A stretch of 64,000 nucleotides of DNA from Alphaproteobacteria bacterium (GCA_028285305.1 JANQPV010000065.1:1-64000); one strand, 5' to 3'. Positions 1-64,000 are shown, counted from the first letter of the stretch. Notes: generated from the letters alone by a model not told the origin. Made by a program: numbers and translations.

Positions 1-30
1 TTTCCAGGTGAAGTGGAATCCGGTTCACCG

Positions 31-97
31 TCAGGAAACGCGCAAAACAAAGAATCTGGAGCCGTTTTGTGTTTCCGTCAAAACCAAAACGGCTCTA
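31..97. repeat. Intergenic repeat copy 1 with a hairpin
   Basis: A segment here is nearly identical to one at 33063-33132: both read gaaacgcgcaa(a/t)acaaagaa, then tggagccgttttgtg and ttccg, over about 45 bases. In this copy GAGCCGTTTTG (59-69) pairs perfectly with CAAAACGGCTC (85-95), an 11-bp stem around a 15-base loop. Dispersed elements of this flavour occur in Hyphomicrobiales intergenic regions (recollection, not searched). The role is unknown: a REP-like element, or a bidirectional terminator. Confidence 0.6.
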
Positions 98-588
98 GGA
101 GAAAGTCAGCAACACTGACTAAATGATCCGGATACGCTCGAAACGAAGGAAGATGCTCCAGCGAATTGTCCGTCCGTGGCTTGACAAACAAGCGGGCGGG
201 CCGCAAACTCACTGCACTTGTGGACACTTTTGTACCACAGGGTGCGTGCGGATCCCCTTCTGGCTTTTTCGCCTTCAAAAGGAGGTTTCAGATGCTACCG
301 CCTTACCATTCTCTTGCGTGAGTTGCCATTCTCCTAAGTGAGAGAATTATCACGCCCTTTTCCGCCCCATGGTCGCGCTCTGTTCGGCTCATGGCCGTGT
401 GGCTCGGCTGCTGTCATTGCGTGGAAAGATAATCATGTGTGGCAAGAGCCGGGCAGTTGAGCACTTAGATGCCGTCGCTGGTTTACAAGTGCTGGTGTGA
501 CAACTTTTTGTTCAGGGTGCGGACGCGCGTTCACAGGGGTTCACTTTTGCTCTGCGCCCGGGCGCAGGCTATAAAGGAGGATTTCCAA
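98..588. other. Intergenic region upstream of the DUF1476 gene
   Basis: No convincing gene. It holds a consensus ribosome site (AAAAGGAGG, 277-285) followed at 292 by a nine-codon frame, described separately, and an imperfect direct repeat (CCATTCTC..GTGAG at 306-321 and 326-341). The second repeat unit lies in a hairpin, ATTCTC (328-333) with GAGAAT (342-347). The longer frames through here have no recognisable protein features. Confidence 0.5.
292..321 (+). CDS. Possible 9-aa leader peptide
   Basis: ATG at 292 is preceded at a normal distance by a near-perfect Shine-Dalgarno, AAAAGGAGG, and the frame closes with TGA at 319-321, encoding MLPPYHSLA. The leader resembles the DUF1476 gene's own ribosome site at 573-591 (AAAGGAGG, TTTC, then ATG), so this could be a duplicated translation start. 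Expression is unproven. The peptide is too short for homology to help. Confidence 0.25.
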   Translation: MLPPYHSLA

Positions 589-927
589 ATGGTCTGGTGC
601 GAGAACCGCGAGCGAGCATTCGAATATGATTTTGTGCGCCGAGCAGAGTTAGAATTCGCCGCACGCATGAAGTGTCGCCGCTTGCTTGGTCAGTGGGCTG
701 CACGTGAGATGAAGCTGACGCGCGACGAGACGGCTTCGTATTGCGACGAACTCACTAAGTTTACACTCAGGCATCCCGAAGAGGACGCACTTTTCACGAA
801 ACTGCAAGCCGACCTGCGCATGCGCAATGTCGATACTTCTAAAGCAGAGCTTAGGTCTAAAAACCGCGAATTACTGGAGCGCCAATTCTCGCGGATGGCC
901 GTACCGATCTGGGCACAGCCCTACTAG
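589..927 (+). CDS. DUF1476 / ATP synthase zeta-subunit-like inhibitor protein
   Basis: The 112-aa protein begins with an NRERAFEYDF segment and continues with LLGQWAAREM, closely matching the DUF1476 (ATPase inhibitor zeta) family. In Paracoccus, zeta blocks F1 rotation through its N-terminal helix, which carries a similar DRERAFE motif. The start at 589 is chosen because AAAGGAGG lies at 573-580; an in-frame start at 469 would add 40 residues unlike the family. The family gene usually sits near purine genes in Rhizobiales, but here it stands alone next to chemotaxis genes, and the sequence is divergent (extra C-terminal PIWAQPY). It may be a second paralogue; ATPase inhibition is inference. 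Confidence 0.75.
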   Translation: MVWCENRERAFEYDFVRRAELEFAARMKCRRLLGQWAAREMKLTRDETASYCDELTKFTLRHPEEDALFTKLQADLRMRNVDTSKAELRSKNRELLERQFSRMAVPIWAQPY

Positions 928-1009
928 ATCCGGTCGCTCCGGAATGGCGACAGATCTGCTCACAGTTGGATGGTAGGCCGGATGTGAGGAGAAGCTGGGT
1001 GATGATCGG

Positions 1010-1873
1010 CTAGCTGGCCGCGATGTTCATCTTGATAGGCGCAGACGATTGTCGAGACACCGTTGGCGTTCGTCTGAAGAAACCATTCTCAACCGCCGAC
1101 AAATTGTAGTCATCTGGCGCAAACGTTATATTCTCTTCGCAGCCCAAGATCAGGCATCCGTTCGGCGAAAGCTGGCCAACAAGCCGTGGAAGAACACTCT
1201 TCTGAGTTTGAGGATCGAACGAGAGCAAGACATTTCGGCACAAAATTACGTCAAACACGCCAAGTTCGGTAAAATCATCCAGAAGATTGTGTTGACGGTG
1301 GGAAACGCGTGATCGGATCGCCTGTTTGAGTGTCCACTCGTTTTCACAACGATCAAAGAATTTGATTAAGAGCTGAATGGGCAATCCTCGCTGGACTTCG
1401 AAATGTGTGTAGCGTCCCGCTTCTGCGCGCGCGATCGCGCGCTCGCTGAGGTCGGTCGAGAGTATTTCAATCTCTCTTTGAGCTAAGGGGCCCTCGTCGT
1501 CGTCAAGCATCATCGCGATGGAATAGGGCTCTTGACCGGTCGAGGATGCAGCACACCAGATCCGCAACTTTTCTTCTTTGGGGCGGCTTTCGCAGAGCTC
1601 CGGCAGCAGAGTGTCTTTGAGCAAGGAAAAACAGTTTCGATCGCGAAAGAAACTGGACTCAGTACACGCCATGGCATCTGTGATCTCGGCAGCCAAATGC
1701 GGATCCTTGCTCACTCTCAGATTGGTGATCAATTCGTCTACTGACTTCATGTTGTGGTTTCTGGCCACGGGTGCCAACCGGCTTTCGATCAAGTAGACTT
1801 TGTCCTTGGTCAGAACAAGACCCGAACGTTGCTTTAGAAGCTCACGAATATACTCGAACTGATTGTCTTGCAT
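1010..1873 (-). CDS. cheR: Chemotaxis protein methyltransferase CheR
   Basis: CheR methylates glutamates on chemoreceptors using S-adenosylmethionine. The 287-aa protein has the family order: an N-terminal all-helical domain (about residues 5-65), TESSFFRD (71-78, the TNETSFFRD-type motif), the SAM-binding WCAASSTGQEPYS loop (106-118), the acidic STDLSERAI strand end (139-147) and the FDVILCRNVLL motif (207-217). A purine-rich GTGGGG precedes the ATG. It lies 52 bp downstream of a CheY-like regulator on the same strand, so the two are probably cotranscribed. No receptor, CheA or CheB is in view. Confidence 0.93.
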   Translation of the reverse strand: MQDNQFEYIRELLKQRSGLVLTKDKVYLIESRLAPVARNHNMKSVDELITNLRVSKDPHLAAEITDAMACTESSFFRDRNCFSLLKDTLLPELCESRPKEEKLRIWCAASSTGQEPYSIAMMLDDDEGPLAQREIEILSTDLSERAIARAEAGRYTHFEVQRGLPIQLLIKFFDRCENEWTLKQAIRSRVSHRQHNLLDDFTELGVFDVILCRNVLLSFDPQTQKSVLPRLVGQLSPNGCLILGCEENITFAPDDYNLSAVENGFFRRTPTVSRQSSAPIKMNIAAS

Positions 1874-1925
1874 TTAACCCCACTCGCGTCGGAGAACGCT
1901 ATGTGCTTCTGCGTACCCAATGATG

Positions 1926-2294
1926 CTATACCAGGCCCACTGTTGAGAATTTCGACTCAAGAATATCGCGATCGAAGGGCTTCATGATGTATTCGTTGGC
2001 GCCCGCGCGCAGTGCTTCCTTTATCCGAACGACGTCATTTTCTGTCGTGCAAAACAAAACTTTGGGCTCGTTTCCGCCTTCGGCCTTGCGCAGCGCAGAC
2101 AAGAACTCGATCCCGGAGATACTCTGCAGATTCCAATCCAGAAGAATCGCGTCCGGCATTCGATCGCGGCACCGCTCCAATGCCTCTTTGCCGTCGCGTG
2201 CCTCAAATATCTCAAAGTGCATTTCCGAGAGAATGTGCCGGACAACTCGCCGAATGATTTGTGAGCTGTCAATCACCAAACATTGCTTCATCAC
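1926..2294 (-). CDS. Single-domain CheY-like response regulator
   Basis: A 122-aa receiver domain without an output domain. Visible landmarks are the acidic residues near the N-terminus (VIDSS), the phosphoacceptor Asp53 in AILLDWNL, the Thr pair in FCTTEND (83-84) and the conserved Lys105 in YIMKPFD. One of the usual acidic pair near residue 9 is Ser, so Mg2+ binding may be altered. It lies just upstream of cheR and near chpT, which fits either chemotaxis signalling or a ChpT-fed phosphorelay. Met1 or Met2 could be the start. Confidence 0.88.
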   Translation of the reverse strand: MMKQCLVIDSSQIIRRVVRHILSEMHFEIFEARDGKEALERCRDRMPDAILLDWNLQSISGIEFLSALRKAEGGNEPKVLFCTTENDVVRIKEALRAGANEYIMKPFDRDILESKFSTVGLV

Positions 2295-2613
2295 ACCCCT
2301 CCTCTTTTGTCTTGTCTGCCCGCTCGAACGTTCCCCGGGGCCTTTTGGTTTCAGCCTTCAAGACTGTTGGTCCTCACCGCCGGAGCTGGCCGAGCCATAT
2401 GTGCGCCAAGGGCGGACTGCCGCGCACTGACCGGCTCTACTCGCCGGCCTCCACGGGACGCCTGGCTTCAGCAATCCGAACACCAAACGGAAAAACTTTC
2501 GGTATTGTGGGAAAAAGAGGTTAAAAAGCCCTTGAATTGCTCTTAAGGCCTTTAACGATCAAGCACTGGTGTGCGTGAGCGCTTGTGTTTTCGTGCCGCT
2601 TATCCGGCGCGGG
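2295..2613. promoter_or_regulatory. Intergenic promoter region with TTAA motifs
   Basis: A 319-bp gap between the chpT stop and the response-regulator start; the promoter for the regulator-cheR pair should lie here. TTAA tetramers occur at 2521, 2543 and 2552, the last two forming TTAAGGCCTTTAA, and TTAA-N7-TTGA starts at 2521. They recall CtrA half-sites (TTAA-N7-TTAA) but none is a full match. Several short frames cross the gap; none looks coding. Confidence 0.3.
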
Positions 2614-3261
2614 TCATGTACTTTCCAAAATTCGGAATTCTACCGATTTATCTGGATCGAGGGTGTGACGCAGATGATATCCCGTGCTCTTGATCAAAAT
2701 GCTCGTTAGAAAAGGTTGAATGGAACGGGCGTCGAGATTTTGTAGGGATGCCTCTCCGTATAAGGCTTGCTTGATTTCATCGGAGAAGCGTGCTCGGTCC
2801 CCGTCGGATCGCACACGGAATATAGTCTTTTCGCCAGGCCCGTTTTTCTTCGGCGAACAATCAAATAGGAGAGTGCCGCCTCTAGGAATTGTATCAGCTG
2901 AAATGATCGCCAGATTCATTAGGATCTTGGCCGCCGCCTTTTCTACGGCGCGGTCGGCGCCTTCGAACAGCACCTTTATTTTTTTGCCCCCGATCAATGC
3001 CTCGGTAATTTCGCGAACTTCATCCAGGTGAATCATATCGCCTGCCAAGGTCGATGCACCAAATGCCAATCTCGCGAACTGCAACTTTATCGATGCCTGT
3101 TTCCCGCTCATCTCAATCAGAGAGAGGGCGTGCTCCCGCATTTCCGGGTCATCATCGTCGTTGAGAACTTCGATCCCATTGTTTAGAGCGCTTACGGGAC
3201 TGATAAGGTCGTGGCAAATTTTCGAACAAAGCAGAGCGGCAAATTGAAGGTCCGTAGACAT
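2614..3261 (-). CDS. chpT: Histidine phosphotransferase ChpT-like
   Basis: ChpT passes phosphate from the hybrid kinase CckA to CtrA and CpdR in alphaproteobacteria. The 215-aa protein opens with FAALLCSKICHDLISPVSALNNGIE-type sequence; His17 in KICHDLISP is the expected phosphorylation site of the dimeric four-helix bundle, followed by a degenerate ATPase-like domain (about 90-210) that lacks clear ATP-binding motifs, as in ChpT. The start at 3261 has GGAAGAG upstream; a longer frame to 3474 adds 71 residues with no family resemblance. It is divergent from cysQ. Chemotaxis neighbours leave open a CheA-linked phosphotransfer role. Confidence 0.87.
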   Translation of the reverse strand: MSTDLQFAALLCSKICHDLISPVSALNNGIEVLNDDDDPEMREHALSLIEMSGKQASIKLQFARLAFGASTLAGDMIHLDEVREITEALIGGKKIKVLFEGADRAVEKAAAKILMNLAIISADTIPRGGTLLFDCSPKKNGPGEKTIFRVRSDGDRARFSDEIKQALYGEASLQNLDARSIQPFLTSILIKSTGYHLRHTLDPDKSVEFRILEST

Positions 3262-3588
3262 GCATTCTCTTCCGTGGATTGAAATGGCGAGAAACCACCT
3301 TCTAATTGGGTAGAAGATTCTCTTGTTAAAATAAACGGTCTTGTGCCCACTAAAATTCGGGGACGGCCTTCCGCCAGCCTCGCCCGCATGGACACACGTC
3401 TCACTTTGCAAGACAAAATGGCCGAAAACGCACGGCCAGATCTTGGTGACACCTTTGGAGCCTGCCTGCAGCATTCAAAAGAAGTGTTAATATTGTCCAC
3501 AGGGGGATTGACCTGCTATGTCCACACGCCGCCACTTTTGACCTGACCCGATCTGCACAAAACGGTGCGGCTGTTGAAAGGACGACTC
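3262..3588. other. Divergent intergenic region chpT / cysQ
   Basis: About 327 bp between two divergent starts. It must hold both promoters, but I see no clear sigma70 box pair and no strong palindrome. The frames that cross it (3343-3546 plus, 3192-3500 minus) have no recognisable features. Confidence 0.35.
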
Positions 3589-4407
3589 ATGCCGAGGCAA
3601 ACTCCGCCGATACAGAGCGATCACGCGTTCATGGAAGCGTTGGTCCGGATCGCCGTTTCAGCCGGTGACCTGATCATGGAGCACTATGGCGACTCTATTC
3701 AGGTTGTTCACAAAGACGACAAGTCCCCCGTCACCGCGGCCGATCAAGAGGCCGAAGCTCTCATTTTGAGCGAACTCAAAGTCATCGCGCCGGGGGTTTC
3801 GGTAATTGCAGAAGAACAAGCTGCGGCCGGTAACATCCCTGCAATTGGGGACGAATTCTTTCTGGTGGACCCTCTTGATGGAACGCGGGAGTTCATTAAT
3901 CGAAATGGCGAGTTTACAGTCAATATCGCCCTCATCCGGAATCAGGTACCGGTCTGTGGAACCGTCGTCGCCCCGGCGTTGGGAATAGCCTATTTCGGCC
4001 ACCGCGGGCACGGCGCGTGCGCCGCCACATTGGTGGACGGGAACGGCGCTTCGTCGTTCGATTTGTCTGCCGCCAGACCGCTTTCGGTACGCTCGGCCAA
4101 TCCCGAGGGACTTGTGGCGGTGGCGAGCCGCTCTCATCGCAGCGACGAAACACAAAGGTTTCTGGATGATCATCGCGTTGTGGACTGTATTTCCGCCGGC
4201 TCGTCTCTCAAATTCTGTCTCGTCGCCGAAGGAAAGGCCGACATGTACCCGCGACTGGGCCGAACTATGGAATGGGACACAGCCGCCGGCCATGCCGTCC
4301 TGAGCGCGGCGGGTGGTTCGGTCACTCAGATCGATGGGTCCCCATTTCTGTACGGAAAGTCAGGCAAGGGATTTGCCAACCCCCACTTCATTGCACGTGG
4401 CGGCTAG
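3589..4407 (+). CDS. cysQ: 3'(2'),5'-bisphosphate nucleotidase CysQ
   Basis: A 272-aa member of the inositol-monophosphatase fold. CysQ hydrolyses 3'-phosphoadenosine 5'-phosphate to AMP, clearing the by-product of sulfate assimilation. The metal site is complete: Glu75/Glu76 in VIAEEQ, DPLDGTREF (94-102; DPLDGT(K/R)EF is typical of CysQ) and WDTAAGHAVL (228-237). The ATG at 3589 follows GAAAGGA at 3576-3582 and is preferred over an in-frame GTG at 3565. The stop codon abuts the stop of the convergent gene with no intervening base. Confidence 0.92.
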   Translation: MPRQTPPIQSDHAFMEALVRIAVSAGDLIMEHYGDSIQVVHKDDKSPVTAADQEAEALILSELKVIAPGVSVIAEEQAAAGNIPAIGDEFFLVDPLDGTREFINRNGEFTVNIALIRNQVPVCGTVVAPALGIAYFGHRGHGACAATLVDGNGASSFDLSAARPLSVRSANPEGLVAVASRSHRSDETQRFLDDHRVVDCISAGSSLKFCLVAEGKADMYPRLGRTMEWDTAAGHAVLSAAGGSVTQIDGSPFLYGKSGKGFANPHFIARGG

Positions 4408-4710
4408 CTATCTCGGCTCATCATTGCGATTGTCGATGTTATCAAAGCCATTTTTATGACTGTAATAGGAGAGCGCCATGAGGCCGGCTCCTAGTCCGAA
4501 AGTGATGGCAGCCCCCGCGACAATCGCAATATAGCCATGGATCGACAGTTCAATCCGGTTTTGTCCCATCCAAAATGAAACCGCCCATGCGGCGAACGCA
4601 ACCGCGATGGTGATCACGACAATGGAGATGACGGTGTTCTTCAATTGCTTCTTCCAGAACTGCCCGACCCGGCGTCGAGAATAGTGATGGGCGAGTGTAA
4701 CAACTTTCAT
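4408..4710 (-). CDS. Small two-helix membrane protein, unknown
   Basis: A 100-aa protein with a basic N-terminus (HHYSRRR, about 8-14), two hydrophobic spans (about 28-48 and 58-82) and a charged C-terminal tail rich in Asp and Asn. I do not recognise a family. It is convergent with cysQ, the two stop codons touching at 4407/4408, so neither can be transcribed past its end without antisense overlap. The hydropathy pattern and clean frame support a real gene. Confidence 0.65.
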   Translation of the reverse strand: MKVVTLAHHYSRRRVGQFWKKQLKNTVISIVVITIAVAFAAWAVSFWMGQNRIELSIHGYIAIVAGAAITFGLGAGLMALSYYSHKNGFDNIDNRNDEPR

Positions 4711-4955
4711 TCGCCTGTGCGCGGTGACATTTCGACCCCATGAAGTTCGTTCGACTATGGGTTAGCCCTCCTCTGGCAGCAATCATTTTTCTACTTTCGC
4801 ATGCGTCCAAAAAAAGCCTTTTAGAGTTTGTTAATAGGGGTAGTTCTTGTTGTCGTTTGTTTCAATTTAGGACACATGTCCATCACTCTTCAGGTTTAGA
4901 CCTCAGGGGCCATGGCGGGAAAATCAGATCTTTGGGTAATTGAGGAGAAGAACTT

Positions 4956-5582
4956 GTGAGAATGGATTCAGAACTGTTCGAGCGGCTTGCGCGTGTTGCA
5001 ATTGCATTCATCCTTTCGCTCACACTCTTCGCGGGTTTCGCTGGTGCTGAAGAAGACACCTCAAATCCGTCTGAACAGACCAAAGTGGAAGAAGAGTCAG
5101 ACACTTTTTCGGAAAATGAAATTATCGAGGCGGCCTCCGACTTTTTCGGTGTGACGACAGAAGCCGCGGCAAAAGCGGTTGAGAGGGTGTTCGGCGATCA
5201 CGGACGGCCCAACGCATACATTCAAGGGGAAGAAGCCAGTGGGGCGGTTGGCGTCGGATTGCGATATGGCAAGGGCCAACTCATCATGAAGAATGGCTAT
5301 TCCCGCCAGGTCTACTGGCAAGGCCCCTCGGTGGGCTTTGATTTGGGGGGAAATGCGTCCAAGGCTTTCGTGCTGGTCTACAACTTGAGTTCCGTCCAAA
5401 GGATTTATCAGAGATTTCCTGGTGTTGAGGGGAGTTATTACTTCATCGCCGGCATTGGAGTGAACTACCAGCAGCTGGGCGATATCATCTTAGCCCCCAT
5501 GAGAACCGGTGTCGGATTCCGCGCGGGCGCCAATATTGGTTATCTGAAATATTCACGCAAACGGGAGATTTTGCCCTTTTAG
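4956..5582 (+). CDS. eipA: DUF1134 envelope protein (EipA-like)
   Basis: A 208-aa secreted protein with a signal peptide (hydrophobic stretch about 12-29, cleavage likely after FAGAEE or nearby), an acidic linker, then the conserved DUF1134 core: a helical EIIEAASDFFGVTTE segment followed by glycine-rich beta strands (AVGVGLRYGKG, VYWQGPSVGFDLGGN, GVGFRAGANIGYLKYS). EipA in Brucella is a periplasmic protein needed for envelope integrity. The GTG at 4956 lies 5 bases after GAGGAGAAG; an ATG at 4962 is the alternative start. Confidence 0.88.
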   Translation: MRMDSELFERLARVAIAFILSLTLFAGFAGAEEDTSNPSEQTKVEEESDTFSENEIIEAASDFFGVTTEAAAKAVERVFGDHGRPNAYIQGEEASGAVGVGLRYGKGQLIMKNGYSRQVYWQGPSVGFDLGGNASKAFVLVYNLSSVQRIYQRFPGVEGSYYFIAGIGVNYQQLGDIILAPMRTGVGFRAGANIGYLKYSRKREILPF

Positions 5583-5922
5583 AGTCGCCGCACATAAGGC
5601 AGCACCTCTCCACCGGGGGTGAACATATTTGATTCAATTCTAACTAAAATTGTCTGAGAACAGATATTTTATTCTTCAGGCTTTTGGCTGAATGTGTACC
5701 CATGAGGTGAACGGAATGCTCTGTTTCGAGGGTTAATTTCGCTCAAATGCCAGGCAAAAAAACAATTGCCGCATAAAGCGTTGAAATCCTCGATCCCTTT
5801 GTTGACAAGGGTTGGCGTTGTGGACATCTTTCCGCAGGCTCTGTGTGGGGGTCTGGCGGTATCGTTTTGGTGTAATTTGTGCATTCGCGGACGAGTGTGA
5901 GCCGTGTTTTGGGGGATCGAAG
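5583..5922. promoter_or_regulatory. Upstream region of the M23 peptidase gene
   Basis: A 340-bp gap. TTGACA at 5802-5807 is a good -35 box; 17 bases later CATCTT (5825-5830) is a poor -10. ATTGTCTGAGAACAGAT at 5649-5665 closely matches 11843-11859. An in-frame TTG at 5812 could extend the peptidase by 37 residues through this region, but that extension is Cys- and Trp-rich and unlike the acidic N-terminus that follows. Confidence 0.35.
5649..5665. repeat. Shared 17-mer ATTGTCTGAGWACAGAT, copy 1
   Basis: Differs at one base (A for T) from the copy at 11843-11859. It contains the inverted repeat TCTG-N4-CAGA. Both copies are intergenic, so a regulatory site is possible; the regulator is unknown. 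Confidence 0.4.
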
Positions 5923-8058
5923 TTGGTAGACGTAGACAAAAACAAGAAGCAGTCAGGCGATCTTTCGGACGATTTGGATCTTGACGGTGGCGAGAAAGGT
6001 CACTCCGAGACTCGTGACATCGGCAAAATTTCCTCGGAAGAATCTGCCAAGTCCATTGAACGTGCTGAGTCCCAATCGGCGGAACCGCGTAGCGAAGACG
6101 CGCCGTCGTCGTTGAGCGAAGCGACTAAGGCCGGCAGCAAGCCAGAGGACATGAGTGAAGAAGATGCCGATAAACCCCCCGCCAAAGAACGCGCGGGCGA
6201 AACGTCCGCCTCGCAAGTTAGCGAAATCAATGTCAGCGAAGAGATATCTCTGACGGAGCACAACGAACACCCAGCTGCTGACGAGATCATTGATGACGCT
6301 TTTGAGACCCGTCATTCGGAAAACCCCTTCGATGAGGATGAAGAAGGCGCTCACGTTCATCCCGGTTACTATCAAACGCGGCCTGCCATCAATTCCTTGG
6401 AGCGCTACAGATGGCCAATATCCGCGTTCATGTTCACATCGATTCTGTCGCTAGGTGTTTTGGCTTCGACCTTTCCGGTGTACAACACCCCGCAGTCGGT
6501 CGGCAGCACACCTCAATTCTCGGTCGTGAGTGATGTGGACGTTACAGGAGATGTTCCGCCAACGGTCATCCAGACGCTCCGCCGTTCCGCTGGATACGAA
6601 GTGGACCAAGGAACGAGCGAGTTTGACAGGCAGAGATTACTTGATTTGCTCGACAGCCGGATCAGAGGTGTGGAACGCAATAATCCCGCCGGCACGCTGA
6701 TTCCCCAAAGTCATGACGGTGAAGATTTGGACGAGCCTAAAGGATGGCGCGACGCTAAGGCTCAGTCGGACACTCAAAAAACCGGCGAACAGTCCCCGGA
6801 TCCAAAAGACCTTGTTCACGTGCAAACGGTCAAGTGCGAAAAAGGCGATACGCTGACGAGTTTGCTTTCCAAAGCAGGCGTCAAGTCTGACGAGACTTCG
6901 CCGATCATCAGCGCCTTGTCAAAGACGTTCGATCCTCGCCATTTGCGTGCGGGCCAAGAAATTACATTCACATTTCAAAAGACACCCAAAAGTACTGAAA
7001 ACTTTCCGCAATTGGCTTCCGCCGACTTGTCGGCACTGCCGATCGGAAGGCTATTCAATTTCAGTCATGATACTGAGGAAGATTTCCAGCCCCGCGTATT
7101 GGCCATGGATGTCCATACGGATCCCGGGAAGTTTGTCCGGGTGAAACGGGTGGACGTGGATTCATTCATGTCCGCGGAAATGGAGGCAGAGCTCTTTGAG
7201 AGGGATGTTCGGGTTAGTGGAACAATCGACTCGAGCTTGTTCCTGGCCGCTCAGGAGCAAGGTGTCCCAGCGTCGGTTATCGTAGAACTGATCCGTATGT
7301 ATTCGTACGATGTCGATTTTCAGCGCCAGATTCGTAAAGGCGATGGGTTCGAGATCTTTTACAAGAAATACGACGACGCCGATGGGAACACGGTTCGCGG
7401 CGGAGACATCTTGTACGGTTCGCTCATCCTAAAAGGGAAGCAGTACGCGTACTATAGCTTCACCACACCGGACGACAACGTCACGGACTATTACGACGAA
7501 AACGGCGTAAGCGCGAAGAAGTTCTTGATGAAGACGCCTGTCGACGGTGCGCGCCTTACCTCGCGATTTGGAATGCGTAAGCATCCCATCTCCGGGTATT
7601 CAAAAATGCACAAAGGTATGGACTTTGCCGCACCGCGCGGTACGCCGGTTATGGCGGCGGGCAATGGAACCGTGGAAGTCGCGAAACGATTTGGCGGCTA
7701 TGGAAATTACATTCGTATACGCCATGCCAACGGTTATAAGACGGCTTATGCGCACCTCAAGGGGTACGCGCGCGGCATCAAGTCCGGAGCCCGAGTTAAG
7801 CAAGGCGAAGTGATCGGTTATATCGGCTCGACCGGCCGCTCCACGGGACCTCACTTGCACTACGAAGTCCATCACAACGGCAAGCACATCAATCCTGCAT
7901 CCATCCGCATACCCAGCGGGCGTGCTCTGAAGGGAGAAATGCTTGCTGAGTTCAAGCGCCACATTCGGAAGCTCAACGTGAACGTTGCCAACCTGCCCCG
8001 GCCCGCCGCGAAGCCGATGGCTGCGGTCTCAAGCTCCGGCGACGAACACCGCGGGTGA
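5923..8058 (+). CDS. M23 family (LytM/NlpD-type) peptidoglycan endopeptidase, membrane-anchored
   Basis: About 711 aa from the TTG at 5923 (GGGGGATC at 5911-5918 as ribosome site). Order: a strongly acidic, low-complexity cytoplasmic region of about 160 residues, one membrane span (about 164-187, starting WPISAFMFTS), a LysM-like or SPOR-adjacent segment (about 300-350, EKGDTLTSLLSKAG), then a C-terminal M23 domain (about 545-660) with the zinc ligands in HKGMDF and HLHYE. The domain looks catalytically intact, so it probably cuts peptide cross-links in the periplasm. The long acidic N-terminus is unusual. The start codon is not certain. Confidence 0.85.
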   Translation: MVDVDKNKKQSGDLSDDLDLDGGEKGHSETRDIGKISSEESAKSIERAESQSAEPRSEDAPSSLSEATKAGSKPEDMSEEDADKPPAKERAGETSASQVSEINVSEEISLTEHNEHPAADEIIDDAFETRHSENPFDEDEEGAHVHPGYYQTRPAINSLERYRWPISAFMFTSILSLGVLASTFPVYNTPQSVGSTPQFSVVSDVDVTGDVPPTVIQTLRRSAGYEVDQGTSEFDRQRLLDLLDSRIRGVERNNPAGTLIPQSHDGEDLDEPKGWRDAKAQSDTQKTGEQSPDPKDLVHVQTVKCEKGDTLTSLLSKAGVKSDETSPIISALSKTFDPRHLRAGQEITFTFQKTPKSTENFPQLASADLSALPIGRLFNFSHDTEEDFQPRVLAMDVHTDPGKFVRVKRVDVDSFMSAEMEAELFERDVRVSGTIDSSLFLAAQEQGVPASVIVELIRMYSYDVDFQRQIRKGDGFEIFYKKYDDADGNTVRGGDILYGSLILKGKQYAYYSFTTPDDNVTDYYDENGVSAKKFLMKTPVDGARLTSRFGMRKHPISGYSKMHKGMDFAAPRGTPVMAAGNGTVEVAKRFGGYGNYIRIRHANGYKTAYAHLKGYARGIKSGARVKQGEVIGYIGSTGRSTGPHLHYEVHHNGKHINPASIRIPSGRALKGEMLAEFKRHIRKLNVNVANLPRPAAKPMAAVSSSGDEHRG

Positions 8059-8087
8059 GGAAACAAACCCACAACCAAGGAATTCGA

Positions 8088-8111
8088 GGGCGGCCAATGG
8101 GCCGCCCTTTT
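8088..8111. terminator. Rho-independent terminator after the M23 gene
   Basis: GGGCGGCC (8088-8095) pairs with GGCCGCCC (8100-8107) around AATG, followed by TTTT (8108-8111). It lies 30 bp after the M23 stop and 25 bp before the convergent clpB stop, so it may serve both genes, though the T run favours the plus strand. Confidence 0.85.
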
Positions 8112-8135
8112 GGTTTTCTGGGACTGTCTGTGTGG

Positions 8136-10733
8136 CTACGCGGCGCGCAAATCCGAACCCTGCGGCGACACCTTCAACTCCCCGTCTTGGACCGTAACCG
8201 TTACGTCCTGCCCATCATTGATGGTTCCCTCAAGAATCAATTCGGCCAGCCGGTTTTGGACGTGTTGTTGAATGACTCGCTTCAAGGGTCTGGCACCATA
8301 AATCGGGTCAAAGCCTTGATTGGCGATCCAAGTCTTCGCCGCATCGTCCAACTGGATGGTGATTTTGCGGTCCGCTAACAGACTCCGTACACGCGCCATT
8401 TGGATCTCAACAATCGTATCCATATGGTCGCGGGTCAATCGATTGAAAATGAGTGTCTCATCGAGTCGGTTTAGGAATTCAGGACGGAAGTGTGAACGAA
8501 CCGCCTCCATCACTTGACCTCGGATGCCCTCATCCTCTGCCGCACCATAGGCAGAGGTCATAAACTCTGAGCCCAGGTTTGACGTCATGATGATCAGTGT
8601 GTTCCTGAAGTCCACGGTTCTGCCTTGACCGTCGGTCAGGCGGCCGTCATCGAGGACCTGCAAGAGAACGTTGAAAATCTCCGGGTGCGCCTTTTCGATC
8701 TCATCGAAGAGGACAACTTGATATGGCCGCCGCCTCACCGCTTCGGTGAGCGAGCCTCCTTCTTCATATCCGACATAGCCGGGAGGCGCTCCGATAAGTC
8801 GCGAGACGGCGTGCTTCTCCATGTACTCGGACATGTCTAGGCGAACAATTGCCTGGTCATCATCAAACAAGAACTCCGCCAAAGCTTTGGTGAGCTCGGT
8901 TTTGCCCACGCCTGTCGGGCCCAAGAACATAAAAGAGCCGATTGGCCGGGAGGGATCTTGAAGACCGGCACGCGCGCGGCGAACGGCATTTGACACGGCA
9001 ACCAAGGCATCATCTTGGCCCACGACCCGTTCACGCAGGTGGTCCTCCATTGCGAGCAGTTTCTCGCGTTCACCTTCGAGCATCTTGTCGACAGGAATAC
9101 CCGTCCATCTGGATACGACCGAAGCGATGTGTTCGTTCGAAACCGTATCGCTCGCGAACGCATTAGGGTTGTCATCTTCATTCGTTTGGAGGCGTCGCTC
9201 GAGGTCCGGAATGACGCCGTACTTTAGCTCACTGGCCCTAGCCAAATCGCCTTGCCGCTCGGCCAATTCCAAATCGTACTTGCGCTGATCAAGCTCTTCC
9301 TTGACCTTTTGCGAGCTCGCCAAGGTTACACGCTCCGATTCCCACTGTGCAGACAACTGGGTAGAGCGTTCTTCGAGATTGGCAAGTTCGCTTTGCAGCT
9401 GCACCAATCTGTCCTTTGATCCGTCATCAGACTCTTTCTTGAGGGCCTCACGCTCGATCTTCAACTGCATGATGCGCCGGTCCAGTTCGTCCAGCTCTTC
9501 TGGTTTTGAGTCCACTTGCATGCGCAGCCGGCTCGCCGCCTCATCGATGAGATCGATGGCCTTGTCCGGTAAGAATCGATCGGAGATGTAGCGATTGGAA
9601 AGATTTGCTGCGGCAACGATAGCCCCATCGCTAATGCGAATGCCGTGATGGACTTCGTACTTTTCTTTCAAGCCCCGCAGAATCGATATTGTATCCTCAA
9701 CGCTTGGTTCGTCCACGAACACTGCTTGGAAACGCCGAGCCAGAGCCGCGTCCTTTTCGACATGTTGACGGTACTCATCCAGTGTTGTGGCACCAACGCA
9801 ATGGAGTTCGCCCCGAGCCAGAGCCGGCTTTAATAGGTTCGAGGCGTCCATTGCGCCTTCGGCCTTGCCCGCACCGACAAGCGTGTGCATCTCATCAATA
9901 AACAGAATAATCTCGCCGTCGGCCGCAGTGATCTCGGAGAGAACAGACTTTAGTCGTTCCTCGAACTCGCCCCGGTACTTTGCACCGGCAATGAGGGCTC
10001 CCATGTCGAGAGCCATCAACTGTTTGTCCGCAAGACTTTCTGGAACGTCACCGTTGATTATCCGAAGCGCTAAGCCTTCGGCGATGGCGGTCTTGCCCAC
10101 CCCAGGTTCGCCGATGAGGACGGGGTTATTCTTGGTCCGCCGCGCCAGCACCTGCATGGTCCGCCGAATCTCTTCGTCGCGTCCAATCACAGGGTCGAGC
10201 TTGCCTTGGCGGGCTGCCTCCGTGAGGTCCCGGGCATAGCGCTTGAGCGCATCGAACGTGTCTTCGGCGGACGCACTGTCGGCCGTTCTACCTTTACGGA
10301 TTTCGTTTATGGTTGCGTTCAAGCCCGTGGGTGAGAGTCCGGCTTCTTTTAAGATGCGAGACGACTCGCATTCGTTCGACATGAGCAAAGCAAGCAAGAC
10401 ACGTTCAACGCTGACAAACTGATCTCCCGCCTTCTTGGCCAGATCCTGCGCGGTCTCCAGAACGCGGGCCGTTTCGGGCGCCATGTAAATTTGTCCCGCG
10501 CCCGCGCCTTCCACCCGGGGCAATTTGTCCAGTACTGCATCGACGTTGTTGAGAACGGATTTCGCATCGCCGCCGGCCCGGCCCACAAGATTTGCGGCCA
10601 ACCCCTCTGAGTCCTCCATCAAGACTTTGAGAACATGTTCGGGCACCAAGCGCTGATGACCTTCGCGAAGTGCAAGACTTTGAGCCGATTGCAAAAAGCC
10701 CCGCATGCGGTCCGTGAACTTCTCCAGATCCAT
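8136..10733 (-). CDS. clpB: ATP-dependent disaggregase ClpB
   Basis: ClpB (Hsp104 class) extracts polypeptides from aggregates with DnaK. The 865-aa protein has the full architecture: N-terminal Clp repeats (about 5-145), NBD1 with Walker A GEPGVGKT and the [12 protein letters not shown] Walker B region, the coiled-coil middle domain (about 410-525), NBD2 with GPTGVGKT and [11 protein letters not shown], and a C-terminal D2-small domain. The NBD2 pore loop (GYVGYEEGG) is visible. It lacks a ClpP-binding tripeptide of the ClpA type, as expected. Length is normal for the family. Confidence 0.97.
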
Positions 10734-11049
10734 CTTTTCCCTCTTTGAATTGCAATCGCCTACGCCAGTTTAAGCACTGTAGCCGATCCAAAATATTAAT
10801 GTTTGCAGTCCGCCAAGCAGACAAACACCGGGATCACCTTCCATGAGCATGACCCCTAGAACATGTAGGGTCTTAAATCCTGATCACAAGATGAAGTGAT
10901 GTAGGGCCCACGCATGTGATCCGTCGGGTACGGGTAGATCAGCTGTAATTGTGGCCGCTACCCAACCTTGGCTGCCTTGAGCTGGGCTCGTGGTCCGGCT
11001 GGATGGGACAGGCTTTTTCGAGAATTTTGGGGTTGAGATTTCGCGTCCT
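10734..11049. promoter_or_regulatory. clpB upstream region, possible heat-shock promoter
   Basis: A 316-bp gap. Reading towards clpB, CTTG (complement of 10814-10817) is followed about 17 bases later by an AT-rich ATATT (10790s), loosely like an alphaproteobacterial sigma32 promoter; the match is weak. An imperfect hairpin GACCCCTA/TAGGGTC spans 10851-10872, with one bulge. No gene is seen in the rest. Confidence 0.3.
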
Positions 11050-11622
11050 CTAAGGGGACGCTTCTTCCGATGTTTGTTCGCCAACTTCGGATGCAGATGC
11101 TACCGCTTCGGCGCCCTCGTTGTCGTTTCCATCAGACTTAGATTTGCCGCGCCCGTTTCCGTTCGCTTTCTCCGTTCCGGCTTCAGCCTTCGTGCTGCGC
11201 CGTCTCGTACGCCGAGGCTTGGAAGCCGCTTCGGCTTCGACCGGCTCTTGCGGAGCATCGGCTACGGCCTCTTCGTTCGCGGCCACCGCAGCCACTTGTT
11301 CGGCCGTTGGCTCTTCGACGGCTTCGGCTTCTGTTTCATTCGCAGCGCTTTCCCCATTCACGCCTGTCGAGTTGGTTGCCCCCGGCTTATCTTTGCCGGT
11401 TTGTCCAGAGGCACGCATAATCCTAAAGTAATGCTCTGCATGCTGAAGATAATTTTCCGCAATCACGCGGTCGCCGGATGATGCGGCATCACGGGCTAAG
11501 GCTTGATACTTGTCGTATATATGTGACGCGTTCCCGCGAATTTTTACATCGGGCCCGTTGCTGTCCAGCTGACGATTGGAAGAATTGGTGTTTTTTCGAC
11601 TACGACCTCTAGACCGCTTCAT
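11050..11622 (-). CDS. DUF4167 domain protein
   Basis: A 190-aa protein with a basic N-terminus (KRSRGRSRKN) and the DUF4167 signature: DVKIRGNASHIYDKYQALAR and an ENYLQHAEHYFRI segment (about 26-68). The remainder is low complexity: an acidic Ala/Glu region, then a Lys/Arg-rich stretch (about 135-165), then an acidic tail. The family is restricted to alphaproteobacteria and often lies next to prmC/prfA, as here. Function is unknown; the basic and disordered ends suggest nucleic-acid or ribosome binding (inference). Confidence 0.88.
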   Translation of the reverse strand: MKRSRGRSRKNTNSSNRQLDSNGPDVKIRGNASHIYDKYQALARDAASSGDRVIAENYLQHAEHYFRIMRASGQTGKDKPGATNSTGVNGESAANETEAEAVEEPTAEQVAAVAANEEAVADAPQEPVEAEAASKPRRTRRRSTKAEAGTEKANGNGRGKSKSDGNDNEGAEAVASASEVGEQTSEEASP

Positions 11623-11955
11623 CGTTCGACTATCCCTCTGTCACAATCTCATATAATTGGTTTATCTGAGTACTGAATGAACTAATTTGCTCATTAGAAA
11701 ACTAAGCTGTTCCGAAGCAAATGTGGCCCACCCTCATTCATTCAGCTAACCCTATGTCCTCTTGTCCAGATTACTTCCAAACGCACCGCAGCATTTGAGT
11801 GGAAATGCTCCTGGAATTTAGCCATCTCAGGCTTGAACAAAGATTGTCTGAGTACAGATTAACTAAGCCTATTTCATCTATTGATCAACATTTTGGAGGC
11901 TCAATCTGCTGATCAAGAAGTTATCCTCTCGCTCAGCTTATTCCAAGCGTTTTTT
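11623..11955. promoter_or_regulatory. Upstream region of the DUF4167 gene, with repeated motif
   Basis: A 333-bp AT-rich gap, with the prmC stop on the far side. It holds ATTGTCTGAGTACAGAT at 11843-11859 and a looser relative, TATCTGAGTACTGAATGAAC, at 11663-11682; both continue into an AACTAA stretch. No gene is visible. Confidence 0.4.
11843..11859. repeat. Shared 17-mer ATTGTCTGAGWACAGAT, copy 2
   Basis: Matches 5649-5665 at 16 of 17 bases. A related sequence with the same TCTGAGTAC core is at 11665-11673 in the same gap. Confidence 0.4.
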
Positions 11956-12876
11956 TTATCTTTTTTTGGGCAATGCAGCCACAGTCCGGGGTCTTCCGCT
12001 TATGTCCCGAAACCCAATAAAACGGCGTTCGTCCAGTATACTTGAAAAGATCTTAATAACATCTTCCTGCTGACCGCTACCGTGCTCGGCAACCAAAATG
12101 CCCGAGGGGCTAAGCAAATGCGCGGCAATTTCAGCAATCATCGGATAGAATTTGAGCCCGTTAGGACCGCCATCCAAAGCCGAAACAGGCTCATATTGCA
12201 TGATCTCGGGTTCTAAGCCCGAAAGCTCATCTGTGCAAATATACGGCGGATTGGCCACGATTATATCGAACTCACCCTCCAAGGATTGCGCCCCATTGCC
12301 GCAGACGAACACGCCCCGGTTCTCTAAATCCGCCAAAAACAAATTTTTCCGTGCGATGGCGACCGCACTTGGACAGACATCTACGCCGACCGCAAAGCCA
12401 GACGGGAATTCGTCTAAGAGCCCGATCAGAAGACACCCGGACCCGGTTCCGATGTCCAAGATCTTCGCAGGTGTCTGCGTCCCAGGCAAAATCCCATTTT
12501 CTGAGAGATCGAGAAGATTTTCGACAATTGTTTCAGAATCGGGCCTCGGGATCAAAACCGAAGCGTTGACAGACAATGTCCGACCCCAGAATTCCTTTTG
12601 TCCCAGAATATAGGCCACAGGCTCGCGTTTCGCTCTTCGATCCATATACAGCAACGCTTCGCTGAGCTGATCTGGCGACACTGTTTCGTCTTCGTTTCGA
12701 AAGAAGTCCTCCGTTTCGAAGCCCATAGCGCCCGCAATCAAGCACCTGGCATCCAGGTCTGGCGTCGTGATCCCGCTTGCACGGAATCTTGTCCGGAGAG
12801 TGTCAAAAACACTCCGTACCGTAATTGCCTCATTTAACTGAATCCCGGGATTCCCGTCGCTATACGGCAATGCCAT
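11956..12876 (-). CDS. prmC: Release factor glutamine methyltransferase PrmC
   Basis: PrmC (HemK) methylates the Gln of the GGQ loop in release factors. The 306-aa protein has an N-terminal helical domain (about 20-95), a SAM-binding [16 protein letters not shown] motif and the catalytic NPPY in [11 protein letters not shown]. The ATG at 12876 overlaps the last 17 bases of prfA, so translation is probably coupled; an upstream start at 12942 would add 22 residues lying wholly in prfA. Its substrate, RF1, is the gene just upstream, an arrangement seen widely. Confidence 0.93.
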
Positions 12877-13942
12877 CGGCCTCCACCAATAACTTTGCTT
12901 GATGCTCCGCAATGAGTGGATCGATGACTTCGTCCAACTCATCGCCCGCTAGAATTCGGTCCAATTTATAAAGCGTCAAATTGATCCGGTGATCGGTGAG
13001 ACGTCCCTGTGGAAAATTATACGTCCTAATTCTTTCGGAACGATCCCCTGATCCTACTTGGCCCTTGCGATCTTGCGCGCGTTCGGCATCGCGTTTTGCA
13101 CGTTCTGCCTCGTACAATCGCGCGCGCAAAACCTTCATCGCTTTGGCCTTGTTCTTGTGCTGGGATTTTTCATCTTGTTGGGAAACCACAATTCCCGTTG
13201 GAAGATGCGTAATCCGAACCGCACTGTCCGTCGTGTTCACTGACTGACCACCGGGACCACTTGCCCGGAAAACATCAATACGCAGATCTTTTTCGTCAAC
13301 ATCAACATCCACTTCTTCGGCTTCGGGCAATATGGCCACGGTGGCTGCGGATGTGTGAACGCGCCCCGCCGTTTCGGTTTCCGGTACCCGCTGTACGCGG
13401 TGTACGCCCGACTCAAACTTCAAACGCGCGTAAACGTTTGGGCCAGATATGGATGCCGAAATTTCTCTGTATCCGCCCAAATCGGAATCGCTCGCCGAAA
13501 GCACGTCCACTTTCCAATTCCGGTTCTCGGCGTAACGCTGGTACATCCGAAACAGGTCCCCGGCAAAAAGCGCCGCCTCGTCGCCGCCCGTGCCCGCTCG
13601 AACTTCCAATATCACGCTGCGCGCATCGGCATCATCTTTGGGAAGCAGGAGGATTTGAAGCTCGCGTTCCGTTTCCGGGATCGCCTGTCGCAACTCTGCC
13701 AACTCCTCTTGGGCCATACTGCGCATTTCGTCATCTAAACCGGTGTCCGAAAGCAATTCATCCAAATCGCTTGCCTCACTCTGCTGCGCGCGCAGTTTTG
13801 ATATGATTTCGACGACCGGCGTCATTTCCGCATATTCACGCGAAAGCTCCGAGAAGTTCTCCGCCATCGTATCCTGCGACAGTTGAGCCTTGATCAGCTC
13901 ATATCGGTCCAGGAGCTTTTCGAGCTTCTCAGAGGACAACAT
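12860..13942 (-). CDS. prfA: Peptide chain release factor 1
   Basis: RF1 ends translation at UAA and UAG. The 360-aa length is standard. The GGQ peptidyl-hydrolysis motif is in [17 protein letters not shown], and the codon-recognition loop reads [18 protein letters not shown], with PET in the P-x-T position of RF1. Domain 1 (about 1-110) is the usual helical region. It is followed by overlapping prmC, which modifies its Gln. Confidence 0.96.
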
Positions 13943-14162
13943 AGGGGCAAACTTTCCGCACTACTCGGTTTCAAAAGGACAACCTGCTCGGCATGTATGC
14001 GCGGTCATTTAGCTGGCTGATTTAGGGGCAAGCCCCACGCTCAAAGAACGCAAGGCCATAGCACTTTGCCGCTATTGAGCCAAGCTTTCCGGCAATGACT
14101 TCTAAAAACAAGCAATCTTAGAGAACTTGGTCGCCGGAGCATAATCGCGCCGCGGTGCTCAA

Positions 14163-15278
14163 TTAAAATCGCAGACTCTCGGGCGAAAGCGACACCGCCA
14201 ACAGCACTTCGCCATCTTTGCCCAAAGGCCCTACAAGATCTCCATCGAGCAAGACCTCAACCGCACCCGCGTTTCGGACCGTGAGCGTTATGTTGTCGGC
14301 ATCCGGTATGATGAGTGAGTCCCCAGGTTCCAACCTCTGCTGCGTCAGGACGACGTTTTGCTGGGTCTCAATGCGAACCCACGACTCATCCGTCGACTTC
14401 AACGTGATGCGAGACGTCGCCAGCGCTCCTCCGAACATTGCACCGCCGTACGAAGCACTATCTGAAAAGTCGGATCCCGAAAACGTCTCTCCAGGCTCGA
14501 ACCGAGATAACCGATCAAGGTGCCGCGCAGATATGTTTCCCATGCGGGTCATCTCTCCCCGATCGGCGCCACTTGAGCCAAACAACAAATTGAGGCCAAC
14601 TGGGACTTTGTCGATCTCGACAAGTTCTTGCGGACCCCCCGTTGCTGTGCGCCCGCTCGTGCTCTGCCATTCGGCACCTGAGAGACCGGAAAGTGCACCG
14701 TAGGTGCCCGCTTGGGGGGCCGCGGAATGTTTGGGGGCGATCCAGTTGACCGACGCATACCAGCCAAAAGCAATCAATCCCGCTACAAACAAAAGTGTGC
14801 CTAGCGGCCGGCGAACAGACTCTTGTTTTTCGGTTTCGGCGGCCTCGCGATCGGCGAACAAGATGCCCATAGGGTCCCTTTGATCCGTGAATTCAACACG
14901 GAAACGACGGACGCACTCTTCTGCATCTAGCCCCAACATAGACGAATACGATCTAACAAACCCCAAAGCGTAAGTTCGATTGTCGAACTGACTTACATCA
15001 TTTTCTTCTAAAGCGGCAATATACCGTTTGGGAATTTTGGTTATTTCTTCGACATCTGGAATGGTCAAGCGCTGGCGCCTGCGGACCATGCGCAAAAATG
15101 CACCAACTGTATCGACCTTCTGTGCCATAGGATCATCGAACCCAACCGGTTCCGAATGCCCCTCATCGGCTTCGGCTAAGATGCGCTCACGTGCAACCGA
15201 GTGCTCCGCGCCGCCCTCAGGCAAACCTTCCGCGTTCTCGTTCACTTGGTCTTGCTTTGAGTCTTGCATCGAACTCAC
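14163..15278 (-). CDS. RodZ-like helix-turn-helix membrane protein
   Basis: 371 aa. A Cro-like HTH of the RodZ type occupies about residues 55-120 (VGAFLRMVRRRQRLTI, then a long recognition helix region with YIAALE and YALGFVRSYS). A single membrane span follows (about 158-178), then a linker and a C-terminal DUF4115-type beta domain (about 265-365, DESWVRIETQQN and EVLLDGDLVG). This is the architecture of RodZ, the MreB anchor for rod shape. It lies between prfA and ptsP. The function is inferred from architecture only. Confidence 0.82.
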   Translation of the reverse strand: MSSMQDSKQDQVNENAEGLPEGGAEHSVARERILAEADEGHSEPVGFDDPMAQKVDTVGAFLRMVRRRQRLTIPDVEEITKIPKRYIAALEENDVSQFDNRTYALGFVRSYSSMLGLDAEECVRRFRVEFTDQRDPMGILFADREAAETEKQESVRRPLGTLLFVAGLIAFGWYASVNWIAPKHSAAPQAGTYGALSGLSGAEWQSTSGRTATGGPQELVEIDKVPVGLNLLFGSSGADRGEMTRMGNISARHLDRLSRFEPGETFSGSDFSDSASYGGAMFGGALATSRITLKSTDESWVRIETQQNVVLTQQRLEPGDSLIIPDADNITLTVRNAGAVEVLLDGDLVGPLGKDGEVLLAVSLSPESLRF

Positions 15279-15386
15279 TTCCCGAAACGTTCTTGTGAAA
15301 CCGATTCCTCAGTTTCCGCGTTTCTCTAAACACCCCGGAATTAACCAATTCGCCCAAGATAGTATTAATGAAAATTGCGGCCAAAA

Positions 15387-17666
15387 TCAAACGTCTGCGA
15401 GCGGTATATTAAGCGTAGCTGCGTGTTCGCGTAGGGTCCCTTCCAAAACAGCCGCAGGTTTTCCGTCGTTTTCTTTTATCAGTTGTTCGAGCGAAGAGAT
15501 GTGCAATTTGCGGACCATCGATTTCACGCGGCCTATGCCCGAGGCCGGCATGGAAAGCGAGCGAAGTCCGAGCCCTAGCAATGCCATCACTTCCAACGGA
15601 CGGCTGGCAACCTCGCCGCAAATGGACAAGGGCACCTCTTTTTCGCTGCACTCCTGAGAGATGTGACCTAACAGACGCATTACCGACGGGGACAAGAACG
15701 AATAGCGCGTCGAGACCGCCGGATTGGAGCGATCCGTTGCAAAGAAAAACTGCATCAGATCGTTGCTACCAATGGAGACGAAATCGACCAGATCAAGCAA
15801 TTCCGGCAACTGCCACACCAGACTGGGCACCTCGATCATGCTTCCTACCCGAATGGTTTGTGGAAGCGGTTTTCGAAAGCTCTCTAACCTCTCGACTTCG
15901 CGTTCTAACAGCGCTTGCGCCTGCCGGAACTCACCGATTTCTGTAACCATGGGAAACATGAGGTTGAGACTCCTGCCCGCCGCAGCGACAAGCAGGGCCC
16001 GCAGTTGATACCGGAGCAGGGCGGGACGCGCGAGCGCAAAGCGAACCGCCCTCAACCCAAGCGCGGGGTTCTCCTCCTTAATAAAGTTTCCATACGGAAG
16101 AAATTTGTCTCCGCCAAGATCCAATGTGCGAAAGACCACGGGTTTCTTGTCGGCGGCGTCCAGCACCCGTGTGTAGAATTCGACCTGAGCTCCCAACCGC
16201 GGGAACGTCGATGAAACCATAAACTGCAGCTCGGTTCGAAAGAGACCGATGCCATCGGCTCCTACTTCTTCCAAGTTGGCCAAATCGATCTGCAAGCCCG
16301 CATTGATGTTCAGTTGAACAGAATGACCATCCAAAGTCTCCGCGAAATCGTGACGGTGAGCGTAGAATTCGGCTTCTTGAGCTTCCATTGAGAGAATTTT
16401 CGCCTCGAAGGCCTGAAATATCTCTCGGCTCGGCCGGATATGAACTTCGCCCGCACTGCCATCCACGAGCACATCATCGCCGTCACGAACCAGTTCAAGT
16501 ACGTCTGATATGCGTCCGACCAAAGGGATGCGAAGTGCGCGAGCAACGATGGCCACGTGAGCATTGGGTGAGCCTTCTTCCAATATCAAGCCCGTGAGGC
16601 GCTCTTGATCGTACTCGAGAAGTTCGGCCGGCCCCAGATTGCGCGCGAATACGATGGCGCGCTCCGGCAATTGCCGGCGATCTTCTTCGCCTGACAAGAT
16701 CCGTAACAGCCGATGGGACAAATCGTCCAAATCATGCATGCGTTCGCGAATGTAAGGATCGCTTTGACGCATCATTCGGGCCCGCATATCGCTTTGCACT
16801 TGCTCCACGGCGGCTTCCGCAGTGAGGCCGTTTCGGATCGCTTCACGCATCCGCCGATGCCAACCGGCGTCGTCGGCAAACATGCGATACGTTTCCAGCA
16901 CGTCTCGGGGTTCGCCGATCAGCGAGTGCTCGGACTCCTGCAGCAACTTATCAATGCCGGCACGCAACGACGCGATCGCTTGATCCAGACGCTTGACTTC
17001 GGTCTCGACGTCTTCGGCGATCAGGGGGTGGCTGCCGATGGGCGCAGCATGCAAAAACGCTTCCCCCATCGCGATGCCTTCGGCGAACGGCGTTCCTCGC
17101 TCCAGGTGAGGAAGATTCGGTCTGACGCCGATATCGACGACGGACTCGTCCAGCAGTATGAGCTCGCCTGATGCAGCGACCTCCGCCACGACCATCGCCA
17201 CGGTTTGCAGGGCTTCTAGTTCTTCATCGTCGTACAGTCTGGCCGTTTTGTTTTGAACGACGAGGACGCCCAAGACCTGACCGTTTTTGAGAATCGGAAC
17301 ACCCAAAAAAGAGTGAAATGGATCCTCGCCTGTTTCGGGAAGATAGGCGAACTTGGGATGATTCGGAGCATCGGTGAGCCGCAAAGGCTCAGCCGTTCTC
17401 GCGATTTCTCCAACCAATCCTTCGCCCACGCGCAATCGCGTCGTGTGAACGGCACTTGGATTCAGGCCCTGTGTTGCGAACAGTTCCAGTACATCTCCAG
17501 CCCGGCGAATGTATATGGAGCACACTTCCGCTACGATATCACCCGCGATGATATTGACGAGCCGGTCCAACCTTTGTTGGCCGTCTAGGGGTAGCGCCAT
17601 CAGTTCCCGAATGCGCCGCAATAGCACACGCGGGCCGGTCGCTCCTGCCGGACCTGGAAAACTCAT
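15387..17666 (-). CDS. ptsP: Phosphoenolpyruvate-protein phosphotransferase PtsP (EI-Ntr)
   Basis: First enzyme of the nitrogen-related PTS: it autophosphorylates from PEP and passes phosphate to NPr. The 759-aa protein has an N-terminal GAF domain (about 20-165, sensing glutamine or 2-oxoglutarate in relatives), the PTS EI N-terminal domain, the phospho-His segment GSPNAHVAIVARAL (about 365-378), and the C-terminal PEP-binding barrel with GIGLFRTELQFM and the SIGSNDLMQFFFATDR and SICGEVAS motifs. The residue before the active His is Ala; close relatives often have Ser. The start overlaps the end of lysC by four bases (ATGA). Confidence 0.94.
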   Translation of the reverse strand: MSFPGPAGATGPRVLLRRIRELMALPLDGQQRLDRLVNIIAGDIVAEVCSIYIRRAGDVLELFATQGLNPSAVHTTRLRVGEGLVGEIARTAEPLRLTDAPNHPKFAYLPETGEDPFHSFLGVPILKNGQVLGVLVVQNKTARLYDDEELEALQTVAMVVAEVAASGELILLDESVVDIGVRPNLPHLERGTPFAEGIAMGEAFLHAAPIGSHPLIAEDVETEVKRLDQAIASLRAGIDKLLQESEHSLIGEPRDVLETYRMFADDAGWHRRMREAIRNGLTAEAAVEQVQSDMRARMMRQSDPYIRERMHDLDDLSHRLLRILSGEEDRRQLPERAIVFARNLGPAELLEYDQERLTGLILEEGSPNAHVAIVARALRIPLVGRISDVLELVRDGDDVLVDGSAGEVHIRPSREIFQAFEAKILSMEAQEAEFYAHRHDFAETLDGHSVQLNINAGLQIDLANLEEVGADGIGLFRTELQFMVSSTFPRLGAQVEFYTRVLDAADKKPVVFRTLDLGGDKFLPYGNFIKEENPALGLRAVRFALARPALLRYQLRALLVAAAGRSLNLMFPMVTEIGEFRQAQALLEREVERLESFRKPLPQTIRVGSMIEVPSLVWQLPELLDLVDFVSIGSNDLMQFFFATDRSNPAVSTRYSFLSPSVMRLLGHISQECSEKEVPLSICGEVASRPLEVMALLGLGLRSLSMPASGIGRVKSMVRKLHISSLEQLIKENDGKPAAVLEGTLREHAATLNIPLADV

Positions 17667-18916
17667 TCTTGTATCGTATCTAAACCATATGCGGTGTGAA
17701 GGGCGCGCAAAGCGAGCTCAGTATATTCTTCGTCAACCAATACGCTGATCTTGATTTCCGACGTCGAGATCACTTGGATGTTGATGCCTTTTGCAGACAA
17801 TGCTTCGAACATGGTATGGGCCGTGCCCGCGTGACTTCGCATTCCTACGCCGATCACTGATAATTTCGCGACCTTTTTGTCAAAAGTGATCTCCGAGAAG
17901 CCAATCGCTCTCTGTTCTTGATTCAATACATTCAGAGCACGGTCGATATCGGTCTCTCTGACAGTGAACGTCATATTGGTCTGTGTCGCCGAGCGAGAGA
18001 CATTCTGAACGATCATGTCCACGTTGATGTTCGCTTTGGCGAGACTTCCGAATATCTGCGCGGCCACTCCCGGCCGGTCAGGAACCTGCAACAAGTTGAT
18101 GCGGGCTTCGTCACGGCTGTAGGTAACGCCGCTAACTTCTTGACTTTCCATGATTTCGTCCTCGTCACAAACTAAGGTGCCGGTATTTGAATCGGGCGAC
18201 TGATCGAAGCTCGAAAGAACGCGAAGCGGCATGCGGTGGACCATGGCCAGTTCCACCGATCGGGTTTGCAGAACCTTGGCTCCAAGCGAGGCCATCTCGA
18301 GCATTTCTTCGAACGCAATTTTTTCGAGACGGCGCGACTTGTCGACGATCCTCGGATCGGTGGTGTAGACGCCATCTACGTCCGTGTAGATATCGCATCG
18401 GTCAGCGGCGATACCGACCGCAAGCGCCACCGCGCTCGTATCCGAACCGCCTCTTCCCAAAGTGGCAACTCGGCTTTCATCTGTAACCCCCTGAAATCCC
18501 GGCACAATCGCAACTTCGCCAGCGGCCAACCGAGCGGAAATGTCGGCTCCTTCAACCTCCAAGATCCGCGCTGATCCGTGCGTGCTGCTCGTTCTCACCG
18601 GGATCTGCCACCCTAACCACGAGCGGGCGCGCACGCCGCGTGCTTGCAAAGCGAGCGCAAGCAAGCCCGAACTCACCTGCTCCCCGGACGACACGATTGA
18701 GTCGTATTCGGCGTAGTCCAAGTTGACATCGCTCTGCCCCCCGGACACCGAACGCGTGAGATCGATGAGCCGGTCCGTTTCGCCCGCCATCGCGGACACC
18801 ACCACGGCCACTTCATTTCCTGCGTCAACGGTGCGCTTGACCAGATTGGCAACATGGAAGATGCGTTCTACGGAGCCGACTGACGTGCCACCAAATTTCA
18901 TGACCAGACGGGCCAT
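17663..18916 (-). CDS. lysC: Aspartate kinase
   Basis: Phosphorylates aspartate at the head of Lys, Met, Thr and diaminopimelate synthesis. The 417-aa protein begins VMKFGGTSVGSVERI, has GRGGSDTSAVALAVGI (about 170-185) in the kinase domain, and ends with two ACT domains (about 265-410), expected for lysine and threonine feedback. Downstream ptsP overlaps by four bases, so the two share a transcript. The lysC-ptsP pair is conserved across Rhizobiales. Confidence 0.96.
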   Translation of the reverse strand: MARLVMKFGGTSVGSVERIFHVANLVKRTVDAGNEVAVVVSAMAGETDRLIDLTRSVSGGQSDVNLDYAEYDSIVSSGEQVSSGLLALALQARGVRARSWLGWQIPVRTSSTHGSARILEVEGADISARLAAGEVAIVPGFQGVTDESRVATLGRGGSDTSAVALAVGIAADRCDIYTDVDGVYTTDPRIVDKSRRLEKIAFEEMLEMASLGAKVLQTRSVELAMVHRMPLRVLSSFDQSPDSNTGTLVCDEDEIMESQEVSGVTYSRDEARINLLQVPDRPGVAAQIFGSLAKANINVDMIVQNVSRSATQTNMTFTVRETDIDRALNVLNQEQRAIGFSEITFDKKVAKLSVIGVGMRSHAGTAHTMFEALSAKGINIQVISTSEIKISVLVDEEYTELALRALHTAYGLDTIQE

Positions 18917-19160
18917 CGAAAACCTTTAATCTGCTGTGAATGGGCGTTCGGAGTTGGCCTGTCATACAGTCTCGGGTTCTGACTGGCAATTGGATCGGCC
19001 TGACGGTTTCGTCTCGAGCGTGGGACCGGGAGATCAGAGGGCTGTGGGAACGCACCGAATAATGCTCACAAGCCGCTGATATTGTTTATTTTTTAGTTTG
19101 TGCCTTCGCCTGCTCCTGAATTTACTCGGTACCCAACCGCTAGAAAGAGAGATCACACAT

Positions 19161-19925
19161 TTGACACAGCCCGCTTCTGATAGACCCAATGAAAGTCCGA
19201 CCACCGACCCGGACGAAATCGCCAAGTTTTCGGCGATGGCTGCGGAGTGGTGGGATCCCAAGGGCAAATTCGCGCCCCTGCACAAGTTCAACCCCGTCCG
19301 CCTCAACTTTATTAAGGAAAAAACGTGCGCACGCTTCGACTTAGACTCCAAAGCCGAACGGCCGTTCGAGGGTCTGCGCATTCTCGACGTGGGGTGCGGC
19401 GGCGGCCTTCTTTGCGAGCCCCTGTCACGTCTCGGAGCGCATGTGACCGGCATCGACATGGCCGCGAAAAACATCCAAACTGCATCCATCCACGCGGAAC
19501 AAATGGGCTTACAGATCGATTATCGGCATACATCCGTCGAAGCGCTCGCGGAAACGGGAGCCGACGACTTCGATTTGGTTTTGAACATGGAAGTGGTGGA
19601 ACATGTTGCAGACGTGGATCTCTTTCTCAAAACATCCATGCGGATGGTGCGACCGAACGGCATGATGATTGTTGCGACCCTTAATCGAACTGCGAAAGCC
19701 TTTGCGCTTGCGATCGTGGGCGCTGAATATGTCCTTGGGTGGTTGCCACGCGGGACCCATCAATTTGAAAAATTTGTGCGGCCGGATGAAATCAAGTCTG
19801 CCCTTGCGACAGAAGGCGTCTCACTCGACCCCCCATATGGCGTGTCATACAATCCCTTGGCGGACCGATGGTCCCTGTCATCCGACGCAAGCGTCAACTA
19901 TATGATGGTGGCCTATAGAGACTAG
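19161..19925 (+). CDS. ubiG: Ubiquinone biosynthesis O-methyltransferase UbiG
   Basis: Performs both O-methylations of ubiquinone synthesis. The protein has the UbiG opening [19 protein letters not shown] and NPVRLNFI, motif [15 protein letters not shown], and the [10 protein letters not shown] motif. The TTG at 19161 (AGAAAGAGAG at 19142-19151) gives 254 aa, the family length; an in-frame GTG at 19098 adds 21 residues. It is divergent from lysC, a linkage typical of Rhizobiales. Confidence 0.92.
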
Positions 19926-19936
19926 GGTTCCGTCCC

Positions 19937-20374
19937 CTATGCGGCATCCGCAGCAGAGGTCAGTGCAGCGACAATTTCTTCTACGGACATCGTCTTTAGA
20001 ACCTTGCCCACAACACGCTTGTCGTCGACATCCACAAGCAGCAGGACACCTGTTTTGACCGTATCTCCGAGCTCGGCTCGAACAGCCTCACCCACGCCCG
20101 CATTGTCTGCTGCGGCAAAAAAAGCGTCCGCGTCTCTGGCCGTGTAATCCAGAGTGATGAATGAGATACCATCGCCGAGCTCGGCCGCTTGGGCTTCCTT
20201 AACCTTTGGATCCAAGACTTTGCACGACCCGCACCAATCCGCATACACAAGGACCGCGGCCAATCGCGCCGTCTCTTCTGCTTGCACAGTTTCAGATTTA
20301 TAAATCTGGCCACTGATGAATAGCGCTGCGATCAGTGCAAAAACGTGGAAGACATTCGTTCGACGTACCATCAT
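19937..20374 (-). CDS. Secreted thioredoxin-fold protein
   Basis: A 145-aa protein with an N-terminal signal or anchor (about 8-23), then a thioredoxin-like domain with the redox motif WCGSCK (47-52) after VLVYADW. The usual cis-Pro region is replaced by KTGVLLLVD, so it is a divergent thioredoxin. It probably acts as a periplasmic thiol reductant or sensor. It is convergent with ubiG. Confidence 0.82.
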   Translation of the reverse strand: MMVRRTNVFHVFALIAALFISGQIYKSETVQAEETARLAAVLVYADWCGSCKVLDPKVKEAQAAELGDGISFITLDYTARDADAFFAAADNAGVGEAVRAELGDTVKTGVLLLVDVDDKRVVGKVLKTMSVEEIVAALTSAADAA

Positions 20375-20431
20375 GAGGCTCCGCTATCTTGATCCGAGCG
20401 TGAGGGTACGGACAGTTTCAATCAACTGCCA

Positions 20432-20447
20432 ATAACGAAGTCGTTAT
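20432..20447. promoter_or_regulatory. 16-bp palindrome upstream of the homocysteine methyltransferase
   Basis: ATAACGA and TCGTTAT are perfect arms around AG. It lies 100 bp before the methyltransferase start and within the divergent gap with the thioredoxin gene. The symmetry suggests an operator for a dimeric regulator; the protein is not known. No SAM riboswitch was recognised. Confidence 0.4.
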
Positions 20448-20547
20448 GGCACCTTCTGTCATAACTGAAACATTCGCGGCCAGGCGAGGACATCAACCGG
20501 AAACAGGAGATACGTAAATCCCGTGCCTGGAACGAAAGGATAAAGCG

Positions 20548-21516
20548 ATGACCTCTACGTATCGAAACGCCCTTCCCCAACTTGGGGCCACAAAGTTTTT
20601 GACCGACGGCGGCCTGGAAACAGTCCTCATTTTTCAAAGGAATCTGGAGCTGCCCGAGTTTGCTGCGTTCGATCTTTTGAAGTCTTTCGGTGGACGCCAA
20701 GAATTGTCGCGCTACTTTCACCCCTATATCGCAATTGCCCGCTATCATCAGATGGGCTTCGTCTTAGAGAGCCCTACCTGGCGGGCGAACCCCGATTGGG
20801 CGTCTAAACTCGGTTACGGCGCCGACCAGTTGGATCAGATCAACCGGCTGTCCATTCATCTCATGAGCGAGCTCAGGGTTCAGTTTGGAACCTCGCGAAC
20901 CCCGATGGTGATCAGCGGATGCGTAGGACCGCGGGACGACGGCTATAATCCGCACTCCTTTATGACACCTGAGGAGGCGCGCGACTATCACAGCGAGCAA
21001 GTGGCCTCGTTTGCTGAGACGAAGGCAGACATGGTTACGGGTATGACCATTACGTATGCAGAGGAAGCCATCGGATTAGCCAGAGCCGCGCGTGACGCCA
21101 ATATGCCGGTGGTCATTTCCTTTACGGTGGAAACGGACGGAAATCTGCCATCCGGTCAGCCCCTTGCAGACGCCATCGCTCAAGTCGATAGCGAAATAGT
21201 GCGGGAGCCCGCCTATTATATGGTGAACTGCGCCCACCCGACGCACTTTGCGCACATCCTTGACCATCAGGAACCGGCGATCAAACGGATTCGCGGCTTG
21301 CGCGCGAATGCGTCCTGCAAAAGCCATGCTGAGTTGGATGAAATGACCGAATTGGACGACGGACATCCGGACAAGCTCGGCCATCAGTACAAAGATTTAT
21401 TACGTCATCAACCCCAAATCACTGTTTTGGGTGGATGTTGCGGCACGGATCACCGGCATATTGCAGCGATCGCTCATGCCTGTGCGGATGAGCCGATGCC
21501 GGCGCAGGCGGCGTAA
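20548..21516 (+). CDS. Homocysteine S-methyltransferase family protein
   Basis: 322 aa of the zinc-dependent homocysteine methyltransferase barrel (Pfam S-methyl_trans). The N-terminus FLTDGGLETVLIFQ matches the family's LLDGGxxT opening. Zinc-ligand cysteines are expected in VNCAHP (about 227) and in GGCCGT (about 294-299), both present. Relatives use S-methylmethionine or SAM as donor, like MmuM. It is monocistronic, ending in a strong hairpin. The donor cannot be told from sequence. Confidence 0.87.
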   Translation: MTSTYRNALPQLGATKFLTDGGLETVLIFQRNLELPEFAAFDLLKSFGGRQELSRYFHPYIAIARYHQMGFVLESPTWRANPDWASKLGYGADQLDQINRLSIHLMSELRVQFGTSRTPMVISGCVGPRDDGYNPHSFMTPEEARDYHSEQVASFAETKADMVTGMTITYAEEAIGLARAARDANMPVVISFTVETDGNLPSGQPLADAIAQVDSEIVREPAYYMVNCAHPTHFAHILDHQEPAIKRIRGLRANASCKSHAELDEMTELDDGHPDKLGHQYKDLLRHQPQITVLGGCCGTDHRHIAAIAHACADEPMPAQAA

Positions 21517-21548
21517 CTACACCCTACGTCATCAGCGCTTGCTAGTCT

Positions 21549-21577
21549 GGGCGGCGGAGTTCGCTCCGCCGCCCAAA
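21549..21577. terminator. Strong hairpin with UUCG tetraloop between convergent genes
   Basis: GGGCGGCGGAG (21549-21559) and CTCCGCCGCCC (21564-21574) form a perfect 11-bp GC stem closed by TTCG. It lies 33 bp after the methyltransferase stop and 14 bp before the convergent Rieske gene stop. The T run is poor on both strands (AAA follows on plus), so termination may be inefficient or rely on the stem alone. Confidence 0.65.
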
Positions 21578-21587
21578 GCCGTGTTTC

Positions 21588-22811
21588 CTACTCGGCCGCC
21601 TGAGCAGTAATGCCGGTATAGCGCTCCGCAGACGCGAAGAGGTCGTTCAAGTCTTCGTCTTTGGTTTCCATGATCTTGGCCAGCCAGCCGTGGAAGCGTT
21701 GTCCGCCTTCCTCGTTCCGGCCAAAGAGCACATGACTGCGAAGACCGGTTTGAAGCGCCCGCTGCTGTTTCAAGCCCGTATAGTAGTCTTCTTCTTCGAC
21801 CACATATTCCAACAATTTGAACTGAGCGTGGGCAAATCCCTTTTGCTCCTCGTTGGGCGTCTTTTCCATGAGATAGTATTGCGTTGTGAAGCTTTCGAGG
21901 GCCGTCTCGCCGGGCATCAATTGGGACAGCATGACGCCGCGCCCGCCGCCGCCATCAAAGGAGGCAATAGAGATGTGCGGGAAGATGGTCCATACGCCGC
22001 TGAGCAATTGCGGCATTGTGTATTGATCGGCGGTCACTCCCTCATCAATTCCCGACTGTCCCCGATCCGGAGCCATGACACGGGTGTGGGGCCCCCATGA
22101 ATAATAGTTGGCGCGGAACGCAAAATCTGGTCCGAACGTGTCCTTATGCAGAATGGGCAAATGATAGAAGTCCAAGTAGCCGTCATAGGCGATTTTCCAG
22201 TTGGGTCCTCGCAGCGTGCGCCGCTCGAAGAGGATCCAATCCTTAAAGCCGAAATGCTCGAGGAAACCGTCATACCCGCAGAGGAACGTGTCAATGTCGA
22301 GCGGCGAAGCAGGATCCAGAATGACCCAGATAAGACCTGCTCGTTCGGCGCATTTCAGTTCGATTAATCCGTGACAAGATTTGTCAATCTCGCCAAAGTT
22401 CTGACCGTCCGCAACGCCCATGAGACTTCCGTCAGACGCGAACGTCCAACCATGGTAGGGACACGTAAAGCGATGAGTGTCGGTTCCTAGCCCCTCTCGC
22501 AGGATTTGTGCACCCCGATGCGAGCACGAATTGACAAAGGCCTTCACCTCACCTTGCTTATTCCGAGTCATGATGACCGGCACCCCGACGGCCTCGCACG
22601 CTTTGTAGTCGCCGGGATTGGGAAGCTCACCAGTAACACCCAAAAGAAGAGGCATCCGCTTGAAGACGAGAGCTTTTTCGCGTTGGCTGCGCTCTTCGTC
22701 GAGATAGTTCTCTACTGGAACCCGAAAGACATCATCGGCCACTTCCATCGTGCCGGCATCGGCATGCCGCGTGGAATGTTCGGCCATTTTCACGAGAGTT
22801 TCTTTGGACAC
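21588..22811 (-). CDS. Rieske non-heme iron oxygenase, large-subunit type
   Basis: 407 aa. The [2Fe-2S] Rieske centre is complete: Cys96 and His98 in NSCSHRG, Cys117 and His120 in TCPYHGW. The mononuclear iron site is indicated by His217 and His222 in DFYHLPILHKDTFG, and a bridging Asp precedes it in AYDGYLDFYH. Such enzymes hydroxylate aromatic rings, steroids or other hydrophobic substrates, using a separate reductase, which is not in the window. The gene follows an alpha/beta hydrolase on the same strand. The substrate is unknown. Confidence 0.88.
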   Translation of the reverse strand: MSKETLVKMAEHSTRHADAGTMEVADDVFRVPVENYLDEERSQREKALVFKRMPLLLGVTGELPNPGDYKACEAVGVPVIMTRNKQGEVKAFVNSCSHRGAQILREGLGTDTHRFTCPYHGWTFASDGSLMGVADGQNFGEIDKSCHGLIELKCAERAGLIWVILDPASPLDIDTFLCGYDGFLEHFGFKDWILFERRTLRGPNWKIAYDGYLDFYHLPILHKDTFGPDFAFRANYYSWGPHTRVMAPDRGQSGIDEGVTADQYTMPQLLSGVWTIFPHISIASFDGGGGRGVMLSQLMPGETALESFTTQYYLMEKTPNEEQKGFAHAQFKLLEYVVEEEDYYTGLKQQRALQTGLRSHVLFGRNEEGGQRFHGWLAKIMETKDEDLNDLFASAERYTGITAQAAE

Positions 22812-22907
22812 TGCTTCCTCCTTGCCTCAGTCGCGCCCGCCGGCGCCGCTCAGGGCCAAATTAACCAATACCGGTTCGTTGGCCACTCTCTGATTGAGAG
22901 GGACTCT
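22812..22907. promoter_or_regulatory. CTCTC-rich inverted repeats before the Rieske gene
   Basis: In 22886-22909 an ACTCTCT unit occurs twice (22885-22891 and 22903-22909) with CTCTC and GAGAG arms that can pair two ways: CTCTC-TGATT-GAGAG and GAGAG-GGA-CTCTC. It sits at the hydrolase stop, so it could attenuate transcription into the Rieske gene or be an operator for it. Confidence 0.3.
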
Positions 22908-23849
22908 CTAACTGTTGGCCCAAACAGTCAAGACTGACTTTATTGCGCTGGCATAAGCAATCGGCTGGTCCAGCATGAGGTGGTGGTGCGCGTCGGGCAC
23001 CTCGACGATGGGCAGCGGGCCCTTTGACAATTCACGCAAGTAGGCGGCCGAATCGCGTGTGAACAACGAACTGTGTTCGCCATAAATAATCGCCTTCGGT
23101 AAAGGAATGTCGGCGAACCGCTGGGGTTGTTGCATCCAGGCCTCCATCGTGCGGATATCGCGATTGAAGATGCTGGGATGGAATTTCCAGGTCCATCCTC
23201 CCTCAACTTTCTTGAGAGAATGGTACGCTAAGTACTTAAAAAGAAACTCGTTTTCGCAAGGCTGTTCCGGCTGAAGACGAAAGCGGCCCATGGCGGTTTC
23301 CAAATCCGGGTAGATCTTGTTTTGCTGGGGGACGGTGTTTTGGCGGCGCTCCATCCGCTCGCCCATATGTTCCTTTATGGCGTCGGGCCGCATCATCATC
23401 ATGTCCGTGAGCGCCAGTCCGGCGAATTTGTCCGGATGAAGTTCGATGGCGCCCATGGCAACGCCACCGCCGTAGCTATGCGGGACCAGAAACGGTTGCC
23501 GACCCTCATCAAACAGGCCTGTCTCTTCGGCGACCGCAAGCAGATCAACGGCCTGGGTCTCCGCGTCGTACGACTCCCTGGTCCCAGACTCGCCCATTCC
23601 GGCAAGATCATAAGCGACCACATGGAATTCGTCGGTCAGAAGAGGCGCGATGAAGGCGAAGCAGCGCGCGTGAGCCAGGAATCCGTGCATGAGCAGGACC
23701 CCGGGTTTTTCCGGATCGCCCCAGCGGAAATAGTGGATGGGCACTCCATCCGCATCGGCATAGCCTTCTTCACGTTCCTGCACCATGGCGCGGCGGAACC
23801 AGGCAGGCGTGTCCGGTCCCAGATCGGGCGTGTCGTCTATTTGCAGCAA
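22908..23849 (-). CDS. Alpha/beta hydrolase
   Basis: 313 aa of the alpha/beta-hydrolase fold. The oxyanion region is LLMHGFLAHAR; the nucleophile elbow is VPHSYGGG (Ser in the H-S-Y-G context, with Pro in place of the first Gly of GxSxG); the acid is probably in YGEHSS and the His in PDAHHHLMLDQP. It is cytoplasmic (no signal peptide). It is 11 bp downstream of a small unknown gene and upstream of the Rieske oxygenase, so an ester or ring-fission product may be its substrate. Confidence 0.82.
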   Translation of the reverse strand: MLQIDDTPDLGPDTPAWFRRAMVQEREEGYADADGVPIHYFRWGDPEKPGVLLMHGFLAHARCFAFIAPLLTDEFHVVAYDLAGMGESGTRESYDAETQAVDLLAVAEETGLFDEGRQPFLVPHSYGGGVAMGAIELHPDKFAGLALTDMMMMRPDAIKEHMGERMERRQNTVPQQNKIYPDLETAMGRFRLQPEQPCENEFLFKYLAYHSLKKVEGGWTWKFHPSIFNRDIRTMEAWMQQPQRFADIPLPKAIIYGEHSSLFTRDSAAYLRELSKGPLPIVEVPDAHHHLMLDQPIAYASAIKSVLTVWANS

Positions 23850-23860
23850 TCGAGTTCCCC

Positions 23861-24259
23861 TTATGCGATATCACTTTTGGCGGCTTCAAACCGATCTAAA
23901 GCTGTCTGCGCCAAACCGCGAACTTCCCGCCACTCTTCCCGGTGCTTTAATCCACGAACTGACCAAAGTTCTGATTGACCGTTCTCACTCATACGGTCCA
24001 ACTTACTATCCAAAGCTTTTACCGCCTCTATAAAATCTGACGAAAGCCCATCCGGAGCGACATCCAAAATGAAGATAGAATCTTCGAGTTCCAGCGCTAG
24101 CTCGTCTACATTGAATTCGTTCCATTCCTGCTTCGTAATCGGGGCAAACCGATGGAGTTTATTCAGGTACTGGGCTTGTTCGCCGGGTTCTGCTGCCAGA
24201 TTTCGTAGAGCAAGAATCAATTCGTGCAAAACCAATGAGTGGTTTTCGTTCTTGCTCAT
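23861..24259 (-). CDS. Conserved-looking protein of unknown function
   Basis: A 132-aa acidic, helical, soluble protein with no motif I recognise. Charged heptad-like stretches (FNVDELALELEDSI; FIEAVKALDSKLDRM) suggest helical hairpins. It is packed tightly between ecm (14 bp upstream) and the hydrolase (11 bp downstream), which supports a real gene cotranscribed with ecm. Confidence 0.65.
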   Translation of the reverse strand: MSKNENHSLVLHELILALRNLAAEPGEQAQYLNKLHRFAPITKQEWNEFNVDELALELEDSIFILDVAPDGLSSDFIEAVKALDSKLDRMSENGQSELWSVRGLKHREEWREVRGLAQTALDRFEAAKSDIA

Positions 24260-24273
24260 TTTTAAGAAGACCC

Positions 24274-26286
24274 TTAGGCCGCCTTTTCCGTTCCTGACTG
24301 AACCACAGCGACGATATCGGCCATGATGTCCGTCAGCTGAAAGTCTTTGGGTGTGTAAACCCGACTAACCCCGGCGGCTTTCAGTACAGCTTCATCTTCA
24401 GGCGGAATAATGCCACCCACCACTACCGGAACGTCGGCTAGGCCCGATCGGCGCATACGGTCCATGACGTCCTTTACAAGCGGCACGTGAGAGCCGGAGA
24501 GAATCGAAAGACCAACCACATGCACGCCCTCTTCCAAGGCGGCATTGACGATCTGTGCAGGCGTCAAGCGAATGCCTTCGTAGACAACCTCCATGCCGCA
24601 ATCCCTGGCACGGACCGCAATTTGCTCCGCACCGTTGGAATGACCGTCGAGGCCCGGTTTACCCACAAGAAACTTGAGGCGGCGTCCGAGCTGCTCCGAA
24701 GTCTTCTCAACAGCTTCGCGCACACGAATGATGTCTTCTCCATTATCGGGACGCGCCGCGCCGCCCACACCGGTGGGCGCGCGATACTCGCCAAACACGT
24801 CGCGAAGGATACCGCCCCATTCGCCGGTGGTTACGCCCGCCTTCGCGGCCGCGATCGAAGAGGGCATGATGTTCGTTCCCTCTTGTGCGGCGGCACGGAC
24901 AGCCTCCAAAGCGGCTTTTACGTCCCGATCGTTTCTCCCATTCCGCCAGGCGTTCAAGGCCGCGATTTGATCGGCTTCGACGGACTCAGGCACGGTGAGA
25001 ATGCCGCCATCACTGCCGGCCGCAAGTGGTGACGGCTCGGTTTCTTGGTACGCATTCACGCCGACGACCACTTGATCGCCCGCTTCGATCATTTGCAGGC
25101 GCTCAGTGTTGGATTCCACGAGTTTGCGTTTCATGTAACTTGAGTCGATGGCCGCCACGGCGCCGCCCATTTCGTCGATCCGGCGCAACTCTTCGCGGGC
25201 TTCTTCTTTGAGTTGCTCGACCCGCGCTTCGATCTCTTTGGAGCCGGTAAAAATGTCGCCGAACTCGAGTAAATCGGTCTCCATGGCGACGATCTGTTGT
25301 ATACGGAGCGACCATTGCTGATCCCAAGGCCGCGGCAAACCCAGCGCCTCGTTCCAAGCCGGCAACTGCACGGCGCGTGCGCGCGCATCCTTGGACATTA
25401 CAACACCCAGCATTTCGATCAGGATACGGTAGACATTGTTCTCCGGCTGTTGCTCCGTCAGTCCCAGTGAATTCACCTGCACGCCATAGCGGAAACGGCG
25501 AAACTTTGGGTCTTCAACACCATAACGGTGCTGACAAATTTCGTCCCACAAATCAACGAACGCCCGCATCTTGCAGATTTCAGTGATAAAGCGGATGCCC
25601 GAATTCACGAAGAAGCTGATCCGGCCGACGAGGCGAGGAAAATCCTCATCCGGAACAACTCCGGATGCTTTAACCGCATCAAGGACTGCGACGGCGTTTG
25701 CAAGCGCAAAGGCGAGTTCTTGCACCGGCGTGGCGCCCGCTTCCTGAAGATGGTACGAGCAGATATTGGTCGGGTTCCACTTGGGAACTTCTTTGTAGGT
25801 ATACGTAATAATATCCGTCGTCAGGCGCATGCTGGCATCCGGCGGAAAAATGTAGGTTCCGCGGGACAAATATTCTTTCATTAGATCATTTTGAGTGGTG
25901 CCTTGCAGCTTTTCCGGTGAGACACCTTGTTCCTGTGCGGCCGCGATATAGAGCGACATCAGCCAGGCGGCCGTGGCGTTGATCGTCATGCTGGTGTTCA
26001 TGCGGTCGAGCGGGATTTGATCGAACAATGTTCGCATATCCCCCAAGTGAGAAACGGGGACACCGACCTTGCCGACTTCGCCGCGGGCCAGCACATGGTC
26101 CGAATCGTAGCCGGTTTGGGTCGGCAGATCGAACGCGATGGATAGGCCGGTTTGGCCCTTCTCCAAGTTCTTCCGGTACAGTTCATTTGATGCTTTTGCG
26201 GTTGAATGGCCCGCATATGTTCGGAATATCCACGGCCGGTCCTTTTGCCGAACAGCACTCTCGTTGGGCGTTTTCGTCTCTGTCAT
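24274..26286 (-). CDS. ecm: Ethylmalonyl-CoA mutase
   Basis: Adenosylcobalamin enzyme that converts (2R)-ethylmalonyl-CoA to methylsuccinyl-CoA in the ethylmalonyl-CoA pathway. The 670-aa protein matches Rhodobacter Ecm through WIFRTYAGHSTAKASN, GQTGLSIAFDLPTQTGYDSD and VQVNSLGLTEQQPENN, features that separate it from methylmalonyl-CoA mutase. The C-terminal B12 domain has the DGHSNGAEQIA cobalamin motif. ATG at 26286 is preferred; TTG at 26316, preceded by GAAAGAG, would add ten residues. It diverges from ccr, its pathway partner. Confidence 0.94.
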   Translation of the reverse strand: MTETKTPNESAVRQKDRPWIFRTYAGHSTAKASNELYRKNLEKGQTGLSIAFDLPTQTGYDSDHVLARGEVGKVGVPVSHLGDMRTLFDQIPLDRMNTSMTINATAAWLMSLYIAAAQEQGVSPEKLQGTTQNDLMKEYLSRGTYIFPPDASMRLTTDIITYTYKEVPKWNPTNICSYHLQEAGATPVQELAFALANAVAVLDAVKASGVVPDEDFPRLVGRISFFVNSGIRFITEICKMRAFVDLWDEICQHRYGVEDPKFRRFRYGVQVNSLGLTEQQPENNVYRILIEMLGVVMSKDARARAVQLPAWNEALGLPRPWDQQWSLRIQQIVAMETDLLEFGDIFTGSKEIEARVEQLKEEAREELRRIDEMGGAVAAIDSSYMKRKLVESNTERLQMIEAGDQVVVGVNAYQETEPSPLAAGSDGGILTVPESVEADQIAALNAWRNGRNDRDVKAALEAVRAAAQEGTNIMPSSIAAAKAGVTTGEWGGILRDVFGEYRAPTGVGGAARPDNGEDIIRVREAVEKTSEQLGRRLKFLVGKPGLDGHSNGAEQIAVRARDCGMEVVYEGIRLTPAQIVNAALEEGVHVVGLSILSGSHVPLVKDVMDRMRRSGLADVPVVVGGIIPPEDEAVLKAAGVSRVYTPKDFQLTDIMADIVAVVQSGTEKAA

Positions 26287-26316
26287 TGCGTTTCTAATCT
26301 TGCTCTCGCGCCTCAA

Positions 26317-26508
26317 TACTCTTTCAATTCTTGCGAGTTTGTTTTCAAAAATGATCGCTTTAATGTATTAGTATGCCAGTTCGCGTATTGCGGCGCAAAA
26401 AAAAGGACTTGCATGTTGGACGGCACTTCCCTTTCATAGCGCGCTACTGACAAGAAGTCATTCTTCTCAGCGAGGGAAGAGCAACGGACGGTAAATAGGA
26501 GGGTTGTT
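26317..26508. promoter_or_regulatory. Divergent ecm/ccr promoter region
   Basis: About 190 bp between the two starts. TTGCG-G-CGCAA (26388-26398) is an 11-bp palindrome in its centre, a plausible site for a regulator coordinating both carboxylase and mutase genes. RamB-type regulators of this pathway bind TTGC/GCAA-like sites in relatives, but assignment to that family is a guess. The ccr ribosome site TAGGAGG is at 26496-26502. Confidence 0.4.
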
Positions 26509-27813
26509 ATGGCACCGACGGCATCGGCGGCTGCGGAAACGGTCGTTAGCCCGCAAGGGCCTCTCAAGGATCTCTATGAAGTGGGCGAAATCCCTCCTTT
26601 GGGGCACGTTCCCGAAAAGATGTATGCCTGGGCGATTCGTAAAGAACGCCATGGGCCGCCAGAGCAAGCGATGCAGTTGGAAGTCTTACCCACCTGGAAG
26701 CTGGACAGCAACGAGGTCCTTGTTTTGGTGATGGCGGCCGGCGTCAATTACAACGGCGTCTGGGCGTCTCTCGGCGAACCCATCTCAACTCTAGACGGTC
26801 ATGACAGCCCGTTTCATATCGCCGGTTCCGATGCGTCCGGTGTGATTTATGCGGTCGGCGACAAGGTCAAGCGCTGGAAGGTCGGCGACGAAGTGGTGAT
26901 TCATTGCAATCAAGACGACGGGGACGACGAGGAATGTAACGGCGGCGACCCGATGTTTTCGACGAGCCAACGCATCTGGGGATACGAAACCCCTGACGGC
27001 TCGTTTGCGCAGTTTGCCAAGGTTCAGGCGCAGCAACTCATGCCCCGCCCCAAACACCTGACGTGGGAAGAGGCAGCCTGCTACACGCTGACGCTGGCAA
27101 CCACCTACAGGATGCTGTTCGGCCATCGGCCGCACATCCTCAAGCCGGGTCAAAATGTGTTGGTCTGGGGGGCGTCTGGTGGCCTTGGGTCGTTTGCGGT
27201 CCAGCTCTGCGCGGTTTCGGGCGCCAATGCAATCGGCGTGATCTCAGATGAAGACAAGCGCGATTTCGTGATGTCCATGGGCGCCAAAGGGATTATCAAC
27301 AGAAAAGACTTCAAGTGCTGGGGGCAACTGCCGCCCGTTAACTCACCGGAATTCGCGGACTGGACCAAAGAAGCTCGTAAGTTCGGTAAAGCCATTTGGG
27401 ACATTACGGGCAAGGGCGTCGACGTGGACATCGTTTTCGAGCATCCAGGTGAAGCAACCTTCCCGGTTTCATGCCTGGTTGCCAAGCGCGGCGGCATGGT
27501 TGTCTTTTGTGCAGGTACGACGGGATTCAATCTGACCTTCGATGCGCGCTATGTGTGGATGCGCCAAAAGCGGATCCAGGGATCCCATTTTGCGCACCTT
27601 GCCCAAGCAAGCGCGGCGAACAAACTCGTCATCGATCGGCGCATTGATCCGTGTATGTCAGAAGTCTTCGCTTGGAAAGATATTCCCAAGGCCCACACGA
27701 AGATGTGGAACAACGAACACTTGCCCGGCAATATGGCCGTTCTTGTGTCCGCGAAGTATCCAGGGCTCCGTACGGTTGAAGATTGTATCGAGGCAGGCAA
27801 CTCGGCGGCGTAA
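26509..27813 (+). CDS. ccr: Crotonyl-CoA carboxylase/reductase
   Basis: Reductive carboxylase that makes (2S)-ethylmalonyl-CoA from crotonyl-CoA, CO2 and NADPH, the key enzyme of the ethylmalonyl-CoA pathway. 434 aa, medium-chain dehydrogenase fold. Visible family segments include GVNYNGVWA (with the CO2-binding Asn expected here), the nucleotide motif WGASGGLGSFAVQL, and the C-terminal HFAHLAQA (with the conserved His that helps hold CO2). The ribosome site is consensus. Divergent from ecm. Family assignment is firm; residue roles are from known Ccr structures. Confidence 0.95.
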   Translation: MAPTASAAAETVVSPQGPLKDLYEVGEIPPLGHVPEKMYAWAIRKERHGPPEQAMQLEVLPTWKLDSNEVLVLVMAAGVNYNGVWASLGEPISTLDGHDSPFHIAGSDASGVIYAVGDKVKRWKVGDEVVIHCNQDDGDDEECNGGDPMFSTSQRIWGYETPDGSFAQFAKVQAQQLMPRPKHLTWEEAACYTLTLATTYRMLFGHRPHILKPGQNVLVWGASGGLGSFAVQLCAVSGANAIGVISDEDKRDFVMSMGAKGIINRKDFKCWGQLPPVNSPEFADWTKEARKFGKAIWDITGKGVDVDIVFEHPGEATFPVSCLVAKRGGMVVFCAGTTGFNLTFDARYVWMRQKRIQGSHFAHLAQASAANKLVIDRRIDPCMSEVFAWKDIPKAHTKMWNNEHLPGNMAVLVSAKYPGLRTVEDCIEAGNSAA

Positions 27814-27816
27814 ATT

Positions 27817-27845
27817 TCTGACGCATTTTGCGGGCGCTCGTCAGA
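27817..27845 (+). terminator. Weak hairpin after ccr
   Basis: TCTGACG (27817-27823) can pair with CGTCAGA (27839-27845) across a 15-base loop. No T run follows, so termination is doubtful. Confidence 0.3.
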
Positions 27846-27925
27846 GTTGAACGACGGGCGTGCGGAACCGCCTAGACATTCGTATCCGTTTGGATAACGT
27901 CAGGCCCATCAGCGCTAGGTGGGTT

Positions 27926-30601
27926 ATGAGAATCAGCAAGGCAAACGCGTGCCGTGGAGCGCGGCATGGATGCTTACGGAGCGCGAGTGACCATCTGTTT
28001 CTCGCGCTGCTGCTTTGCCTCGCCTTGGTTTTGGGCGGGGAGCGCGCCCTCGCCCGCAGCGCGTCCGAGCTCTATACAATCGGCCCCAAACCGGATTGGG
28101 TCTCGCTCACCACGCCGCCGGAGCCGCGGCCGGCCGATGCGACGAATTCCGCAGACGGTCTTCAGTATCTAGTCGTCGATCGGCAGTATAAAGAGTTTGA
28201 CACTCCGCAATACTATTTCCGCTATGTCTACCGGGTCGAAAATGTCGAGGGCCGGTCCGATAGTTCAGACATCTCGGTGAGCTTGGACCCCAGCTACGAG
28301 CATGTCACCTTGCACGATGTGAGCATCGTGCGGGACGGTAAGCGGCTTGACCGTCTCACGGACGCGGATATCGCTGTTCTGCATCAGGAAGATGAGCTCG
28401 AAAAACAGATTTATGACGGTGGCCGCACGCTGCATGTCCTGTTGAACGATGTGCGCGTTGGCGACATCATTGACTATAGCTACACGTCGAGCGGCAAGAA
28501 CCCCGTCTTCGAGAATTCGATCAATCTCAATACGACAGTTCAATGGTCCGTGCCCGCGGCGTACCGCAGGCTGAGGCTCCTTGCCCCCAACACCCTCGAC
28601 ATCTACACAAAAGCGCATGTCGTGGACGAAGAGCCGACCATCACGCGACATCCGCGCTTTACGGAATATGTCTGGGACGCAAACAATCTTGCCGCCATTG
28701 AAGACGAAGACTCGGTACCGGATTGGTTTCCCGTCTATCCGTCGATCCAAATCACCTCGTTCGGTTCGTGGGAAGATGTCGTCCGAGATGAGTTGAAGAT
28801 CTATGACATCGACAATCCGCTACCGGAAGAACTCAAGTCTTTCGTCGACGAGATACGTGAGGCCCACGAGGACAAGGAAGACCAGCTCGTTGCAGCTCTC
28901 AAATTCGTCCAAGATGAAATCCGCTATGTTGCGATCCATATGGGAACGGGCGGTTATATTCCCAACACTCCGGAAAAAACGCTGCGCAGACGCTACGGTG
29001 ATTGTAAGGACAAAACCTTTCTGCTTCTTGCGCTGATGGAGGCTCTGGAAATCGAAGGCTATCCGGTGCTGGTGGACTCAGATGAAGGGCGCGGGCTCGA
29101 TCAATATCTGCCGAGCCGTGGGCTGTTCGATCATATGATTGTTCAGGCGGTGATTGGCGACACCGTCTATTGGCTAGATGGGACCCTCACGCATCAAAAG
29201 GGAACGCTGGAAAATCTCCACCAGCCGGATTATGGCAAGGCGCTCGTTGTCCGCGAAGGCACGACAGGTCTCGTGGATATGAACCGGACCGCGCTCGCGA
29301 GACCCCAGGCCGAACTGCACATGGAGATTGACGCCTCATCCGGGCCGGGGGAAGACATTTTCCTCACTGTAAAGACCACATTGAGAGGCGCGCGCGCCTC
29401 TTCCGCTAGATCTTGGATTGATCGCGACTTAGAAACGGGCGTTCAGGAAACCTACCTCGAGTACTTTGAAGGGTACTACGAATCGATCAGGGTCAAAGAT
29501 CCGATTGATATCGTCGACCGGGAAGAGGAGGATGAACTCATTATCACCGAGTCCTACGTGATTGAGGACGGCTGGGAAGAGGACGATGGGGAGTGGTATT
29601 TCCCGGTTGTTAACGAAGACTTTCACGAAAACATCGAAACTCCTGATGCGGACGTCAGGCGAACACCTTTTGAACTCTCCTACCCTGTTTGGGAGCTTCA
29701 CACGAACACAATTAAGTTGCCGGGTGAGGCCTGGGCGCGAGAGTATGATGACGATGTTTTCACCTTGCGCACGGATCATTTCAAAATGGAGGCGACCCAA
29801 ACGATCGCCGGGAACGCGATTGAAATGTCCCGCCAGTATCGGGCGCTTAAGGATCATGTGGTCCCCGGCGATCTGACGTCATATGTGCGTGACGCCGAAG
29901 AGGCCCAAGATTATTCGGACTCGCGGTATCTCTATTTCCCGGTGCGATTGACCGGTGGCAGCGCTCCGCCCGTTTCGCTCGTCCGAGGATTGGCCTTAAG
30001 TTACGCTCTCCCTCTCCTTGCCGTGATGGGGGCGTTGCTCGGGATCGGATTCTTCCGCCGTCAGGCGCTGCGCAGGGCGCTGCGCGACGACAAGGCAAGG
30101 CTGATGTCGTTTCGCCTTTCGCCCGTTTCCGAAACCTTACAGATCAAAGGCGAGCCGTCTCGGATTTGGCAGGCGCTTCGTTCCTTGCAATTCCTGGATG
30201 GGGCTATTCGTATTCAGCCTAAGGACGATGAGCGCGCATGGGACGCCTTTGATGTGCGAGAGGGAGCGGAGTTCGACTTGATCTATAGGCGCAAGCGCCG
30301 TCAGCCACTAAAAGCCACAGGGCGTGTCCTTGAATTCATACCCGAGAAGCGGATGGTTCTACGGCTTGAACCACACTCCCTCTATCACAACCCGGAGTTC
30401 AAAAACTACTCAACGGAGAGCGAGCTCGCGATCGAGGTCGCACCGAACGGCAAAGGCGTGCAGCTTGAACTCACGGATAACAGGGACTATCTGCTCACGG
30501 AGAAGCTGTTTTTCATCCCAGCGCGGGAGGTCCGCTATTTGCGCAGATATCTCCGCCGGTCTGGGAAGAACGTCAAGGCGGTTGCCAAGCGGATGAAGTG
30601 A
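27926..30601 (+). CDS. DUF3857/transglutaminase-like protein with a C-terminal SRPBCC-like domain
   Basis: About 891 aa from the ATG at 27926 (AGGTGG upstream). Order: signal peptide (about 22-42, LALLLCLALVLGG), DUF3857 (about 60-270), transglutaminase-like domain with the Cys in RYGDCKDKTF (about 378-387), His in LFDHMIV and Asp in LDGTL, a beta-rich region, one membrane span (about 690-715, ALPLLAVMGALLGIGFF) and a cytosolic tail of about 170 residues that reads like an SRPBCC/AHSA1 fold (GEPSRIWQALRS, TGRVLEFIPEKRMVL, ESELAIEV). Substrate unknown; the cysteine triad looks intact. It follows ccr by about 110 bp. Confidence 0.75.
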   Translation: MRISKANACRGARHGCLRSASDHLFLALLLCLALVLGGERALARSASELYTIGPKPDWVSLTTPPEPRPADATNSADGLQYLVVDRQYKEFDTPQYYFRYVYRVENVEGRSDSSDISVSLDPSYEHVTLHDVSIVRDGKRLDRLTDADIAVLHQEDELEKQIYDGGRTLHVLLNDVRVGDIIDYSYTSSGKNPVFENSINLNTTVQWSVPAAYRRLRLLAPNTLDIYTKAHVVDEEPTITRHPRFTEYVWDANNLAAIEDEDSVPDWFPVYPSIQITSFGSWEDVVRDELKIYDIDNPLPEELKSFVDEIREAHEDKEDQLVAALKFVQDEIRYVAIHMGTGGYIPNTPEKTLRRRYGDCKDKTFLLLALMEALEIEGYPVLVDSDEGRGLDQYLPSRGLFDHMIVQAVIGDTVYWLDGTLTHQKGTLENLHQPDYGKALVVREGTTGLVDMNRTALARPQAELHMEIDASSGPGEDIFLTVKTTLRGARASSARSWIDRDLETGVQETYLEYFEGYYESIRVKDPIDIVDREEEDELIITESYVIEDGWEEDDGEWYFPVVNEDFHENIETPDADVRRTPFELSYPVWELHTNTIKLPGEAWAREYDDDVFTLRTDHFKMEATQTIAGNAIEMSRQYRALKDHVVPGDLTSYVRDAEEAQDYSDSRYLYFPVRLTGGSAPPVSLVRGLALSYALPLLAVMGALLGIGFFRRQALRRALRDDKARLMSFRLSPVSETLQIKGEPSRIWQALRSLQFLDGAIRIQPKDDERAWDAFDVREGAEFDLIYRRKRRQPLKATGRVLEFIPEKRMVLRLEPHSLYHNPEFKNYSTESELAIEVAPNGKGVQLELTDNRDYLLTEKLFFIPAREVRYLRRYLRRSGKNVKAVAKRMK

Positions 30602-30682
30602 AGCGCTGGCCTTAGCGCATTGAGGACAGGGCCGACCGATCGCGAACATCCGAAACACAAATGAGATATCGCGCGTCGAGCT

Positions 30683-31282
30683 CTACTGTTGCGGACAGGG
30701 ATCAAGCCGGAGTGCGACCGATGTTGGCGGAGCTTCTGTGGGATATACACCGATCGCCCCTGCCATCTGCGCCACTCGATATTTCTCAACTTTCATTCCA
30801 TGAATCGCGCCGACGGTGGGTCGATCTTCGTATAGTGCGGGGATCACACACACAATCTCGCCTGCCCGCAGCATCTCTAGTTGAGCGCCATCCAAGCTAT
30901 GCTCAACCGCTTTGTCTTTTGACATGCCCACCCATGCGCCATCGTCCCGATCGACGATCCAAAGCCGCAAGTCGACTGGCTGGTCTTCCGAATCCGTCGC
31001 ATAGAGAGAAATGACCTCTTCCACCTCTCCTCCAATCGAGTAGATGGCGGGAAAGAGTATTACGGGGCTGACGACGAGCGCGATCCAGGAGAGGACGCGG
31101 AGTCTTCCCCACAGCAAAATCGCGCCGAGCACAATCGCGGCTATTGCGACGTAAAGCGGCCCGCCATGCGGCATCGCGTAGGGACCGGCGTGAATCAAAC
31201 GAACAGCGAAGACGCCCACGCCGACCGCTAGGAGAATGATCCCAAGAAGAGAAAAAACCGCTGAGACTATACGTGTACCCAT
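30683..31282 (-). CDS. Membrane protein with a possible split-barrel domain (family member 1)
   Basis: About 199 aa: three hydrophobic spans (about 8-30, 42-60, 66-85), then a soluble domain starting DLRLWIVDRDDGAWVG. That segment and the following pattern (variable loop, P-x-L, then KYRV) resemble F420/FMN nitroreductase split barrels of the Ddn/DUF385 type, and the layout repeats in four other genes of this window. ATG at 31282 is chosen (AGAGGG upstream) over GTG at 31303. It is convergent with the transglutaminase-like gene. No cofactor motif is certain. Confidence 0.55.
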   Translation of the reverse strand: MGTRIVSAVFSLLGIILLAVGVGVFAVRLIHAGPYAMPHGGPLYVAIAAIVLGAILLWGRLRVLSWIALVVSPVILFPAIYSIGGEVEEVISLYATDSEDQPVDLRLWIVDRDDGAWVGMSKDKAVEHSLDGAQLEMLRAGEIVCVIPALYEDRPTVGAIHGMKVEKYRVAQMAGAIGVYPTEAPPTSVALRLDPCPQQ

Positions 31283-31973
31283 GATAGCGAACCCTCTTTG
31301 CACCCAAGGTCGGTTGCTCAGTCGACTTTATAGCTAAGTCAATCTGCAATTTGTGTGTTTGAACATCCCCCGTGGTGGGCAGGTTCAACGATAGTTCGAA
31401 AGCAGTGCAGTTGCCAAGCTCTTTGGCCGAATGCCCCACGGCCGGCGAGATTCGGCCCATTATGGTCTTTCGTTAGCATATCGGCGACTGTCAGTTTTGA
31501 CAAAACTAGACATAAGCGCTCAACGACAAAATTGAGGAGTCTATGGATCGAACATCGGCAGCTGTATTGGAGGCTATTTATCTACGAGCCCCTCATAAAC
31601 AGAGTGCCCTCTATCGAAGACCCGGTAAGCTGTGTTTATCGAGATGGCGATCTCACGATAATAAATCCGCTCACATATTGCTTTGAGTTATGAGCCATCG
31701 GCTCCCGAAACAAAACTGTGCCTCCAAATAGGCTCATAGGCGCAAAACAAAACTGGCTGCACGATCCGGGTCAGTCAGTGCCAAGAAGTACGCTAAACGA
31801 ATCGAAAACGGTTGAGTGGTCCTGCGGGTCCACCGGATGCTCAACTTGCTATGAGCGCTTGCCTGATCCAAAGCAGAAAAACAGATTGTCCTAATTCTAA
31901 AGACTGGACAATTGCACCGTCTGTTTGCCCGAGTTAAGACTGAAAGCTGACACAGCATAGAGGGGCGAGCGCC
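31283..31973. other. Long intergenic region upstream of sbtA
   Basis: 691 bp with no gene I can support; a 112-codon frame at 31355-31693 is compositionally odd and has no features. It contains TGTCA-GTTT-TGACA (31489-31502), a perfect inverted repeat that overlaps a second palindrome, GTTTT-GAC-AAAAC. The sbtA ribosome site (GGGGCGAG) is at its right edge. Confidence 0.4.
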
Positions 31974-32975
31974 GTGGAGGTATTGATCGAATTCGGTCTG
32001 CGTATTGTGGGCCAGTTTCAATCTCCAACACTCGCGTTCCTTGTCGGTGGTGTGCTGTTGGCAGCTTCGGGCTCAAAATTGGTCATACCGGACGCGATCT
32101 ACAAGTTCGCTGTCTTCATGCTGCTTATGCGTATCGGGCTGAATGGCGGCATGGAAATCCGCGAGGCAAACCTGGCGGATATGCTACTGCCTATGCTTGC
32201 GGCCATGCTCCTCGGCGCAGGCATCGTTCTTCTGGGCCTTGTGACATTGGCGCGGTTGCCGGGGATCAAACGCGACGATGCCATTGCAACGGCTGGACTT
32301 TTTGGAGCGGTCAGTGCCTCGACGCTTGGGGCCGCCATGTTGCTGTTGGAACAAGACGGCATCGAATATGAGGCATGGGTTCCCGCCCTTTACCCGTTCA
32401 TGGACATTCCTGCATTGGTCCTCGCTATTGTTCTCGCCCGCACGCATGCTGAACGGTCTGGAACATCCAAGGGCAAGCCGACGCGAGCTTGGGCGGTCGT
32501 AAAGGACAGTCTGCAAGGATCGGCCCTCTCGACTCTCATCCTCGGTCTGGTTCTCGGGTTGCTAACCCGGCCGGAAAAGGTATTCGAGACGTTCTACGAT
32601 CCTCTGTTTCGCGGGCTGCTATCTGTTCTAATGCTCATTATGGGGATGGAGGCATGGCAACGTTTGGCGGAACTGCGCCGGGTTGCTCAGTGGTATGCGG
32701 TCTACGCAGCGTTTATGCCGATCGTGCATGGGCTTATTGCGTTTGGGCTGGGATATCTCATTCACCTGGCGACCGGGTTTAGCCCTGGCGGTGTAATCTT
32801 GCTTGCGTTATTGGCTGCATCTTCTTCGGACATTTCAGGCCCACCGACTTTGCGCGCCGGTATTCCCAGCGCCAACCCGGCAAGTTACATCGGGTCTTCG
32901 ACCAGCGTCGGAACACCTATCGCGATCGGCGTTGGCATACCGTTCTTCATCGCGCTTGCGGAGATGGTGTTTTGA
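31974..32975 (+). CDS. sbtA: Sodium-dependent bicarbonate transporter SbtA-like
   Basis: 333-aa polytopic protein of the SbtA/DUF897 family, which imports bicarbonate with sodium. About ten hydrophobic spans. Family features are LFGAVSASTLGAAMLLLEQDGIEYEAW-type sequence in the middle (Ser-rich re-entrant helix) and the C-terminal ASSSDISGPPTLRAGIPSANP, equivalent to the ASSSYIAAPAALR region of cyanobacterial SbtA. GTG start after GGGGCGAG. It converges on sbtB. The family is cyanobacterial-famous but also occurs in heterotrophs; substrate is inferred from family. Confidence 0.88.
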   Translation: MEVLIEFGLRIVGQFQSPTLAFLVGGVLLAASGSKLVIPDAIYKFAVFMLLMRIGLNGGMEIREANLADMLLPMLAAMLLGAGIVLLGLVTLARLPGIKRDDAIATAGLFGAVSASTLGAAMLLLEQDGIEYEAWVPALYPFMDIPALVLAIVLARTHAERSGTSKGKPTRAWAVVKDSLQGSALSTLILGLVLGLLTRPEKVFETFYDPLFRGLLSVLMLIMGMEAWQRLAELRRVAQWYAVYAAFMPIVHGLIAFGLGYLIHLATGFSPGGVILLALLAASSSDISGPPTLRAGIPSANPASYIGSSTSVGTPIAIGVGIPFFIALAEMVF

Positions 32976-33006
32976 ACGAGAGCGTTTCCGGGTGTGAGCT
33001 TGAGAG

Positions 33007-33029
33007 TCGATTGATCGAGGATCAATCGA
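33007..33029. terminator. Perfect 10-bp hairpin between sbtA and sbtB
   Basis: TCGATTGATC and GATCAATCGA form a perfect 10-bp stem with a three-base GAG loop, 32 bp after the sbtA stop. No T run follows. It may terminate or stabilise the sbtA transcript, or be part of the repeat copy that starts about 35 bases later. Confidence 0.5.
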
Positions 33030-33062
33030 ACGGAATCGTTCGGCGCGAATACGCCTCACCGC

Positions 33063-33132
33063 CGTCCGGAAACGCGCAATACAAAGAAACTGGAGCCGTT
33101 TTGTGATTCCGCTATAACCAAAGCAGCTTTTG
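33063..33132. repeat. Intergenic repeat copy 2
   Basis: Near-identical to the element at 31-97 over gaaacgcgca, acaaagaa, tggagccgttttgtg and ttccg. The right half has drifted; it still offers a weak stem, GAGCCGTTTTG (33093-33103) against CCAAAGCAGCTTT (33118-33130), less perfect than in copy 1. Confidence 0.55.
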
Positions 33133-33160
33133 GTGAGCAGTGCTCGAAGAGTGGCTCGCT

Positions 33161-33481
33161 TCAGACTTTGAACTTTCCGGGCCGCAATATCTCAACCGGC
33201 TCCACGTACGTGATGCCCGGGTAGTTATCAAAATATGTCTCGACCACTGCTTCCGTAATGCGCTCAGCGACATCATGATCGGACACGATGGTCTCGATCT
33301 TGACATTTTCGAGAATACCGGCGATTTGCGGAACCCTGTCGATGCTGCGTTTGCCCCGGCTGCCTTTCCCTCCCGCTGACACGTAGGTGTAACCAGTTGC
33401 ACCATGCATTTCGAGCAAATCGGCAACCCCATCTAGAATTGAGCGTTCGGTGATGATCACGACTTTCGAGGCTGTATACAT
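33161..33481 (-). CDS. sbtB: PII-like regulator SbtB
   Basis: A 106-aa PII-fold protein. The order fits SbtB: KVVIITERSILDGVADLLEMHGATGYTYV, a Gly/Ser-rich T-loop beginning AGGKGSRGKRS, then ENVKIETIVSDHDVAERI and the C-terminal YFDNYPGITYVEPVEIL. In cyanobacteria SbtB binds cAMP/AMP and gates SbtA. This copy ends at GKFKV and lacks the C-terminal Cys pair (R-loop) of cyanobacterial SbtB. It is convergent with sbtA, separated by about 185 bp that hold the repeat. Confidence 0.87.
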   Translation of the reverse strand: MYTASKVVIITERSILDGVADLLEMHGATGYTYVSAGGKGSRGKRSIDRVPQIAGILENVKIETIVSDHDVAERITEAVVETYFDNYPGITYVEPVEILRPGKFKV

Positions 33482-34045
33482 CGGTTGGCTCTAATCTGTT
33501 GGTAGACGCAGTTTTTCAGTAACGCTGACGTTTTGCAAGGGCGGTTCGTTCGGCCGGCGGATCTGATCTTCACCGTCATAGTGAGTTTGCCGAAAGTCTA
33601 AGGGGGAGACTAGCTCCTCTCAAATATTGAGGCCTTGTATTGAGGCCTTGCCCGCGAATTGAGGTTCGAACTTCATTGAAACTCACGATGACCTCTAGAA
33701 CTGACTGTCCTATCTCCTTTTCCTAGGCCCGCTTGGCTTAGACGGATAGAGCCCCTCCCTCGAAAAGTCAAAGTGCAGCGGATCAACTCCCCGACTCTCA
33801 CCGCGTACCAAGTGAGCCAGAGACTTGATTGGTCACTCAGGCCATATCGTCAGCGCATCTTTCGGGTTCGGTTTGCCAAGTCTCGGTCAATCCAAATGCG
33901 AAGTGTTCGGACTTGGACTTTATTTTTTAGTTTTGATCGCAACAGAGTTATTTGGACGCGCCAAGCATCTTATTGCTTGCGCTCCTGGACGTTCATGTCC
34001 CATTGCGGATAAAACCAAAAAACACTGGGGGCCATTCAATACGCA
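33482..34045. other. Intergenic region upstream of sbtB
   Basis: 564 bp. TATTGAGGCCTTG is duplicated exactly in tandem at 33625-33650. A frame at 33825-34049 would give a 74-aa peptide with one hydrophobic stretch (VFGLGLYFLVLIATELFG), but no ribosome site or homologue is evident, so it is not called. The rest is featureless. Confidence 0.4.
33625..33650. repeat. Tandem 13-bp duplication
   Basis: Two perfect adjacent copies of TATTGAGGCCTTG, followed by a partial AATTGAGG. Probably replication slippage in non-coding DNA. Confidence 0.8.
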
Positions 34046-34498
34046 TTAGCGAGACGTGATTTTGAAGAGCCAGTAATTGTCAGGCACCGGTCCGGCAGGT
34101 TCACCGTCTTCCCCCCTCCTCGACTCCCAAACCCTTTGCCGTTCGGCCGGATCTGTGACTTTCATCACGGTCACTGGGTATATGTTCGTCCCCGCCTGGT
34201 ATCTTGCTGCCGGTTCTTCCATGATCATCTGCGGCCACTCTTTGTCAGGACACCGCATACATCCCACATACCCTTGCCCGTCGGACGCCAGACAGGTCAC
34301 GGTCCGTGATGTAGGGTTAGGCTGACTAATCTCAAGGCGGCAAAACCGGTGCTCCATGACGAAACTCCAGTCGGAAATCTCGTCGTCGACCACATCTCCC
34401 CGCAGAGCTCCGCCGGGGATGGGGCTCATGGGCAAGAGCACGATACCGATCACGATCAAGACTAAACCGACCAACGCGCCAAAGATAACTCTTTTCAT
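34046..34498 (-). CDS. Membrane-anchored split-barrel-like protein with CxxC (family member 2)
   Basis: 150 aa from the ATG at 34498 (GTGGAGC upstream); a longer frame to 34639 is not supported. One N-terminal hydrophobic anchor (about 4-24), then PIPGGALRGDVV, DWSF, LEISQP, a VTCLASDGQGYVGCMRCP strand pair with a CxxC, and a W at the following turn, ending WLFKITSR. Clearly homologous to the gene at 43774 (shared PxPGGALxG, NDWSF/SDWSF, VTC, SDGQxYVGC). The fold is inferred to be a Ddn/PNPOx-like split barrel. Probably periplasmic. Function unknown. Confidence 0.65.
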   Translation of the reverse strand: MKRVIFGALVGLVLIVIGIVLLPMSPIPGGALRGDVVDDEISDWSFVMEHRFCRLEISQPNPTSRTVTCLASDGQGYVGCMRCPDKEWPQMIMEEPAARYQAGTNIYPVTVMKVTDPAERQRVWESRRGEDGEPAGPVPDNYWLFKITSR

Positions 34499-34824
34499 GA
34501 TTGCTCCACTCTTTCGTTGGCGGCTTTTTCGCCCGTCGAATGACTTTGTTCGACCAGAACAAATATCGCGACACCAAGCATTCGCTTGTATCTTGATTGA
34601 ATTGACACCGTGGAACAAGCCGAAAGATCCTGCGCCCATCGCACGTACGTCACATACGACATGCGGAAAATCTGGGCCCAGATCCCGTCAAATCGCCGCG
34701 TCGGCGAAGCTCACAATTCGCGTGTGCGACCAATACGAAAAACCGGCCCATTAAAGACATTCCAACAGCCACAAATCTAGTTCCGTTTCAGGATGAATAC
34801 AGGATGTCGAGAGTAGCGAGAAAT
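34499..34824. other. Intergenic region
   Basis: About 326 bp between the small anchored protein and the hydroxyacid dehydrogenase. No gene, palindrome or promoter stands out; frames crossing it look like non-coding composition. Confidence 0.4.
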
Positions 34825-35637
34825 TCATCTTGCGCGTTCCGCTTCGACCTTCCCCGCGTCGAAACACTGCTGCACCATGGGCAGGGACACACCCAGCTCT
34901 TGCGCCAGCTTTAAACACGTAGATACGTCTTTCTTCGGCATGCCTCTCATCTTCAATCTCCCCCTAGGCATGGGGAAATTTTCGGAAACGAAACTCCGCC
35001 CTGTGGAACGATTCAGAATTCCCATGAAGTTGTCTAGGTCCATGCCATAGATCGCCACGAGATCTCGTACTTCGAGGAGCAGACTGAATGTGCTCAAAGA
35101 GATTGCATTGTTAGCGAGTTTCATAACCTGACCGGAACCTATCTCGCCACAACGCATGATATTGCCGAGCGGCGCCAGCACCTGCTTGCAGCGAGCTATG
35201 TCCGTTTCCGCACCACCAATCATCAGGGACAGTGTGCCATCGACCGCACCTTGCACCATGCCACTAAGGGGACAGTCGAGTACCGTGATCTCCTTCGCGG
35301 ACGCTTCCTTTTCCAAGGCCTGACAATATCCGGGAGAAATTGTACTCATCAGAAGAACAATAGAACCAGATTTCATCGCACCTAATGCGCCTTGTTCTCC
35401 GCGCAGAGCCTGGTCATTCTGCGGCTCATCGAACACACAGCACATGACAACGTCCGCCTCTTCGCCAAGTTCACGCGCATTGGCAACTTCCACAAGACCT
35501 TGAGGCAACAGACGCTCCATCGCCTCCCGGCTTCTGTTCACATAACTGATCACGCGAAAACCAGCGTCCAGCAAGCGGGCCACCATGGGCTCACCCATCG
35601 CGCCCAATCCAATAAATCCAATTGTCGGGTTGTTCAT
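34825..35637 (-). CDS. NAD(P)-dependent beta-hydroxyacid dehydrogenase family protein
   Basis: 270 aa, of the 3-hydroxyisobutyrate dehydrogenase/6-phosphogluconate type. Rossmann motif GFIGLGAMGEPM (7-18), substrate-binding DCPLSGMVQGA (121-131) and the catalytic Lys173 in VMKLANNA, all in the right spacing. It acts on a 2-alkyl-3-hydroxy acid in relatives; the real substrate is unknown. It is 65 bp downstream of a tetR gene on the same strand, and that regulator probably controls it together with the divergent iorAB genes. Confidence 0.85.
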   Translation of the reverse strand: MNNPTIGFIGLGAMGEPMVARLLDAGFRVISYVNRSREAMERLLPQGLVEVANARELGEEADVVMCCVFDEPQNDQALRGEQGALGAMKSGSIVLLMSTISPGYCQALEKEASAKEITVLDCPLSGMVQGAVDGTLSLMIGGAETDIARCKQVLAPLGNIMRCGEIGSGQVMKLANNAISLSTFSLLLEVRDLVAIYGMDLDNFMGILNRSTGRSFVSENFPMPRGRLKMRGMPKKDVSTCLKLAQELGVSLPMVQQCFDAGKVEAERAR

Positions 35638-35702
35638 TGTGTTCTTCCTTCAAGTCTGGTTGTAAGCGCGGCAAGCCCTCTTTATGCAACTTGATGAATG
35701 CC

Positions 35703-36284
35703 TTATGTTTTTCCGCTCACAGACAAAACCCCTTCTTTGAGTGTTGTCAACAGCTCGTCAAGTTCCTGTCGGTCCTTGACGGTTTTGAAACTCATTGCAA
35801 CGGTAACAATGTAGTTGGCCAAGCGCGCATGTGTTTTCTCGTCGTGGGAAGCGCTCATGTGTTTTGATAGAATACTGGATATCAGTTTCTTTTGCCGATT
35901 GCGTGATTCCTGAATGGCCTGAGCACCGGCCGCATTGTGGGCGCTCATGATGTCTTCCGGGTCGCCGGCGGACTGCATTAGTTCGAATGAACTCACGAGC
36001 GTTTCTTCGAAATAGGCATCCAGCTTTTCTCCGAGTGAAGAGCAATTCAATAGGCGCTCTTTCAGGGCCTCATGGGACTTATCGGAGAATTGTCGAATGG
36101 ATGCCCGGATGAGTTCATCCTTGTTTCCAAAGAGGTCATAAAGGGTCTGTCGCGATACGCCGGCATCCTGTGCAATTTCGTTCATTGAGGTCTTCTTCGG
36201 GCCGTACCGCACGAAACAGCGTGTAGCGGCGTCAACAATATTCCGTTCCAGGTCCGGCATTTCTCTGGGGTTGGTGTCCGTCAT
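35703..36284 (-). CDS. TetR/AcrR family transcriptional regulator
   Basis: 193 aa. The N-terminal HTH reads NIVDAATRCFVRYGPKKTSMNEIAQDAGVSRQTLYDLFGNKDELI, a clear TetR recognition helix. The C-terminal ligand domain is not recognisable. ATG at 36284 (AAAGTGG upstream) is preferred to the GTG at 36293. It faces away from iorA, with a palindrome overlapping the shared promoter region, so autoregulation and repression of iorAB are likely. Confidence 0.88.
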   Translation of the reverse strand: MTDTNPREMPDLERNIVDAATRCFVRYGPKKTSMNEIAQDAGVSRQTLYDLFGNKDELIRASIRQFSDKSHEALKERLLNCSSLGEKLDAYFEETLVSSFELMQSAGDPEDIMSAHNAAGAQAIQESRNRQKKLISSILSKHMSASHDEKTHARLANYIVTVAMSFKTVKDRQELDELLTTLKEGVLSVSGKT

Positions 36285-36305
36285 AGCGACCACTTTAACA
36301 TCACC

Positions 36306-36336
36306 TTACAACTTGACAAGTCTCGTCGAATTGTAA
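36306..36336. promoter_or_regulatory. Imperfect palindrome overlapping the iorA promoter
   Basis: TTACAACTTGAC (36306-36317) and GTCGAATTGTAA (36325-36336) are inverted repeats with 10 of 12 bases matching, around a 7-bp spacer. A -35-like TTGACA (36313-36318) and a -10-like TAAAAT (36334-36339) lie in or next to it, 15 bp apart. A repressor here would block iorA; the adjacent TetR is the candidate. Confidence 0.55.
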
Positions 36337-36395
36337 AATACTACTTTACAGTCCACGTATAGTTGTAGGGATGGGGCTGTTCGAAAGGAACCGGC

Positions 36396-36854
36396 ATGGC
36401 GCTGATCAATCTCAAAATCAATGGTGAAGAAAAAAGTCTCGAAGTGGATGGGCAGACACCCCTTTTGTGGGCATTGCGCGATCATCTAGAGATGACGGGA
36501 ACGAAGTTCGGCTGCGGTATTGCCCAGTGCGGAGCCTGCACCGTTATGTTGGACGGCGCCGCGGCGCGCTCTTGCACGATCCCCGTTGAAGCGGTTGAAG
36601 GCGTTGAGATCACAACCATCGAAGGTCTGTCTCCTGACAATTCGCACCCGCTTCAGAAAGCGTGGCTCAATATGAACGTGCCGCAATGCGGCTATTGTCA
36701 ATCGGGCATGCTGATGTCGGCCGCCGCCCTTCTCAAGGAGAATCCAAATCCAACGGACGAGGATATCGACGGTGCCATCGACAATATTTGCCGGTGCGGG
36801 ACGTACCTTCGTGTGCGTGCCGCTATTCATCAAGCCGCGAAATCCGGCGCATAG
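36396..36854 (+). CDS. iorA: (2Fe-2S)-binding subunit of a molybdenum hydroxylase (IorA type)
   Basis: 152 aa. A plant-type ferredoxin domain with Cys40, Cys45, Cys48 and Cys60, and the helical second cluster domain with Cys98, Cys101, Cys132 and Cys134 (CGYCQSGM and NICRCGTY). Such subunits pass electrons from a molybdenum-cofactor partner, here the gene just downstream. Substrates of the xanthine-dehydrogenase family include purines, aldehydes and N-heterocycles (isoquinoline for IorAB); the true substrate is not known. Confidence 0.9.
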
Positions 36855-36868
36855 GGGAGATCTCTGTC

Positions 36869-39121
36869 ATGAACGAATTTGTATCTCTCACTCGCCGCAA
36901 CCTGATCATCAGCGCCTCTGCCTTTGCCGGTGGCCTCGCCATCGGTGTCTCTCCCGCCCGAGCCGCCTTTAGCGACAGCAACCCTTGGGCAGGTGCCGAC
37001 GAGCCACTGGAGTTTACATCTTGGCTCGCGATACAGCCGGACGGCGAAGTGATCGTTCGGGTGACGATGCCTGACATCGGCAACGGGGTCATGACTCAGA
37101 TACCGATGACGATCAACGAAGAGCTGCGTGCCGACTGGTCGAAAATCCGAGCGGAATATGCAGATACAAACCGTGATTTCCGGGAAAACAGAGTATATTC
37201 GAAAGTTGAAGGAAGGACCGGATATTTCAGCGGCCGTTCAACGGCGACGGAACGGACACAAACAGCCCTGCAAGTAGGCGCAAGTGCGCGGGAGAGACTG
37301 AAGGCCGCGGCTGCAGAAGTGTGGGGTGTGTCGGCAAAAGACGTTGAAGCTGAAAACAGCATCCTCACACACAAGCCGACCGGCCGTACACTGACCTATG
37401 GCGATGTTGCGGAGGCCGCTTCCAGAGTACAGCTTGCATCTGAACCCGCGCCCAAGCCTCGTTCTGAGTGGGACACGCTTACTAAGGTCTCCCGCTCTAA
37501 GCTCCAAGACCCTATGCTTGTGAACGGGTCCGCAACTTATGGCATTGATGTCAATGTACCTGATAAGGTCTACGCGGCCTTGAAACAGGTGCCCGTCCAT
37601 GGCGGGCGCTTGAAGGGGTTCAATAAAGCAGCCATTATGGATATGCTCGGCGTACTTGACGTGGTTGTTGTCGACCCGGACGAACCACGGAAAGAAATGT
37701 CGGTGGAGGCACCTTATCCACTATTCTTTTCAACGGCCCAAGCCGCCGTTGCGGTGATTGCAGAACACTACTGGCAAGCGAAAACAGCGCTTGATGCCCT
37801 GCCGGTGGAATGGGATCTGGGCGCCGGCACTCAGTGGACGTCTAATGAAAAAGTCAAATCAACGGCTTTAGGGGTCATACAGACGGAGGGCAAAGTCAGT
37901 TTAGCTGAAGGCGACGCGCCTAAAGCGATTGCCGAGGCGCAAAAGGTCTTCGAGCAAGACTACTATTCCGGATACGCAGATCAAGCCGCGCTCGAACCGC
38001 TCAACGGAACCGCGCTTGTCGCGAAAGACCGTGTGGATGTCTGGATGCCCACTCAACATACCGAGCTTGCGCACATAGTGGCGGCCCAAGAAGCGGACGT
38101 AGAACTCACGGACGTGTATATGCACCAGACCTTTATTGGTGGTGCGTTCGGCAGGCGCTACTTCAGTGACGACACCCGAATGGTTGTCGCCGTCGCGAAG
38201 AAGTTTCCGGGTCGGCCCGTTCACACCATTTGGTCGCGGGAAGAAACCATGAGCCAGGGCCGGTACCGGCCCATGAGTGCAGTGAAAATCAAGGCGGGTG
38301 TTTCTGATGATGGGTATCCGACTTCATTCCTGGTTCGACTTGCCAGCAATGGTCAACAAGATCAGTACCTCAAAGATAGCCCTTACACCGGAGGTGGAGC
38401 GATACCGTCTATCCAGGTGGAGCAACATTTTCTGCCTCTGAATTTCCTGGTCGGCGCCTATAGGGGACCCTTTTATAACACCAATGCCTTTGTCATGGAA
38501 TCCTTCGTGGACGAACTGGCTCACGAAAGCGGCATTGATCCGCTTGACTATAGATTGAAGCTGCTCGAACCCTGGGCCGATCCCGGATGGGCCAATCTCT
38601 TGCAAAAACTGGCTCAGCGAGCGGGGTGGGGAGAGTCTCTTCCTGCCGGTCAAGGAATGGGCATAGCCATCGGCAACTTCGGCTATAATGGTGAACCACA
38701 AAAAGGGACCACGGCGGCGGCCGTTGCGCGTGTGGAAGTTTCCAAATCTGGAGAGCTAAAAGTCCTTCAGTTAGATGTCGGGGCGGATCCAGGCACCATT
38801 CTCAATCCTGACGCGTTTGAGACCCAATTGTACGGCGCCACTCTATTCGGCCTCAACATGGCGCTCTTAGAGGAAATGGATATCGAGAACGGCGTGGTCG
38901 TTAGCGATAATTTCGATACCTACCCCATGCTCCGGTTGCGCGACATACCCGAAAACATTCGAACGCACCTGGATGTAACGTCCGGCCACGAACGTATGGG
39001 GGAAGCTGGAGAGCCGCCTGTCGGCCCCGTTGCACCTGCCCTTGCGAATGCTATTTTCCAGGCAACAGGCAAGCGAATAAGATCTCTGCCGTTTCGAAAG
39101 GTAGACCTCAGCTGGGGATAA
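36869..39121 (+). CDS. iorB: Molybdopterin-binding subunit, xanthine dehydrogenase family (IorB type), Tat-exported
   Basis: 750 aa from the ATG at 36869 (AGGGGAGA upstream); an upstream in-frame start is read through iorA and rejected. The N-terminus SLTRRNLIISASAFAGG, ending PARA, is a twin-arginine signal. Family segments: WEEPxQ-like GYADQAALEPLNGTALV, TFIGGAFGRRYF, and the C-terminal GEPPVGPVAPALANAIF (with the catalytic Glu expected in GEPP). The exported location suits IorB. No XdhC-type insertase, cytochrome or FAD subunit is adjacent, so the physiological acceptor is unknown. Confidence 0.9.
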   Translation: MNEFVSLTRRNLIISASAFAGGLAIGVSPARAAFSDSNPWAGADEPLEFTSWLAIQPDGEVIVRVTMPDIGNGVMTQIPMTINEELRADWSKIRAEYADTNRDFRENRVYSKVEGRTGYFSGRSTATERTQTALQVGASARERLKAAAAEVWGVSAKDVEAENSILTHKPTGRTLTYGDVAEAASRVQLASEPAPKPRSEWDTLTKVSRSKLQDPMLVNGSATYGIDVNVPDKVYAALKQVPVHGGRLKGFNKAAIMDMLGVLDVVVVDPDEPRKEMSVEAPYPLFFSTAQAAVAVIAEHYWQAKTALDALPVEWDLGAGTQWTSNEKVKSTALGVIQTEGKVSLAEGDAPKAIAEAQKVFEQDYYSGYADQAALEPLNGTALVAKDRVDVWMPTQHTELAHIVAAQEADVELTDVYMHQTFIGGAFGRRYFSDDTRMVVAVAKKFPGRPVHTIWSREETMSQGRYRPMSAVKIKAGVSDDGYPTSFLVRLASNGQQDQYLKDSPYTGGGAIPSIQVEQHFLPLNFLVGAYRGPFYNTNAFVMESFVDELAHESGIDPLDYRLKLLEPWADPGWANLLQKLAQRAGWGESLPAGQGMGIAIGNFGYNGEPQKGTTAAAVARVEVSKSGELKVLQLDVGADPGTILNPDAFETQLYGATLFGLNMALLEEMDIENGVVVSDNFDTYPMLRLRDIPENIRTHLDVTSGHERMGEAGEPPVGPVAPALANAIFQATGKRIRSLPFRKVDLSWG

Positions 39122-39234
39122 CAGTTCAAGGCATAAGCCAGCGATGCGCTAGCGACACTCCGGAGTGATGGGAACCTGATTGAATTCGGGCAGCGTAACG
39201 ATGTAGCCATTTTAAAAGTAGGTAAGCGCTAAAT

Positions 39235-40248
39235 ATGTCAAATGAACTCGTTCTTGTTACCGGTGCATCCGGTTTCATCGGTACCCATACTGTTTTGGCC
39301 CTGTTGGAAAAAGGATACCGTGTTCGCGGCATGATCCGGGATCCGTCGCGAGCAGAATCGCTTACCAGCCTGTTCGAGAATTTGTCGCAGACTGAAGCGT
39401 TGGTAGATTTTGTCACTGGGGACCTTACAAAAGACAAGGGCTGGAAACAGGCGGCGCAAGGGTGCGACTATCTATTGCATCTTGCCTCCCCCATCCCATT
39501 GAATAGTCCACGTGGACGCAATGCTCTCGTTAAACCTGCTCGTGACGGGGCTCTGAGGGCTCTAAGGGCGGCAAAGGACGCCGACTGCAAACGCGTCGTT
39601 CTGACATCTTCCCTCGCGTCGGTCACCTATCAACAAGAGCACACTCAGGGTCGTCCCTATACGGAGGACGACTGGTCCGATCCTGAAAACCGCGAGATTA
39701 GTCCCTATATCCGCTCGAAGATCTTGGCAGAGCGCGCTGCGTGGGAGTTCGCGGAAGAACACAAACTCGATCTGGCGACGATCTGCCCAGGCTTAGTTTT
39801 GGGTCCTGTCCTTGAGAGTGATATCGGAACGTCCGCCCAAGTTGTTAAGCAACTGTTGGATGGCACTCTCCCCATGTATCCCAGGTTCGGCTTCAGCATT
39901 GTTGATGTCCGTGATGTTGCAGCGATGCACGTCATGGCCATGACAAACCCGAAGGCAGAAGGTCAGCGTTTTGTTTGCGGTGGGGAGTTCATGTGGCTGG
40001 AAGATATAGGTCGGATACTGCAGGAGACATATCCCGATAGAAAATTGCCTAAACGCCGCATGCCGAACTGGTTGGTGCGCGTTGCTGCAATGTTCAATCC
40101 TCCGCTAAGAGCCGTGTTGGGTGACCTTGGTCGCACACAGATCGTATCCCACGAAAAGGCGACAACTCTGCTAGGGTGGCAGCCTCGACCCGAGGAGGAA
40201 GCAATCCGTGCGACTGCTGAGTCGTTGATCGCACAAGGGGCCGTTTAG
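39235..40248 (+). CDS. NAD(P)-dependent epimerase/dihydroflavonol-reductase-like SDR
   Basis: 337 aa, extended short-chain dehydrogenase. Nucleotide motif VTGASGFIGTHT (8-19), catalytic YIRSK (YxxxK) about residue 157, and a C-terminal part resembling dihydroflavonol 4-reductases and NAD-dependent aldehyde reductases. It lies downstream of iorAB on the same strand (about 110 bp), so it may process the product of that oxidoreductase. The substrate is unknown. Confidence 0.85.
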   Translation: MSNELVLVTGASGFIGTHTVLALLEKGYRVRGMIRDPSRAESLTSLFENLSQTEALVDFVTGDLTKDKGWKQAAQGCDYLLHLASPIPLNSPRGRNALVKPARDGALRALRAAKDADCKRVVLTSSLASVTYQQEHTQGRPYTEDDWSDPENREISPYIRSKILAERAAWEFAEEHKLDLATICPGLVLGPVLESDIGTSAQVVKQLLDGTLPMYPRFGFSIVDVRDVAAMHVMAMTNPKAEGQRFVCGGEFMWLEDIGRILQETYPDRKLPKRRMPNWLVRVAAMFNPPLRAVLGDLGRTQIVSHEKATTLLGWQPRPEEEAIRATAESLIAQGAV

Positions 40249-40728
40249 GTTCTACGGTTGATCAAGAGAAAAACACTACACCAATGCGTCAGGTTTCTCT
40301 TCAAACCGGACATGCGCAAGACGCTCTTCGAATGTCCGATTGTGGCGACAATCCGACAAGCCGAATCAAAAAATGATAGGCGTGTGTACCGACGAATGAA
40401 TTCGGCCCCTCGCCCTACTCGCACCCCCGCCCGAATCTCGATGACAGTTTGTCCCCCAGCCCACGGACCGGTCCAATATGGAAGTTGGCACCCGCGCGGC
40501 GGTTGCCCGTTCGTTGCCTAAAGACGCTCTTCGAGCCGCGGATAAACGACGCCTCAAACTCTGCAATCGGCTCAGCTGAGCCCTCGGATTCGCCTTCAAC
40601 ACCATCGTTAGATCCTGTCGGCTCGAACGCATGGCTCCCCTGCCTCCAAACGATGCACGCCGAAATTTGGCTCATTTTCTGGGTTTCCGGGCGCTGAGGC
40701 GACCGCTCTCAGGAAAGTGATCGCAACT

Positions 40729-40748
40729 AAACTGACTCTCGTCAGTTT
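40729..40748. promoter_or_regulatory. Operator-like palindrome A1
   Basis: AAACTGAC and GTCAGTTT, perfect 8-bp arms around TCTC. The core TGAC-N4-GTCA is shared with A2 and with the site at 59498-59509. The centre is 33 bp from that of A2, about three helical turns. Confidence 0.65.
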
Positions 40749-40765
40749 TGGTATTGATTTATAAC

Positions 40766-40777
40766 TGACGTTAGTCA
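40766..40777. promoter_or_regulatory. Operator-like palindrome A2
   Basis: TGAC-GTTA-GTCA, eleven bases before the TetR start codon. It covers the position of the ribosome site (no Shine-Dalgarno is seen), so binding here could repress the gene's own expression. Confidence 0.6.
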
Positions 40778-40787
40778 ATATGAACTC

Positions 40788-41420
40788 ATGAGCAAAGAAC
40801 ACACGAATGAAAAAGAAATGACGCGGTTCGAGCGTCGACGGGCATCGACCAAAGCGCGGATCGTTGAGGCTGCGGAGCGACTGATGCGAGACCGTGGCGT
40901 CGAGGCGGTCACCATCCACGACATTACCGATGCCGCCGACGTGGGCCACGGCACCTTCTATCTTCACTTCAAATCAAAAGGCGAAGTGATCCGCCCATTG
41001 ATCGAACACCTGTCAGATCAGGTGCACGTTCGGGTTGACCAGGCCGCTCACGGAGCAACCGATCCGGCCTTGCGCATGGCGTTGGGCATACGAATCCTGG
41101 TGCGGGCAATTGCCGAAGATCCTCTTTGGAGCTGGTACGCCGGCTCGGGAACGACATTCAGCGAGTTGGTCGCTCTCATGGGTACACCGCCCGCGGAAGA
41201 TATCAGGAATGGCCTTAAAAGCGGCCGATATGATGTTTCAAATCTCCCCGCAACAGTGAACTTCATGAACGGCGCATTTGTCGGAATGATTACGGCCCTC
41301 AACGAAGGCGCGGACGCCGGAGAAACTGCCGACTTGACAGCGGAATTGGTGCTGCGCGTCCTCGGCATTCCCGCCGAAGAGGCCGCGCAGATAACAAGCG
41401 AACCCTTAGAGACCCACTAA
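40788..41420 (+). CDS. TetR family regulator A
   Basis: 210 aa. HTH with the segment VTIHDITDAADVGHGTFYLHFKSKGEV, nearly the same as in the regulator at 59562 (VTIQDITEAADVGHGTFYTHFKTKMEV). The two also share the EDPLWSWY/ADPLWTWF region and the LGIPxxE C-terminus, so they are paralogues. It is followed at 47 bp by a flavoenzyme gene on the same strand. Both regulators have TGAC-N4-GTCA palindromes upstream. Confidence 0.87.
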   Translation: MSKEHTNEKEMTRFERRRASTKARIVEAAERLMRDRGVEAVTIHDITDAADVGHGTFYLHFKSKGEVIRPLIEHLSDQVHVRVDQAAHGATDPALRMALGIRILVRAIAEDPLWSWYAGSGTTFSELVALMGTPPAEDIRNGLKSGRYDVSNLPATVNFMNGAFVGMITALNEGADAGETADLTAELVLRVLGIPAEEAAQITSEPLETH

Positions 41421-41467
41421 CCCTCTGCTTACAGATTACCCTGTGGCAGAAGCGAAAGGAGAACAAG

Positions 41468-42688
41468 ATGTCGAGTACTCACCTCGCGGCGGCGGAAGTG
41501 AAGCAGAAAAAGTCGCCAAACACTCACCTCGAACCCGCCGAGCTCATCGAAGCTGCGGAGAATCTCGTCCCTCTCTTGCGCGAAAAAGCGCGCGACGCCG
41601 AGATTGCCCGAAAGCCTCTTGATGAAGTCATCGATGTGATTCGAGAAGCCGGCCTCTTCTCCCTCATGGTTCCGAAGTGTTACGGCGGACACGAAGCAGA
41701 CCTGGACACCTTCTTCGAGGTCTCGCTCATACTCTCGCGCGCGGACGCATCGATGGGGTGGCTTGTGTCATTCTATTTGGAACACGCCTTCTGGTTCTGC
41801 GGCTTCCCCGAAGAGTTCCAAAAGGAATTGTTCTCCAACACATCATATGTTCTCGCGCCCGCAACGCTCAACATGGGAGGCGGCAGCGCCCAAGAAGTCG
41901 AGGGCGGCTACCGCGTCAGCGGCCGGTGGCAATGGGGAACGGGCATCATTCATGCGGACTGGGTCCTGGTGGGGGCGCTCATGGCGAGCGACGACGGCCC
42001 TCCGGCGCCGCGTTTCTTCGCCATGCCCCGCGACGAAGTAGAGGCGATCGACACCTGGCACGTCGCCGGCATGTGCTCGACGGGGTCCTTCGACATCAAA
42101 GTTGATGACGTGTTCGTGCCGAAGAACCGCACCGTTGCGATGTTCGACCTAACCAATGCAACGACCGCCCAGCAGATTCACGATGGCCCTCTCTATCGCA
42201 CTCCGCTCATCCCCATCCTTGGATTCGCATCGGCATTGTCTATGCTCGGCGCCGCACAAGGCGCGCTCGAAGAATACCAAACACAGACAAAGGCAAAAAT
42301 CGCGGCAAACCAACAGCGCGCCGGGGGCGCCATCAAAGACGAAGGCAAGCCCTCCGTCGTTGCCAGCGCCGCGCTTACAATCAACGCCGCCGAGCTGGTC
42401 CTCCGGGATGTCCTGCGCGAGGTCATGGAATACCGGGACGACGCCACGCAGGCTATGAGAGGCAGCTGGCTGTCGCGCATGTCGCACGCCATTTTCATGT
42501 GCCGAAGCGCGGTTCAGGACATTGTCTCTGTTACGGGCGCAAGCGGGAGCCGATTGGAAAGCCCCATTCAACGCGCGCTCAGAGATATCTCAACGGGATC
42601 AAATCACGTGCTCTTTGATCGCGAGGCCAGATATGCCGACTACGGCCGAACCCTGTTGGATCAGCCGATCCAGAGCATGATGGTGTAA
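41468..42688 (+). CDS. Acyl-CoA-dehydrogenase-fold flavoprotein (group D monooxygenase-like)
   Basis: 406 aa, acyl-CoA dehydrogenase fold: N-terminal helices, a middle beta domain (RVSGRWQWGTGI, GMCSTGSFDIKVDDVFVP) and a C-terminal helical bundle. The PLDEVIDVIREAGLFSLMVPKCYGG opening and the GTGSxD-type middle match the two-component monooxygenase branch (HsaA, HpaB-type), which uses reduced flavin from a partner. No flavin reductase is nearby. The gene follows TetR A; its ribosome site is AAAGGAG. A true acyl-CoA dehydrogenase role cannot be excluded. Confidence 0.8.
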   Translation: MSSTHLAAAEVKQKKSPNTHLEPAELIEAAENLVPLLREKARDAEIARKPLDEVIDVIREAGLFSLMVPKCYGGHEADLDTFFEVSLILSRADASMGWLVSFYLEHAFWFCGFPEEFQKELFSNTSYVLAPATLNMGGGSAQEVEGGYRVSGRWQWGTGIIHADWVLVGALMASDDGPPAPRFFAMPRDEVEAIDTWHVAGMCSTGSFDIKVDDVFVPKNRTVAMFDLTNATTAQQIHDGPLYRTPLIPILGFASALSMLGAAQGALEEYQTQTKAKIAANQQRAGGAIKDEGKPSVVASAALTINAAELVLRDVLREVMEYRDDATQAMRGSWLSRMSHAIFMCRSAVQDIVSVTGASGSRLESPIQRALRDISTGSNHVLFDREARYADYGRTLLDQPIQSMMV

Positions 42689-42691
42689 CCA

Positions 42692-43255
42692 ATGACCAAA
42701 CCGCGCATTGATCCCTTATCAATAAAAGAATCGACAAAACTGGTCCGGCAGGTCGGGATTGCGGAGGAGAAAGCCGCAGGTTCGATTTATCGTGTCTTGC
42801 TTCGCCAGCCGCGGTTCGGGCAACTGATCAACCAAATGGTCGAAATGCTGCTGACAGAGAGTACCCTGGACCCCCGGCTACGTGAACTGGTCATTATGCG
42901 GATCGGTTGGTTGAAGAAAGGCGTCTACGAGTGGTCCCACCACTGGAACTTGGCGAAACGAGATGGCGTCGAGGAGAGCGATATGCTCGCAATGAAGGAT
43001 TGGGAAGCGCATGATCATTGGTCGCCCGTTGAAAGGACCCTATTTCGCGCCACCGACGAGACACTCGCAAACGGTACAATCTCGCAGGAAACATGGTCCG
43101 ACTGTGTGAAGCACTTTCCGACCGAGCCGGAGCTGATCGACGTCGTCGCGACCATCGGGGTCTGGAATATGATCTCTGAAATCCTCACCACCCTCGCTGT
43201 GCCGCTCGAAGAGAGCATTGCGGCATGGCCGCCCGATGGCATTGGACCAGCTTAG
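42692..43255 (+). CDS. Carboxymuconolactone decarboxylase family protein
   Basis: 187 aa, AhpD/CMD helical fold. The region LTESTLDPRLRELVIMRIGWLKKGVYEWSHHWNLAKRDGV is the core; the usual CxxC of AhpD is absent, so it is not a peroxidase-type member, and His pair HH (in EWSHHW) stands in the active-site helix. It is 3 bp downstream of the flavoenzyme, hence cotranscribed. A paralogue of the same family sits in the other TetR-controlled operon (56620). Confidence 0.85.
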   Translation: MTKPRIDPLSIKESTKLVRQVGIAEEKAAGSIYRVLLRQPRFGQLINQMVEMLLTESTLDPRLRELVIMRIGWLKKGVYEWSHHWNLAKRDGVEESDMLAMKDWEAHDHWSPVERTLFRATDETLANGTISQETWSDCVKHFPTEPELIDVVATIGVWNMISEILTTLAVPLEESIAAWPPDGIGPA

Positions 43256-43322
43256 AAATCTAAATTGTTACTGTAGAGACTTTCTTTCCATAAGCCTGAA
43301 TCTGTCGCTTTAGGAGGTTCCC

Positions 43323-43718
43323 ATGCGCCGCTCGTTTCAAATCGCGCTCCTAGTGGTGGCGTTCATTCCATTTGCCCTCGGCGCCTTGAGTCTGATCGGC
43401 GGCGCCGCCCGGCTTTTGCCGGAGGACTTGGTAACAGCCAGGCTCGACAGCCAAATGCGGTTCTATGCGGTCTACTCCATGCTGCCGCTCTTCATCACGA
43501 TATGGATTGTCCGCAATTTGGATATCGCCGGGTCGGTTTTGATGATCATTCTAGGAGCGACAGCGCTCGCCGGCATGGCGCGCCTTTACTCGGCGACGCA
43601 CTACGGCATGCCGGAACCGGCGATGATGGGCGCCATTATCCTCGAGATCGGCGTGCTGTTGTTCGTTCCTTGGTACTGGCTGGGCGTCCGCCGAGCTAAA
43701 CTTCTATCCACTGAGTGA
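43323..43718 (+). CDS. DUF4345-like membrane protein
   Basis: 131 aa with four hydrophobic spans (about 5-28, 48-66, 70-90, 98-120). The MRFYAVYSMLPLF and ARLYSATHYGMPEP stretches fit the DUF4345 family of small membrane proteins. AGGAGG precedes the start (43313-43318). It follows the CMD gene by 67 bp. Function unknown. Confidence 0.7.
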   Translation: MRRSFQIALLVVAFIPFALGALSLIGGAARLLPEDLVTARLDSQMRFYAVYSMLPLFITIWIVRNLDIAGSVLMIILGATALAGMARLYSATHYGMPEPAMMGAIILEIGVLLFVPWYWLGVRRAKLLSTE

Positions 43719-43773
43719 TCGTTCCGTACGGATACTTTTTGGCCGCAACGATACCATGATCGGATCCACCACA

Positions 43774-44229
43774 ATGAAACGGCTTCTCGTTGGTTTGCTG
43801 ACTATCATCGGTCTTGCCATCGGCGCGGCGCTGCTATCTCCGATAAGCCCCCTACCGGGCGGCGCTCTCACCGGAGAGGTTGCCGACGAACCCGTGAATG
43901 ATTGGTCATTCGCCGCCGACGAGTCTTTTGGTTACTTGGAAACACAAGTCCCGGAACCGCGTACCATAACCGTCACCTGCATTGTTTCGGATGGTCAGCT
44001 CTATGTGGGTTGCAGTTCGTGTTCCGGCAGATATTGGTCGCAACGCCTCATTGCGGAACCCAAAGTTAGGTATCGCGTTCTCGGAAAAATATACAATGTG
44101 ACGGCAACCAGGGTGGAGGACGCGGACGAAATCGATCGTGCTTGGCGGGCGCGCGCCGCCAAAAATGTAACGGCAAATCCAGATCAGATTGCTGATGACT
44201 TTTGGTTCTTCCGCCTCGTCTCTCGCTAA
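43774..44229 (+). CDS. Membrane-anchored split-barrel-like protein with CxxC (family member 3)
   Basis: 151 aa from the ATG at 43774; an upstream ATG at 43756 would add six residues, but MKRLLVG aligns with MKRVIFG of member 2. Anchor about 4-24, then SPLPGGALTGEVA, DWSF, YLETQVPEP, VTCIVSDGQLYVGCSSCS with a CxxC, YW, and a C-terminus ending WFFRLVSR. Same family and layout as the 34046 protein. Inferred to face the periplasm. Function unknown. Confidence 0.65.
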   Translation: MKRLLVGLLTIIGLAIGAALLSPISPLPGGALTGEVADEPVNDWSFAADESFGYLETQVPEPRTITVTCIVSDGQLYVGCSSCSGRYWSQRLIAEPKVRYRVLGKIYNVTATRVEDADEIDRAWRARAAKNVTANPDQIADDFWFFRLVSR

Positions 44230-44256
44230 TGACGCTATGAATCAGAGGAATCCAAA

Positions 44257-44745
44257 ATGATACCGTCGACGTTGGCGCGCAATACAGTCTCATATCTTAT
44301 TGTGCTGAGCATAACGACACTGCTTATCTCGGAAGCAAACGCGTCGTACGCCCTCCAAGAGTGGAACATGGAGACGCGCCTGAACTTGCCCCTGTGGCTA
44401 GGTGTTTGGTTGCTGGGTGTATTGCTGCCGGCAAATCTTGCGTCGGTGTTCTTCGTGAAAAACCACGTTGCCGCCAGATGGGTGCTGGGCGGTTTTGTGT
44501 GCAGCCACCTGTGGCTAACCATTGTGGAAGTCACTGGCGCCTTTTCAGTCCAAGGCGGGTTGGTATCGCTCGGTCACATCATTTTTTGGTCACCGGCGAT
44601 CTACGCTCTGTACCGATATCGTTCCGAAATCAAACTGCCGTCTGCCTATGGGATCTGGGCATGTGTGATGCTCTTCGTCTACGGGGTGTCGATGATATTC
44701 GATATCCGGGACGCGACCATTTGGATCAACGCTCAGTTTGCTTAG
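44257..44745 (+). CDS. Four-helix membrane protein, unknown
   Basis: 162 aa with hydrophobic spans near 9-25, 45-68, 75-100 and 132-150. I recognise no family. It lies between two members of the anchored split-barrel family on the same strand, 27 bp after the first, so all may be cotranscribed. Confidence 0.6.
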   Translation: MIPSTLARNTVSYLIVLSITTLLISEANASYALQEWNMETRLNLPLWLGVWLLGVLLPANLASVFFVKNHVAARWVLGGFVCSHLWLTIVEVTGAFSVQGGLVSLGHIIFWSPAIYALYRYRSEIKLPSAYGIWACVMLFVYGVSMIFDIRDATIWINAQFA

Positions 44746-44958
44746 CTAAAACGCAATAGATCAGTGCATTTAAAACTTGACGTGACGTCTTTTGCAACAA
44801 GGGATCGTCCGGTTGCCGGCTCTTATCTGACCAGCCGAATGATTGGGCGCTCGCCGCCGGTTTGACAAACTTTGGAAAACCACGACTATTGAGTTTCCGT
44901 CAGCACGTACGGGCGAGGATTGGGGCAAACCACAACACAGGCTGAAGCTTAGGCGAGA

Positions 44959-45381
44959 ATGTTCATGTTGAGATGGATCATGTATTTGATCGTGTTGGGG
45001 GCCGCCTTTTTGGCGGGCGTCTACTTTTATCTGCCGTATAACGACGGACCCATCGTGGTATTGCCGGGTGGTGAATTCAAAGGCGAGGAGGCCTCGGCGG
45101 AGAATTGGGAGTTTGCCTCGGTCTACCCAACTTTGCAGCTCGAGATGAGACCGAGCCGGCCGTACTCCGTGAACCTCAATTTTGTGCTGCGGGAAGACAA
45201 GCTGTATATTGATCCGGCACCGACCAGACGTTGGTATACGTATCTTGTCGAAAATCCGGAAGTGAGGGTTCGATTCGATAAAGATATATATCGTGCGTAT
45301 GCGGTTCATGTAACCGATGAAAGTGAGATTGCCGGGATGGACCCCGAACGCGAGATCTATCGTCTCGAGTTGAGGGAGTGA
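44959..45381 (+). CDS. Membrane-anchored split-barrel-like protein (family member 4)
   Basis: 140 aa. Anchor about 3-25, then a PGGEFKGEE turn like that of members 2 and 3, ENWEF in place of NDWSF, LQLEMRPSRPYSV, then FVLREDKLYI, RRWYTYLVENPEVRVRF and a KDIYRAYAVHVTDESEI strand. It lacks the CxxC. The long antisense frame at 44770-45477 is rejected. Function unknown. Confidence 0.6.
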   Translation: MFMLRWIMYLIVLGAAFLAGVYFYLPYNDGPIVVLPGGEFKGEEASAENWEFASVYPTLQLEMRPSRPYSVNLNFVLREDKLYIDPAPTRRWYTYLVENPEVRVRFDKDIYRAYAVHVTDESEIAGMDPEREIYRLELRE

Positions 45382-45518
45382 CAGATGTTTTGTCAGATAC
45401 ACTTTCTTGCGTTCTAACAAGGTTTGGTGTTTCGACACCTTTGCTATACCTGTTCGCCCTTTATTGGAGGCCATCAACGTGTTGGTAATTTGTAATTGGT
45501 CCGCTGGAAACTAAAGCT

Positions 45519-47399
45519 ATGAAAATCGTCATCACAGGAGCGAACAGCGCGACCGGTCTAGCCCTGCTGTCGCATCTCGTTGAGAGAAACAATGTTGAGG
45601 CCGTCGCCTGCGTTCGCTCCGAACGAGCCAGGCAGGCGCTTCCCTCCCATCCCGCAATCGAGAGTCACATCGTCGACTACAATGATGTGGACAAGTTGGC
45701 CCGTGTCATGGAGGGCGCGGACTGCGTCATTCATTTGGTCGGTATTTTGATCGAATCCCGCAAAGGTGGCGGTACGTACAAAAGCTCTAATGTTGAGGCT
45801 ACGCGCGATGTTGTAGACAGTGCGGAGCGAGCGGGCGTTAATCAGTTGATCTTCGTCAGCGCATTGGGGGCCGATGAGCGATCCTCAAATAAATATCTGA
45901 GATCAAAAGGACAGGCCGAGAAAATCGTCCGGAGCTCCAAAATGCGCTCCACTCTAATCCGTACACCCTTGTTGTTGGGGCCAGGTACGGCGGGGTCGGA
46001 GTCAATCAATCAGGTTGCTTCGCAAAGACAGGCGCGTCTCTTGGGTGGCGGGCGACACCATGTTCGGCCGCTCGACGTTGGCGACCTTTCACATGCAATT
46101 CTTAATGCGGCTTCCGCAGCGGAGAAGTTCGACGGGGTATTTGATCTCGTCGGTCCGGAAGCGATTGAGTACAGGGAACTCATCCGCAGAGTTGCCAGAC
46201 TTCAAGGCAACGATGTGTCAATTGGGAGTGTTCCCATATGGCTGGCAAAGTTGGTGGCGAGCACTCAAGCGATCGTGGGGCGTTCAGGCATATCCGGCGA
46301 TGTGATTGACGTCATCACGTCCAGCGAAGATGTTGAGCGAAACACAGATCAGTTCTTCGAGATAGAGTTGACACCCTTAGACGTGACTCTGGCGAACTCG
46401 GCGCAAGCTGCAAACGAGGATCACCCGGTGGCTAGTCAATCTCCGCAAGAGTTGCCCGGGAAGAAGGGCGGCCCACCTCTTTTTGCAAGACTTATTATTC
46501 TCGGCATCACGGCGTTGTGCTTTGCTTATTTGGTCTATCGGTTGAATGGGGCGGCAACGCGTGAGGGACTAAGCCTCTTTGACTATATGGCGAGCGTATT
46601 TGCCAATGTGGACTGGCTGAGCTGGGCTCTCCTTATGGCCGGGTATTCGCTCTTATACTTTATCATCGATACGGCGGTCTTTTGGAGGGCGCTCCATTGG
46701 TTCATCAAACCAATCGCGTACACGGATATTTTGCCCATCCGCGCGAGTGCGTACATTATTTCCATCGTGAACGAACAGGTTGGGAAGGGCGCCATGGGCG
46801 TCTACCTGAACCGCCGCCATGATGTGCCCGCTTGGGAGGTCGGATCGGTCATCTTGTTCCTGATCTTTTGCGAGGTGTTCTATCTGCTCTTTTGGGCGAC
46901 CGTGGGATACGCGATCGCCAGGGACTCATTGCCGCCTGCTTTCGATTTGATACCGATCCTGGCGCTGGGCGGCTCCGCCTTCCTGACCCTCTTCGTCATG
47001 TACTTTAATGGTGTGATCCTTCCAAAGAGCGAGCTCAAGGATCGCGCCCTCTTTCATGCCTTTCGCCGGGCAGGCCCCCAGCACTATCTGATGTTTTTGT
47101 TGATGCGCTCGCCTGCAATTTTGGCGGCCGTCTTTGTCTACACGACGGCGATTGGCATGTTTGGGGTGGAAACAACCTACCTTACGATGCTCGGTTTCTT
47201 GCCGGTTATCTTCTTCTCGGCTGCAATCCCGACACCGATGCGAGCGGCGGCGATCGCCGGTTGGGTGTTATTGTTTCCGGCCTACGAAGGCCAAGTCGCT
47301 GCTTTCGGATTCGTTCAGCACAACTTTTTCATCCTGTTTAACGCGGTGATTGGCCTGCTCTTCTTGCGACGGACTCAGCGAGAGTTGTTCGGCACGTGA
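45519..47399 (+). CDS. SDR (NDUFA9-like) fused to a UPF0104/LPG-synthase-TM-like membrane domain
   Basis: 626 aa. The N-terminal 300 residues are an atypical SDR (ITGANSATGLALL at 4-16; no YxxxK spotted at the usual place; LLLGPGT in the middle), similar to complex-I-associated NDUFA9/NmrA types. After a linker, residues about 322-620 hold eight hydrophobic spans that resemble the lysylphosphatidylglycerol-synthase membrane region (UPF0104). The start ATG is weak in ribosome site. Its last codons overlap the start of a CDP-alcohol phosphatidyltransferase, so lipid metabolism is the likely context. The fusion is unusual; function unknown. Confidence 0.65.
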   Translation: MKIVITGANSATGLALLSHLVERNNVEAVACVRSERARQALPSHPAIESHIVDYNDVDKLARVMEGADCVIHLVGILIESRKGGGTYKSSNVEATRDVVDSAERAGVNQLIFVSALGADERSSNKYLRSKGQAEKIVRSSKMRSTLIRTPLLLGPGTAGSESINQVASQRQARLLGGGRHHVRPLDVGDLSHAILNAASAAEKFDGVFDLVGPEAIEYRELIRRVARLQGNDVSIGSVPIWLAKLVASTQAIVGRSGISGDVIDVITSSEDVERNTDQFFEIELTPLDVTLANSAQAANEDHPVASQSPQELPGKKGGPPLFARLIILGITALCFAYLVYRLNGAATREGLSLFDYMASVFANVDWLSWALLMAGYSLLYFIIDTAVFWRALHWFIKPIAYTDILPIRASAYIISIVNEQVGKGAMGVYLNRRHDVPAWEVGSVILFLIFCEVFYLLFWATVGYAIARDSLPPAFDLIPILALGGSAFLTLFVMYFNGVILPKSELKDRALFHAFRRAGPQHYLMFLLMRSPAILAAVFVYTTAIGMFGVETTYLTMLGFLPVIFFSAAIPTPMRAAAIAGWVLLFPAYEGQVAAFGFVQHNFFILFNAVIGLLFLRRTQRELFGT

Positions 47400-47947
47400 T
47401 TTCATACTTGCTCACGGGACTTCGAGTCGTTCTGGCTATCCCGATAGCATATGCTCTTGCGTTCCCTTCGTCTGCTTACGGTGCATTCGCATTTTACGGT
47501 GTAGTGATCGCCGTTATCACCGATATTTTGGATGGACAAGCTGCCAGGCGGGCGGGTGTTTCATCCCGCTTCACCCATCTGTTTGATCATACCGCGGACT
47601 TTGTCTTCGTCACGGCAGGCCTATTTGGCCTTGCCTATGCCGGCATTGTGCCCATCGCTCTGCCGATCCTCATCGTTTTTGCCTTTGGACAGTATGTGCT
47701 GGACTCTTTTTTTCTTAATCGCAGTGTACAATTGCGGATGAGTAACCTCGGGCGATGGAATGGTCTTTTTTATTTCGCCCCCCTGCTACTTGCCGGTCTT
47801 GCAAGAGTTGGATGGATCGGAGACTTCGAGACTGTCTTGCTCACCGCCACGGAATGGCTTGCCTATCTCCTCATTCTTTCAACAGTTCTTTCCGTGTTCG
47901 ACCGCGCCCTGGCGGCGATCGCGACGGCGAGAAACAAGCCCGGCTGA
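47396..47947 (+). CDS. CDP-alcohol phosphatidyltransferase family protein
   Basis: 183 aa, about six spans. The catalytic motif is DILDGQAAR, then LFDHTAD after an eight-residue gap, giving all four Asp residues (DxxDGxxAR...DxxxD). The Gly normally found three residues before the third Asp reads Thr. GTG start overlaps the upstream stop by four bases (GTGA), indicating translational coupling. Such enzymes join a CDP-diacylglycerol to an alcohol (glycerol phosphate, inositol, serine); the acceptor is unknown. Confidence 0.8.
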   Translation: MISYLLTGLRVVLAIPIAYALAFPSSAYGAFAFYGVVIAVITDILDGQAARRAGVSSRFTHLFDHTADFVFVTAGLFGLAYAGIVPIALPILIVFAFGQYVLDSFFLNRSVQLRMSNLGRWNGLFYFAPLLLAGLARVGWIGDFETVLLTATEWLAYLLILSTVLSVFDRALAAIATARNKPG

Positions 47948-47957
47948 GGCGACCGGA

Positions 47958-48374
47958 TTACTCGGCCGTCTCTTCCACCGGATCAAGCCGAACGAAGTAC
48001 CGCGGAGGAAAGCCTGTTAGAACCTTGAAGAGCAAAGTGTGCGGGTTATCCGCTTCCACCCGGTCGTGCTCCGCTCCCGAGACCGTCGTGGCGGTGTAGG
48101 GTTTGGTTTCGCCATCCTCGGTCACTTTGACGTTCGGATTCGCTTTTGTTCGTTCCCACCAGGCGCGGGGCCAATGGTTTACACCCACGTATTTTTGGTC
48201 GTCGCTCGTCAGCAGCGAAACCACGCGCGGATGTTCGGCGCCGTCTTCGTCTATCGTTGTCAGCACGATGGTTCCTTCTTGCTGAGGTTGAACGAAGCCA
48301 AGCATCGCCTCAAACGCGACAACTACACCTACATACAACACGCCCAAGATGATGAGATATCTGAGAATTCGCAT
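47958..48374 (-). CDS. Membrane-anchored split-barrel-like protein (family member 5)
   Basis: 138 aa with an N-terminal anchor (about 5-27), then HPRVVSLLTSDDQKYVGVNHWPRAWWERTKANPNVKV, the clearest Ddn/DUF385-type stretch in the window (the family has a similar ...LLTVDD..YV....PW...L.ANP.V.V pattern), and a basic linker. It faces the CDP-alcohol gene tail to tail with 10 bp between stops. No F420 or FMN motif can be asserted from sequence alone. Confidence 0.6.
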   Translation of the reverse strand: MRILRYLIILGVLYVGVVVAFEAMLGFVQPQQEGTIVLTTIDEDGAEHPRVVSLLTSDDQKYVGVNHWPRAWWERTKANPNVKVTEDGETKPYTATTVSGAEHDRVEADNPHTLLFKVLTGFPPRYFVRLDPVEETAE

Positions 48375-48720
48375 CGTCGTTCCCCTTTTATAGCGATGGG
48401 CGTTACATTATGGCGTTCAAACCCATTTGTCTCGTTCTCAATCGTGACAGTTTGTTTGACCGGAAGAAAGACTGGGTTTTTCCTCCCAGTGTTTGCGAAA
48501 AACGGCGTTGGGCGCATGTCCCGCGAACAACTCGCTTTGGCGAAAGTTCTTCAACCCGTCTTTGATCCTGAAACGTCTTGGTCTGAACCTTCGCGAGATA
48601 GCGATGCACCGCACCCGCGTGTACTCATCGGAGAAGGTGCTCTTCGCGATGGACACGGCAAAGCTCAAGAGGATCTGGGGCCGATGCCGATTGCGACCTT
48701 CCCTGCTTAGGGTCAACCTC
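48375..48720. other. Intergenic region
   Basis: 346 bp between divergent-to-convergent genes, with frames on both strands (for example 48438-48716 minus, beginning just after the glycosyltransferase stop) but no family resemblance and no ribosome site I trust. Left uncalled. Confidence 0.4.
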
Positions 48721-49953
48721 TCACGCCGATCTGGCGCTCACCGTCTGACGGGCTCTGTCTTGCAGCAGCGCCTCGATGAGTTCGGATTTGCGTTCGACGC
48801 GGGCGTCCCAGGTGTTTTGCCGGGCGAGTTCGATCCGGGCCACTTCCAGTTCCCGGTTAGGCTCGGCGAGGCACTTTCCAATCGCCGAAGAAAACTCCTC
48901 TGCCGTCGAAGCGATGTCAACAAGCGGCTGTTCATCGACGACCGCCGGGATGGGCGACGAGACGATCGGCTTTCCGGACGCCATATATTCATAGAGTTTC
49001 AGGGGATAGATGTTCCGTGTAAAGCCGTCGATCTTGTAGGGAACGATGGAGACATCGAACCCTTTAAGGTAGCCAGCCAGCTCCGAACGGTGCTTGGGGC
49101 CGAGGAGCTTCAGGTTGGGCAGTCCGGCTGCGTGAAGCGGAGCCGGTATATCCTCAGACAGCGCCGGGCCCACCAGAACGATCTGCCACTCGGGTCTCTT
49201 GCGCGCCAGTTTGATGAGTAACTCCGTATCCAAGCGATGATCAAGATAGCCGATATAGCCGATAACGGGCCCCTGCCCTTGCGGCATATCATCGGCGAGT
49301 TTGACGTCTTCGCTTGTCGATTGATGAAACAGTTCGAAGTCGGCCGCGTTCGGTACGTGGTAGACGGAGGAGGTCAGCGATTGTTTGCTCTCAAACAAAC
49401 TGCGGGAGACGACAAATGTAATGTCCGAGCCCAGAACAAGGCGCCGGTCCTGTTGTTCCGCATAGGCAGCCTTTTGCCGCCCCAAGCCGCCCACATGGCC
49501 AGACCAACTTCCCCATTCATCGATGCAATCGTAAACGCGCAGTTTTGTTTTTATGCCATCAAGGAGAGTGGGCCACCTCACGTTGAAGATCCACAGAATG
49601 GGGTTTTGAAAGCCCAACGCCTCCATATGCTTTTTCAGTACGCTCGCAAAGAGGGGGCCGTTAATCTTGTCCGTCACATTCGAGAGAGATGCCGGCAAGG
49701 TCCCGGTGGGCAAGAAGATCGGCGGTGGGGAGTACTCGTAGAGTTCCCCCTCTACATCCAAACGCCGCATTGGTTTCGAAGAAAAACGATCGCGCACTTT
49801 TTTGTGCAGAAGGGCACCGCCGATGCTGTGGGTGAGGTTCACATAGAGAACGCGGTTCGTGCGCGCGAGACGGGCCATTGTCTGTTGGGGCGTGATGAAA
49901 TGCACGTCCCAATCCTGGGAGCTGATGCACAATATGTCGTGGCCCTTTATCAT
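48721..49953 (-). CDS. Glycosyltransferase, GT4-like
   Basis: 410 aa with a GT-B fold: N-terminal SSQDWDVHFITPQQTMARLA opening, a middle IGYIGYLDHRLD strand and a C-terminal VPYKIDGFTRNIYPLKLYEYMASGKPIVSSPIPAV motif, including the EYMASGKP element where GT4 enzymes contact the sugar nucleotide. It probably adds a sugar during surface polysaccharide synthesis. It is followed downstream in the same orientation by nothing, and upstream by the flippase gene (50008-51387, 54 bp away). Confidence 0.82.
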   Translation of the reverse strand: MIKGHDILCISSQDWDVHFITPQQTMARLARTNRVLYVNLTHSIGGALLHKKVRDRFSSKPMRRLDVEGELYEYSPPPIFLPTGTLPASLSNVTDKINGPLFASVLKKHMEALGFQNPILWIFNVRWPTLLDGIKTKLRVYDCIDEWGSWSGHVGGLGRQKAAYAEQQDRRLVLGSDITFVVSRSLFESKQSLTSSVYHVPNAADFELFHQSTSEDVKLADDMPQGQGPVIGYIGYLDHRLDTELLIKLARKRPEWQIVLVGPALSEDIPAPLHAAGLPNLKLLGPKHRSELAGYLKGFDVSIVPYKIDGFTRNIYPLKLYEYMASGKPIVSSPIPAVVDEQPLVDIASTAEEFSSAIGKCLAEPNRELEVARIELARQNTWDARVERKSELIEALLQDRARQTVSARSA

Positions 49954-50007
49954 TGGTCCGATTTACCCTGGTGTCTGCCTAAGTTCGCATGAGAGAATTC
50001 GTCGCAT

Positions 50008-51387
50008 CTATGCCTGCACCTGTTCGTTTTGTCCATGGCCGCTCAAAGTATGCCAAACCAAGGCTAGCGTTATAAGGCCCTGTGCGAGCCTGCCGCAGAG
50101 GACTGAGAGCACCGCACCTAGTTCTGCATACTGAGGGATCAGCCAGAGCGCAAAAAATAGCCATACGGGAAAGGCGAGAATTGGGCCCAGCGACATTCTT
50201 TCGGGCTTGCTGAGGGACACAAAGATCAGTCCAAAGGGCGTGGTCAGGATGTGGACGATCGTCGCCAGAAATACGATCGGAAAAAGATCGGCACTGGCGG
50301 CAAAATCGGCACCGAAAATGAAGGGAATCAACGGCCCCGCGAAAAGGCCAATTGGCGCGAGCATTAACACAAACGTCATTGAAACGAGGGCCGTACGCTT
50401 GAGGAACTGAACAAACTCGTTGCGGTGCTTCAGTTTCGCGGCCCCTTGATGCTGTACACTGATGATGGCGCCGGCCGCATGTTCCAACACAACGGCAAAG
50501 CTCATAGCTGCACCGAAAATTCCCGCCTCGCGCGGCCCCCAATAGTGGATAAGAAGCGGCGCGCTTAGTCCCATGACCAGTAAGACGGAGACCATCCCCG
50601 TAACGCTCCATCCCGCAAATCTGGCGAGTTCCGCGATCATCTTTTGGGAGAAGCTTATGTTCGTCAGATCTCTCCGCACATACCAAAGAGCGCTCAGGGC
50701 AAAGACGGACATGGCCGCCACATCGATCCAGAGAACCGTGTCCAATGAGCGCAGGCCCACCAAGACGCCAAGGCCGAGACAGAGGCATCTGACTGCATTC
50801 ATTGCCGGCTGCAACGCGGCGCGGGCAATGTATTTTTCTTGGCAGATGAAGATCGTACACACAAAGGACACCAGGCCGGCGCTTAATCCGCCGAACAGTC
50901 CGGCCAAGACTAAGTATCCAATGGAGGGGTCGGCCAACCAATTGGGTGCAATAAACTGAACAAATCCTAGGCCAGCGGCCAAAACGGGAACTGCAACCAG
51001 GGCGCGAAGGACAAGAGCGCTGCCCAAAACTTCCGAAGCTCGGTCCGGTTCGTGATTGAGCCGGTACGTGTAGAAGCGAATGACGCCCCCATCCAAAGAC
51101 TCGCCGAAGAGTGCGAGAGACAAAGTGACGGCGAGCATATAGGTGTAGAACAGGCCGTAATCCTCAACACCGAACACCCGGGCGATCATAATGCCGATCA
51201 GGAAGCCAAATCCGGACCTAATCAAACCACTGCCGTACAACAACAGGGTCGGGATCAAGCGCTCCAGTGACACGCGCCGAAGTTGGCTCCGGGCACGCGC
51301 GAGGTAACGCTTTTTGCGGAATGGATGCATTCGGCCCATCAATGGCAGCCTGCTGATCATCAGGAAATCCCGCGTCTGTACGCTCAA
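50008..51387 (-). CDS. Oligosaccharide flippase, Wzx-like
   Basis: 459 aa with about twelve hydrophobic spans and the polysaccharide-biosynthesis (MOP) opening LLYGSGLIRSGFGFLIGIMIARVFGVEDYGLFYTY. Such proteins move lipid-linked sugars across the inner membrane. It pairs with the downstream glycosyltransferase. The first 20 or so residues (QTRDFLMIS) precede a basic stretch; a later Met could be the start. Confidence 0.83.
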   Translation of the reverse strand: MSVQTRDFLMISRLPLMGRMHPFRKKRYLARARSQLRRVSLERLIPTLLLYGSGLIRSGFGFLIGIMIARVFGVEDYGLFYTYMLAVTLSLALFGESLDGGVIRFYTYRLNHEPDRASEVLGSALVLRALVAVPVLAAGLGFVQFIAPNWLADPSIGYLVLAGLFGGLSAGLVSFVCTIFICQEKYIARAALQPAMNAVRCLCLGLGVLVGLRSLDTVLWIDVAAMSVFALSALWYVRRDLTNISFSQKMIAELARFAGWSVTGMVSVLLVMGLSAPLLIHYWGPREAGIFGAAMSFAVVLEHAAGAIISVQHQGAAKLKHRNEFVQFLKRTALVSMTFVLMLAPIGLFAGPLIPFIFGADFAASADLFPIVFLATIVHILTTPFGLIFVSLSKPERMSLGPILAFPVWLFFALWLIPQYAELGAVLSVLCGRLAQGLITLALVWHTLSGHGQNEQVQA

Positions 51388-51888
51388 AGGGGTTGTAAGG
51401 CTTTTACACCAGTATCATGCCCTTCAGCCCTTAGAAAGTGATCACACTAATGTGTTCAAGACCAACCAAGCGTTTCAACCACACGGCACATTCATAGGCA
51501 CTCTCTTCTATTTTTCCCGCAAGCGGCGACATAGTTCTGCATTCGAATGATGCAATCGCCTGATTGGATAACTTGATCGTACCGATACTACTTTGTGGGG
51601 AACCGAGACGGACCTATTCGAGCCCGCTCTTTGTCCGCCTTGGTTCCCGTACTCATTTCGGCTGGGTACCGGCGCCTTGTGCTTCAAGCATCGATGATGG
51701 GCGTGGTCGCACGGCCACGTGAATTTCTTCATTGTGTGGCCACCAATCCATCATTCTCCGCACGCGGTATGACTAAAGCGACGCGATGCCGGTGTTCGAT
51801 CGAAATTCGGCTTTACAAGAAACATCTTTTGGGCTTGATGAAGCCGGAGCGTTTTCGACCTCACGATGTCTGTTGCGTAGGTACGAGT
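51388..51888. other. Divergent intergenic region, flippase / acyltransferase
   Basis: 501 bp. In-frame start codons as far left as 51595 would lengthen the acyltransferase, but those 98 residues are Cys/Arg rich and unlike the family, so the start at 51889 is used. No clear palindrome or box pair was found. Confidence 0.4.
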
Positions 51889-53910
51889 ATGAAAATCCAA
51901 TACCGGCCAGAAATCGATGGCTTGCGCGCCGTTTCGGTGCTTGCGGTCATTCTCTTTCATGCCGAGTTCGTGTTCTACGGGACGGGCGTCCTCGAAGGAG
52001 GCTTTCTCGGCGTCGACATCTTCTTTGTCATTTCGGGCTATCTCATATCTTCCATCATCCTGACCGGACTGAAGGAAAAGACATTCAGTTTCGCTCACTT
52101 TTATGAGCGGCGCATCAGACGCATCTTGCCGATTCTGTTTTTGGTCATCCTGGTTACGTCTCTTTTTGCCTGGGAGAATTTCGCGCCAAACGCCCTCTTG
52201 GAGTATTCCAAGTCTGCCATTTCCGCGATCTTCTTCGCGTCAAATATCTATTTTTGGATGGAGGATGGATATTGGGCCGAAGCGAGCGAACTCAAACCCT
52301 TGCTGCACACCTGGTCCTTGTCTGTAGAGGAACAATTTTATTTGGTCATTCCCGCCGTCCTCTTGTTCATATGGCACTTCTTGCGATCCTATCTGGTTGC
52401 GATCGTACTCTTGGGGCTCTTTCTATCTCTTATCTTAAGTGACGTTCTTGCAACTCACTACGGCGAGCTGGCCTTCTTCATGTTGCCGACACGCGCCTGG
52501 GAACTCTTGGCCGGCGTTGTGCTGGGCGCATATGAGGTCAATCGCGGAAGACATCCAAAAGGGTGGACAACACAGGTCTTGCCGAGCTTGGGAATGGTCC
52601 TCATTGCCGCGAGCTTTGTGATGTTCAGTGAGCATACGAAGCACCCGTCATTTCTGACTGCCATTCCCGTTGTTGGAACAATGTTGGTGATTTGGTATGG
52701 CGGATTTGGAGACCATCTGACCAAACTCCTCAAGACGGGCCCGTTTGTCGCGCTGGGGCGTCTGTCGTACGGGTTTTACCTTTGGCATATACCGGTGTTT
52801 GTGTTTGCGCGATTGCAAGTCAGTGAGCCGACGACTCTTGACAAGATGGGTTGGATCGCGCTGTCGTTATTGATCACGACGCTTACTTACTTCCTCGTCG
52901 AGAAGCCCTTCCGCAATCCCGATATCGTCCGGACGCGGTATCTAACAGCAGGTCTTGTTACGACCTTTTGTCTCGCGATGAGCTTGTCCTCTTTCGCCCT
53001 CCTCAATGACGGCATTTCCATCGCGAATGCGAGCGCCAGAGATTTGTTCCGACAAACGGAACGGCTGAGCCTTGAACAAGACGGGGCGCCCTGTCATGCA
53101 CGAGATTTGGAAAATTTCTGCCGATTTGGAGAACCTTCGCGTCCCATCACTCTTATCAATGCGGGTGACAGCCATTCCGATATCCTCAGTGTTCCCTTGC
53201 AGCGGCTGGCGGAAGATCACGGGCTTCAATACACGCAAATGACGAGCCCCGCCTGTCCCTTGGCGATCAATTATGAAACGCGCTACAACGGCGATCTGTT
53301 TGTGGGGTGTAACGAAGCTTACAATCAAAGACGCTTGGAGATCATTCAACATACACCCAATGCCATCGTGGTCTATGGTGGACGGCTGCCCAAATACCTC
53401 TCGAACTTTGGTGACTTCGACAACGGCGTCGGCGGCATTGAAAAGGGTTTCTCGGGATTCGACCTCCACCTTGTCGACGAGATGCGGTCCTTCGAAGAGG
53501 GCGTTTTGGAGACTCTCAAGATCATTCAGCAGCATGCTGAGACTTTAGTGTTGATCTACCCAAACCCGGTTGCAGGCGCGCATGTGCAGCGCGTTATTCA
53601 TAGTATGCCGCGGGTAAACGGCGCCGCCGATCCGACCTACCAGTACAAATTCTCCAAAGGGCGCTATCTGGAGTTTGCGGAGAGCGCCCGGGCCCTCTAT
53701 GATTCCATCAAGGGCGACAATATTATAAGGATCTACCCGGACGAAATCATGTGCGATGGGGCTTACTGCTTTGTCGTCCATAAAGGCAAGGCCTATTATC
53801 ATGATACAAATCACCCTTCGTCCTGGGTGGCCGAGGAGATTGCGAAGAGGACGATCGGAGCGCTCGTCGAGAGAGGCGATCTAGACCGCAAAATTGCAAA
53901 GACGGACTAG
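51889..53910 (+). CDS. Acyltransferase-3 with C-terminal SGNH domain (OafA-like)
   Basis: 673 aa from the ATG at 51889. The N-terminal Acyltransferase-3 membrane domain (about 1-360) opens YRPEIDGLRAVSVLAVILFH (His is the catalytic residue of the family) and contains GGFLGVDIFFVISGYLIS. A linker leads to a periplasmic SGNH-type domain with AGDSHSDIL (the Ser-bearing GDSH) and a C-terminal HDTNHPS (the DxxH block). The pair is typical of O-acetylation of O-antigen or exopolysaccharide. It is divergent from the flippase and glycosyltransferase. Confidence 0.85.
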   Translation: MKIQYRPEIDGLRAVSVLAVILFHAEFVFYGTGVLEGGFLGVDIFFVISGYLISSIILTGLKEKTFSFAHFYERRIRRILPILFLVILVTSLFAWENFAPNALLEYSKSAISAIFFASNIYFWMEDGYWAEASELKPLLHTWSLSVEEQFYLVIPAVLLFIWHFLRSYLVAIVLLGLFLSLILSDVLATHYGELAFFMLPTRAWELLAGVVLGAYEVNRGRHPKGWTTQVLPSLGMVLIAASFVMFSEHTKHPSFLTAIPVVGTMLVIWYGGFGDHLTKLLKTGPFVALGRLSYGFYLWHIPVFVFARLQVSEPTTLDKMGWIALSLLITTLTYFLVEKPFRNPDIVRTRYLTAGLVTTFCLAMSLSSFALLNDGISIANASARDLFRQTERLSLEQDGAPCHARDLENFCRFGEPSRPITLINAGDSHSDILSVPLQRLAEDHGLQYTQMTSPACPLAINYETRYNGDLFVGCNEAYNQRRLEIIQHTPNAIVVYGGRLPKYLSNFGDFDNGVGGIEKGFSGFDLHLVDEMRSFEEGVLETLKIIQQHAETLVLIYPNPVAGAHVQRVIHSMPRVNGAADPTYQYKFSKGRYLEFAESARALYDSIKGDNIIRIYPDEIMCDGAYCFVVHKGKAYYHDTNHPSSWVAEEIAKRTIGALVERGDLDRKIAKTD

Positions 53911-53935
53911 GGGGCGGCGATCTCCGAGCGAAGAG

Positions 53936-55492
53936 TTACTCGGAATTCGGAACGGTGTTGGTCACCAGGTACACAAGTCCGGTGGTCTTGCAGGAGATGA
54001 ACATCTCTCCCTTTGGTCCGCGGCCGAAGCGTACATCGGTCCGCTCAACGCCCAACAAGTCCGTGAGGGTCTCGGCTTGCACGTCTGGCTTTCCGTCTCC
54101 ATCCTCATCCAAGGTGAGCTTCAAACGCGAAAGAGGTGCTTGGGTGAGCGCGCTGGGGGGCTCCCCATCTTCCAAGTAAGTTTTCGCCGCCAGTAATTCG
54201 GCCAACCCAACCTGGTAGACTTCCCCCGTATGAATGCCGAAGTCCGCGAAAATGTACTGATCTTGAAGGGCGGGGTCGCTGTTGTTTTGAATTACGTAGC
54301 CGCCCGCCATCACCGACCCAATGAGGATTCCCCCTAGACCTGTGCTGTGGTCGTACTGTGCCGCCGGATAGATGTAATCGTTCTGCGCCCATTCATCGTC
54401 CGGCAGAGCGGAGACCCCATAATCCAGGCCGTAGCCCATGCCTTTGGGCCCGGTTTCGCGGTTGTGGACGAAGGTCCCCTCTCTGTCTCCCCAACCGTAA
54501 TTTCCGCCGGGCTGCAGAACGTCGATCTCTTCGATGTTGTCTCGGCCGGTGTCCGCCACGATGATGTGAGTCCGGTCCCCGCTTGTGGCAAAGGCGAAGT
54601 GATGCGGATTGCGATGGCCGAGGGTGTAGATTTCATTGAGCGTGGCCGGATAGATCAAAAAGGGATTGCCGGGCGTTGTGTAAGAGTTAATTCCATCTTG
54701 AAGCGGATTTATGCGCAGGACTTTGCCCAACGCATCGCCTGGATCGAGCCCGTCGCCCGCGTCTGTCGATTGGGTGCTGCCGTCCCCGTGGGCGACATAC
54801 AACAAACCGTAGTCTTCATCTCCAGGCTTCGCGAAGGGATTGAATTTAATCTGTTTGATGGGATGATCGAAAACAGGCATCTGTACCCGGAACAGTTCCC
54901 GGTAGGATTGGGGATCGACTTGTCCGATTTCGCGATCGAAGGTCCACTCCGCCACCAAACTTTCGGCCGCCGGTTTGTCTAAGCGTCTTCCGACATAGGT
55001 GAGACCGGATACGTTTTTGGGGCGCCGGACCAACGCGGCTGTGTAGAATTTTCCGTTCTCGGCGAACTCGGGGTGAAACGCGACGGCGCGCAGTCCGCCA
55101 TGTTGTTCATTGGTTTGATCCAGAAGATACCCATTGCGGGCCTTCTTTCTCGCTTGCTTCACGGAGGCGTTGTAGTCGAACCATTTGGTCGCCTCCACTG
55201 TGTCTCCCTTTTTTGAAAGAGCAGTAACAACACCGTTTTGGGTTGTCACGAAGAGATCCTGGTTGCCCGTATTTTCAGGTTGTGCGGTCATAGAGATGAT
55301 CCGCTTGTCGCCCGTATCCGGATCCGCATAAGTCCGCAGATTGAGGACCGCGCCTGAAAAGCCGATCTCATCTCCCAGCAGATCCTGAAAAATCGGCTCC
55401 GGTTCGGGTCGAAGCACCCAGAACAATCCCAACGCCGCGACGCCCAAAGCGGCACCGCCCGCGCCGAGAACGAATAAGGATCTAAAACTCAT
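53936..55492 (-). CDS. PQQ-dependent sugar dehydrogenase-like, membrane-anchored
   Basis: 518 aa. An N-terminal anchor (about 5-25) is followed by a six-bladed propeller of the soluble aldose-dehydrogenase family: HGGLRAVAFHPEFAENG, LLYVAHGDGS, ALGKVLRINPLQDG, YTLGHRNPHHFAF, DTGRDNIEEIDVLQPGGNYGWGDREG. The last segments match PQQ/calcium-binding strands of YliI-type enzymes, though residues were not checked one by one. It is convergent with the acyltransferase. A sugar lactone or aldose is the probable substrate. Confidence 0.83.
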   Translation of the reverse strand: MSFRSLFVLGAGGAALGVAALGLFWVLRPEPEPIFQDLLGDEIGFSGAVLNLRTYADPDTGDKRIISMTAQPENTGNQDLFVTTQNGVVTALSKKGDTVEATKWFDYNASVKQARKKARNGYLLDQTNEQHGGLRAVAFHPEFAENGKFYTAALVRRPKNVSGLTYVGRRLDKPAAESLVAEWTFDREIGQVDPQSYRELFRVQMPVFDHPIKQIKFNPFAKPGDEDYGLLYVAHGDGSTQSTDAGDGLDPGDALGKVLRINPLQDGINSYTTPGNPFLIYPATLNEIYTLGHRNPHHFAFATSGDRTHIIVADTGRDNIEEIDVLQPGGNYGWGDREGTFVHNRETGPKGMGYGLDYGVSALPDDEWAQNDYIYPAAQYDHSTGLGGILIGSVMAGGYVIQNNSDPALQDQYIFADFGIHTGEVYQVGLAELLAAKTYLEDGEPPSALTQAPLSRLKLTLDEDGDGKPDVQAETLTDLLGVERTDVRFGRGPKGEMFISCKTTGLVYLVTNTVPNSE

Positions 55493-55767
55493 ACATCACC
55501 ACCCGGTATTGGGGTCTTTTTAGGTTCGCACTCTACTCACTGTAGAAACCAACGGCCTTCTATGCAGCGTACAGAGCTCTGTCAAACACATGCCATTGCT
55601 GTGTACCCGAAATGTGCCGCCCATGGCACCCTGATTTTGGTCGCAGGGGTTAAGGATAAAGCGTCAAACCGCCCTATTGGTTGGGCATGGTGGCCAATCT
55701 AAGACGTCAAACAACGCCCTGGGTCAAGCGGCAGTCGGGCCCACACCTTAATCAGAACCACGGATCG

Positions 55768-56619
55768 TTATCCCTTCATCAGCTGGCGGATTGTTGTGCC
55801 ATTGAAGGAACGGTAGACCTGGTAAAGCGGAATGACGATCTTTTGGATGACAAAACCCATGCTGGTTTCCTTGGCAAAGGCCGGCCGCTGCTTGAGGCGC
55901 TTGTGCCAGCCATGCAGATTGGGATGGATTTCAAGCGGGTAACCGGCCAACTCCAGCCGGTTGGTGGAGATAAACCACGCGAGATCGAGAACGGAGAGAC
56001 GGTCCCCGATCAGCCAAGTATTGCCGCTCAATCTCGCATCCAAGCGATCAAAGGCGGCGCGGTGGGCTTCGATGGCGCCACGCGCATCTTCATCAGAGAT
56101 GCCGTTTTCTGCGAAGTTGCGCCACCAGGCAACCTCCTTGGCGCGGGAAGGATCGTCCGCGCCCTCCTCTTCGTAACGCTTTAGTGTTTCTTCCGACTTG
56201 CCGATAAATCTCTTCGGCGCCATGAAGCCGGTGGTGATGACACGCAAATCCGTGTGGAGACTGTCTTCAAGATCGAGCGATTCCTTGACCTCCGCCCGCT
56301 CCTCCTCCGTTTGGGGAAAGAAAGACTCCACTTTTGACGGGAGAGCGTCGAGGTATTCGAGAATGTCATTGCTCTCAATATGGACGACGCCATCGTGGAC
56401 CAGGACCGGCACAACGCCTCTTGGATTGATGCCTAAGTACCAGGCGCTCACATGTTCGTTGCGCGCCAGGTTGATGGGATGAGAGACGAATTTGATGCGT
56501 TTTTCCCGGGCGAGCGTGCGCACCTTTTGGGAACAGGACGAGCCTTGGAAATGGAGAAGGTGCAAGCCCTTCCAGGATTTGACCTCCTCTGTCGTGACTT
56601 GTTCGTCGCTTAAAATCAT
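55768..56619 (-). CDS. Glutathione S-transferase family protein
   Basis: 283 aa. N-terminal thioredoxin-like domain with LLHFQGSSCSQKVRTLAR (the SxxCSQKVR catalytic segment, Ser/Cys type) and a HIESNDILEYLD cis-Pro/SNDI region, then an all-helical C-terminal domain. It ends the aromatic operon, starting at the base after the CMD stop. In gentisate pathways a GST-like maleylpyruvate isomerase has this place, which would fit the FAH neighbour; this is inference. Confidence 0.82.
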   Translation of the reverse strand: MILSDEQVTTEEVKSWKGLHLLHFQGSSCSQKVRTLAREKRIKFVSHPINLARNEHVSAWYLGINPRGVVPVLVHDGVVHIESNDILEYLDALPSKVESFFPQTEEERAEVKESLDLEDSLHTDLRVITTGFMAPKRFIGKSEETLKRYEEEGADDPSRAKEVAWWRNFAENGISDEDARGAIEAHRAAFDRLDARLSGNTWLIGDRLSVLDLAWFISTNRLELAGYPLEIHPNLHGWHKRLKQRPAFAKETSMGFVIQKIVIPLYQVYRSFNGTTIRQLMKG

Positions 56620-56988
56620 CTATTCGTCCTTGTCCAATTCAGCGTACACCTCCCGCGCTATACGTTGACCACTGACGGCCACCGGCCAGCCGCCGTAATG
56701 GGCGAGATGGAGCAGCATTTCTTCGATGGTCTCGAGAGTAATACCGATATTGTGCGCGCCGCGCAGATGAATTCGGAGCTCGGGTTCGCGGCCCAATACG
56801 ATCAGTGCCGTGAGCGTAATCATCGAGCGGGTTTTGAGATCCAAGGCCGGGCGGGACCAGACTTCGCCAAAGAGGCTGCCCACAGTGTGCTTCATGAGAT
56901 CGTCGAGTTCGCCGCCCCCGCCTGGAACGGCGCCGAAATATTCTTCCAGGACCTCCCGGCCCTTGTTTATGCTCTCCTGCGTCGGCAT
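56620..56988 (-). CDS. Carboxymuconolactone decarboxylase-like protein
   Basis: 122 aa, single-domain CMD fold similar to PcaC: LDLKTRSMITLTALIVLGREPELRIHLRGAHNIGITLETIEEMLLHLAHYGGWP carries the family's GAxNxG and YxGxP-type positions, with a His in HLAHYGG. Its stop is followed at once by the GST start (no gap), so the operon is tightly coupled. Whether it decarboxylates a lactone or has another role is open, since no other beta-ketoadipate gene is near. Confidence 0.87.
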   Translation of the reverse strand: MPTQESINKGREVLEEYFGAVPGGGGELDDLMKHTVGSLFGEVWSRPALDLKTRSMITLTALIVLGREPELRIHLRGAHNIGITLETIEEMLLHLAHYGGWPVAVSGQRIAREVYAELDKDE

Positions 56989-57000
56989 GGTCTTTCTCCT

Positions 57001-57885
57001 CTATACGATAAAACTTCCCACCGGGTCATTGACCACTTTGTTTTCGATGTGACCCAATGTGTCAAATTCGACGCGGACCACATCGCCCTCTTTGAGCCAA
57101 GGCTGGCCCTTCATCCAGACCGCAACGCCCGACGTTGTGCCGGTCGGAATGATATCGCCCGGCTCAAGCGTGAATGCGGTGGAGAGGAACTCAACGATGC
57201 GTTCGCAATTGAAGATGAGATGTCGGGTATTCGACTCTTGGCGCACTTCGCCGTTGACCAGGGTCCGGAAGTTCAGATTGGCGTGATCCACTTCATCGGT
57301 GGTGACGAGCGCAGGGCCCAGTGGACAATGACTATCCCAAGACTTGCCCATCATCATGGTGGGCGCTTTCATTTGCCAATCCCGCACTGAGACGTCATTG
57401 CAGATCGTGAAGCCGGCGATCACTTTGCCCGCGTCAGCCTGGGATACCCGGCGGCAGCGTTTGCCGATGACGATGGCAAGCTCACCTTCGTAGTCGAGCT
57501 GCTCTGACTCCGGCGGCAGATAAATGTCACTGTACGGACCGGTGACAGACGTATTCTGTTTGTTGAAGATGATTGGATCCTTCGGCAGATCGATGTCCCG
57601 CACTTCTTTGACTTCGTTGAAGTGGTCCATGTAGTTAAGACCCACGGCCAGTATTTTGGACGGATTGGGAACCGGGCTTTCCAAGCTGACATCGGCGAGT
57701 GGCAATGACGCCTCTCCTGATGCAGCAGCTTCTTTCGCTTTGGCCATGGCCCCATCGCCTGCTTCGAAAAGCTCTCGCATGGATGTCGGCAAGTCGGGCG
57801 CGGCGGAGCTGAAGTCGATGACCGCGTTGTTCGTCAATGCGCCGATCCGCGTCGTGCCGCCTTGAGTGAAGGTTATGAGTTTCAT
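57001..57885 (-). CDS. Fumarylacetoacetate hydrolase family protein
   Basis: 294 aa. The C-terminal FAH barrel has NYMDHFNE, the metal-binding acidic cluster YEGELAIVIG (Glu pair) and DVSVRDWQ, plus IPTGTTSGVAVW near the end. Members cleave C-C bonds in fumarylpyruvate, oxopentenoate or homoprotocatechuate products. It is the second gene of the operon, 15 bp after the monooxygenase. Fumarylpyruvate is a plausible substrate if the GST acts as maleylpyruvate isomerase. Confidence 0.9.
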   Translation of the reverse strand: MKLITFTQGGTTRIGALTNNAVIDFSSAAPDLPTSMRELFEAGDGAMAKAKEAAASGEASLPLADVSLESPVPNPSKILAVGLNYMDHFNEVKEVRDIDLPKDPIIFNKQNTSVTGPYSDIYLPPESEQLDYEGELAIVIGKRCRRVSQADAGKVIAGFTICNDVSVRDWQMKAPTMMMGKSWDSHCPLGPALVTTDEVDHANLNFRTLVNGEVRQESNTRHLIFNCERIVEFLSTAFTLEPGDIIPTGTTSGVAVWMKGQPWLKEGDVVRVEFDTLGHIENKVVNDPVGSFIV

Positions 57886-57900
57886 TCTTCTGTCCCCTCC

Positions 57901-59433
57901 TTAGAATTTCGATCGCAGCTGATCCAACTGATCATTTAAGCCTCGTTCCGCGTTGACAACACCAAAAACGTAGCGGTCCGGACGGAGAATAACGGCTTCG
58001 TTGAACCCTAAAACGAGATCGAGTTCTTTGGACGTACGGGCCTCCTCGGGCAAGACAACCTGTTGCACATCGAGCCGCTCCATAAACGCTTTGTTCTCAG
58101 GTGAGATTTGGTCCGAAACATCGGACTTGGAGACAATCGCGAACTTCGAGCCGATCACATCATCGAGACGTGACTCGGGGTTTCCGTGCAAAGACACTTT
58201 CGGTTGAGGCGCGACAAACCCGAAGGCCTTGCCGCTCTCTTCCTCACTGCCCTGAGAAAGCACACCGGAGTGCAGTCGTGGGAAGCCCCGGCTGCCGCCG
58301 TAGATCGCGTCCATGTTCTCGGGCCAGTTTCCTGTCACTTGGGCATCAGCGATCTCCTCCATGAGCTTGCCGATGGCAACGGCGTGGTCCACCAAATCAA
58401 ATGCGTGGGGTTCCCGCTCCTCTTGATACGTATCAAGTAAGTCCTCCGGTGCCAGTCCACGTTTGACCAAGTCCAGCTTCCAGATCAGGTTGGCGACGTC
58501 GCGTATGCCGGCGCACATGCCCTGGCCCAAAAAGGGCGGCGTCTGGTGGGCGGCGTCGCCCATCAGGAATATTCGTCCTTCCCGCCATCTTTCGGCCGTC
58601 GCGGCATGGAATTGATAGACGGCCGACCGCTCGATCTCCGCATCGCCCTTCTTCATCCACGGACTCAACAGTTCCCAGATTTTGTCCTCTTCCTGAATCT
58701 CGTCGCGTGTTTCGCCTTCATTGAGGCGGAATTCCCAGCGGCGCCGGTCACCGACAATGGGCACAAACGTTGCCAGACGCGCCGGGTCGCAGACTTGTTG
58801 GGGGATCAGCGGCAAGTCGACTTTGTGCTTGAGCAAGACATCAATCACCAGCCAGTCGCAGTCATACCCTAAATTCCTAAAGGTGATGCCCAAGGCCTTG
58901 CGGATGGGGCTCGCGGCACCATCGGCCGCCAAGAGGTAGGCCGCCTTTAAAGTGCATTTTTCTCCGCCGTCGACGGGCTCGATATGGACGGTTACACCAG
59001 ATGGGGTTTGATCGGGTACATCTGCCTCATAGCCGAGAAACGCGGATACACCGTCGAAGCTTTCGGCGTGCTTTCGGAGTGTCCGCTCAAACGTGGGCTG
59101 ATGAAAAAAATTGCCGTCCGGCCATCCATGGGCTCCGGTTGCGCCTTTTGGGACATCGAACCCTTCGATCCGATTGCCCTTCGCATCGATAAACTCTGCA
59201 CCCAGATTTTGCTCTGTTTGCCGGGACAATTCCTCAGACAATCCCATTTCCTGAAAAACGCGCATGATTTCTCCATCGAAATTGACCGCGCGCGGCAACG
59301 GATAGACATCGGTCATGCGATCAACGACAGCGACCTTCCATCCCCGTTGTGCGAGCATCCCCGCGGCCGCAGCTCCGACAGGTCCGTAGCCTACGATGAT
59401 CGCATCAAATCTGCTCGTTTGTTCGATTGCCAT
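57901..59433 (-). CDS. FAD-dependent aromatic monooxygenase (MhpA-like)
   Basis: 510 aa, group A flavin hydroxylase. FAD motifs GYGPVGAAAAGMLAQRGWKVAVVDR (ADP) and GRIFLMGDAAHQTPPFLGQGMCAGIRD (ribityl) are intact, and the DG motif lies in LLAADGAASPIRK. Close in pattern to 3-(3-hydroxyphenyl)propionate and resorcinol hydroxylases. First gene of the operon; it diverges from TetR B, with three operator-like sites between. The ring-cleavage dioxygenase expected next is missing from the operon. Confidence 0.9.
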   Translation of the reverse strand: MAIEQTSRFDAIIVGYGPVGAAAAGMLAQRGWKVAVVDRMTDVYPLPRAVNFDGEIMRVFQEMGLSEELSRQTEQNLGAEFIDAKGNRIEGFDVPKGATGAHGWPDGNFFHQPTFERTLRKHAESFDGVSAFLGYEADVPDQTPSGVTVHIEPVDGGEKCTLKAAYLLAADGAASPIRKALGITFRNLGYDCDWLVIDVLLKHKVDLPLIPQQVCDPARLATFVPIVGDRRRWEFRLNEGETRDEIQEEDKIWELLSPWMKKGDAEIERSAVYQFHAATAERWREGRIFLMGDAAHQTPPFLGQGMCAGIRDVANLIWKLDLVKRGLAPEDLLDTYQEEREPHAFDLVDHAVAIGKLMEEIADAQVTGNWPENMDAIYGGSRGFPRLHSGVLSQGSEEESGKAFGFVAPQPKVSLHGNPESRLDDVIGSKFAIVSKSDVSDQISPENKAFMERLDVQQVVLPEEARTSKELDLVLGFNEAVILRPDRYVFGVVNAERGLNDQLDQLRSKF

Positions 59434-59480
59434 GTTGGATCTCCTCTCCTCATCCCTAAGAGAATGCTTCCTTCAATATT

Positions 59481-59493
59481 TTGATTAACATCA
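59481..59493. promoter_or_regulatory. Operator-like site B1
   Basis: TTGATTAACATCA: TGAT-TAAC-ATCA, an inverted repeat with the same N4 spacer as the other sites but T/A for C/G at the inner arm base. Centre 16 bp left of B2. Confidence 0.5.
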
Positions 59494-59496
59494 TTT

Positions 59497-59510
59497 TTGA
59501 CTATAGTCAA
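59497..59510. promoter_or_regulatory. Operator-like palindrome B2
   Basis: TTGACTATAGTCAA, a perfect 14-bp palindrome, core TGAC-N4-GTCA. It lies between the divergent monooxygenase and TetR B genes and is the best of the family in this window. Confidence 0.7.
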
Positions 59511-59512
59511 TT

Positions 59513-59525
59513 TTGATGATAGTCT
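59513..59525. promoter_or_regulatory. Operator-like site B3
   Basis: TTGATGATAGTCT: TGAT-GATA-GTCT, a degenerate copy exactly 16 bp from the centre of B2. Together the three sites make a regularly spaced array. Confidence 0.45.
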
Positions 59526-59561
59526 TTTTTCTTGTTTTTCAGAAACGAAAACTTGGATGCT

Positions 59562-60209
59562 ATGGCGGTCACCGAAGAAAGTATGAAATCCCCCCGGGTT
59601 CAGCGCAAAAGAGAACAAGCGCGTCACCGGATCTTGGAGGCAACCGAGGCTCTCGTGCGAGCGCGCGGCGTTGAGGATGTTACCATCCAGGACATTACCG
59701 AGGCCGCCGACGTGGGCCACGGCACGTTTTACACGCACTTCAAAACCAAGATGGAAGTTCTCGTCCCCATCGTCGAAACGCATGCGCAGGATCTAACAAA
59801 ACGAATCGATCGATTGACGGCAAACATCTCCGATAGCGCCGTGGTGGTTTCGGTCAGTGTGCGCCACTTATTGCGCTCCATCGCCGCTGATCCTTTGTGG
59901 ACCTGGTTTCTGTGCAACGTGCAACTTCCCATGGAAACGTTTCGGCGCGGGGTCGGAGATAGCGGACGGCGGGATATGGCGCGCGGTATGGCGGAGGGCC
60001 GATTCACAGAGATCTCCCAAGACACTTTGGAACCCTTTCTGATCGGCGCTTTGGTCGGCGTCGTACGGGAACGATCAAACGAGATCTCCGAACATAACGC
60101 GGCAGAGGACTCTGCGTGCATGGTGCTCCAGCTTCTGGGTGTGCCGGAGTCCGAAGTGCGAGAGATTGCTTACGGCCCCCTGCCCCCCTTGCCGGCGGAC
60201 GTTGGTTGA
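59562..60209 (+). CDS. TetR family regulator B
   Basis: 215 aa. HTH segment VTIQDITEAADVGHGTFYTHFKTKMEV, and the same internal ADPLWTWF and LGVPESE segments as regulator A (40788), so the two are paralogues. ATG at 59562 is used; an in-frame TTG at 59532 overlaps no operator but looks less likely, and another ATG is at 59583. It is divergent from the monooxygenase operon across the B sites, which it probably represses. Confidence 0.87.
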   Translation: MAVTEESMKSPRVQRKREQARHRILEATEALVRARGVEDVTIQDITEAADVGHGTFYTHFKTKMEVLVPIVETHAQDLTKRIDRLTANISDSAVVVSVSVRHLLRSIAADPLWTWFLCNVQLPMETFRRGVGDSGRRDMARGMAEGRFTEISQDTLEPFLIGALVGVVRERSNEISEHNAAEDSACMVLQLLGVPESEVREIAYGPLPPLPADVG

Positions 60210-60313
60210 TTTGAGGCCAAACGGGTCACGCCTTCGTGAAGTGATCCCTGCCATGCCTTGGAACTCCTCTCGAAATTGAAGATAAAGGCTTCTCACGGGA
60301 TGGACTTATTGCA

Positions 60314-61273
60314 ATGCGCAGACTTCTAAGCATTCTAGGCGTTTTGGTTTTAGGACTGGCGCTTTTTACGCTTTGGCGCCATATGGGGGACATGAGCGCA
60401 CACCCTACCTTTGACATGGTCGAAGTCGAGCCTGGACGCCGCCTGCATGCCGTCTGTGAGGGGCCCAAGGAGGCGCAGTTCGTTTTGTACGATGCCGGCG
60501 CCTTCGGCATTTATACCGACGGCTGGTGGGTTCAGCAGCATCTCAAGGATGACTTTCGTGTGTGTCTTTACGACCGGGCGGGCCTCGGCTGGAGCGATCC
60601 GGTTCCTCAGGACGTGACGCCGACGCCGCGCTGGCATGTGGAAGATATGCGGCGTTTGGCGAACGCGCTTAAAGTCAAGGCACCCTACATCCTCGTCGGT
60701 CATTCGATGGCCGGCATCCGCTTGCATTCGTTTTCCAGTTTGTATCCGGATGAAATCGCAGGGATGGTGTTTGTCGATGCGGCCGCGCCCGACCGTATAC
60801 GTGGGCCGCAAATTCGGCGGCTCATCCGAACCTTCACGCGCATCATGCAATTGGGCGCCGTCTCGGCTCAATTGGGCCTCGCACGGGCTGTGTCGCCCCT
60901 GGTTCCGGACGAGCTCACGTTGCCGGCAGCTCAAAGGGCGGACAAGAAGCGTTCGATCGCTTGGGTGAGCCACCATAAAGCGTCGCGCGAAGAGCTGGCT
61001 GCTTTGGAACAAGAAGTGACGGAATCCTATTTGGCGAACTCGAATGCGGATCAGCGGCCCATGGCCGTGTTCAGCGCCGGGCAAATCGGGCGGATTAACG
61101 CTCAGATGGCGGAGCAAGCAAAAAACAATACGGGGTATGGGATCGCGCGGAACTTCCCGAAAGAATCCCATGTATCTTTGCTGAACAAAGAAAACTCGAA
61201 GATGCTTGCGCAGGCCGTCCGTGACATCGCCGCCCAATCACGTCAGACCAGTCAGCACAAGGCGGCGCAATGA
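60314..61273 (+). CDS. Membrane-anchored alpha/beta hydrolase
   Basis: 319 aa with an N-terminal anchor (about 4-20, LLSILGVLVLGLALFTLW), then an alpha/beta-hydrolase domain. The nucleophile elbow is GHSMAGIR, the oxyanion loop VLYDAGAFGIYT and the acid FVDAAAPDR. The location suggests a periplasmic face. It is 10 bp upstream of an MprF-like aminoacyltransferase; in Agrobacterium and Rhizobium the lysyl-PG synthase LpiA is paired with an AcvB hydrolase that removes the amino acid, and this may be an analogous but unrelated pair. Confidence 0.8.
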   Translation: MRRLLSILGVLVLGLALFTLWRHMGDMSAHPTFDMVEVEPGRRLHAVCEGPKEAQFVLYDAGAFGIYTDGWWVQQHLKDDFRVCLYDRAGLGWSDPVPQDVTPTPRWHVEDMRRLANALKVKAPYILVGHSMAGIRLHSFSSLYPDEIAGMVFVDAAAPDRIRGPQIRRLIRTFTRIMQLGAVSAQLGLARAVSPLVPDELTLPAAQRADKKRSIAWVSHHKASREELAALEQEVTESYLANSNADQRPMAVFSAGQIGRINAQMAEQAKNNTGYGIARNFPKESHVSLLNKENSKMLAQAVRDIAAQSRQTSQHKAAQ

Positions 61274-61283
61274 TCGAGGGAAC

Positions 61284-62981
61284 ATGACTGAAGTAACCGG
61301 AGCACAGCCGACCGCATCTGCAGCGCGTTGGCGGCGCATTGCCGATTCCGTATTCGACAGGGCGCCCTTGATCACTGCGGCCTTGGCTTTTTTGGCGGGA
61401 GCCGTTTCCCTCCTTTCGGCCGCGAACCCTGAACCGCTCCTAAAGCCCGCCGGGCTTTTCGGCCATCTGCTTGACGAGTGGCCAAACATCGCTGAGGCGG
61501 GTGCCGGCGTCGCTTTCATGGCCCTCGCCGTTGGCCTCAGACGGCGCATGCGGAATGCTTGGTGGGTGTGCCTCCTCTTAGCCGTGCACGGACTTGTCTT
61601 GTCCCTTTACTTTCACGGTCATCCGCCCGAAATCATCCTCCATTTGGGCCTTGCCGGATTTCTTTTGGCCTCCAAGAACGCCTTCTACAGACGGTCTGGG
61701 TTGGAACAAATCCGCTTCACGCGTCGATGGTTTGCGGCAGTCGGTGGCGTCTTTTTCTGCGCCGTGGTCGGAGCCGCTCTGTGGGCGGGGCATCGGACAG
61801 ACTTTGAGGCGGCTCCTTGGTGGGCCCTCGTGACGGACCCCATGATGGGAAAGGCGGGACGCGCCGTTGCGGTTGCGGGGGGCGTGCTCGCGCTCCTGGC
61901 CTTTATCCGTTTCGTTGCAAAACCGGCCCCTCTCCAACTGACACCGCCAGGTGACGAAGACTTTGTCAAAGTCGCCGACATTCTTACTCATGCCGAAGGG
62001 CCGAGACCGGATGCGGTACTGGCCTATTCCGGAGACAAGAGCTTTCTCTTTACTCCTGAGAAAGATGCTTTTTTGATGTATGCATCGTCCGGTGGCGGAT
62101 TGATTTCCATGGGTGGACCGGTTGGACCCAAGGCAAAGTGGCGGCCGCTGCTGGCGATGTTCCGGGACCACGCGGCCCGGGAAGGTGTTCGCCCCGCTGT
62201 CTACGCGGCACCGCCCGAGTTGCTGCCCGATTTGTTGGACCTCGGGTTTCGCGTCGAGAAGATCGGTGAGAACGCCATTTTGGACTTGCCTGACTTCACA
62301 TTGTCGGGGCGCAAGCGCGAAGTCATCCGGCGCGGCCGGCGCAAACTCGCAGAACGCCAAGGGGCAAGCTTTACCCTGCATTTGCCTCCACACGACGAGG
62401 CGCTGCTCGACCGGTTGTCGCCCACGTCAACCGCATGGTTGGAGGATCAAAACGGTGACGAGAAGGCCTTTTCGTTGGGCAAGTTCGATCCAGACTTTTT
62501 GAACACCTGCCCGATTGGCGTCGTTGAGCGTGAAGGCGAAGTCATCGCGTTTGGAAGCCTTTGGACGACACCGGACAAGGGCTGGGCGGCCATTGATCTC
62601 ATGCGCTATCATCCGGAGCGTTCTCCTACCAATACGATGGACTTTTTGCTCGTTGAGTTGATCTTGTGGGCCAAGGAACAGGGCTACAAAAAGTTCGATC
62701 TTGCCATGGCCCCGCTTTCGGGACTTGCAGAGGGCGACCACGCCCCCTTGTTCGCCCGATTGGGCCGGATGATCTATGAGCACGGAGAGCGGATCTATAA
62801 TTTCCGCGGGTTGAAACGGTTTAAGCAAAAGTTCGATCCCTGGTGGGAGCCACGCTATCTGGCCGCTCCTGGACCCTGGTCCCTGCCGGTCATTCTGGCC
62901 GAAGCTGCAGTGCTGACCAATGGCATGCCATCGGTCAGCAAGGGCAAGAATGGGAAGACGAGTTCGAACGGACGCGGCTAG
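61284..62981 (+). CDS. Phosphatidylglycerol aminoacyltransferase-like (MprF C-terminal domain, DUF2156)
   Basis: 565 aa: about six spans (residues 20-230), then a DUF2156 catalytic domain (about 245-540), with FTPEKDAFLMYASSGGGLISMGGPVG, the DLPDFTLSGRKREVIRRGRRKLAERQG segment and KFDLAMAPLSGL. DUF2156 transfers lysine or alanine from tRNA to phosphatidylglycerol. Full MprF has a 14-span flippase-plus-synthase membrane part; here that region is short, so no flippase domain is seen. GAGGG (61276-61280) precedes the ATG. Probably cotranscribed with the hydrolase upstream. Confidence 0.83.
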   Translation: MTEVTGAQPTASAARWRRIADSVFDRAPLITAALAFLAGAVSLLSAANPEPLLKPAGLFGHLLDEWPNIAEAGAGVAFMALAVGLRRRMRNAWWVCLLLAVHGLVLSLYFHGHPPEIILHLGLAGFLLASKNAFYRRSGLEQIRFTRRWFAAVGGVFFCAVVGAALWAGHRTDFEAAPWWALVTDPMMGKAGRAVAVAGGVLALLAFIRFVAKPAPLQLTPPGDEDFVKVADILTHAEGPRPDAVLAYSGDKSFLFTPEKDAFLMYASSGGGLISMGGPVGPKAKWRPLLAMFRDHAAREGVRPAVYAAPPELLPDLLDLGFRVEKIGENAILDLPDFTLSGRKREVIRRGRRKLAERQGASFTLHLPPHDEALLDRLSPTSTAWLEDQNGDEKAFSLGKFDPDFLNTCPIGVVEREGEVIAFGSLWTTPDKGWAAIDLMRYHPERSPTNTMDFLLVELILWAKEQGYKKFDLAMAPLSGLAEGDHAPLFARLGRMIYEHGERIYNFRGLKRFKQKFDPWWEPRYLAAPGPWSLPVILAEAAVLTNGMPSVSKGKNGKTSSNGRG

Positions 62982-63263
62982 CGATTCGACCGGCTTTTCA
63001 TGGTCCCTCTTTGGTCCTCCGATGTCCCATAACCGAAGGCCTTCTCCTCGGAGGACGCTTGTTCGTTGGACACGCAAATCCAGGAACCGGCATTTCTCCG
63101 CTCGGTACTCGTTTCGCTCGATTGGCAGGGGAATAAGAAAGTTTGAAATACAGCGGACCACCAAGCCTCTCGTTCCCAGCAGGGAGGTTGCGCACCTGGA
63201 AGAAGAGAGATATGAGGTCTTCCCTTCTTGGCCATCCGAGCATCTATTCCAGGGGCCCCTCTC

Positions 63264-64000
63264 ATGACATTTCTGACGGCGCTTCTGCCGGTCATCGCGC
63301 TTGTGGCTTTAGGGCGTGTCTTGGCCTCCCTGAACGTGTTGTCTCGAGACGGCTGGCAGGCGATCGAACGCCTCAGCCTTATGGTGCTTTTTCCGGCGCT
63401 CATCATTCTTGTGCTGAGCACGGCTGAGTTTGAAAAAGCGCCACTGTTTGTTGCCCTGTCCCTTATCGGTGCACAACTGCTCATGGGCGCAGTCGCCCTT
63501 CTTGCAGCTTTGGTTCCGCGTCTCTCCAGGCCCGCCGTAGGCTCTATCATCCAATCGAACGTACGCTGGAACACCTTCATTGCACTTTCGCTCGCGGGCT
63601 CTTTGTACGGAGCAGAAGGCGTGGCAATCATGGCGATCATTTCAGCTTGCATGATTCCCACAGCAAACATTTTATCCGTCTACGGGTTTAGTCACTTCGG
63701 TGATAACGGAGAGAGCAGACGCAATCCCTTCGGCGAAATGCTTCGCAATCCTTTGATCATAGCCTGTGCGATCGGACTTTCCTTGAATGTTCTTAAAATA
63801 CCGCCAACAGGCCTGGCGGAAGAAGTTCTAGAACTCTTGTCCAGAGGAACGGTTCCACTGGGGCTTCTGGCCGCCGGCGCTGGGATCAACTTCGCGTCCT
63901 TGTGGGCGGGAAAGCTTCAAGTGATCCTTTGGTCCGTCGTCCGCCTCTTGGGTTTGCCGATTATTGCCGGTGCCGTTGCAGTCCTCTTGGGTGTGGGCGG
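63264..64000 (+). CDS. AEC family transporter (runs off the window)
   Basis: Partial; 245 codons are in view. ATG at 63264. The frame reads MTFLTALLPVIALVALGRV, then SLMVLFPALIILVLS, RWNTFIALSLAGSL and PLGLLAAGAGINFASLW, matching the auxin-efflux-carrier (AEC) family with about six spans in the visible part. Relatives export dicarboxylates or auxin-like acids; the substrate is open. No Shine-Dalgarno stronger than AGGGGCC is seen. It lies about 280 bp after the MprF-like gene, with nothing called between. Confidence 0.8.
   Translation, partial: MTFLTALLPVIALVALGRVLASLNVLSRDGWQAIERLSLMVLFPALIILVLSTAEFEKAPLFVALSLIGAQLLMGAVALLAALVPRLSRPAVGSIIQSNVRWNTFIALSLAGSLYGAEGVAIMAIISACMIPTANILSVYGFSHFGDNGESRRNPFGEMLRNPLIIACAIGLSLNVLKIPPTGLAEEVLELLSRGTVPLGLLAAGAGINFASLWAGKLQVILWSVVRLLGLPIIAGAVAVLLGVG

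Follow-up and report, generated by a model that had tools for sequence, protein, structure and literature searches.

The region analysed here (the window) is a 64-kb stretch of DNA, part of a 152-kb contig in a 5.4-Mb alphaproteobacterial draft genome (the class being deduced from orthologues in metagenome-assembled genomes labelled Alphaproteobacteria), and it contains two regulator genes on the plus strand, TetR-A (positions 40788-41420) and TetR-B (59562-60209; the ATG at 59562 is probably the start and was preferred over the TTG at 59532). By genome-wide search, they are the sole two TetR_C_40 (PF21306) proteins of this genome. Downstream of TetR-A, on the same strand, lie genes for a flavin monooxygenase of the HsaA/HpaH type with the acyl-CoA dehydrogenase fold (PF08028 type; 41468-42688), a 187-residue CMD-family protein (PF02627; 42692-43255) and a DUF4345 membrane protein (43323-43718), and then for a weakly matching F420H2-quinone-reductase/deazaflavin nitroreductase-like protein (43756-44229) and another membrane protein (44257-44745). 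Orthologues of the monooxygenase are 88-90% identical and lie in the same operon, where they too adjoin the CMD gene; the reductase-like protein is conserved in the A loci and the second membrane protein in one of them, while the DUF4345 protein was not found in the orthologous A loci. In the locus A operon, none of the genes was recognised as a usual-type flavin reductase. Upstream of TetR-A, positions 36662-40248 encode a molybdopterin-dependent oxidoreductase and an epimerase-type dehydrogenase, for which no match was found in the orthologous A loci fetched.

At locus B, beyond a series of genes that include glycan and envelope functions, TetR-B is divergent from a minus-strand operon. This operon encodes an MhpA-like FAD aromatic hydroxylase of group A (PF01494 type; 57901-59433; NF004829 above cut-off), a fumarylacetoacetate hydrolase (FAH) family protein (57001-57885), a 122-residue, PcaC-like CMD protein (PF02627; 56620-56988), and a GST-family protein, a possible isomerase (55768-56619), that is kept in the B loci of two other genomes, G123 and G227. 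Thus, as the first-pass annotation had stated, each locus combines a flavin-dependent hydroxylase with a CMD-family protein; its description of these enzymes as related, however, was not supported, since the hydroxylases are dissimilar in sequence and the two CMD proteins could not be aligned, and homology was rejected for both pairs.

The two regulators themselves are clearly homologous, being 38% identical over 199 aligned residues and matching each other at E 1.8e-38, against 2.7e-10 for the next best TetR of the genome. Identity is highest in the helix-turn-helix region (31 of 41 positions, 76%) and much lower in the ligand domain (39 of 146, 27%), and the segment ADVGHGTFY is common to both without any difference, which agrees with the near-identity of the DNA-binding helices proposed earlier. 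Their PF21306 C-terminal domains scored 59.4 and 55.4 bits, above the Pfam gathering cut-off of 27. The top solved relative by sequence was RolR for both (E 1.4e-27 for TetR-A and 9.1e-30 for TetR-B), and the predicted folds led to the same protein: TetR-A superposed on RolR with Z 21.2 and rmsd 2.3 over 194 aligned residues (next best Z 14.6), and TetR-B with Z 22.7 and rmsd 2.0 over 196 (next best 15.7). Both also contain the DNA-binding motif of the RolR subfamily, IxxxAxxGxGxFYxxF (PMC3086911), as ITDAADVGHGTFYLHF and ITEAADVGHGTFYTHF.

RolR binds resorcinol through Asp94, Arg145, Arg148 and Asp149, together with a hydrophobic cluster (PMC3086911); residues of the chain in the alignment were converted to the numbering of that paper by a shift of 16, with Gly63 and Gly65 as anchors. 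At the four network positions, TetR-B has D, S, R and D, so that only Arg145 is missing (replaced by Ser), whereas TetR-A has D, P, E and D, corresponding to R145P and R148E, together with Asn or Asp in place of Phe172, and this holds for all three A orthologues. The complete network is therefore found in neither protein; both can be described as RolR-like, with resorcinol-type sensing only putative. Since the ligand pockets differ, TetR-A and TetR-B probably answer to different compounds.

The inverted repeat TGACN4GTCA occurs three times in the window, always in the promoter regions of the two regulators, against a chance expectation of 0.81 for 64 kb (at least three matches were obtained in 1 of 100 shuffles). 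Two of these sites precede TetR-A, namely A1 (TGACTCTCGTCA, 40733-40744), which lies within a palindrome with 8-bp arms (AAACTGAC-TCTC-GTCAGTTT), and A2 (TGACGTTAGTCA, 40766-40777), 33 bp from A1. The third, operator B (TGACTATAGTCA, 59498-59509), is part of the 14-bp palindrome TTGACTATAGTCAA in the gap between TetR-B and the divergent hydroxylase gene, and is flanked at 16 bp by a weak site on the left (TGATTAACATCA, 59482-59493) and another on the right (TGATGATAGTCT, 59514-59525). The distance between the A and B sites is 18.7 kb, which bears out the earlier statement that one operator core is found at both loci about 19 kb apart. The left weak site and operator B constitute the sole tandem of TGAYN4RTCA at 16-bp spacing in the genome, and a site similar to the right one occurs in the B loci of G227 and G123. 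A scan of both operator regions for sigma-70 promoters found none, and literature searches yielded no relevant description of a TGACN4GTCA operator or of this gene set.

The operator is conserved among orthologues and also in more remote relatives. The A orthologues of G123 and G227 have two operators, at -55 and -22, with the A1 position (-55) unchanged, and the 33-bp spacing is retained in three A orthologues; in gammaproteobacterial loci, two operators 32 bp apart are common. Among the B orthologues, the core is TGACTATAGTCA or TGACTGTAGTCA in G227, G123 and L049 and TGACGAAAGTCA in G009, while G143 has one mismatch to the core. The B operator core was also found in gammaproteobacterial loci, and most of the hydroxylase modules of that class have the operator. 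Spacings of 16 bp and 32-33 bp, which amount to roughly 1.5 and 3 turns of the helix, would leave room for more than a single DNA-bound dimer, given that binding as dimer pairs has been reported for both RolR and QacR (PMC9210681).

The relationship between recognition helix and operator was then evident in a sample of 50 TetR_C_40-like regulators, in which TGACN4GTCA was sought up to 250 bp upstream. The site was present for 16 of the 20 regulators with a G-H-G helix, as compared to 1 of the 30 with other or unrecognised helices, and shuffling gave a chance expectation of 0.3%. The association had a Fisher p of 1.5e-8, which is only indicative, because the sampled regulators are related and their independence is overstated. 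Among 2304 inverted repeats ranked upstream of the G-H-G genes, TGAC-N4 came first, and the same ranking for the non-G-H-G regulators gave no comparable leading repeat. The exact site was missing in four G-H-G regulators, two of which (those of B_G143 and L050) have versions with one or two mismatches, while the other two (L041 and L052) showed no convincing site within 250 bp. The same genome provides an internal control in the form of a third hydroxylase/TetR/FAH/VOC module (L206:5130-8442; contig C22 of G000, approximately 107.1-110.4 kb), the regulator of which has an S-N-G helix and no TGACN4GTCA nearby. It is to be noted that this module also contains the nearest VOC relative in the genome, no linked ring-cleavage dioxygenase being found at locus B. 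In addition, a paralogue of the locus A monooxygenase (54% identical; L207:7436-8941, contig C43 of G000) lies beside an unrelated TetR with an S-S-G helix, and the 17 kb fetched around it contained no TGACN4GTCA.

Beyond the two loci, a large genome-wide regulon was considered and rejected, as the 5.4-Mb genome contains 85 TGACN4GTCA sites, close to the approximately 79 estimated from base composition (the reversed-pattern control gave 46), and many of the 18 extra sites examined with their surroundings were inside genes. One intergenic site, TTGACATAAGTCAA (L166:1501-1514; contig C39 of G000, 15282-15295), is a candidate extra target, located roughly 60 bp upstream of the gene for a luciferase-like monooxygenase, with an FMO-like oxidoreductase gene divergent from it; it is offered as a lead only.

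Considering that the regulators are homologous and have the same DNA recognition, cross-regulation is plausible, i.e., each may bind the operators of the other, and a regulon spanning both loci is possible. Distinct operator specificity, which the first-pass annotation had named as an observation that would count against such a regulon, was not apparent from the sequences, save for one flanking base and the site spacing. The base preceding TGAC is C in six of six left halves of A sites and mostly T in B sites, and this base, together with the arrangement of the sites (paired at 33 bp in A, flanked at 16 bp in B), could separate the two regulators. Nonetheless, the gammaproteobacterial sites have T, A or C at this position, so the base may not discriminate between A and B sites. 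Two readings face each other. If the two proteins occupied each other's operators in the cell, the operons would answer jointly to two inducers, and both ligands would be needed wherever both repressors sat on a site. The identical ADVGHGTFY helix favours such sharing, as does the finding that a single 12-mer, TGACTATAGTCA, serves as the core of both one A operator and the B operator in G227; TetR-A, moreover, was present only where B also is (three of three genomes in two lineages, among 385 genomes searched), although two of the three belong to the same genus and the number is too small to prove a functional link. Conversely, B occurs without A in G009 and G143, and the A and B loci of G123 are on separate contigs, so that the 19-kb proximity is not kept there; we hold true sharing to be a tentative proposition, with appreciably less than an even chance. 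In the opposite reading, the operator core was simply inherited, flanks and spacing keep A from B, and the loci are unconnected. This accords with the unrelated enzymes, the different pockets and the unlinked loci of the relative, but has to contend with an identical core and recognition helix and with a flanking base that varies freely in the gammaproteobacterial sites, and it is a serious possibility that falls somewhat short of even odds.

The first-pass annotation had gone further, suggesting catabolic steps, parallel or cross-regulated, that act on a single family of substrates; both regulators would then control parallel or successive steps. Both loci do possess a CMD protein and a flavin hydroxylase of the aromatic type, and A co-occurs with B, in line with this proposal. 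However, the hydroxylases are nonhomologous, no alignment was obtained for the CMD proteins, the pocket of TetR-A is changed, the loci are unlinked in G123, and neither locus has a ring-cleavage enzyme. The suggestion is therefore weakly supported, and a substrate family common to both loci is unlikely.

The history of the regulators was examined in a tree of 27 rows, in which the G-H-G regulators were split from RolR and the others with support of 96/98. The B regulators constitute one clade, and another (95/86) unites A, on a long branch, with gammaproteobacterial regulators that belong to hydroxylase modules. A recent local duplication giving rise to A and B is rejected by this tree, both being old lineages. 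The A orthologues in G123 and G227 are 80% identical, with the order TetR-A, monooxygenase, CMD and Ddn-like retained. In gammaproteobacterial metagenome-assembled genomes, the same operator separates the TetR gene from that of an MhpA-like hydroxylase, with FAH downstream, and a VOC-family protein adjoins the hydroxylase where examined. Since the B and the gammaproteobacterial regulators both accompany hydroxylase/FAH modules, TetR-A looks like an old regulator that moved to a different operon and to a different inducer. Recent gene conversion could also have kept the helix-turn-helix regions of A and B alike, and identical codons are indeed used at 22 of the 31 shared residues in this genome, against 12 expected; but the excess within over between genomes (60/97 versus 98/197) was not significant (p 0.06), and GC content differs among the genomes compared, which leaves this explanation very improbable. 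Two further relatives were noted. A VOC protein in G123 (L205:10144-10677, contig C7) is 66% identical to that of the gammaproteobacterial modules, and the 18 kb fetched contained no matching genes for a hydroxylase, a TetR or an FAH protein; a distant TetR-B relative (32.5%) on the conjugative plasmid pUSP2 of Aminobacter sp. MSH1 (L191:6064-6675) adjoins genes for a P450, a 2Fe-2S ferredoxin and an FAD oxidoreductase.

Taken as a whole, TetR-A and TetR-B are most likely autoregulatory repressors of the RolR type, acting on adjacent oxygenase operons with one operator specificity. We infer, with good though incomplete confidence, that ligand-released repressors read TGAC-N4-GTCA through the G-H-G helix, each repressing itself and the neighbouring operon. 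TetR-A would repress its own gene within the codirectional tetR-A/monooxygenase/CMD operon from two operators 33 bp, or about three helical turns, apart; TetR-B would repress its own gene and the divergent hydroxylase/FAH/CMD/GST operon from a strong operator with a weak one 16 bp to either side. Occupation of the C-terminal pocket by an aromatic or phenolic ligand would then take the repressor off its operator. TetR-B, in which most of the phenol-binding network of RolR is kept, probably responds to a phenolic compound that its own hydroxylase consumes or produces, while TetR-A, with its network partly lost, probably senses another compound. As they appear to read one DNA switch, the two regulators could disturb one another's operons.

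A bolder extension of this model, which we regard as rather unlikely, is a two-input switch, in which two RolR-type sensors, each with its own aromatic inducer, vie for a common set of operators at the two oxygenase operons; if true, it would combine conserved DNA-reading heads with diverged ligand domains within one regulon. With the same operator and different pockets, the pair offers a compact natural system for studying insulation versus target sharing between paralogues, and phenol biosensors could be developed from it. The rule connecting G-H-G with TGACN4GTCA covers part of the RolR-like TetR regulators and allows sequence-based prediction of their target operons in bacteria that are mostly uncultivated.

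The models of HsaA and of the C2 type of p-hydroxyphenylacetate hydroxylase match the locus A monooxygenase over its length, but its scores are far below their curated cut-offs. The locus B hydroxylase passes NCBIfam NF004829 for 3-(3-hydroxyphenyl)propionate hydroxylase of the MhpA type, but differs from that type in being linked to FAH, CMD and GST genes instead of an MhpB-type dioxygenase. The closest parallel is RolR of Corynebacterium glutamicum, the resorcinol repressor (PDB 3aqs/3aqt), which shares the TetR_C_40-type fold and the GxGTFY helix and regulates a phenolic-hydroxylase operon (rolHMD), just as TetR-A and TetR-B lie beside hydroxylase operons. Its recognition helix, however, is G-T-G rather than G-H-G, and its operator rolO, TGAAC-N4-GTTCA with TTCAT-N2-ATGAA (PMC9210681), is not the pattern found here. 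A maleylacetate reductase and a hydroxyquinol dioxygenase were seen at neither locus A nor locus B. Arg145 is missing from both regulators, and TetR-A stands further from RolR, with P and E at positions 145 and 148; TetR-B, on the other hand, shares with RolR the residues D94, R148 and D149 as well as the divergent gene layout.
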